This document shows positions 1 through 20,456 of a stretch of 20,456 nucleotides of DNA, one piece after another. This DNA comes from a virus, in the IMG/VR virus record IMGVR_UViG_3300020430_000118, positions 1 through 20,456 of that record; one strand, written 5' to 3'. Made by a program: the position numbers and the translations under genes. Numbering within the stretch: position 1 is the first letter of the stretch; each line of letters starts with the position of its first letter. A model generated the notes under the pieces. It worked only from the letters and a program-made list of their open reading frames with translations, was not told the origin of the DNA and searched no databases.

Positions 1-51
1 ATTGGTTGGTGCCTGTAACTGAATCTGTGCCGTTAAGTTGAAACCTGCCAT
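1..51 (-). CDS. Probable tail tape-measure protein, N-terminal 17 codons (gene runs off the left edge)
   Basis: An ATG at 51-49 opens a frame that stays open to the window edge and encodes MAGFNLTAQIQLQAPTN. A Shine-Dalgarno-like AAGAAGG sits about five bases upstream, and a copy of the TTGTGTATA-like motif lies further upstream at 120-128. The position, directly after the tail tube and three chaperone-position genes, is where tailed phages normally carry the tape-measure gene, which sets tail length and helps DNA delivery. The FNLTAQIQLQAP start resembles tape-measure N-termini I recall from environmental siphoviruses, but 17 residues cannot prove it. It could instead be another tail protein. 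Confidence 0.55.
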   Translation of the reverse strand, partial: MAGFNLTAQIQLQAPTN

Positions 52-119
52 TTTTGCCTTCTTAATAGTTTTACGTAAGAAAAATGCTAGTTTTTTCCTA
101 CAATGCCATCCCTACATTT

Positions 120-128
120 ATTACACAA
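120..128 (-). promoter_or_regulatory. Putative late promoter core TTGTGTAAT before the tape-measure gene
   Basis: The minus strand reads TTGTGTAAT, matching the 9-mer found in four other intergenic gaps of this window. It begins just past the stop codon of the upstream gene (132-134) and lies 68 bases before the ATG at 51. This is the weakest of the five intergenic copies, with AAT instead of ATA at the end. There is no clear -35 hexamer. The promoter role is inferred from recurrence and position. Confidence 0.4.
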
Positions 129-131
129 TTA

Positions 132-1124
132 TTAGGCTTCTGTGTCAGTTTCTGCCTTAGTAGTTTTTCTCCTTCTTTTAGGCTTTTCTTCCACGGTCTC
201 TTCCGCTACCTCTTCTTCGGTAGCATCGGCAGCTTCGGGCTCTTCAACGGCAACCTTTGGAGGCTCTACAGGCTGACCTTTGTCGTCTAAGAATGGCTTT
301 CTCGCTTCGGTTCCAACCTTTTCCCAAGAAATATTACCATCTTCGTCTTCGACTTCGACAAGTTCTTCGCCATCCCTGTTGACGTAATAACGCTTATCAA
401 TGTCCTGATCTTTCTGGGCCTTCTTGGTTTTGTAGGCAACATAACGACCCTCTTCGCTAATTAGTCTACCTTCTGAATCAACTAAGTGCCCCTCTTCGTT
501 GACAAGACGTAGATCCTCATCGACAAATTCAAACTCCTTCAGAAACTTGTTTTCTGTTAGTTTGGTGTCATAATCTGGATCAAGACCATAAATCATATTC
601 GCTAGTTGACCAGCAGCCTCCATAACCCAAGGCTGATCTGCGGATTTATCGTAGTCATCTTGTGTTGGAAAATAAGGCTCTCTAGTGTTTGGGTTAAGCA
701 TACAAAGTCTAACAAGTTCTGCAAACCTAGCATTATCTGCCTGTCCCTCTGCTGAGTTTTGGTCAAGCGTATTTCTTTCAGACAAGAAGTCTCTGAACTG
801 AGCCCTGACAGTTCTAAGTTCCAGTGCTATAGCTTTGGCCTCTGATAAACGAATACCACCACCCTTAAGAGTCGTTTCCATTTCGGTTATCTTTTGTACG
901 TATGCATCGTTTTGTTTTTGTTTTTCTTCGTTCCAGATTCCTTGTGCTTCCATGTAATCAGAAAGTTTTTGTCTCAAAAGAGCACCAGAGTCAAGTGCCT
1001 TTCTAAAGGCTTTGTTATACTCGACCTGAGAGTCTCTATACTCTTGAGCACTAGCCGTTTTAAGCATAACTTTGACTTCGTTTCCATCTTTATCTTCGCT
1101 TGAAATAATTACATTATCCGTCAT
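132..1124 (-). CDS. Putative tail-assembly protein in chaperone position before the tape measure (330 aa)
   Basis: A 330-residue protein of unrecognised family, transcribed directly before the probable tape-measure gene, where tail-assembly chaperones usually lie. The N-terminal half (about 20-140) is charged and probably helical. Residues 180-196 carry GLDPDYDTKLTENKFLKEF, which resembles residues 61-79 of the preceding gene product. Residues 207-227 are three tandem 7-residue units (LVNEEGH, LVDSEGR, LISEEGR), and looser copies of the DxxG pattern follow to about 285. The tail is acidic then basic, ending near KPKRRRKTTK. The start is well supported by TAGGAG seven bases before the ATG. It overlaps the preceding gene by 11 bases, with the ribosome site inside that gene, suggesting coupled translation. 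It is longer than most chaperones, so another virion role is possible. Confidence 0.8.
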   Translation of the reverse strand: MTDNVIISSEDKDGNEVKVMLKTASAQEYRDSQVEYNKAFRKALDSGALLRQKLSDYMEAQGIWNEEKQKQNDAYVQKITEMETTLKGGGIRLSEAKAIALELRTVRAQFRDFLSERNTLDQNSAEGQADNARFAELVRLCMLNPNTREPYFPTQDDYDKSADQPWVMEAAGQLANMIYGLDPDYDTKLTENKFLKEFEFVDEDLRLVNEEGHLVDSEGRLISEEGRYVAYKTKKAQKDQDIDKRYYVNRDGEELVEVEDEDGNISWEKVGTEARKPFLDDKGQPVEPPKVAVEEPEAADATEEEVAEETVEEKPKRRRKTTKAETDTEA

Positions 1125-1521
1125 TTTTTTCTCCTAAGTTTCTATTGGGTTGACCGGGTTCTTTAACCGGCAAGTTTATGTAATGTTTTTTTCTGTTGAT
1201 ATCATAGTTACTAAATTCTATTTCCAGATTTCTTATCTGGGTGTTTCCTCTATCTAGTATTTTAGCTCTGGCTTCTTCATATATCTCCTTTAAGTGTCTT
1301 TGTTCCTCTGTTAACTCAGTGTCCCCATCTGGATCAAAACCCCACAAAAATCCAAAACCCTCTTCTATAGTAGATAAGGCACCTATCATCGTTGTCTGTA
1401 TTTTCTTTTTAGACGACTTAAACAGTGTCTCTCTAGATACCTCTTTCTTTCTCTCTTCCCGCATCTTTTTAAGGTCTAAAGATTTTTGCAGAAAGGAGTT
1501 GTAGTCTTGGTTCTGATTCAT
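1114..1521 (-). CDS. Small protein in tail-chaperone position (135 aa)
   Basis: A 135-residue protein with a lysine/arginine-rich N-terminus (residues 10-40), then a stretch around MIGALSTIEEGFGFLWGFDP (45-64), a DPDGDTELTEEQRHLKEIY segment (63-81) and a likely helix to about 100. The DPDxDTxLTE segment recurs in the following 330-residue protein. The family is not recognised with certainty. Position between the tail tube and tape measure makes a tail-assembly chaperone the leading guess. The ribosome site AGGAG of this gene is built from the final codons (Arg-Arg-stop) of the upstream gene, so the two are translationally coupled. Its 3' end overlaps the next gene by 11 bases. Confidence 0.75.
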   Translation of the reverse strand: MNQNQDYNSFLQKSLDLKKMREERKKEVSRETLFKSSKKKIQTTMIGALSTIEEGFGFLWGFDPDGDTELTEEQRHLKEIYEEARAKILDRGNTQIRNLEIEFSNYDINRKKHYINLPVKEPGQPNRNLGEKNDG

Positions 1522-1527
1522 CTCATA

Positions 1528-2589
1528 TTATCTCCTGTTCATATTTCCCATCGCAGCTTTTGTTGAAGCCACTCTTGCTATACTAATATCCTGTTGCATG
1601 TCGGGCAGATCTCTGATGTGAACCAGATCTCCGCTGGCATTTTGTATTGTGTTCTGTCTATTTATGATTGTTGATCTGGCAAAAGGATCATTTAGGTCGA
1701 AAATTTCATTGGCCTGTTCTTGGTCTTGGGCCATTAGGAATATCTCTTGTGAGTTCTTGATCTTTTCGTTTCCAGACAGCATATCATCAATCTCTCTTTG
1801 TTTCTTGTCTTTTTCATATTTTCTTCTCTGTAATATGAACCAGCCGTCTAAACAATCGTCATCCTCTATTGCTTTCTCTTTAGGTGCGTCTGGGCTTTCG
1901 TACACATTATCATACATTGACGAGTATTGGCATACCGCTAGCTGATTTGCATCCAAGCACGAAGAAGGTTTACCAAAAACGTCTCCCCTTTTCTTAGACG
2001 ATGTCCACATAGAACGGAAAGGTTGAGATCTAGCTATCTTTCTGAAAGTGGCCGTATCAATAACGTGCTCACCATATATATCCATAATTCTAGATATAGA
2101 AACCTTTTTAAAATCAAACAAAGAGCCGTCTTCGTTTTTTGTTGTTTTAGAAATTATCCAGCTCTTTCTGGCGAAATTAGCAATCCCCTTGCAAGTAACA
2201 TGATTTAACTGTTTCTTTTTGTGGATAGCTTGCCCTAGAAGATGCTCTGTGTGTCTCAGTTGCCGTTTTATTCCAAATAGCTTTTTGGCACTGTAGAAAT
2301 TTTTAAAAGCTTGCACCTTTAATTCCTCTATCTTTTCCTCGTAATCCTTGGCGGCCTTCTCGTCGAGAGGACTCCACAGGTCATTATTTATCAATAGCTC
2401 AAGAATTTCTTCTTCTATGAACACACCACCAAAATACGCTTTATCGTAATACTGGTCGTATATATCGTAAGAAGCCTCTAATATTTCTTGGCTTGGTTCT
2501 TCTATAAATAAAACAAGATCGCCTAGCCTTATGCGTAGGCGACCCTGTATAATTCTGTTCAGAACTCTTTCGTAGTAAATATCATCCAA
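1528..2589 (-). CDS. Unidentified tail-region protein starting with TTG (353 aa)
   Basis: A 353-residue soluble protein with no signal peptide or membrane segment. It is charged and mostly helical in appearance. The N-terminal part (1-75) is acidic with many tyrosines; 76-130 is a probable coiled region. An IEDDDCLDGWFILQRRK segment (241-257) looks like a conserved motif that I recall from proteins beside phage tape-measure genes, although I cannot name the family. The frame has an in-frame TAG shortly upstream and no ATG until about residue 169. The TTG at 2589, with AGGA seven bases before it, is therefore the only reasonable start. The gene lies 32 bases after the tail-tube gene and seven before the 135-residue gene. 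Tail assembly is inferred from position only. Confidence 0.78.
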   Translation of the reverse strand: MDDIYYERVLNRIIQGRLRIRLGDLVLFIEEPSQEILEASYDIYDQYYDKAYFGGVFIEEEILELLINNDLWSPLDEKAAKDYEEKIEELKVQAFKNFYSAKKLFGIKRQLRHTEHLLGQAIHKKKQLNHVTCKGIANFARKSWIISKTTKNEDGSLFDFKKVSISRIMDIYGEHVIDTATFRKIARSQPFRSMWTSSKKRGDVFGKPSSCLDANQLAVCQYSSMYDNVYESPDAPKEKAIEDDDCLDGWFILQRRKYEKDKKQREIDDMLSGNEKIKNSQEIFLMAQDQEQANEIFDLNDPFARSTIINRQNTIQNASGDLVHIRDLPDMQQDISIARVASTKAAMGNMNRR

Positions 2590-2621
2590 ATTAAAATCCT
2601 AAGTCCTAAAGTTAAACTACA

Positions 2622-3626
2622 TTAGCTACCGCCGTTAACGGTCAAGCTATTGAAGTTAGAGAAAGAGTAGCTAACCGTAGCGTTTCCACCACCGGTGTCT
2701 CCACCAGAGTAAGAAACAGATGCTAGCTTGTTCTTGGTTCCCAAGTTGAGAACCGTACCAGCAGTATCCTTGATCACGATCTCTTCATTAGAAAGGTTAG
2801 TACCGTTTCCAGAAACTGTCATCAAGTCACCAGAGGTAGCAATGATCTCGAATTCTGAGGTAACTTCGATTGGGAAAGTAGCATATCTTGTATAGGGGCT
2901 AAATCTTCCCAATTCCAAGATGTTTTCTTGACTCATGTCAGTACTCACACTGCAAGACTGCATGTGGAATCCGCCACCAAGTCCAGTTGCGTCATCACCC
3001 CTTTGCTCTTTGAGAATAGCGGGTAATGTAGAACCTTCAAGGTCAACGTTGTTACGACGAACAACACCAGACTTAGGAACATCAGATCCGCTGAATACAG
3101 AGGTATGGTTAGTAGCTCCCCATTTTGTACTTGCTGTTGTGCTGGTTTCGTTATTAACGGAGTTCCAGAATCTGTTGTTACCAACAAGGGTAACGGACTC
3201 AGTAGCACTTCCATCAACACTGTAACTATAAGATACAGAAGATGTATACATTCCAGAGTTCCAGCAGATATTTCTTGGAGCACCAGTAGCGTTGGAAACA
3301 CCGTCATCATAAATAGCGAGATAAACATCACACTTATTTTTAGAGGCTGTAACGAGGTCAGTTTTACATGCCCCACCACTAGCCAAGTCAAAGATCAGCT
3401 TTTCACCGTCGATAACTTTTTCAAGAGTTACCTCGATATCGGCAACGTCTTCGATATTTTCATAGATATTAAGCTGTCCCATTTCAAAGACTTGGTCTAG
3501 AGTAAAGTTGGCTGACATGCCAACACTCTGCAAGCCCAAGACGACACCTCCGGAAGCAGGAGCTGCTCCCTCAGCGACGATACAGACAGCTTGACAAGCA
3601 TAGAATATTCTTTGATTGCGAGCCAT
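2622..3626 (-). CDS. Major tail tube protein (334 aa)
   Basis: This is the probable subunit of the tail tube, the channel for DNA ejection. The N-terminal region, especially residues 33-73 (SVGMSANFTLDQVFEMGQL and the following IYENIEDVADIEVTLEKV), matches the pattern of tail-tube proteins of aquatic phages as I recall them: a long strand-rich domain with an ENIEDVADIEVTLEK-type segment. Residues 125-150 are rich in Ser, Tyr and Val. The C-terminal 80 residues form a separate Ser/Gly/Thr-rich domain, possibly an Ig-like decoration on the tube surface. The start is fixed by a strong AGGAGAACAT ribosome site at 3631-3641. A late-promoter-like motif at 3675-3683 sits 48 bases upstream, as expected for a protein needed in many copies. 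The family is inferred by recognition and gene order, not by a search. Confidence 0.75.
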   Translation of the reverse strand: MARNQRIFYACQAVCIVAEGAAPASGGVVLGLQSVGMSANFTLDQVFEMGQLNIYENIEDVADIEVTLEKVIDGEKLIFDLASGGACKTDLVTASKNKCDVYLAIYDDGVSNATGAPRNICWNSGMYTSSVSYSYSVDGSATESVTLVGNNRFWNSVNNETSTTASTKWGATNHTSVFSGSDVPKSGVVRRNNVDLEGSTLPAILKEQRGDDATGLGGGFHMQSCSVSTDMSQENILELGRFSPYTRYATFPIEVTSEFEIIATSGDLMTVSGNGTNLSNEEIVIKDTAGTVLNLGTKNKLASVSYSGGDTGGGNATVSYSFSNFNSLTVNGGS

Positions 3627-3630
3627 TTTT

Positions 3631-3641
3631 TATGTTCTCCT
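3631..3641 (-). promoter_or_regulatory. Strong ribosome binding site AGGAGAACATA of the tail tube gene
   Basis: The minus strand reads AGGAGAACATA four bases before the tail tube ATG. The same long block, not just the AGGAG core, precedes the capsid gene (12113-12122) and the gene at 6227 (6231-6240). Close variants precede the internal scaffold start and the portal. Confidence 0.75.
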
Positions 3642-3674
3642 GTTAAAGTTTGTCCTCTGGTAAGGCCACTACTA

Positions 3675-3683
3675 TATACACAA
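3675..3683 (-). promoter_or_regulatory. Putative late promoter core TTGTGTATA before the tail tube gene
   Basis: The minus strand reads TTTTTGTGTATATAG here, in the 64-base gap between the 321-residue gene and the tail tube gene, 48 bases before the ATG. It is identical over nine bases to the copies before the portal and the fibre block. A T-run directly precedes it and no -35 hexamer is evident, which suggests a phage-modified polymerase or phage sigma factor. Confidence 0.55.
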
Positions 3684-3690
3684 AAACGCT

Positions 3691-4656
3691 CTAAAAGGGT
3701 TTAACTTCAGTGGTGCAGCGAGCCGTTCCCATATATAAATCAGGCGAAAGCTCTACAATAGTAGACCCTCTAGAGTCGTGAATCCAGCATTTTCTACGAT
3801 CCCAAGAGTGAAACTGAACAAGATTAGGGTAAAGACCACTGGGGATAGCATTGGGCCTTAATTCGTTCCTGTAATTAAACGGGGAAGCACCAGAAATAGC
3901 CACTTGAGTTGGATCAAATAGTGTCAACGATCTATCGTTTTGGGTTATGATGGTATCTACTATATTTGTACATTCCCAGTGATTTTCAGCCATCACATAA
4001 AAAACAACGTCACTATTAACCCATTGACCACCGCCCAAAGCATACGGCTTGACAGATGTAGCCGGAACAACCTCAATAGCAATAGCAGGAAGCTGAACTC
4101 TAGTTTGACCAAGCTTCATCCATCCACCAGAGCCCGAAACCTGAAAGTCCTCTTCGTTGCGAAAAGATCTTTGCTGTAACTGTTGGAACCAAGATATACC
4201 TTGTGCGGGAACAACTTGTACCCACTTATGGCTGTATTCAAGATGAACAGAACTGGTTGATGACAACGCTGAATCAAAAACAACTCTACCGTTGGGATAA
4301 TCAACATAGAATGGTTTAGTAACATTACCCGTAGCGTAAAAAGTATTGTCTACATAGACGCCAGAAATGGTTATTGGTTGCTGAGTGGTGCCATCTATAC
4401 CTGACTCCCAAACCCAGTTTTGTCGATAGCCCTCCCAGACCTGACCAGCCGTATAATTAGGAGAGTCCACTAGTCTTAGCTTGTGTCTGTCTCCACCATA
4501 TATTCCAGACTGAGGCACGCTAATATTGTAAAACTGACCCGCGTCCAAAAACCCCCAATCATAAAAGGTTATGAAATTATCTATTAGGATATTTGAAAGC
4601 TTGGCATCTTGAGCGTTGCTTGTATATAAGAGCTTTGTATCGGGAGTTCCTACCAT
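3691..4656 (-). CDS. Unidentified virion protein between neck and tail tube genes (321 aa)
   Basis: A 321-residue protein rich in aromatic residues (many Trp and Tyr) and alternating hydrophobic patterns, suggesting a beta-rich structural protein. Residues 20-60 (ILIDNFITFYDWGFLDAGQF followed by SVPQSGIYGGDRHKLRL) and 140-165 (HKWVQVVPAQGISWFQQLQQ) look like conserved segments. No catalytic motif was found. It sits between the tail-completion candidate and the tail tube gene, which fits a tail terminator or neck/tail-joining role, though it is large for a terminator. The ATG at 4656 follows AAGGGA, and the ribosome site lies within the last codons of the upstream gene, implying coupling. I cannot name the family. 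Confidence 0.75.
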   Translation of the reverse strand: MVGTPDTKLLYTSNAQDAKLSNILIDNFITFYDWGFLDAGQFYNISVPQSGIYGGDRHKLRLVDSPNYTAGQVWEGYRQNWVWESGIDGTTQQPITISGVYVDNTFYATGNVTKPFYVDYPNGRVVFDSALSSTSSVHLEYSHKWVQVVPAQGISWFQQLQQRSFRNEEDFQVSGSGGWMKLGQTRVQLPAIAIEVVPATSVKPYALGGGQWVNSDVVFYVMAENHWECTNIVDTIITQNDRSLTLFDPTQVAISGASPFNYRNELRPNAIPSGLYPNLVQFHSWDRRKCWIHDSRGSTIVELSPDLYMGTARCTTEVKPF

Positions 4657-4659
4657 TTT

Positions 4660-5268
4660 TTATAATCCCTTTTTTAATATGTCTGTAATCTGAGAACCCG
4701 CCCTCTCTATGGCTCTTGTAATAAAATTATCGTTTGCAGTACCGGAAAAAGCACTATTTACTTTATATGGAGCGAATTTTTTTCTCATTCTGGCACCGCC
4801 AGATCTTCCATATGAACCAAACTCAACGCCAAAGTCTGCTATTAAAATTGTGTCCCCAGCAATAAGTAGCCAACGAAGCCAAGGTATACTGCCCCCGTCT
4901 ATCTTCTGTTCTGCAAATGAGGACGTTAAAAGATTTGCAAAGTCAGAAGGCTGCATAGTAATAGTGATTCCACCCACAAGATTAGCATCAACCTTTTGAA
5001 CCTCTATTTCAAGAGTATCTAAAACAGCGTTAACAATATCAAACGCAGGGTTATAAGTTAAACCAAACTCCGCCGCCAGTAGCCCGTTTTGAAGAGATAC
5101 GATCTCAGGAGAACTTAAGAGTGCCGACTTAATTGGGGGAATAAGATTGCTTTTAATTTTGTTGGTAGACTTTAGTAGAGCTACATTAATATCCCTAGAG
5201 AGAGCCTTTTTTATTTCTTTCTCTATTGTCTTGTTTGACTCTATTATTTTTAGTCCAGTCTTAGCCAT
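4660..5268 (-). CDS. Probable neck or tail-completion protein (202 aa)
   Basis: A 202-residue protein with a helical N-terminus (residues 10-50: charged, many Lys/Glu/Asn) and a more hydrophobic centre. Residues 128-150 (IPWLRWLLIAGDTILIADFG) and the following FGSYGRSGGARM resemble a PWLxWLL...GD...IADxxxxFG....RSGGAxM pattern that I recall from phage tail-completion or minor structural proteins. The preceding gene overlaps it by eight bases and the next starts three bases after its stop, so it belongs to a tightly coupled neck cluster. The ribosome site is weak (GGAATAG inside the upstream gene), consistent with translation by coupling. The exact role, whether head-tail joining or tail completion, is inferred. 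Confidence 0.75.
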   Translation of the reverse strand: MAKTGLKIIESNKTIEKEIKKALSRDINVALLKSTNKIKSNLIPPIKSALLSSPEIVSLQNGLLAAEFGLTYNPAFDIVNAVLDTLEIEVQKVDANLVGGITITMQPSDFANLLTSSFAEQKIDGGSIPWLRWLLIAGDTILIADFGVEFGSYGRSGGARMRKKFAPYKVNSAFSGTANDNFITRAIERAGSQITDILKKGL

Positions 5269-5776
5269 TCATTCTATTCCAAAAAGTTACAGCGTATTTT
5301 GTTGGGTTTTGCTTAAATCCTTGGGGGTATGATGGCCCACCTCTCTGATATCTAGCACTAGTATCGTAGTTTTGAATTCCGTCGTACTGGGGTATCATAT
5401 ACTTACATTTTTCTATTTTAGGTAGAATAGACATGTCGCAAATAGTCTGTACTGAACCGTCTGGTATCTCTAGTGGTATACCTATATTCACCCATGACTT
5501 TCTATCATAGTATATCCTGAGAGAAACGCTTTCCTTCGCCTCTACTGCCTTGTATCCCTTGCCTCCACAATACGGACAAGGCATACCCCTCTCAAACGGA
5601 TATGGTCCTCCGGGCTTGTAAAAGCTAACAGATCTATTTCTTGTTCCCATAGTGTCAAGATAACAGTTGGGACACTGCTCTTTCTTTTCTGGGTACACCA
5701 AAACTGCTGGCCTAGTAAAAAGGTCAACAGCCTCGTTGTACGTATTAAATACTCCACTAGGGATACTTAAAGGCAT
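5261..5776 (-). CDS. Putative neck protein with a four-cysteine zinc-ribbon motif (171 aa)
   Basis: A 171-residue protein whose striking feature is two CPxC knuckles: C35-P-N-C38 and C67-P-Y-C70, the second followed by GGKG, as in DnaJ-type zinc ribbons (CxxCxGxG). Between them lies a Gly/Pro/aromatic loop (SFYKPGGPYPFERG, 51-64). The rest (80-130) is probably beta-rich, with SLRIYYDRKSWVNIGIPLEI (85-104). The metal site probably folds a small structural domain rather than binding DNA, but that is inference. The neighbours are connector and tail-completion candidates, so head closure (stopper) or a related neck function is likely. The start follows AGGATAG made of the last codons of the upstream gene; the 3' end overlaps the next gene by eight bases. 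Confidence 0.75.
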   Translation of the reverse strand: MPLSIPSGVFNTYNEAVDLFTRPAVLVYPEKKEQCPNCYLDTMGTRNRSVSFYKPGGPYPFERGMPCPYCGGKGYKAVEAKESVSLRIYYDRKSWVNIGIPLEIPDGSVQTICDMSILPKIEKCKYMIPQYDGIQNYDTSARYQRGGPSYPQGFKQNPTKYAVTFWNRMNG

Positions 5777-5777
5777 T

Positions 5778-6227
5778 TTATACTATCCTATAGGTAAGGT
5801 GCCCATTAACGTTTCCAGCACTGTTGGTTAATTTAAGAGCCTCGCCCGCATTTGTAAATAGCGTGGTGTCTCCAATGTTTGAAGAAATACCACCATTGGC
5901 TGCAAGGGTCATTCCGCCTGAAAGAGAATTACTGTCGGACTTCCAAGTGACCGTAGTAGCCGAATCGGTGACTATGGTGTAACTTAGTACCTCTACCGAT
6001 CTATTTGGAGTCGCGGCGACAAGTGTAGCCGTTGTTGCACCAACATTAATCGAAAGGGTCAATGCGTCATTATGAAACTTAGCTGAGTCTGCCGGTAAAG
6101 CCATCGTGTTCTGATTTATTCCTCCACTGACCAACTGCCCTTTATCGAAAGTTCCAGTATTTGAAGTAAAGGTTACTCCGCCGCCCTCGTTAAACGAGGT
6201 GCCTTTGATGTTTGCTGTAACAGCCAT
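5778..6227 (-). CDS. Beta-rich virion protein of unknown role (149 aa)
   Basis: A 149-residue protein rich in Thr, Ser, Gly, Asn and Val, with no charged clusters: a typical secreted-looking or virion beta-sandwich composition, without a signal peptide. The N-terminal 55 residues form one unit. From about residue 78, VEVLSYTIVTDSATTVTWKS begins a second module ending in GHLTYRIV, which resembles small beta domains that recur in phage structural proteins. It carries a strong AGGAGAACAT ribosome site at 6231-6240, like the capsid and tail tube genes, which suggests high output. That fits a decoration or collar component. Placement between the connector candidate and the zinc-ribbon protein is consistent. 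The family is not recognised. Confidence 0.75.
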   Translation of the reverse strand: MAVTANIKGTSFNEGGGVTFTSNTGTFDKGQLVSGGINQNTMALPADSAKFHNDALTLSINVGATTATLVAATPNRSVEVLSYTIVTDSATTVTWKSDSNSLSGGMTLAANGGISSNIGDTTLFTNAGEALKLTNSAGNVNGHLTYRIV

Positions 6228-6230
6228 TTT

Positions 6231-6240
6231 ATGTTCTCCT
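6231..6240 (-). promoter_or_regulatory. Strong ribosome binding site AGGAGAACAT
   Basis: The minus strand carries AGGAGAACAT three bases before the ATG at 6227, identical to the block before the capsid and tail tube genes. Confidence 0.7.
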
Positions 6241-6253
6241 GATTAAGTTGTTT

Positions 6254-6766
6254 TTAATAATATCTACCATTGAAGCCATTATCGTTGTAGCCAACTCCCC
6301 AGCTAGCAGGACTGTATGGCCCAAGAATAGCGGTTCCGGCTGGCGTACCATCTCCACTTCCTTTTTCGTAGTTGTATTTTTTTAGTAGTTCGTCATACTT
6401 AGCACAAAAGTCTTTATACATTAGGTTTAAGCTAGAGGTAACTCCTCTTAGATCAATGGCAGATGGGCCGTCTTTGATAGATATTGCATTAGAAGACTCT
6501 GTTTTAACTTCGCTACCAAGTAATATGCACGCACTTTTGTATGTGGTCAATACATTAAAGTCGGTATCCACCTTTGATATAGGATCCGGAGAAATGGTCA
6601 AGGCATTCATATCAACGACATAATTATTGTTGAATGGGGCGTCGTTTATGACATTATATGCTCCAATCACCAAAACCTGCTGTAGTCTAGTGTCTGTATA
6701 TTTTGCCGAATCTAAATCGCCTATAAGCGTTCTAAGCATCAGGACTAAATCTGTTGTCCAAGCCAT
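6254..6766 (-). CDS. Putative head-tail connector (adaptor) protein (170 aa)
   Basis: A 170-residue protein whose first 110 residues look helical: LVLMLRTLIGDLDSAKYTDT (7-26), then RLQQVLVIGAYNVINDAPF, and a later KSACILLGSEVKTESSNAIS. This layout, a short helix followed by a predicted LIGDLD...YTDxxL turn and several amphipathic helices, is typical of head-tail connector proteins (gp6 or gp15-like adaptor family) that dock on the portal. The C-terminal 35 residues are Gly/Pro/Tyr-rich and probably extended, useful for reaching a partner. It stands 23 bases after the previous gene with an AGGGG ribosome site. The assignment rests on helix pattern and gene order; no search was possible. Confidence 0.75.
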   Translation of the reverse strand: MAWTTDLVLMLRTLIGDLDSAKYTDTRLQQVLVIGAYNVINDAPFNNNYVVDMNALTISPDPISKVDTDFNVLTTYKSACILLGSEVKTESSNAISIKDGPSAIDLRGVTSSLNLMYKDFCAKYDELLKKYNYEKGSGDGTPAGTAILGPYSPASWGVGYNDNGFNGRYY

Positions 6767-6789
6767 ATTGTTTTCCCCTTTTAAACCTA

Positions 6790-7098
6790 TTACAGATTTT
6801 TAAATACTGTAAAATTATGAATGTCGCTATGGTAAACCGTTGTCGCATAGTTTACTTTTGCTTGAAGTTTCCAAGTTCCCGCAACCGCTAAGTCTCCAGC
6901 AACCGTTTGATATTTTATTTTTCCGTCAGTCCCATCGGTAAGAAATGAAGCGGTTTTTGTTACGGTGGTATCGTTTGGACCCATTAAAAGTAAATTTACC
7001 GAAGTGGTCGGAGCAAGATTAACAATGGTCCCGCCTTCTTTCACGGTAATGATAAAGTTTGTGCCAATGTCATTAACATGTATTTCATTTGCTGCCAT
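6790..7098 (-). CDS. Small Ig-like virion protein resembling a BppU N-terminal domain (102 aa)
   Basis: A 102-residue single-domain beta-sandwich. The order NDIGTNFIITVKEGGTIVNL (9-28), then MGPNDTTVTKTASFLTDGTD (39-58) and a terminal GTWKLQAKV...YHSDIHNFTV resembles the N-terminal domain of siphophage upper baseplate proteins (BppU) and related small virion proteins. Those attach fibres or plug onto a larger assembly. Here it follows the repeat protein and fibre gene by a few bases and precedes the connector candidate, so it may be a fibre-attachment or collar protein. The ATG follows AGGGTAAG. The family link is from memory of the pattern and is moderately sure; the exact role is open. Confidence 0.72.
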   Translation of the reverse strand: MAANEIHVNDIGTNFIITVKEGGTIVNLAPTTSVNLLLMGPNDTTVTKTASFLTDGTDGKIKYQTVAGDLAVAGTWKLQAKVNYATTVYHSDIHNFTVFKNL

Positions 7099-7107
7099 GT
7101 TCTTACC

Positions 7108-8445
7108 CTAACCTAAATTAAATGTTATATTTTCTCGTATATTTATTTCCGCGTCAAAGTCCCTTGATGTGTCTATATTTGCGACAAAATCAGATCCTGT
7201 ATTAATATACACAATAAAATCTACTGAAGACGCAATTCTGTCCATTCCGCCCCTAGCGGTCAATGAAGCCGAAGACGATAAGCTGGCTGCTCCAAATTGC
7301 CCAGTTCCACCTACCGCAACTATATTCGCTGAAGCGTCTAGTGAAGATGCTCCGTGTTTTACTCTTCCGGCAGATGCGGATATTGTGGCTGAGCCCTGAA
7401 TAGAAGCACTTCCAAACTTATTTATCTTTCCTGATGGCGAGACACTTGCGTCAGCCGACAAAGAAGAGGAACCCTTTTTGATTACCGTTCCGCCCGCAGA
7501 TACAGTTCCGGTACAGGAAATTGTGGCGGCTCCGTAGTCTACCAATCTACCGGCAGCCTCTAGAGAGGCAGAAGCTGAGATACTAGCTCCAGACCTCTTT
7601 ACGGCTTTCGGATCGGCAGACATTGACGCTGTTGCAGAAAGAGACGACGCTCCCAATTTCTGGACTAATCCCGCAGAGACAACCGTGCCACTACAGGAGA
7701 TTGAGGCGGCACCAAACTTTCTTACCGTGCCAACAGAGACAACAGATCCGCTAGCAGATAGTGTCGCCTGACCTCCCCTGATTATATTTGAGTCTGACGA
7801 CATAGAGGCGGTGGCGTTGAGGGAAGCCTGTCCGTTGTGGGTGTCTCCAGTGGCGGCTTCCAAGGTCGCGGTTGCGGTTAAAGAGGCCGACCCAGACCTT
7901 TTTACAAAACCGGCGGAAGTTACGGTTGCAGAAGCAGACAGGGATGCGGAAGCAATATCTCTTTGTGTGCCCTCTGCTGCTACACTAGCAGTTGCAGACA
8001 AAGACGAAGCACCCGAACGTATAACATTTCCTGCTGAAGACACTGATCCGCTAGCAGACAGGGAAGATGCTCCATATTTAATTACACCGCCAGCGGAAAC
8101 AATAGCTGCACTAGCAGTGATAGTAGCCGCACCTAACTTTGTTACAAAAGCAGACGAGGTCAGGGATGCCGAGGCCGATACGGATGACGATCCAGACGCT
8201 ATTATGTTACCAGCAAAAGAAGCCGTAGCATTTGCGGATAAAGAAGATGCTCCATGCTTTACTCTACCTGCGGTAGAAGCAACGGACGCACTAGCGGATA
8301 AAGACGCTGAACCAGCACGAATGACATTTCCGGCAGCGGCTACAGAACCAGTCGCAGACAGTGACGCTGCACCATTGTGTGTGGTTCCACCATCAGATAG
8401 CGAGCTATAAGGGGCAGAGCTGTAAGAGCCTCCTGAGTAAGTCAT
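7108..8445 (-). CDS. Repeat protein of nineteen 20-residue units, putative virion fibre (445 aa)
   Basis: Residues 1-23 are a Gly/Ser/Tyr-rich leader. Residues 24-403 are nineteen tandem units of about 20 residues with the pattern xGxxSLSAxASVxxxGxVxx (unit 13 has 21 residues, unit 14 has 19). The alternating small/hydrophobic residues and a Gly turn in each unit suggest one beta hairpin or one solenoid coil per repeat. The last 42 residues differ: they hold about three short DFxxxI[ND] repeats that may cap the fold. Cysteine, tryptophan and proline are nearly absent. The ATG follows the strong AAGGGGGGTGAT. The position after the capsid and modular fibre genes suggests a head or neck fibre. 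The function is not recognised. Confidence 0.8.
   Translation of the reverse strand: MTYSGGSYSSAPYSSLSDGGTTHNGAASLSATGSVAAAGNVIRAGSASLSASASVASTAGRVKHGASSLSANATASFAGNIIASGSSSVSASASLTSSAFVTKLGAATITASAAIVSAGGVIKYGASSLSASGSVSSAGNVIRSGASSLSATASVAAEGTQRDIASASLSASATVTSAGFVKRSGSASLTATATLEAATGDTHNGQASLNATASMSSDSNIIRGGQATLSASGSVVSVGTVRKFGAASISCSGTVVSAGLVQKLGASSLSATASMSADPKAVKRSGASISASASLEAAGRLVDYGAATISCTGTVSAGGTVIKKGSSSLSADASVSPSGKINKFGSASIQGSATISASAGRVKHGASSLDASANIVAVGGTGQFGAASLSSSASLTARGGMDRIASSVDFIVYINTGSDFVANIDTSRDFDAEINIRENITFNLG
7206..7214 (-). promoter_or_regulatory. Intragenic copy of the TTGTGTATA motif
   Basis: The minus strand reads TTGTGTATATTAAT inside the last codons of the repeat gene (encoding IVYIN), 107 bases before the next start. 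It is a perfect nine-base match to the intergenic copies. It may be a real promoter for the 102-residue gene onward or a chance product of coding sequence. Confidence 0.2.
7237..8376 (-). repeat. Tandem 60-bp repeat array, 19 units, diverged in DNA but periodic in protein
   Basis: The stretch encodes residues 24-403 of the repeat protein, 1140 bases or 19 x 60. Each unit begins near a Gly and contains an ASLSASAS-like core. Synonymous codons vary widely between units, so the array is old or kept by protein-level selection, not a recent slippage product. The same composition produces long meaningless open frames on the plus strand. Confidence 0.9.
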
Positions 8446-8455
8446 ATCACCCCCC

Positions 8456-8956
8456 TTAGTCTGGTATCGCTAAAGCCGCTTGTACTGTTATATTAGGATT
8501 CGTTGCATCAAATACTGAAAAGTCTACGTCGTAGTTTCTAATTCCGCTTATAGTCGTTTCCGAAGCTAATGCGGTTTGGGCAGATATAACTAGAGCTACT
8601 ACGGTCTTTATCCATGTTAGTAGCTGATTGATGTATGCCAACCTATTGGTAAGTCCTGTGTTTCTAGCCTCTTCGGACAAAGCTAGAAAAAGCTCCCTTC
8701 TAAACGAGGGATAGTACTGTTCAATGTATTGGTTTGCTTGATAGGATATTACATCGTATCTAATAACTCTGGCTGGCTCTAGTAGATAAGTTTCTAGATC
8801 AGACATATATGTGGCCAAAGCGTTTTCTAAATCCGCTTGAGAAACGCCTTCAACATCTAGTCCTCCATCCCTATATACCGCCTGCTCCATAGTTGCTCCG
8901 GCGAGAGACACTATTGCCTTCATTGATTGGTCTGGTGAAACTGTCACAAAAGCCAT
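8456..8956 (-). CDS. Protein of unknown function in the fibre block (166 aa)
   Basis: A 166-residue, mainly helical protein unlike its beta-rich neighbours. Residues 38-58 (SQADLENALATYMSDLETYL) and 70-95 are amphipathic, and RLAYINQLLTWIKTVVALVI (104-123) is strongly hydrophobic. That last stretch is probably a buried helix, since the protein lacks a signal peptide, although a membrane segment cannot be excluded. The start codon directly abuts the stop of the modular fibre gene (TAA then ATG), with GGAG nine bases upstream, so the two are translated as a pair. It may be a chaperone or attachment protein for that fibre; this is inference from pairing only. Confidence 0.72.
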   Translation of the reverse strand: MAFVTVSPDQSMKAIVSLAGATMEQAVYRDGGLDVEGVSQADLENALATYMSDLETYLLEPARVIRYDVISYQANQYIEQYYPSFRRELFLALSEEARNTGLTNRLAYINQLLTWIKTVVALVISAQTALASETTISGIRNYDVDFSVFDATNPNITVQAALAIPD

Positions 8957-10543
8957 TTATCTAATCTCCTGAACTTGTAAATATGGTCGCCCTTCATCAC
9001 TTGAAACCAGTGTGACTTCACTACTGTTATCGTCTTGCCAAGCGTAAAGCGTGATTACATCATCAACAGCAAGCTCTTTTACAAAGAACGTAGCCGGAGC
9101 TGGTCTTTTATCTTCGTTGCCGCCACCACTCCAGTTGGCTGCTGTGCCCATCTTCCAATAACTGATAGATCCGCCGTCAGGAGTTATACCAACCTTGACG
9201 CAAGCTCCGGTAGAGGATGAGTCTAAGCTTACATATTTTATATACCCGCCTATTAGATAGGTTCCCGCTCTTTTGATTGTGATTTTATTATTGGCGTGGT
9301 CTGCATCAGCACCAATCTCTATAGTGTCTTCATTAAAAGTAATTTGTGTCCATGTCTCATTGCTAATCGTCTGCTGGGTGGTTTGTGTGACGACGGCCAC
9401 ATGACTTCTAAGCCCCTTATTAACGGTAGACCATATATAGTCGCCGGTAGTGTTTCTCCTGATGCATTGAAGCTCTATAAAATCCTCGTAACAGAAAAGC
9501 TTTTTGGTAGAAGACAACGAACCGCTCTCGGTTACAAAGTCAGTTGCACCCGAAGATATGGTCAGAACATTTGCGTCTGATGTGATTTTTTTAATTAAAA
9601 ACTTGAGACCTGAATAGGCTTCTGCGGCAGTAGGCATAGTGACTGTAAACGCACCGCCACTAGTGTCGCACAATACAGTAGAGTCCGATTGAGTAACAGT
9701 ATAGGTTGTCGTCTTGGTAACGACATCGGTTGATTCCATCCTAGATGGAGACGCACAAAACACATTATGTGTTCCAGCAGCTAAGTCAAGTTGGCTATTA
9801 CTATTGGTGCTAGCTATAACTGTGGCTCTAGTAAGCGTGTCAGTACCGGCATCTGTTACCTTACCTATTCCAACTTCCCAGTTAGTGGTTCCGCCTTCTT
9901 CTATGACATAATAGGTCATATTACCATCACCAACACCAGCCACAAAAGTCTGGTATCCGGTTTCAGCACCACCGAGACTCAGTGTCCCAGTGCCGGTTGT
10001 GGTAGTGGTTTCTTTTACCCTATCTCCTACACGAAACTCTGTATTATCTGTCGCCGCAGCATCTGGGCACTCAAAAGCGGCGTAAGAAACGCTAGTAGTC
10101 TCGCCACCGCCAACAAAGTTTGTGCCTCTTTGAAACTCAAGAAGGAGATCAGTATAGTCGGTTATACTATTAGCCTCAGCGGAGGAGAGCGTAATAGTAT
10201 ATTCCGTGAAAGAGCCACTAAGAGAAGAATTAGTAGCCGTTGCTATCGTGGTGCTGCCCTGCTTCAAAGTTACAGTGAGGGTAGGGATACCATAAAAGCC
10301 GCTGGGATCAGTACCTTTTGCTCTATATACCACCTTGTGATCAGACGCACTAGTGGGGTCGGTGACACCACTAAGCTCAACACGCATAGTATCGGTTGAG
10401 CCAAAGTCATCTGTAGAAATACAGAAATCACTGTCGCTGGGAGTACTTTCATCTATACTCTGGTAGAGATTTGAACCACTACCAGACTCATTTTCCCAGT
10501 TTCCAGCAACACTGTCTGCGTCAGGGCGTGCATATTGTGTCAT
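8957..10543 (-). CDS. Modular fibre-like virion protein with a C-terminal C1q/TNF-like domain (528 aa)
   Basis: Four beta-rich modules can be seen. Residues 1-160 begin MTQYARPDAD and look like a carbohydrate-binding-type sandwich that recurs in phage structural proteins. Residues 168-268 (RVGDRVKETTTTTGTGTLSL to VFCASPSRM) match a common phage module with GDGNMTYYVIEEGGTTNWEV and a TRATVIASTN segment. Residues 272-375 (TYTVTQSDSTVLCDTSGGAF onward) resemble a tail-fibre module. Residues 380-528 show the C1q-like strand pattern IKRAGTYLIGGYIKY ... VDDVITLYAWQDDN ... YLQVQEI. C1q-like ends usually form trimeric knobs that bind host surfaces. It lies between the capsid and neck genes instead of after the tape measure, so a head or collar fibre is plausible. 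The ATG follows AGGTTTTAGG. Confidence 0.8.
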   Translation of the reverse strand: MTQYARPDADSVAGNWENESGSGSNLYQSIDESTPSDSDFCISTDDFGSTDTMRVELSGVTDPTSASDHKVVYRAKGTDPSGFYGIPTLTVTLKQGSTTIATATNSSLSGSFTEYTITLSSAEANSITDYTDLLLEFQRGTNFVGGGETTSVSYAAFECPDAAATDNTEFRVGDRVKETTTTTGTGTLSLGGAETGYQTFVAGVGDGNMTYYVIEEGGTTNWEVGIGKVTDAGTDTLTRATVIASTNSNSQLDLAAGTHNVFCASPSRMESTDVVTKTTTYTVTQSDSTVLCDTSGGAFTVTMPTAAEAYSGLKFLIKKITSDANVLTISSGATDFVTESGSLSSTKKLFCYEDFIELQCIRRNTTGDYIWSTVNKGLRSHVAVVTQTTQQTISNETWTQITFNEDTIEIGADADHANNKITIKRAGTYLIGGYIKYVSLDSSSTGACVKVGITPDGGSISYWKMGTAANWSGGGNEDKRPAPATFFVKELAVDDVITLYAWQDDNSSEVTLVSSDEGRPYLQVQEIR

Positions 10544-10565
10544 TACCTAAAACCTTATTTAAAAA

Positions 10566-10979
10566 TTAAGCGAAGGTAATGTCAAGATCACCTGCCGAGA
10601 TAACGAACTGGTCTCCATTTTCCACTATTTTAGGCGTAGTAAGGGCACCGTAAAGTATTACGTTGCCACCAGATGAAGCGTCGGCTAAAAATAACCCGCT
10701 AACATATCCCCAGTCGCCAGTGGCGGTAGTGAAGGAGATGTTATTCTCATTGTCCGTGTGGCCATTAGTACCTCCGGCACTCCAGTTAGCGTCTCCTTTA
10801 ACACTGACCCTAGCATAGCTACCACCAGAAAGCTCGCCAGTCAATGTTCCGGCTTCTAGCTCTGCTGCGTCGAATGCTCCAGCTAGTCCAACGTACATGT
10901 TTGCTGGTGCAGAAAAGGCTGTATCTCTAAGGAGGTGATCAATTAACTTGTTTTCTAAATAGTTTGACATTGCAGTCAT
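10566..10979 (-). CDS. Small phage structural protein, first gene of the fibre block (137 aa)
   Basis: A 137-residue protein beginning MSNYLENKLIDHLLRDTAFS after three extra residues. Next comes NMYVGLAGAFD, GGSYARVSVKGDANW, NNISFTTATGDWGYVSGLFL, GNVILYGALTTPK and a terminal ISAGDLDITFA. This order matches a widespread family of small phage structural proteins (NYLENxLLDHLL...YVGL...GGxYAR...ATGDWG...YGALTTPKxV). These are usually annotated as hypothetical or tail-fibre-associated; I recognise the pattern but not an assigned function. The ATG at 10979 is preferred because AAGGAG lies nine bases upstream. The gene has its own putative promoter at 11030-11038, following the terminator after the capsid gene. 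Confidence 0.8.
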   Translation of the reverse strand: MTAMSNYLENKLIDHLLRDTAFSAPANMYVGLAGAFDAAELEAGTLTGELSGGSYARVSVKGDANWSAGGTNGHTDNENNISFTTATGDWGYVSGLFLADASSGGNVILYGALTTPKIVENGDQFVISAGDLDITFA

Positions 10980-11029
10980 GGCTTATTGCTCCTTGTTATT
11001 TTATTAAGTGTGATGCATCCACACCATAG

Positions 11030-11038
11030 TATACACAA
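11030..11038 (-). promoter_or_regulatory. Putative late promoter core TTGTGTATA before the fibre block
   Basis: The minus strand reads TTTTGTGTATACTATGG just past the terminator that closes the capsid gene, 50 bases before the ATG at 10979. A promoter directly behind a terminator gives the fibre block its own transcript. The nine bases are identical to the copies before the portal and tail tube genes. Confidence 0.6.
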
Positions 11039-11044
11039 AATACG

Positions 11045-11076
11045 AAAAAAGCCGCCCCAATATTGAAGCGGCTTTT
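11045..11076 (-). terminator. Intrinsic terminator after the major capsid gene
   Basis: On the minus strand AAAAGCCGC and GCGGCTTTT form a nine-base stem (arms 11068-11076 and 11047-11055) around a 12-base loop. The final strand runs into T residues at 11050-11045. It lies 28 bases after the capsid stop codon. The A-rich opposite side would make it partly bidirectional. Confidence 0.85.
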
Positions 11077-11103
11077 CCCGTTTAGGTCATCAACCAGTCA
11101 TTC

Positions 11104-12108
11104 TTAGAATGATCCAGCGATAATTCTTCGGTTGTCAAGAACACCAAATCCGAGTTCGGCCCATCCATAGTAGCCTTGTCGTTGGTGACGATGAAGAGCT
11201 TCGTCTTCAAAGATCTCAACTTCCTTCTTGACAGGCATTACAAAGCTGTCGCTTGCACCCTGATCAAGACCGATGACCAATTCAACATCGCCAGTAGCCA
11301 ATGAGCCACCAAGGTCGTTATCGAAGTACTCTTGGTATTCCTGACTGTCACCGAATTCAAAGATGTCATGAAGATTGACACCAAAGATTCGAGTCAAAGG
11401 ACCACCATCATCAGCAGCGGTGTAGATTTCACGTCGTGAAACTTCATCAAGCTGATCTACGCCCCAGTTACGAATATCTTCGATAGCTTCTGGAGACAAG
11501 TAAAGATCCGTCAAGCGGCCCGGAGCAGTAACACTGTTACCACCACCGTTTCGACGCATAACGGTTTTCATGAGGCTGACCAATCGCTTAGTGAACTGAC
11601 CAGCAGCAGCATCTGCATCGTAAACCAAGATATTACGGTCAACGGCAGCAGCCAAAAGTGTGTGCCAACCATCGTCGTTGATCTTCTTGACAAAAGAAGC
11701 TTCAAGAACTTGCATAGCTCTTGCAACAACGTTCCAGTTAGCCTCACGAGCATACTTAAGCAAGAAGTCAATCGAGCTTGTGATGCCGTAAGTATTGATC
11801 ATAACGTAGTCACCTTCGACGTGTCGTTCTGGAATACGTCCGTTGCCCGGATTAGTGAAAGCAACGTGATCAATTTCGGTACCGGGAGCCAAGAGGTCCA
11901 ATGGGAACTCAGGGGTAGCACCGGGCTCTAGTGGCATAGCTTCGTAAATACCACCAACGATGTCACCGTAAGTAACACCTTTACGCAAAGGCAATTCTAA
12001 TGCCTTAGCGATCTCTCGCTGTGCTTGGATAGCGACAGCTTTATCTGAATCACCGGAACGCTTAAGCAATTCGATGAATTCTGGGCTAGGTCTATCTTTA
12101 ATTGACAT
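11104..12108 (-). CDS. Major capsid protein, HK97-fold candidate (334 aa)
   Basis: A 334-residue protein of the right size, place and expression signals for the major capsid protein that builds the icosahedral head. The N-terminus (1-45) is charged and helical (EFIELLKRSGDSDKAVAIQA). Residues about 110-150 form a helical spine-like segment (NVVARAMQVLEASFVKKIND), then a DDGWHTLLAAAVDRNILV stretch. A late P-domain-like part includes LYLSPEAIEDIRNW, and the C-terminus ends ELGFGVLDNRRIIAGSF, similar in style to capsid proteins with a GVLDxRR end. It follows protease/scaffold and decoration genes, has the strong AGGAGAACAT ribosome site (12113-12122), and is followed by a terminator. The HK97 fold is inferred from family context; no structure search was possible. 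Confidence 0.85.
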   Translation of the reverse strand: MSIKDRPSPEFIELLKRSGDSDKAVAIQAQREIAKALELPLRKGVTYGDIVGGIYEAMPLEPGATPEFPLDLLAPGTEIDHVAFTNPGNGRIPERHVEGDYVMINTYGITSSIDFLLKYAREANWNVVARAMQVLEASFVKKINDDGWHTLLAAAVDRNILVYDADAAAGQFTKRLVSLMKTVMRRNGGGNSVTAPGRLTDLYLSPEAIEDIRNWGVDQLDEVSRREIYTAADDGGPLTRIFGVNLHDIFEFGDSQEYQEYFDNDLGGSLATGDVELVIGLDQGASDSFVMPVKKEVEIFEDEALHRHQRQGYYGWAELGFGVLDNRRIIAGSF

Positions 12109-12112
12109 TATT

Positions 12113-12122
12113 ATGTTCTCCT
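12113..12122 (-). promoter_or_regulatory. Strong ribosome binding site AGGAGAACAT of the capsid gene
   Basis: The minus strand reads AGGAGAACAT four bases before the capsid ATG, identical to the block before the tail tube gene and the gene starting at 6227. Confidence 0.75.
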
Positions 12123-12135
12123 TTTCTATGTTACT

Positions 12136-12624
12136 TTATAGGTTGGTATTAGGAAGGTTGATGTAAACTTTAGCATAGCCATTTTGGTCAACGCTAGAGA
12201 GGAATCTCCCAACGACGCGGCCCGAACCATCTGAATCGGCGTCATCGCTAGCGATGTCGGCAGGGCTAATATTACCACTGTGTCCCAAGAAAGCTGGGTT
12301 TCCAGCAGCAGGGGAACCTTCCAGAGAGTTGGTTACAACCCATCCTTTGGTAAGCAAAGTTACTTTGCCACCCTTTTGTACTTCGTCTTTGTGCTGGTTA
12401 ATGTGTTGACGAGTCAAGTCAATATCAACTACGTCATTAACCAAAAGACCCACAGGGATTTTACCGGATGGATCGGCTGCATAAACTACTTTAGCCGCCC
12501 CATTATCCATAGATGCACCAGAACCTCCAGTGCTTAAAACAGCAACACCACCCCGAGTTTGTGCTTCATTCATGAAGAACGAAATGTCGGTTGCTAGCGT
12601 GCTTCGGTCTGATTTAAGAGCCAT
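12136..12624 (-). CDS. Putative capsid decoration protein (162 aa)
   Basis: A 162-residue, Gly/Ser/Asp-rich beta protein between the scaffold and capsid genes, the usual place for head decoration or stabilising proteins (lambda gpD position). Features are GGVAVLSTGGSGASM (25-39), DPSGKIPVGLLVNDVVDIDL (51-70), a possible small barrel around KGGKVTLLTKGWVVTN (84-99), NPAFLGHSGNISPADI and a terminal VGRFLSSVDQNGYAKVYINL. The GRVVGRF...GYAKVYINL end is reminiscent of DUF2190-type capsid-associated proteins, but the match is loose. The ATG follows AAAGGAG with normal spacing and the gene lies 27 bases before the capsid start, so both are probably on one message. The role as a decoration protein is inferred from position and composition. 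Confidence 0.75.
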   Translation of the reverse strand: MALKSDRSTLATDISFFMNEAQTRGGVAVLSTGGSGASMDNGAAKVVYAADPSGKIPVGLLVNDVVDIDLTRQHINQHKDEVQKGGKVTLLTKGWVVTNSLEGSPAAGNPAFLGHSGNISPADIASDDADSDGSGRVVGRFLSSVDQNGYAKVYINLPNTNL

Positions 12625-12648
12625 TATGAAATCTCCTTTATTTTGAAA

Positions 12649-13356
12649 TTACTTGTTGTTTGATTGTAAAACTGAACCAAGCCACTCACTAGCAACAGAA
12701 CGAAGGTTTTCCGCAGGATCGTCTTCGCCCATCGCTTCTGCGATAGCAACTTCTTCTGTTTCCTCGGCCTGAGCCAAGGCTTCTTCGTCCACTTCAGCAA
12801 CGTCTCGCTCTTCGTCGAGTTCAGCCATCTTTTTCATAGGCTTTGCTTCAGCGTCCTTTTCTTCGTCTTTGTCTTCGTCCTTTTTAGGAGGAAAAGGCTT
12901 AGCCTCATCCTTTTTCATTTCCGCTTTCTTTTTGACTGCTGCAAGTGCAACAACCTCAGCGAAAATTTCATCGTTGACAGACTCGAATTTTTCCACAGTA
13001 GCTGTGGCTTCTTCAGCATCAAACCCTGCTTCTGTAAGCTGGGCTACACGCTTCATAACGGCTTCTTTTTTGTACAGAACATCAAGCTCTTCTTGCTTAG
13101 AAGCAATAGCTTCTTCTTTTTCAGCAATGGTAGCTTCATGCTTTGTAACTTGTTCAGCCAAAACCTTATAAGCTTCTTCTTGCTCGGCAATCTTTGTGGA
13201 CTGCTCTGCAATGGTTTCTTCAAGGTTAGTTAGTTTAGCATCGAATTCAGCTTGCTGCTCAGCAACAATCTTGTCTTCTAATGCTTTGTTAGCAGCCTTA
13301 GACTCTGCTAACTGCGATTGCAGATCAGTGATCTGCTTTTCGTAACTTTCAGACAT
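12649..13356 (-). CDS. Scaffolding (prohead core) protein from an in-frame internal start (235 aa)
   Basis: The ATG at 13356-13354 is residue 272 of the larger protease/scaffold protein, in the same frame. It is preceded by a near-perfect ribosome site, AAAGGAGAACGAT, encoded by the codons for Leu-Lys-Glu-Asn-Asp. That block matches the strong sites of the capsid and tail tube genes, so separate initiation is likely. The product begins MSESYEKQITDLQSQLAESK and is a long acidic coiled coil of Glu/Lys/Ala/Gln up to about residue 130, then an acidic Lys/Glu/Asp-rich hinge and a C-terminal ENLRSVASEWLGSVLQSNNK segment that could contact the capsid protein. Length and composition fit scaffold proteins. 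Making scaffold alone in excess over the fused form mirrors lambda C/Nu3 and herpesvirus UL26/UL26.5. Confidence 0.75.
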   Translation of the reverse strand: MSESYEKQITDLQSQLAESKAANKALEDKIVAEQQAEFDAKLTNLEETIAEQSTKIAEQEEAYKVLAEQVTKHEATIAEKEEAIASKQEELDVLYKKEAVMKRVAQLTEAGFDAEEATATVEKFESVNDEIFAEVVALAAVKKKAEMKKDEAKPFPPKKDEDKDEEKDAEAKPMKKMAELDEERDVAEVDEEALAQAEETEEVAIAEAMGEDDPAENLRSVASEWLGSVLQSNNK

Positions 13357-14169
13357 ATCGTTCTCCTTTAATGAAGATATAGTTAAAACTTGTGCCTTCG
13401 ATTCATCAAATAAATCATTTCCTTCCAAAATTACACTTCGTGGGTTAGCTGGTTTTGAAACTAAGCCTTTACCAGAGAACGATAAGTTTCTTAACAATCG
13501 GCCCACTCTGTAATCTTCGTAAATTCCGTCTCCTCCATATGATCTTAAGTGTTTTGTTAAAAAGGCGGAAGCCTCATTTCTTTTAACGATCTTGGTCTCT
13601 CCGTCCTTATTAGCTAAAGCGTAATCAAACTCAGGAAAAAGACACTCCATAGAAACGAACCACTTGCCCTCTTCTATTTCCGCCGTTATTTTTTTCATTC
13701 GTTCTCGCTGTTCGGCATCTGACCACTCAGTATATATAACAGCGGAAGTTACTATGTTAAATTGACTAGGTAAGCCATCTTGTTCGTCAACAACTTTTCC
13801 CTCAAAATCGACAACCTCGTTGGCCGTGATGTGACCAATTATGTCTTTCTCGTCGTGCATAAAATTAAAAGGTTTGTCCTCTGGGGTGTTTCTTGCTTCC
13901 CACATCTCTTTGGGATCAAAAACATCGTCATTCTTATTCCACCCAGTACTAACCAAGATAGACTTTAAATAGTATAAATCAAATTGATCTTGGTTCTCGG
14001 CAATCGCCAACTCGCTCCCTGCCTCGCTAGAGTCAAGGGCCTTCTTTAGATTTTCGATATCTTTTTCGGTAGGATTATAAGACTCTGCTAGAGCACAACA
14101 TGCTATAGTATTATTAGCCGACAGAGCTTTTTCCAAACCGTCGTTTATCTCTTGTTGGTAAATTTTCAT
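12649..14169 (-). CDS. Fused prohead protease and scaffold protein (506 aa)
   Basis: The start is the ATG at 14169, with GGAGGAG ahead of it; an upstream in-frame GTG at 14199 lies inside the promoter-like motif and has no ribosome site. Residues 1-65 are helical. Residues 70-245 look like a capsid-maturation protease: FNFMHDEKDIIGHI (101-114) and GKWFVSMECLFPEFDYAL (168-185) supply a candidate His105 and Ser173. Their spacing and setting resemble the S78/assemblin-like proteases (NHD...IGxV, then SxGF). This is a pattern match; the third catalytic residue is not identified. Residues 272-506 are the coiled-coil scaffold also made separately from the internal start. The protease would cut scaffold and capsid tails during maturation. 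It follows the portal gene and precedes the decoration gene, the standard place. Confidence 0.75.
   Translation of the reverse strand: MKIYQQEINDGLEKALSANNTIACCALAESYNPTEKDIENLKKALDSSEAGSELAIAENQDQFDLYYLKSILVSTGWNKNDDVFDPKEMWEARNTPEDKPFNFMHDEKDIIGHITANEVVDFEGKVVDEQDGLPSQFNIVTSAVIYTEWSDAEQRERMKKITAEIEEGKWFVSMECLFPEFDYALANKDGETKIVKRNEASAFLTKHLRSYGGDGIYEDYRVGRLLRNLSFSGKGLVSKPANPRSVILEGNDLFDESKAQVLTISSLKENDMSESYEKQITDLQSQLAESKAANKALEDKIVAEQQAEFDAKLTNLEETIAEQSTKIAEQEEAYKVLAEQVTKHEATIAEKEEAIASKQEELDVLYKKEAVMKRVAQLTEAGFDAEEATATVEKFESVNDEIFAEVVALAAVKKKAEMKKDEAKPFPPKKDEDKDEEKDAEAKPMKKMAELDEERDVAEVDEEALAQAEETEEVAIAEAMGEDDPAENLRSVASEWLGSVLQSNNK
13357..13367 (-). promoter_or_regulatory. Internal ribosome binding site for the nested scaffold
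   Basis: The minus strand reads AGGAGAACGAT directly before ATG (13356-13354), with an A-rich lead. It lies within coding sequence of the longer protein and is stronger than the site of that longer protein. It decides the start of the nested scaffold. Confidence 0.75.
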
Positions 14170-14192
14170 TTTTGAGTACTCCTCCGAGGGGT

Positions 14193-14201
14193 AATACACA
14201 A
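14193..14201 (-). promoter_or_regulatory. Putative late promoter core TTGTGTATT before the protease/scaffold gene
   Basis: The minus strand reads TTTTTTGTGTATTACC in the 59-base gap between portal stop and protease start, 23 bases before the ATG at 14169. This is the shortest leader of the five intergenic copies. It rules out the upstream GTG (14199-14197) as the true start, since that GTG is part of the motif. Confidence 0.5.
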
Positions 14202-14228
14202 AAAACTAATTACAGTGATAAATCTTGG

Positions 14229-16352
14229 TTAAAAACAGGACATACCAGCATACACGGTGGCGTAGATATGTCTAGTTTCAAGAACGGTTGGCTTCCTGTT
14301 ATTTATAGAAGAGAAGCTTTTTATGTTTTCCTCGACCCTATCACTGAATTGTGAGCTAGGTTTTGTTCCCGCCTCAACAAGTTCTTTGACTAGCTCAGGG
14401 GTTACATCTACGAATGGTTTCATTCCCGTAAGAATACATAGCTTCAAATACTCTAACTGGTCAACCTCCACCTTGCTTAAGGCCCTAGCGTCTTTCTTTT
14501 TAAAGTGCGAGCAGGCAATGGGCGTCATTATATCAGAGATCTTTGCCTGTGCTTTAATCGCCCATAAGGTTGCACTTGTCGCTTCACCGCTTCGGGGTAA
14601 AACACGCTTTTGTTTTCTGGGCTGTGTGTCCCTAGAGAAGGGAGGACGACCCTCGTCGTTAATTGGCTCTGATCTTTCTTCTTCTTTTTCTACTTCCTCT
14701 TGGACTGGATTGGGACTTGGTGCCGCCTCCTCTTCTTTTTCCTGATGAGGGATACCAAGTCTATCAAAATACTCTTCCGTATCAACTATATCCTTAGTCA
14801 TACCTATTTTGACTACATCATTCCTATGTTGAGGATTATGATAAGGACCAGCTTTCTTTGGAGCAGACGAATCGTTCATTCTTTCTCTCTCTTCTCTTCT
14901 TACCCTAACGCGTTCAATGGTGGGTATCTCTCTGAATCTTTCAAGAAGAGTTTCTTGAGATATAATGTCTCTGTCTGCAAGCTGGATAAGCAGGTTTTTC
15001 TGAGCGGCTTCATCCGATAGAACAATGGAATCAAAATGTATCTCAGCAGGAAACCTGAATCCCATAGCCTCTCTGACAAACTCTATTTCCTGTCTCCAGA
15101 ACTGGGCAAGTATTTCTCTACCGTATTCAAGTCTTTCGATTAGGGTTTTTAGAGATACATAGTTATTTGTATATCCTCCGCTGGCAGATGCTCCCGTAAG
15201 AGTAGGAGGGATACCAAGGCCCGCATAGATGCTGGTCAAAACCGGCTGATACTTTTCTGACCCCAAGAACTTGTATACCTGAGATTGGCTTTCTGTAAAG
15301 CTAAGCTCTGGACCCCAAACCAAATCCATAGTGCCTCCACCAACATTACTAGCGAGTATGTCTCTAACCTTATTTAGGCCAGCCTTGGTTGGTACAATTT
15401 TTTGATCGAAATCACCAAGAGTCCACAGACGGACGCTCGATATTGCTCCATCAAGTGCAGCTAAGTCTGCGAGCTTCATTTTTTCCAGCATATTTATGTC
15501 ATCAAGGATAGCATAAATCATAGGATTAGCCCAGAGAAGCCAGTCATCCTTTTTGTAGTGATAGAAAAATGTGCTGTTAGAATCTAACGGTATTCTGCGG
15601 TCATTATCTTTTATTCTTTTTTGCAGATCTGCCGGAAGAGTCTTAAAGCTGTTCTTGTTTTGTGTTGAGGACTTTAGTAGTGATTGATATGTGTATTTTG
15701 ACAGGTTTAAATAAAACTCTGGTTTGCCAACAGCAAGCATCCCATGGTCCATAACGTCAATAGCGACAGGGTTGAGAAAGTCATACATCCAAGGCACTTC
15801 TCTTTTTTTGACCTTTTTTGTTTCTATGACAATATCAGCAGCAGCGGCACGCTTTAGGTGGGCCTCTTTTTTCTTGTCGAGCTTTGCGGTTCTTCTTTTT
15901 ACTACAACATTTCCGGTTCTATAAAGATAGTTCAAAAATCTTTCAGATCTGTCCGTACCATTAACCTGATTAAACCATTTTCTGTAAAACTTCTCTATGC
16001 TTTTATTTGGATGTACAAGCACAAGACCCTGACTAGCAAAGTCGCTCATAAGATCAATAACGTTTCTTATAATTCCAACCCTATCATAAGCATTCATGCA
16101 CATAGACATTATACGCTTTTGTTTGCTTGGAATGGCTTCGCCGGGTCTAAACGCATCATAATCAGATCGTCTAAAGCTAGGACGTACAGAGCGATTTGTT
16201 TCAACGTCTATATAGGTCTGCCTATTTCCGTTGTAACCATAATGAGCCTGAGAACGATAAACGGCACCGTCATATCCCTCTAAAGCATTGTCATCATATA
16301 CTTTTCCCTTTTCAGCGTCACTGGCCCATGTTTGGAATAGAGGTTCGGACAT
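14229..16352 (-). CDS. Portal protein with an extended C-terminus (707 aa)
   Basis: This is the dodecameric ring through which DNA is packed and released. Portal features include an N-terminal arm (1-75), a wing region with SMCMNAYDRVGIIRNVIDLM (83-102) and RKWFNQVNG (124-132), and a Lys/Arg-rich insertion (150-185). A stem/crown segment holds SIYAGLGIPPTLTGASASGG (374-393) followed by NNYVSLKTLIERLEYGREIL, a typical portal signature. Residues 535-570 are an acidic, Pro/Glu-rich linker. Residues 595-707 form a further folded-looking domain not expected in a portal of usual length (about 450-550). The ATG at 16352 has GGAGAACAATATAA upstream and follows a late-promoter motif at 16405-16413. 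It lies 62 bases after the terminase gene. The portal call is confident; the extension is of unknown role. Confidence 0.9.
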   Translation of the reverse strand: MSEPLFQTWASDAEKGKVYDDNALEGYDGAVYRSQAHYGYNGNRQTYIDVETNRSVRPSFRRSDYDAFRPGEAIPSKQKRIMSMCMNAYDRVGIIRNVIDLMSDFASQGLVLVHPNKSIEKFYRKWFNQVNGTDRSERFLNYLYRTGNVVVKRRTAKLDKKKEAHLKRAAAADIVIETKKVKKREVPWMYDFLNPVAIDVMDHGMLAVGKPEFYLNLSKYTYQSLLKSSTQNKNSFKTLPADLQKRIKDNDRRIPLDSNSTFFYHYKKDDWLLWANPMIYAILDDINMLEKMKLADLAALDGAISSVRLWTLGDFDQKIVPTKAGLNKVRDILASNVGGGTMDLVWGPELSFTESQSQVYKFLGSEKYQPVLTSIYAGLGIPPTLTGASASGGYTNNYVSLKTLIERLEYGREILAQFWRQEIEFVREAMGFRFPAEIHFDSIVLSDEAAQKNLLIQLADRDIISQETLLERFREIPTIERVRVRREERERMNDSSAPKKAGPYHNPQHRNDVVKIGMTKDIVDTEEYFDRLGIPHQEKEEEAAPSPNPVQEEVEKEEERSEPINDEGRPPFSRDTQPRKQKRVLPRSGEATSATLWAIKAQAKISDIMTPIACSHFKKKDARALSKVEVDQLEYLKLCILTGMKPFVDVTPELVKELVEAGTKPSSQFSDRVEENIKSFSSINNRKPTVLETRHIYATVYAGMSCF

Positions 16353-16404
16353 TTATATTGTTCTCCGGCGATAGTATTGTCAATTATATTGCTGATTGTA
16401 TTGA

Positions 16405-16413
16405 TATACACAA
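16405..16413 (-). promoter_or_regulatory. Putative late promoter core TTGTGTATA before the portal gene
   Basis: The minus strand reads GATTGTGTATATCAATACAATC directly after the terminase stop, 52 bases before the portal ATG. The motif is flanked by a short inverted repeat (GATTGT at 16410-16415 and ACAATC at 16394-16399), which could be an operator or chance. No -35 hexamer is evident. Confidence 0.5.
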
Positions 16414-16414
16414 T

Positions 16415-18391
16415 CTAATATAGATTCTGTGTTTTTTCGGTAAACCAAGCTGGTCCACTAAAAAGCTTTTCATCAGAAGAGCCTGAAATATTATGGCCAG
16501 CAAACCCTCCAAAAGCACCATACTCAATAATTTGTTTCTCTACCGTTATATATCTAGCCGACATATTTGCCATTATTAATGAAGAATACCTGTCCTTTCT
16601 GAGTCTACTCTTTCTTCCCGCTCCGGTTTTCACCTCTGGAGTATCCCATCGTTCTCTTCCGGTCGATGTTTGGGTCATTACGATCATCGACAGTTCGTCC
16701 TTTAGCTCCTCTATCTCCATAACACAGTCTTCAAGAGTATCATATTTTCTTCCTGACATCTTGTCTGCTTCTAGGGCTATTCCTAAACTGGCAGAATCAA
16801 AATACGGAAACAAAACTATTTTATCTTCTAGGTCTTTTCTAAGCCCGTGATTCGCCTCAGCCAACCAAGTGGCCTTAGCAAATTGACACAGTCTGAGTAT
16901 ATGTAAGCCAGCATGGTCATCAGTGTCTTTAGGCTTCTCCTCTATAACTGGCCATATGGCAACCTCTCCTTCTGGTATCTTGTCTCTATCGTGCAACGCC
17001 TCCATGACGGCTATACCGCCTCCCTGTGCATCCAAGGCTATCTCTACACAAGGGAACACTTTCATGAGCTGACGTATCTTCTTCGCACAATACGAATAGA
17101 AATCGTCTTCGTCCACGATCTTTGACTTTAGCTTGTCTTTATGTTGCTGTCTAGTTGTTGTCCAACAGTGAACAACCCTTCTGTGGTCGGAATTCACCTC
17201 CATAACAACAATGCTAAAGTTATCAACTTCTGAAGCGGGGTCAACGCCAAATACATACTTTTTACCCGGTTCTCCTTTGAGACCCGCTTCAAACCAAACT
17301 TCTCCAGAGGGCAAAACGGCAGGAGTCGTGGGTGATGTAGTGCATGACTCTAATAGACTACGCTTAAAAAATCCCTGACTGTCTGTAGTAAATATTGCAC
17401 CATATTCCATATTATATATGCCGTTATGAACCGTAGCTTTGGCTCTTGCTATTTGTCCTCCATCCATGAAACCGTCGGGAAGTTTGTCCACTGGCATCCT
17501 AATAACAGAATACTCTCTCCAGTCAAAGTCGTCTGGAACAGTTCCCCCAAAGACCTCAGAGAGTTTAGAAATATTTCCTCCGCTAGAAACTATAGAGTGA
17601 TACCTCTTCCAGTATTCCGCAAAGTGATTGAAGTCATAATATGCAGTACCAGACAATATTATCTGGTTGGACTTATCTCCAGCACCCTTGTCTTCTTTTT
17701 TAGATACTGGTATACCGAGTTCTGCGGCCTTTTTCTCTCGTGCTTTTTGTTTTACTTTTTCTATTGGCGAAGAGGCAACCGCAGCAAAACCAGCAACAAC
17801 GTTTTCAAAAATATCTCTGGGTATAGATGCAAATTCGTCCGCTATAATATCGTTAGCACGTTGGCCTCTAATCTTGCTACCATCGCCAAGAGGAAGGCAT
17901 GTCACGGTACTTTGTCCTATATGCATAACACATCTGTCCACATCTCTTCGTGGACCGCTATTATTGGTACAAAGATCTCTAAGTACTGGAGCGTTTTTCC
18001 AAATTGTATCCATATACTCAAACAAAACCTTTGATTGCCTAAAGGCAGCACCAACGATAATTATTTTTCGCCTAGGCATAAACAAGGCACGGAGCAAAGG
18101 ATAGACAGAGAGTATAAAAGACTTACCCATACCACGACTTCCTATGAGCATTGGAAACTTTCTGTTCCACATTTCATATAGAAGTAGGGCCTGAAACGGG
18201 GAGAGTTCTATGTTTAGAACATATTTACATACAAACGAGAAATACTCCGGACGCATCATTAACCAAGATAGTCTTTTAAGAAGTGCGTCGTTGTCAGATT
18301 CCTGCATGACGAAATCCATTGGATTGAAAAGGGTAGATTCATCTACATCTATACCAAGCCAAGCATCGTCTAAATTAAAGTCTTTGTTCAT
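16415..18391 (-). CDS. terL: Terminase large subunit (658 aa)
   Basis: The ATPase-nuclease motor that cuts and packs phage DNA. The Walker A motif is GSRGMGKS (84-91), followed by KIIIVGAAFRQSKVLFEYMD. The Walker B acidic motif is IIADEF (182-187), preceded by GSKIRGQRAND. The C-terminal RNase H-like nuclease shows VFGVDPA (D384), EIALDAQGGG (D454) and KDRYSSLIMA (D600) as likely metal-binding positions. The length is within the large-terminase range. The start overlaps the upstream ClpP-like gene by four bases (ATGA), so translation is coupled. No small terminase is recognisable in the window; it may lie beyond the right edge, or be one of the unrecognised genes. Confidence 0.95.
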   Translation of the reverse strand: MNKDFNLDDAWLGIDVDESTLFNPMDFVMQESDNDALLKRLSWLMMRPEYFSFVCKYVLNIELSPFQALLLYEMWNRKFPMLIGSRGMGKSFILSVYPLLRALFMPRRKIIIVGAAFRQSKVLFEYMDTIWKNAPVLRDLCTNNSGPRRDVDRCVMHIGQSTVTCLPLGDGSKIRGQRANDIIADEFASIPRDIFENVVAGFAAVASSPIEKVKQKAREKKAAELGIPVSKKEDKGAGDKSNQIILSGTAYYDFNHFAEYWKRYHSIVSSGGNISKLSEVFGGTVPDDFDWREYSVIRMPVDKLPDGFMDGGQIARAKATVHNGIYNMEYGAIFTTDSQGFFKRSLLESCTTSPTTPAVLPSGEVWFEAGLKGEPGKKYVFGVDPASEVDNFSIVVMEVNSDHRRVVHCWTTTRQQHKDKLKSKIVDEDDFYSYCAKKIRQLMKVFPCVEIALDAQGGGIAVMEALHDRDKIPEGEVAIWPVIEEKPKDTDDHAGLHILRLCQFAKATWLAEANHGLRKDLEDKIVLFPYFDSASLGIALEADKMSGRKYDTLEDCVMEIEELKDELSMIVMTQTSTGRERWDTPEVKTGAGRKSRLRKDRYSSLIMANMSARYITVEKQIIEYGAFGGFAGHNISGSSDEKLFSGPAWFTEKTQNLY

Positions 18392-19026
18392 ATTTTAGTC
18401 GATCTAGAAAATACCGAATCAGCGAAGCCATAGTAGACCGCGTCTTCAGCATTTAAATACCAGTCTCCGTCCTTCATCTTTCTTTTGATATAACTCTTAA
18501 CTTTTGATAAAGAGTCCTGTCTGTCTTTGAAATAAGCACCACGTTTAACACACCTGTCCGCATATATATCAACCATAACCTGCATGTTAACCTTATCTAT
18601 TGCTGCAAAGTTATGGGAACTGAGATAATCTCCCGATAGGTCTGTAGAGCCGTAGTGACACATGAATAAGCAATTAGGCATCAATACCCTTTTGTCTGAG
18701 GCCTGAAGTATTATGCTACTCATTGACTCAGCCTGAGCATACGATATTATGGTCGTCGGACATTTACAGGCTTTTATGATATCATATATAGCCATGCCTG
18801 AGTACCACTCTCCGCCAATACTATGCATATGTATGAGTATGGGCTCGTTGCTCTGTAGCTCTAGCAAACGCATGTTCTTCAAGAAATTTATAGACATTCT
18901 GTAGTCTACGCCGGGGTTTTCATCCGACTCTTTGTTATGTAGAAAGATTTCTCTGTTCTTTACATCTAGTCCATAGCTATGAATATCACTAATCCGGTCA
19001 TCATACTTATTCATTTTTACCCCCAT
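18388..19026 (-). CDS. ClpP-like serine protease next to terminase (up to 212 aa)
   Basis: A ClpP/crotonase-fold protease. The motifs are present: IHMHSIGGEWYSGMAIYDII (65-84) matches the ClpP NSPGG...AGMAIYD segment; SYAQAESMSSIILQASDKRV (95-114) supplies the nucleophile Ser101; LMPNCLFMCHYGS supplies His124; and DGDWYLNAEDAVYYGFAD (186-203) supplies Asp188. The Ser-His-Asp triad is therefore intact. Phage ClpP-like proteins are often head-maturation proteases, but this one stands before terminase and portal, while an assemblin-like protease lies after the portal. It may instead degrade host proteins or act on virion parts. Two starts are possible: ATG at 19026 right after the upstream stop, or ATG at 19014 (four residues shorter) with GGGGG five bases ahead. 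The second has better initiation signals. Confidence 0.88.
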   Translation of the reverse strand: MGVKMNKYDDRISDIHSYGLDVKNREIFLHNKESDENPGVDYRMSINFLKNMRLLELQSNEPILIHMHSIGGEWYSGMAIYDIIKACKCPTTIISYAQAESMSSIILQASDKRVLMPNCLFMCHYGSTDLSGDYLSSHNFAAIDKVNMQVMVDIYADRCVKRGAYFKDRQDSLSKVKSYIKRKMKDGDWYLNAEDAVYYGFADSVFSRSTKI

Positions 19027-19028
19027 AG

Positions 19029-19544
19029 TTAGAAGGCCGATTCGTTGACATTTGATGCGTTATCCTTGTTCTCTGTATGAAACAGCTCATTAAGCCTTTT
19101 GAATATGCTGTTGCACACTAAGAACGAGTTTTTCTTGTCTCCACAAAATATTATTTTAGTGTCGTACCATATTTGAAATTCCATCAGGCATTTTAACAAG
19201 TACTTTCCTGTCACACGAACCTTTGATCTAGCCTTATGAGGGACTCTAGATCCCTCTGGATATTTTAAAACATCATCCATGTCGAACTCACAAATAAGAA
19301 AAGAAAACTGAAAGTCTTTCATTCTTTCCATTTCCTCTTGAAACGGCTTCTTCTTTCTCCCTAAGTTCATGGCTATCTCGGAAGCAGAGGCCTTTCTCTC
19401 TACGCACACTACGTCCTCAAATCCCTTTAAGGTGTAATCGCCGGTATGCAGCGTCCCAACCTCCATTCCGTCACATTTGTCATATGGAGAAAAAAACCAT
19501 CCGTCCTGCTCTCGTGTGTCTTTTATTACTGTGTAATTATTCAT
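19029..19544 (-). CDS. ERCC4-type nuclease (171 aa)
   Basis: A single-domain structure-specific nuclease of the XPF/ERCC4 group. The motifs are DTREQDGWFF (9-18), THTGDY-like LHTGDYTLK (32-40, D36) and VCVERKASASEIAMNLG (46-62), where E49 and K51 are the classic ERK residues of the PD-(D/E)XK-like fold. The usual Asp after ERK is replaced by a Ser-Glu pair. The C-terminal part (100-155) includes KVRVTGKYLLKCLMEFQIWY and IIFCGDKKNSF. Such phage nucleases cut branched or flap DNA in replication or recombination, and here it may debranch DNA before packaging. Its ATG overlaps the upstream stop (TAATG), so it is part of a coupled string with the terminase. No helix-hairpin-helix domain is present. 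Confidence 0.85.
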   Translation of the reverse strand: MNNYTVIKDTREQDGWFFSPYDKCDGMEVGTLHTGDYTLKGFEDVVCVERKASASEIAMNLGRKKKPFQEEMERMKDFQFSFLICEFDMDDVLKYPEGSRVPHKARSKVRVTGKYLLKCLMEFQIWYDTKIIFCGDKKNSFLVCNSIFKRLNELFHTENKDNASNVNESAF

Positions 19545-19933
19545 TACAGATCAGTACTCTCGTCCTCTTCTTCTACAGGCTCAACGTCTAGCTCTACCTC
19601 GGCTTCTATTTTTGGCTCAGGTTTTGGTGCTGGAGCCGGTGCCACTTTTTTAGTGCTAATAATAATGATCTCTGGCACATCGTTATCCACAATTAAATCA
19701 AAGCCTAGCTCTAGTCTTCTTGTATATACGGCAGCAATAGCCTCTTGTTCGTCCCCGGTGTTTCCCGCGAAAGGAAAAGTAAGTCTTTGTCCCGGTTTAA
19801 TACTCTCAACCGCAGCCACTACGTCTTCCTTTAGCTTGTCAGATGCACTTTTTCCGACTGGCTTGGGGGCCGAATCAAAATTAGAGAACCTGCTATCACT
19901 AGAGTCGTCTTTATCTTTTTTGAAAAAATTCAT
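19544..19933 (-). CDS. Unknown protein with Pro/Ala hinge and acidic tail (129 aa)
   Basis: The longer frame reaches upstream, but the ATG at 19933 is chosen because it overlaps the HNH stop as ATGA and has AAGGAG ten bases before it. The protein starts MNFFKKDKDD. It has a compact middle region (about 33-95, from KLKEDVVAAVESIKPGQRL to EIIIISTKK) that looks like a small alpha/beta fold. It ends with a PAPAPKPEPK hinge followed by a strongly acidic tail (VELDVEPVEEEDESTDL). No known motif was recognised. The position in a packaging cluster could suit an accessory packaging or DNA-end factor, or a small terminase, though it shows no helix-turn-helix. The role is unknown. Confidence 0.7.
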   Translation of the reverse strand: MNFFKKDKDDSSDSRFSNFDSAPKPVGKSASDKLKEDVVAAVESIKPGQRLTFPFAGNTGDEQEAIAAVYTRRLELGFDLIVDNDVPEIIIISTKKVAPAPAPKPEPKIEAEVELDVEPVEEEDESTDL

Positions 19934-20205
19934 TTCTTGTTTCTCCTTACTTTTTCTGAGAAGTATGTTATATAATGTGATTCTTTTCCTGTTACTTCTT
20001 TGTGGCACTTATTACAGAGTGTTATGCCGTTGTCTACATCGTAACGCAAAGTGCTCGCAGAACTCCATTTCATTATGTGGTGTACATTAAGACGTACCCG
20101 CTTGCCCTTTATATTACACATTTGACAGGTAAAGTTATCCCTTTTTAGTACAGCAGATCTAAACCGCTTGTAAACCGGATCGCTGTAGTCTCGCCTTTTT
20201 GACAT
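19930..20205 (-). CDS. HNH endonuclease (91 aa)
   Basis: A small stand-alone HNH nuclease. It has two zinc-knuckle pairs, C27-x2-C30 and C64-x2-C67, a VHHIMKW motif with His42/His43, the DNGITLCNKCHKEV end (Asn59, His68) and a basic tail (SEKVRRNKK). The His-Asn-His core is intact. HNH proteins next to large terminase, as in HK97-like phages, support cutting of DNA ends at packaging; this one is two genes ahead of the ClpP-like protease and terminase. The ATG at 20205 has only a weak ribosome site and lies inside the end of the upstream dehydratase gene (47-base overlap), so translation is probably coupled. Its stop overlaps the next ATG (ATGA). Confidence 0.88.
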   Translation of the reverse strand: MSKRRDYSDPVYKRFRSAVLKRDNFTCQMCNIKGKRVRLNVHHIMKWSSASTLRYDVDNGITLCNKCHKEVTGKESHYITYFSEKVRRNKK

Positions 20206-20456
20206 CGTAATCTACCATTCTAGTTGCTAAGTCTTTAAATGAAACCTTTCTAACCCATCCAAGCTTGTTTTCTGCCTTAGTGGGAATGCCAAGCAGGTAG
20301 TCAACCTCCGCAGCACGATAAAACTTGGGATCTATAACCACATGATCATCCCAGTCGCTTATGCCTATGTGACCAAAGGCTATATCCAGAAACTCCCTAA
20401 CGCTATATGTCTCTCCTGTGGCCACCACGTAGTCATCAGGCTCATCTTGCTGTAAC
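20159..20456 (-). CDS. gmd: GDP-mannose 4,6-dehydratase, C-terminal part (gene runs off the right edge)
   Basis: The frame is open to the window edge. The visible end reads LQQDEPDDYVVATGETYSVR, EFLDIAFGHIGISDW, VVIDPKFYRAAEVDYLLGIP and TKAENKLGWVRKVSFKDLAT, which is the C-terminal signature of GDP-mannose 4,6-dehydratase. It turns GDP-mannose into GDP-4-keto-6-deoxymannose, the first step to GDP-fucose and related deoxysugars. The catalytic residues and the NADP-binding N-terminus lie outside the window. The final residues (RSGLQAV) are encoded in the overlap with the HNH gene. Such genes are known as auxiliary carbohydrate genes in aquatic phages, perhaps changing the host surface or decorating virions; the purpose here is inference. 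Confidence 0.9.
   Translation of the reverse strand, partial: LQQDEPDDYVVATGETYSVREFLDIAFGHIGISDWDDHVVIDPKFYRAAEVDYLLGIPTKAENKLGWVRKVSFKDLATRMVDYDVKKARLQRSGLQAV

Follow-up and report, generated by a model that had tools for sequence, protein, structure and literature searches.

The question raised by this locus is what function is served by a nine-base word, TTGTGTATA, that recurs between the structural genes of IMGVR_UViG_3300020430_000118, of which positions 1 to 20,456 (20,456 nt, the whole stretch analysed and hereafter the window) were studied. The initial annotation regarded it as a candidate late promoter, and this reading is supported by the sequence comparisons described below, with each computational check proposed there pointing the same way. 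Very probably, TTGTGTATA signals the start of late-gene transcription in a large, mostly marine phage family that is uncultivated. For the whole scheme, in which TTTTTTGTGTATAAT constitutes the late-promoter element and is read, without a -35 box, by a 173-aa phage sigma factor, the probability is estimated at about 0.78.

In the window, the exact word occurs four times with 0.19 expected and TTGTGTAW six times with 1.59 expected, always on the transcribed strand, and none of 100 shuffles of the window reached four or six copies, respectively. Allowing two mismatches gave 76 matches as compared to 73 expected, and this count, uninformative on its own, was dropped as evidence since it shows no excess; significance within the window hence derives from the exact-word and TTGTGTAW counts, all on one strand. 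Within one genome, motif scores by themselves rise only moderately above those of shuffles, and the strength of the case lies in position and conservation. The five copies listed in the initial annotation are all correctly placed on the minus strand as the exact or a variant word, and lie 23 to 68 bases before a start codon in gaps as claimed, while an additional exact copy at 7206-7214 had been overlooked (Table 1). Among the functional blocks that these copies were said to head, the tape measure assignment holds, as its orthologue in G001 (29368-38409) matches PF10145 (E 6.8e-25), and those of portal, scaffold and tail tube are based on position and size, with no family matched. The 506-aa gene can no longer be called a protease, since the ClpP-type head maturation protease is located elsewhere, and the supposed fibre block behind the 11030 copy opens with a PHROG head protein. 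The major capsid protein also has a tblastn match to the phage G major head protein. The arrangement of a hairpin followed by the promoter element recurs in relatives. On the non-template strand the element reads TTGTGTATAAT.

Table 1. Candidate promoter elements and neighbouring genes in the window (positions are those of the window)
Feature	Position	Strand	Remarks
Late promoter element (candidate) TTGTGTATA	16405..16413	-	Precedes putative portal gene (start 16352, 52 nt off); directly after terminase stop
Late promoter element (candidate) TTGTGTATT	14193..14201	-	Precedes 506-aa putative scaffold gene (start 14169, 23 nt off; spacing counted to ATG 14169 and not applicable to the longer GTG ORF)
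Late promoter element (candidate) TTGTGTATA	11030..11038	-	Precedes head-protein/decoration block (start 10979, 50 nt off)
Copy of TTGTGTATA	7206..7214	-	Within 3' end of ORF 7108-8445; 107 nt before start (7098) of 102-aa gene
Late promoter element (candidate) TTGTGTATA	3675..3683	-	Precedes 334-aa putative tail tube gene (start 3626, 48 nt off)
Late promoter element (candidate), weaker form TTGTGTAAT	120..128	-	Precedes tape measure gene (start 51, 68 nt off)
Terminator-like hairpin GCCGCTTCAATATTGGGGCGGC, then TTTTTT	11045..11072	-	After capsid gene, 6 nt before 11030 element
ClpP-type head maturation protease	18388-19026		Not in the 506-aa gene
Terminase large subunit	16415..18391	-	PHROG 2, E 1.7e-23; motif absent in front
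707-aa gene, putative portal	14229..16352	-	First behind 16405 element; position and size, no family match
506-aa gene, putative scaffold	12649..14169	-	Position; weak unnamed PHROG
Major capsid protein	11104..12108	-	PHROG 2522, E 3.2e-5; motif absent in front
137-aa head protein	10566..10979	-	PHROG 240, E 1.2e-19; first behind 11030 element
334-aa gene, putative tail tube	2622..3626	-	Behind 3675 element; position before tape measure block, no family match
Tape measure gene, 5' end	1..51	-	Behind 120 element; remainder outside window

Across 157 loci of relatives, the 205 exact copies of the word all lie on the transcribed strand, with none on the opposite strand. Using 87 dereplicated loci with 554 gaps and coding sequence as the reference, TTGTGTA was present in 212 gaps, whereas its frequency within genes predicts 0.7; it occurred 4 times on the reverse strand and was the most enriched word of these gaps, ranking above the ribosome-binding site AAGGAG. 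Equal frequency inside genes or on the other strand, considered in the initial annotation as an outcome speaking against a promoter, is thus not what was found. Chance recurrence of an A+T-rich word would fit the two-mismatch count in the window, but is refuted by the exact-word, strand and gap counts, and its likelihood is vanishingly small. An EM motif search from random starting words in 235 dereplicated gaps yielded the consensus ttttTTGTGTATaat in 54% of them. Conservation upstream of orthologous genes, which had been proposed as a check, was indeed observed: the motif precedes the portal gene in 60 of 72 relatives (median 49 nt), the scaffold gene in 77 of 79 (median 21 nt, TTGTGTATT being the commonest form there), the head-protein block equivalent to that at 11030 in 6 of 11 and the tail-tube-like gene in all 8 (median 47 nt). 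The tape measure element of G002 (35319) and G003 (134938) is TTGTGTATA or TTGTGTATT, and the 7206 copy is kept in L083, L085 and L157, 91-94 nt before the same gene. Among the relatives, no motif was found before the terminase (0/66), capsid (0/67) or decoration gene (0/70), nor at 793 positions inside genes. Depending on the copy, 17 to 94 nt separate the element from the start codon, whereas the element itself is constant.

Positions 6-11 of the consensus correspond to TATAAT, which together with the G residues just upstream recalls host sigma70 promoters of the extended -10 type lacking a -35 box. However, the classical extended -10 form is TGnTATAAT, and here the register is one off, with GTG directly abutting TATAAT. 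The absence of a -35 box, claimed in the initial annotation, is borne out, as -35 matches upstream of 167 late sites numbered 3, which is the chance level (2.9 in shuffles). In contrast, ordinary TTGACA-N17-TATAAT promoters are found in the early and middle gaps of these genomes, and in early gaps -35 matches accompany 23 of 39 TATAAT sites, as compared to 0.6 in shuffles. These host-type promoters with strong -35 boxes lack TTGTG, and TTGTGTA occurs in 22 of 37 late gaps versus 5 of 172 early gaps. Two promoter classes hence exist, split by genome region, and recognition of the element by host sigma70 is improbable.

The initial annotation had predicted that a factor encoded elsewhere in the phage would be needed to read the element, and a candidate was found: a 173-aa sigma factor gene is situated about 2.5 kb past the right edge of the window in a near-identical 138.5-kb record. 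As a direct finder, PHROG 234, the T4 gp55 model, gave just a weak match, in G002, but this match led to the 173-aa sigma. The protein scores 29.3 with Sigma70_r2 (35.3 in G004) against a gathering cut-off of 24, PF04542 exceeds its cut-off in each of the four long genomes (G001-G004), no match to the region 4 profile was obtained, and a PHROG family of RNA polymerase sigma factors is matched by 25 of 26 family members. In the structure search, sigma factors make up nearly all of the top fold matches of the predicted 173-aa model, none with an E-value below 0.02, and this search is taken only as supporting evidence for the sigma identity. The gene lies 3.7-6.0 kb upstream of the terminase in 12 of 12 loci able to show it, the motif and the sigma co-occur down to 40%-identical sigma, and the leader of the sigma operon holds a related GTGTATA element. 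Such a region-4-less sigma encoded in the cluster, together with the TATAAT-like core, argues against the element acting in RNA, as a processing or translation signal, or binding a non-sigma protein. Its intergenic location would place it in leader RNA if transcription read through; however, the varying distance to the start codon and the copy located directly behind a terminator-like hairpin do not fit, and such a role is even less probable than reading by host sigma70.

A second phage sigma, of 157 aa and complete with regions 2 and 4, is encoded in G001, G002, G003 and another five long records and is present in most of the long records; as there are two phage sigmas, it is inferred which of them reads the motif. 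The gene of the 157-aa sigma lies among middle genes, so that the protein could be made ahead of the late cluster and read the late promoters, with the 173-aa protein having another role or acting later. The GTGTATA core ahead of the 173-aa sigma's own operon would suit such an order, and no third promoter motif that the 157-aa sigma could own was found in the remaining early gaps, which yielded just ribosome-binding sites and A/T runs. On the other hand, a region-4 sigma normally uses a -35 element, none of which is conserved at late sites, and it is the 173-aa sigma whose gene accompanies the late cluster wherever a locus could show this. Reading by the 157-aa sigma is unlikely, albeit the most serious of these alternatives.

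In the preferred scheme, early and middle genes would be transcribed by host RNA polymerase from ordinary TTGACA/TATAAT promoters, after which the 173-aa sigma, with region 2 and no region 4, would redirect this polymerase to TTGTGTATA without a -35 box. TTTTTTGTGTATAAT would thus act as a single-block, -10-like element, at which separate transcripts are predicted to begin at the portal, scaffold/capsid, head decoration, connector/tail, tube and tape measure blocks, the putative late sigma gene being placed at the head of the structural cluster. GTGTATA in the sigma operon leader suggests positive feedback, and since the operon's own promoter bears the motif core, some sigma would have to be supplied first, which counts against the scheme. 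A tentative extension is a two-sigma cascade, in which the 157-aa sigma might serve the middle phase and the 173-aa late sigma might read TTGTGTATA without a phage-encoded sliding clamp and activate its own operon via GTGTATA, its specificity having arisen independently of the phiEco32 sigma gp36 and converged on a near-phiEco32 promoter.

Late promoters of phiEco32 (Kuravirus) and 7-11 are read by the phage sigma gp36 (PMC4331800). In phiEco32, as proposed here, structural genes are preceded by a short extended -10-like element that a phage sigma recognises, and host-type early promoters are likewise set apart from phage-sigma late promoters. Judged by its bases, the nearest known promoter to the element is phiEco32's TAATGTATA rather than T4's TATAAATA: it shares 7 of 9 positions (T..TGTATA) with TTGTGTATA, although positions 2-3 are TG here and AA in phiEco32, and hence the TAATGTATA consensus is not matched. 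The 173-aa protein and gp36 (214 aa) are not recognisably closer to each other than sigmas in general, with an hhalign probability of 1.4%; against the 157-aa family gp36 gives 0.2%. Genome size also differs (77 kb in phiEco32 versus about 140-155 kb), and the sigma gene lies in a functional cluster in phiEco32 but in the structural cluster here.

T4 late promoters work with the sigma gp55, the co-activator gp33 and the sliding clamp gp45 (PMC2988020, PMC7892883). The parallel with T4 drawn in the initial annotation stands in its logic, namely a single -10-like block without a -35 box, present in many copies before head and tail genes, and a small region-2-only sigma, but does not extend to sequence or to any demonstrated homology: TATAAATA differs from ttttTTGTGTATaat, and the phiEco32 promoter is closer. 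Two of 26 members of the 173-aa family match the gp55 family PHROG 234 (best E 0.0026), and hhalign against T4 gp55 gives 70-75% over region 2 only, a weak link as to direct homology. Sigmas of T4 and some relatives end in an LDFLY-like motif, whereas the C-terminus of the 173-aa family is IINGE, an acidic tail being present or absent, with no hydrophobic clamp-binding C-terminus evident by inspection. The structural genes are not T4-like. Clamp profiles PF02916 (gp45-type) and PF00712 (bacterial beta) were silent in G001-G004, with the PF02916 control nearly silent too. A multisubunit polymerase beta gave no match with a working control, and T7-type RNA polymerase (PF00940) gave none with its control silent too. 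Among solved structures and folds, the 173-aa sigma is best matched by region 2 domains of ECF-type sigmas, but it differs from these sigmas in having no region 4 and a promoter without a -35 element.

The proposed mechanism is of a known kind, following the T4 and phiEco32 strategy, in a variant that is unreported, and the consensus and sigma lineage are new; in openly accessible papers, TTGTGTATA was not found to be described as a phage promoter. A late-promoter consensus with a candidate cognate sigma thereby becomes available for a phage family without an isolate. Genes of such genomes could be sorted into early/middle and late by sequence alone, and metatranscriptomes read for infection stage. 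The small sigma and its short invariant element would be a handy pair for studying promoter definition by a region-2-only sigma and possibly an orthogonal expression tool, and its close resemblance to the unrelated promoter of phiEco32 turns convergence of -10-only promoters into a question that can be tested. The family, of ~140-155 kb, is represented by hundreds of contigs in IMG/VR, and 50,697 phage records contained no nucleotide match by blastn and only distant terminase and capsid relatives. Assignment of a host from DUF1501 genes was tried and rejected, as their best matches (79% and 60%) are in SAR202 MAG contigs, the first of which is itself phage by its primase, kinase and nuclease neighbours; the next matches are from marine Planctomycetes, at about 43%.

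Every computation run backs the reading of TTGTGTATA and its close variants as a putative phage-specific late promoter, the reading proposed in the initial annotation. All copies in the window lie on the minus strand, which is also the strand of every gene called there. The five copies originally listed were found at their given coordinates when the sequence was re-read, but the total of five did not stand, as the exact copy within the 3' end of ORF 7108-8445 had been overlooked. The exact word occurs four times in the window against 0.19 expected and TTGTGTAW six times against 1.59, neither count being matched in any of 100 shuffles, and with two mismatches allowed no excess was present in the window (76 against 73 expected), hence this looser criterion is no proof on its own. 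Just upstream of the 11030 element is a terminator-like hairpin ending in a run of T, which fits the expectation for a new transcription unit starting there.

Element copies and phage sigma genes
Feature	Record	Position	Strand	Remark
Exact TTGTGTATA	window	16405-16413	minus	52 nt to start codon
Variant TTGTGTATT	window	14193-14201	minus	23 nt to start codon
Exact TTGTGTATA	window	11030-11038	minus	50 nt to start codon
Exact TTGTGTATA	window	7206-7214	minus	inside 3' end of ORF; 107 nt to start codon
Exact TTGTGTATA	window	3675-3683	minus	48 nt to start codon
Variant TTGTGTAAT	window	120-128	minus	68 nt to start codon
173-aa sigma	G001	5978-6499		~2.5-3.0 kb past right edge of window
157-aa sigma	G001	94946-95419		L164:14946-15419
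157-aa sigma	G002	116264-116734		
157-aa sigma	G003	74627-75100		

The window is itself a virus record of 20.5 kb. Its terminase and capsid proteins have hundreds of relatives in IMG/VR, while among sequenced phage isolates there was no match at the nucleotide level and the protein matches were all distant. Four long relatives were read piecewise, namely G001 (138.5 kb), which is near-identical to the window (G001 position = 29419 minus window position), G002 (145 kb), G003 (148 kb) and G004 (95 kb). Across 157 loci of relatives, TTGTGTATA was present 205 times on the late-gene strand and never on the opposite one. In 87 dereplicated loci, TTGTGTA occupies 212 of 554 gaps as compared to 0.7 predicted from its frequency in genes, is found in four when read on the reverse strand, and ranks above the Shine-Dalgarno word. 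EM seeded with random words of the data arrived at ttttTTGTGTATaat, present in 54% of 235 dereplicated gaps. Sorted by the gene that follows, the element precedes 60/72 portal, 77/79 scaffold, 6/11 post-capsid head gene and 8/8 tube orthologues, and none of the terminase (0/66), capsid (0/67), decoration (0/70) or ClpP-type protease (0/45) orthologues, nor any of 793 random intragenic positions. Genes without the element have a short gap to, or overlap with, the preceding gene and thus sit within operons.

In a -10 alignment, TATAAT corresponds to positions 6-11 of the element with GTG immediately before. A -35 box (TTGACA 16-18 nt upstream, at most one mismatch) fits at chance level (3 of 167 late sites vs 2.9 in shuffles), matching the lack of an evident -35 noted initially. 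Of 39 TATAAT boxes in the early/middle gaps of these four genomes, 23 carry such a -35 (0.6 in shuffles). Using gaps of at least 45 nt, TTGTGTA is found in 22/37 late and 5/172 early/middle gaps, and TTGACA/TATAAT pairs (at most two mismatches) in 4/37 and 45/172, respectively; two promoter classes, split by region, are thus present in these genomes. The host-type promoters in early/middle gaps of G001-G004 (loci L160-L187) share a conserved spacer word, TTGACAAATGcCGATAaaTATaGTATAAT, whose GCCGATA/GACGATA part lies between -35 and -10.

A factor encoded elsewhere in the phage had been postulated, and a candidate lies outside the window in G001. A weak match to the T4 gp55 family in G002 led to an orthologous small protein in all four genomes, of 173 aa in G001. 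It scores 29.3 bits for Sigma70 region 2, above the gathering cut-off of 24 (35.3 bits in G004; distant members reach 28.5 and 24.0), and matches none of the region 4 models. A PHROG RNA polymerase sigma factor family is matched by 25 of 26 aligned members. Its AlphaFold2 model is all-helical (pLDDT 81, pTM 0.46), and sigma factors make up nearly all of its top fold matches, although none reaches E 0.02. In all 12 loci with enough sequence, the gene lies 3.7-6.0 kb upstream of terminase. A relative with a 40%-identical sigma, on a contig in a SAR202 MAG, carries GTGTATA ahead of portal, scaffold and post-capsid gene, and also before two later genes and the sigma operon.

A second phage protein with Sigma70 region 2, of 157 aa and with region 4 as well, is encoded among middle genes and recurs in 5/8 further long records and in MAG contigs. 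It could alternatively, though less probably, be the protein that reads TTGTGTATA; no third promoter motif assignable to it was found. However, since the element has no -35 and the 173-aa sigma is linked to the late cluster, the latter is probably the reader. Directly behind the 157-aa sigma gene of G003 comes a strong late element (75107), which precedes a gene of 227 aa whose G001 orthologue is at 94146-94853. G002 has a third Sigma70 region 2 match (G002:C1:83107-83304, minus, 41.7 bits), with no counterpart seen in the other genomes.

The kind of mechanism is already known. T4 late promoters (TATAAATA) lack a -35 and are read by gp55, a sigma with region 2 only, with clamp gp45 and gp33 (PMC2988020, PMC7892883). 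As proposed initially, the single-block logic is common to both, but the consensus differs, homology of gp55 to the 173-aa sigma is weak, and a clamp-binding C-terminus is not evident on the latter. Searches of G001-G004 for a gp45-like clamp (PF02916) or a bacterial beta clamp (PF00712) gave no match, the PF02916 control being nearly silent as well. Closer is the experimentally derived phiEco32 consensus TAATGTATA (PMC4331800), sharing 7/9 positions with the element, although the phiEco32 sigma, gp36, is not recognisably closer to either the 173-aa or the 157-aa sigma. The element would thus work like T4 and phiEco32 promoters yet stands outside both families; consensus, sigma lineage and the phage family hosting both are new relative to the sources compared.

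Most 173-aa-type sigma genes have a GTGTATA core 180-360 nt upstream, before the operon's small first gene, which suggests that the operon may be self-activated. In one subgroup (e.g. L226 ~5640-5720), leaders contain a conserved AACCGCCCCGACTCGCCCC-like block ~30-45 nt upstream of GTGTATA, and in another GTGTGCATAT lies ~18 nt upstream of the core; either may serve the sigma operon promoter as a second recognition element.

Among other genes of G001, three DUF1501 genes form a row-like group at 101-106 kb (L165:1261-2517, 3749-4960, 4957-6204), and their closest relatives outside phages are from marine Planctomycetes (about 43%). The best DUF1501 match is on a G008 contig with phage replication genes as neighbours. 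G008 contigs C7, C9 and C13 come from a MAG titled SAR202 OSU_TB57; C9 holds a related capsid, sigma and structural cluster, and relatives of the 157-aa sigma occur on C7 and C13 as well. The probable explanation is either binning of phage contigs with the MAG or an infected population. At 69.5-74.2 kb of G001 (L163:9477-14226), DNA polymerase is split into two ORFs of 531 and 525 aa that match consecutive stretches of a single PHROG polymerase family; an exonuclease gene lies between them.
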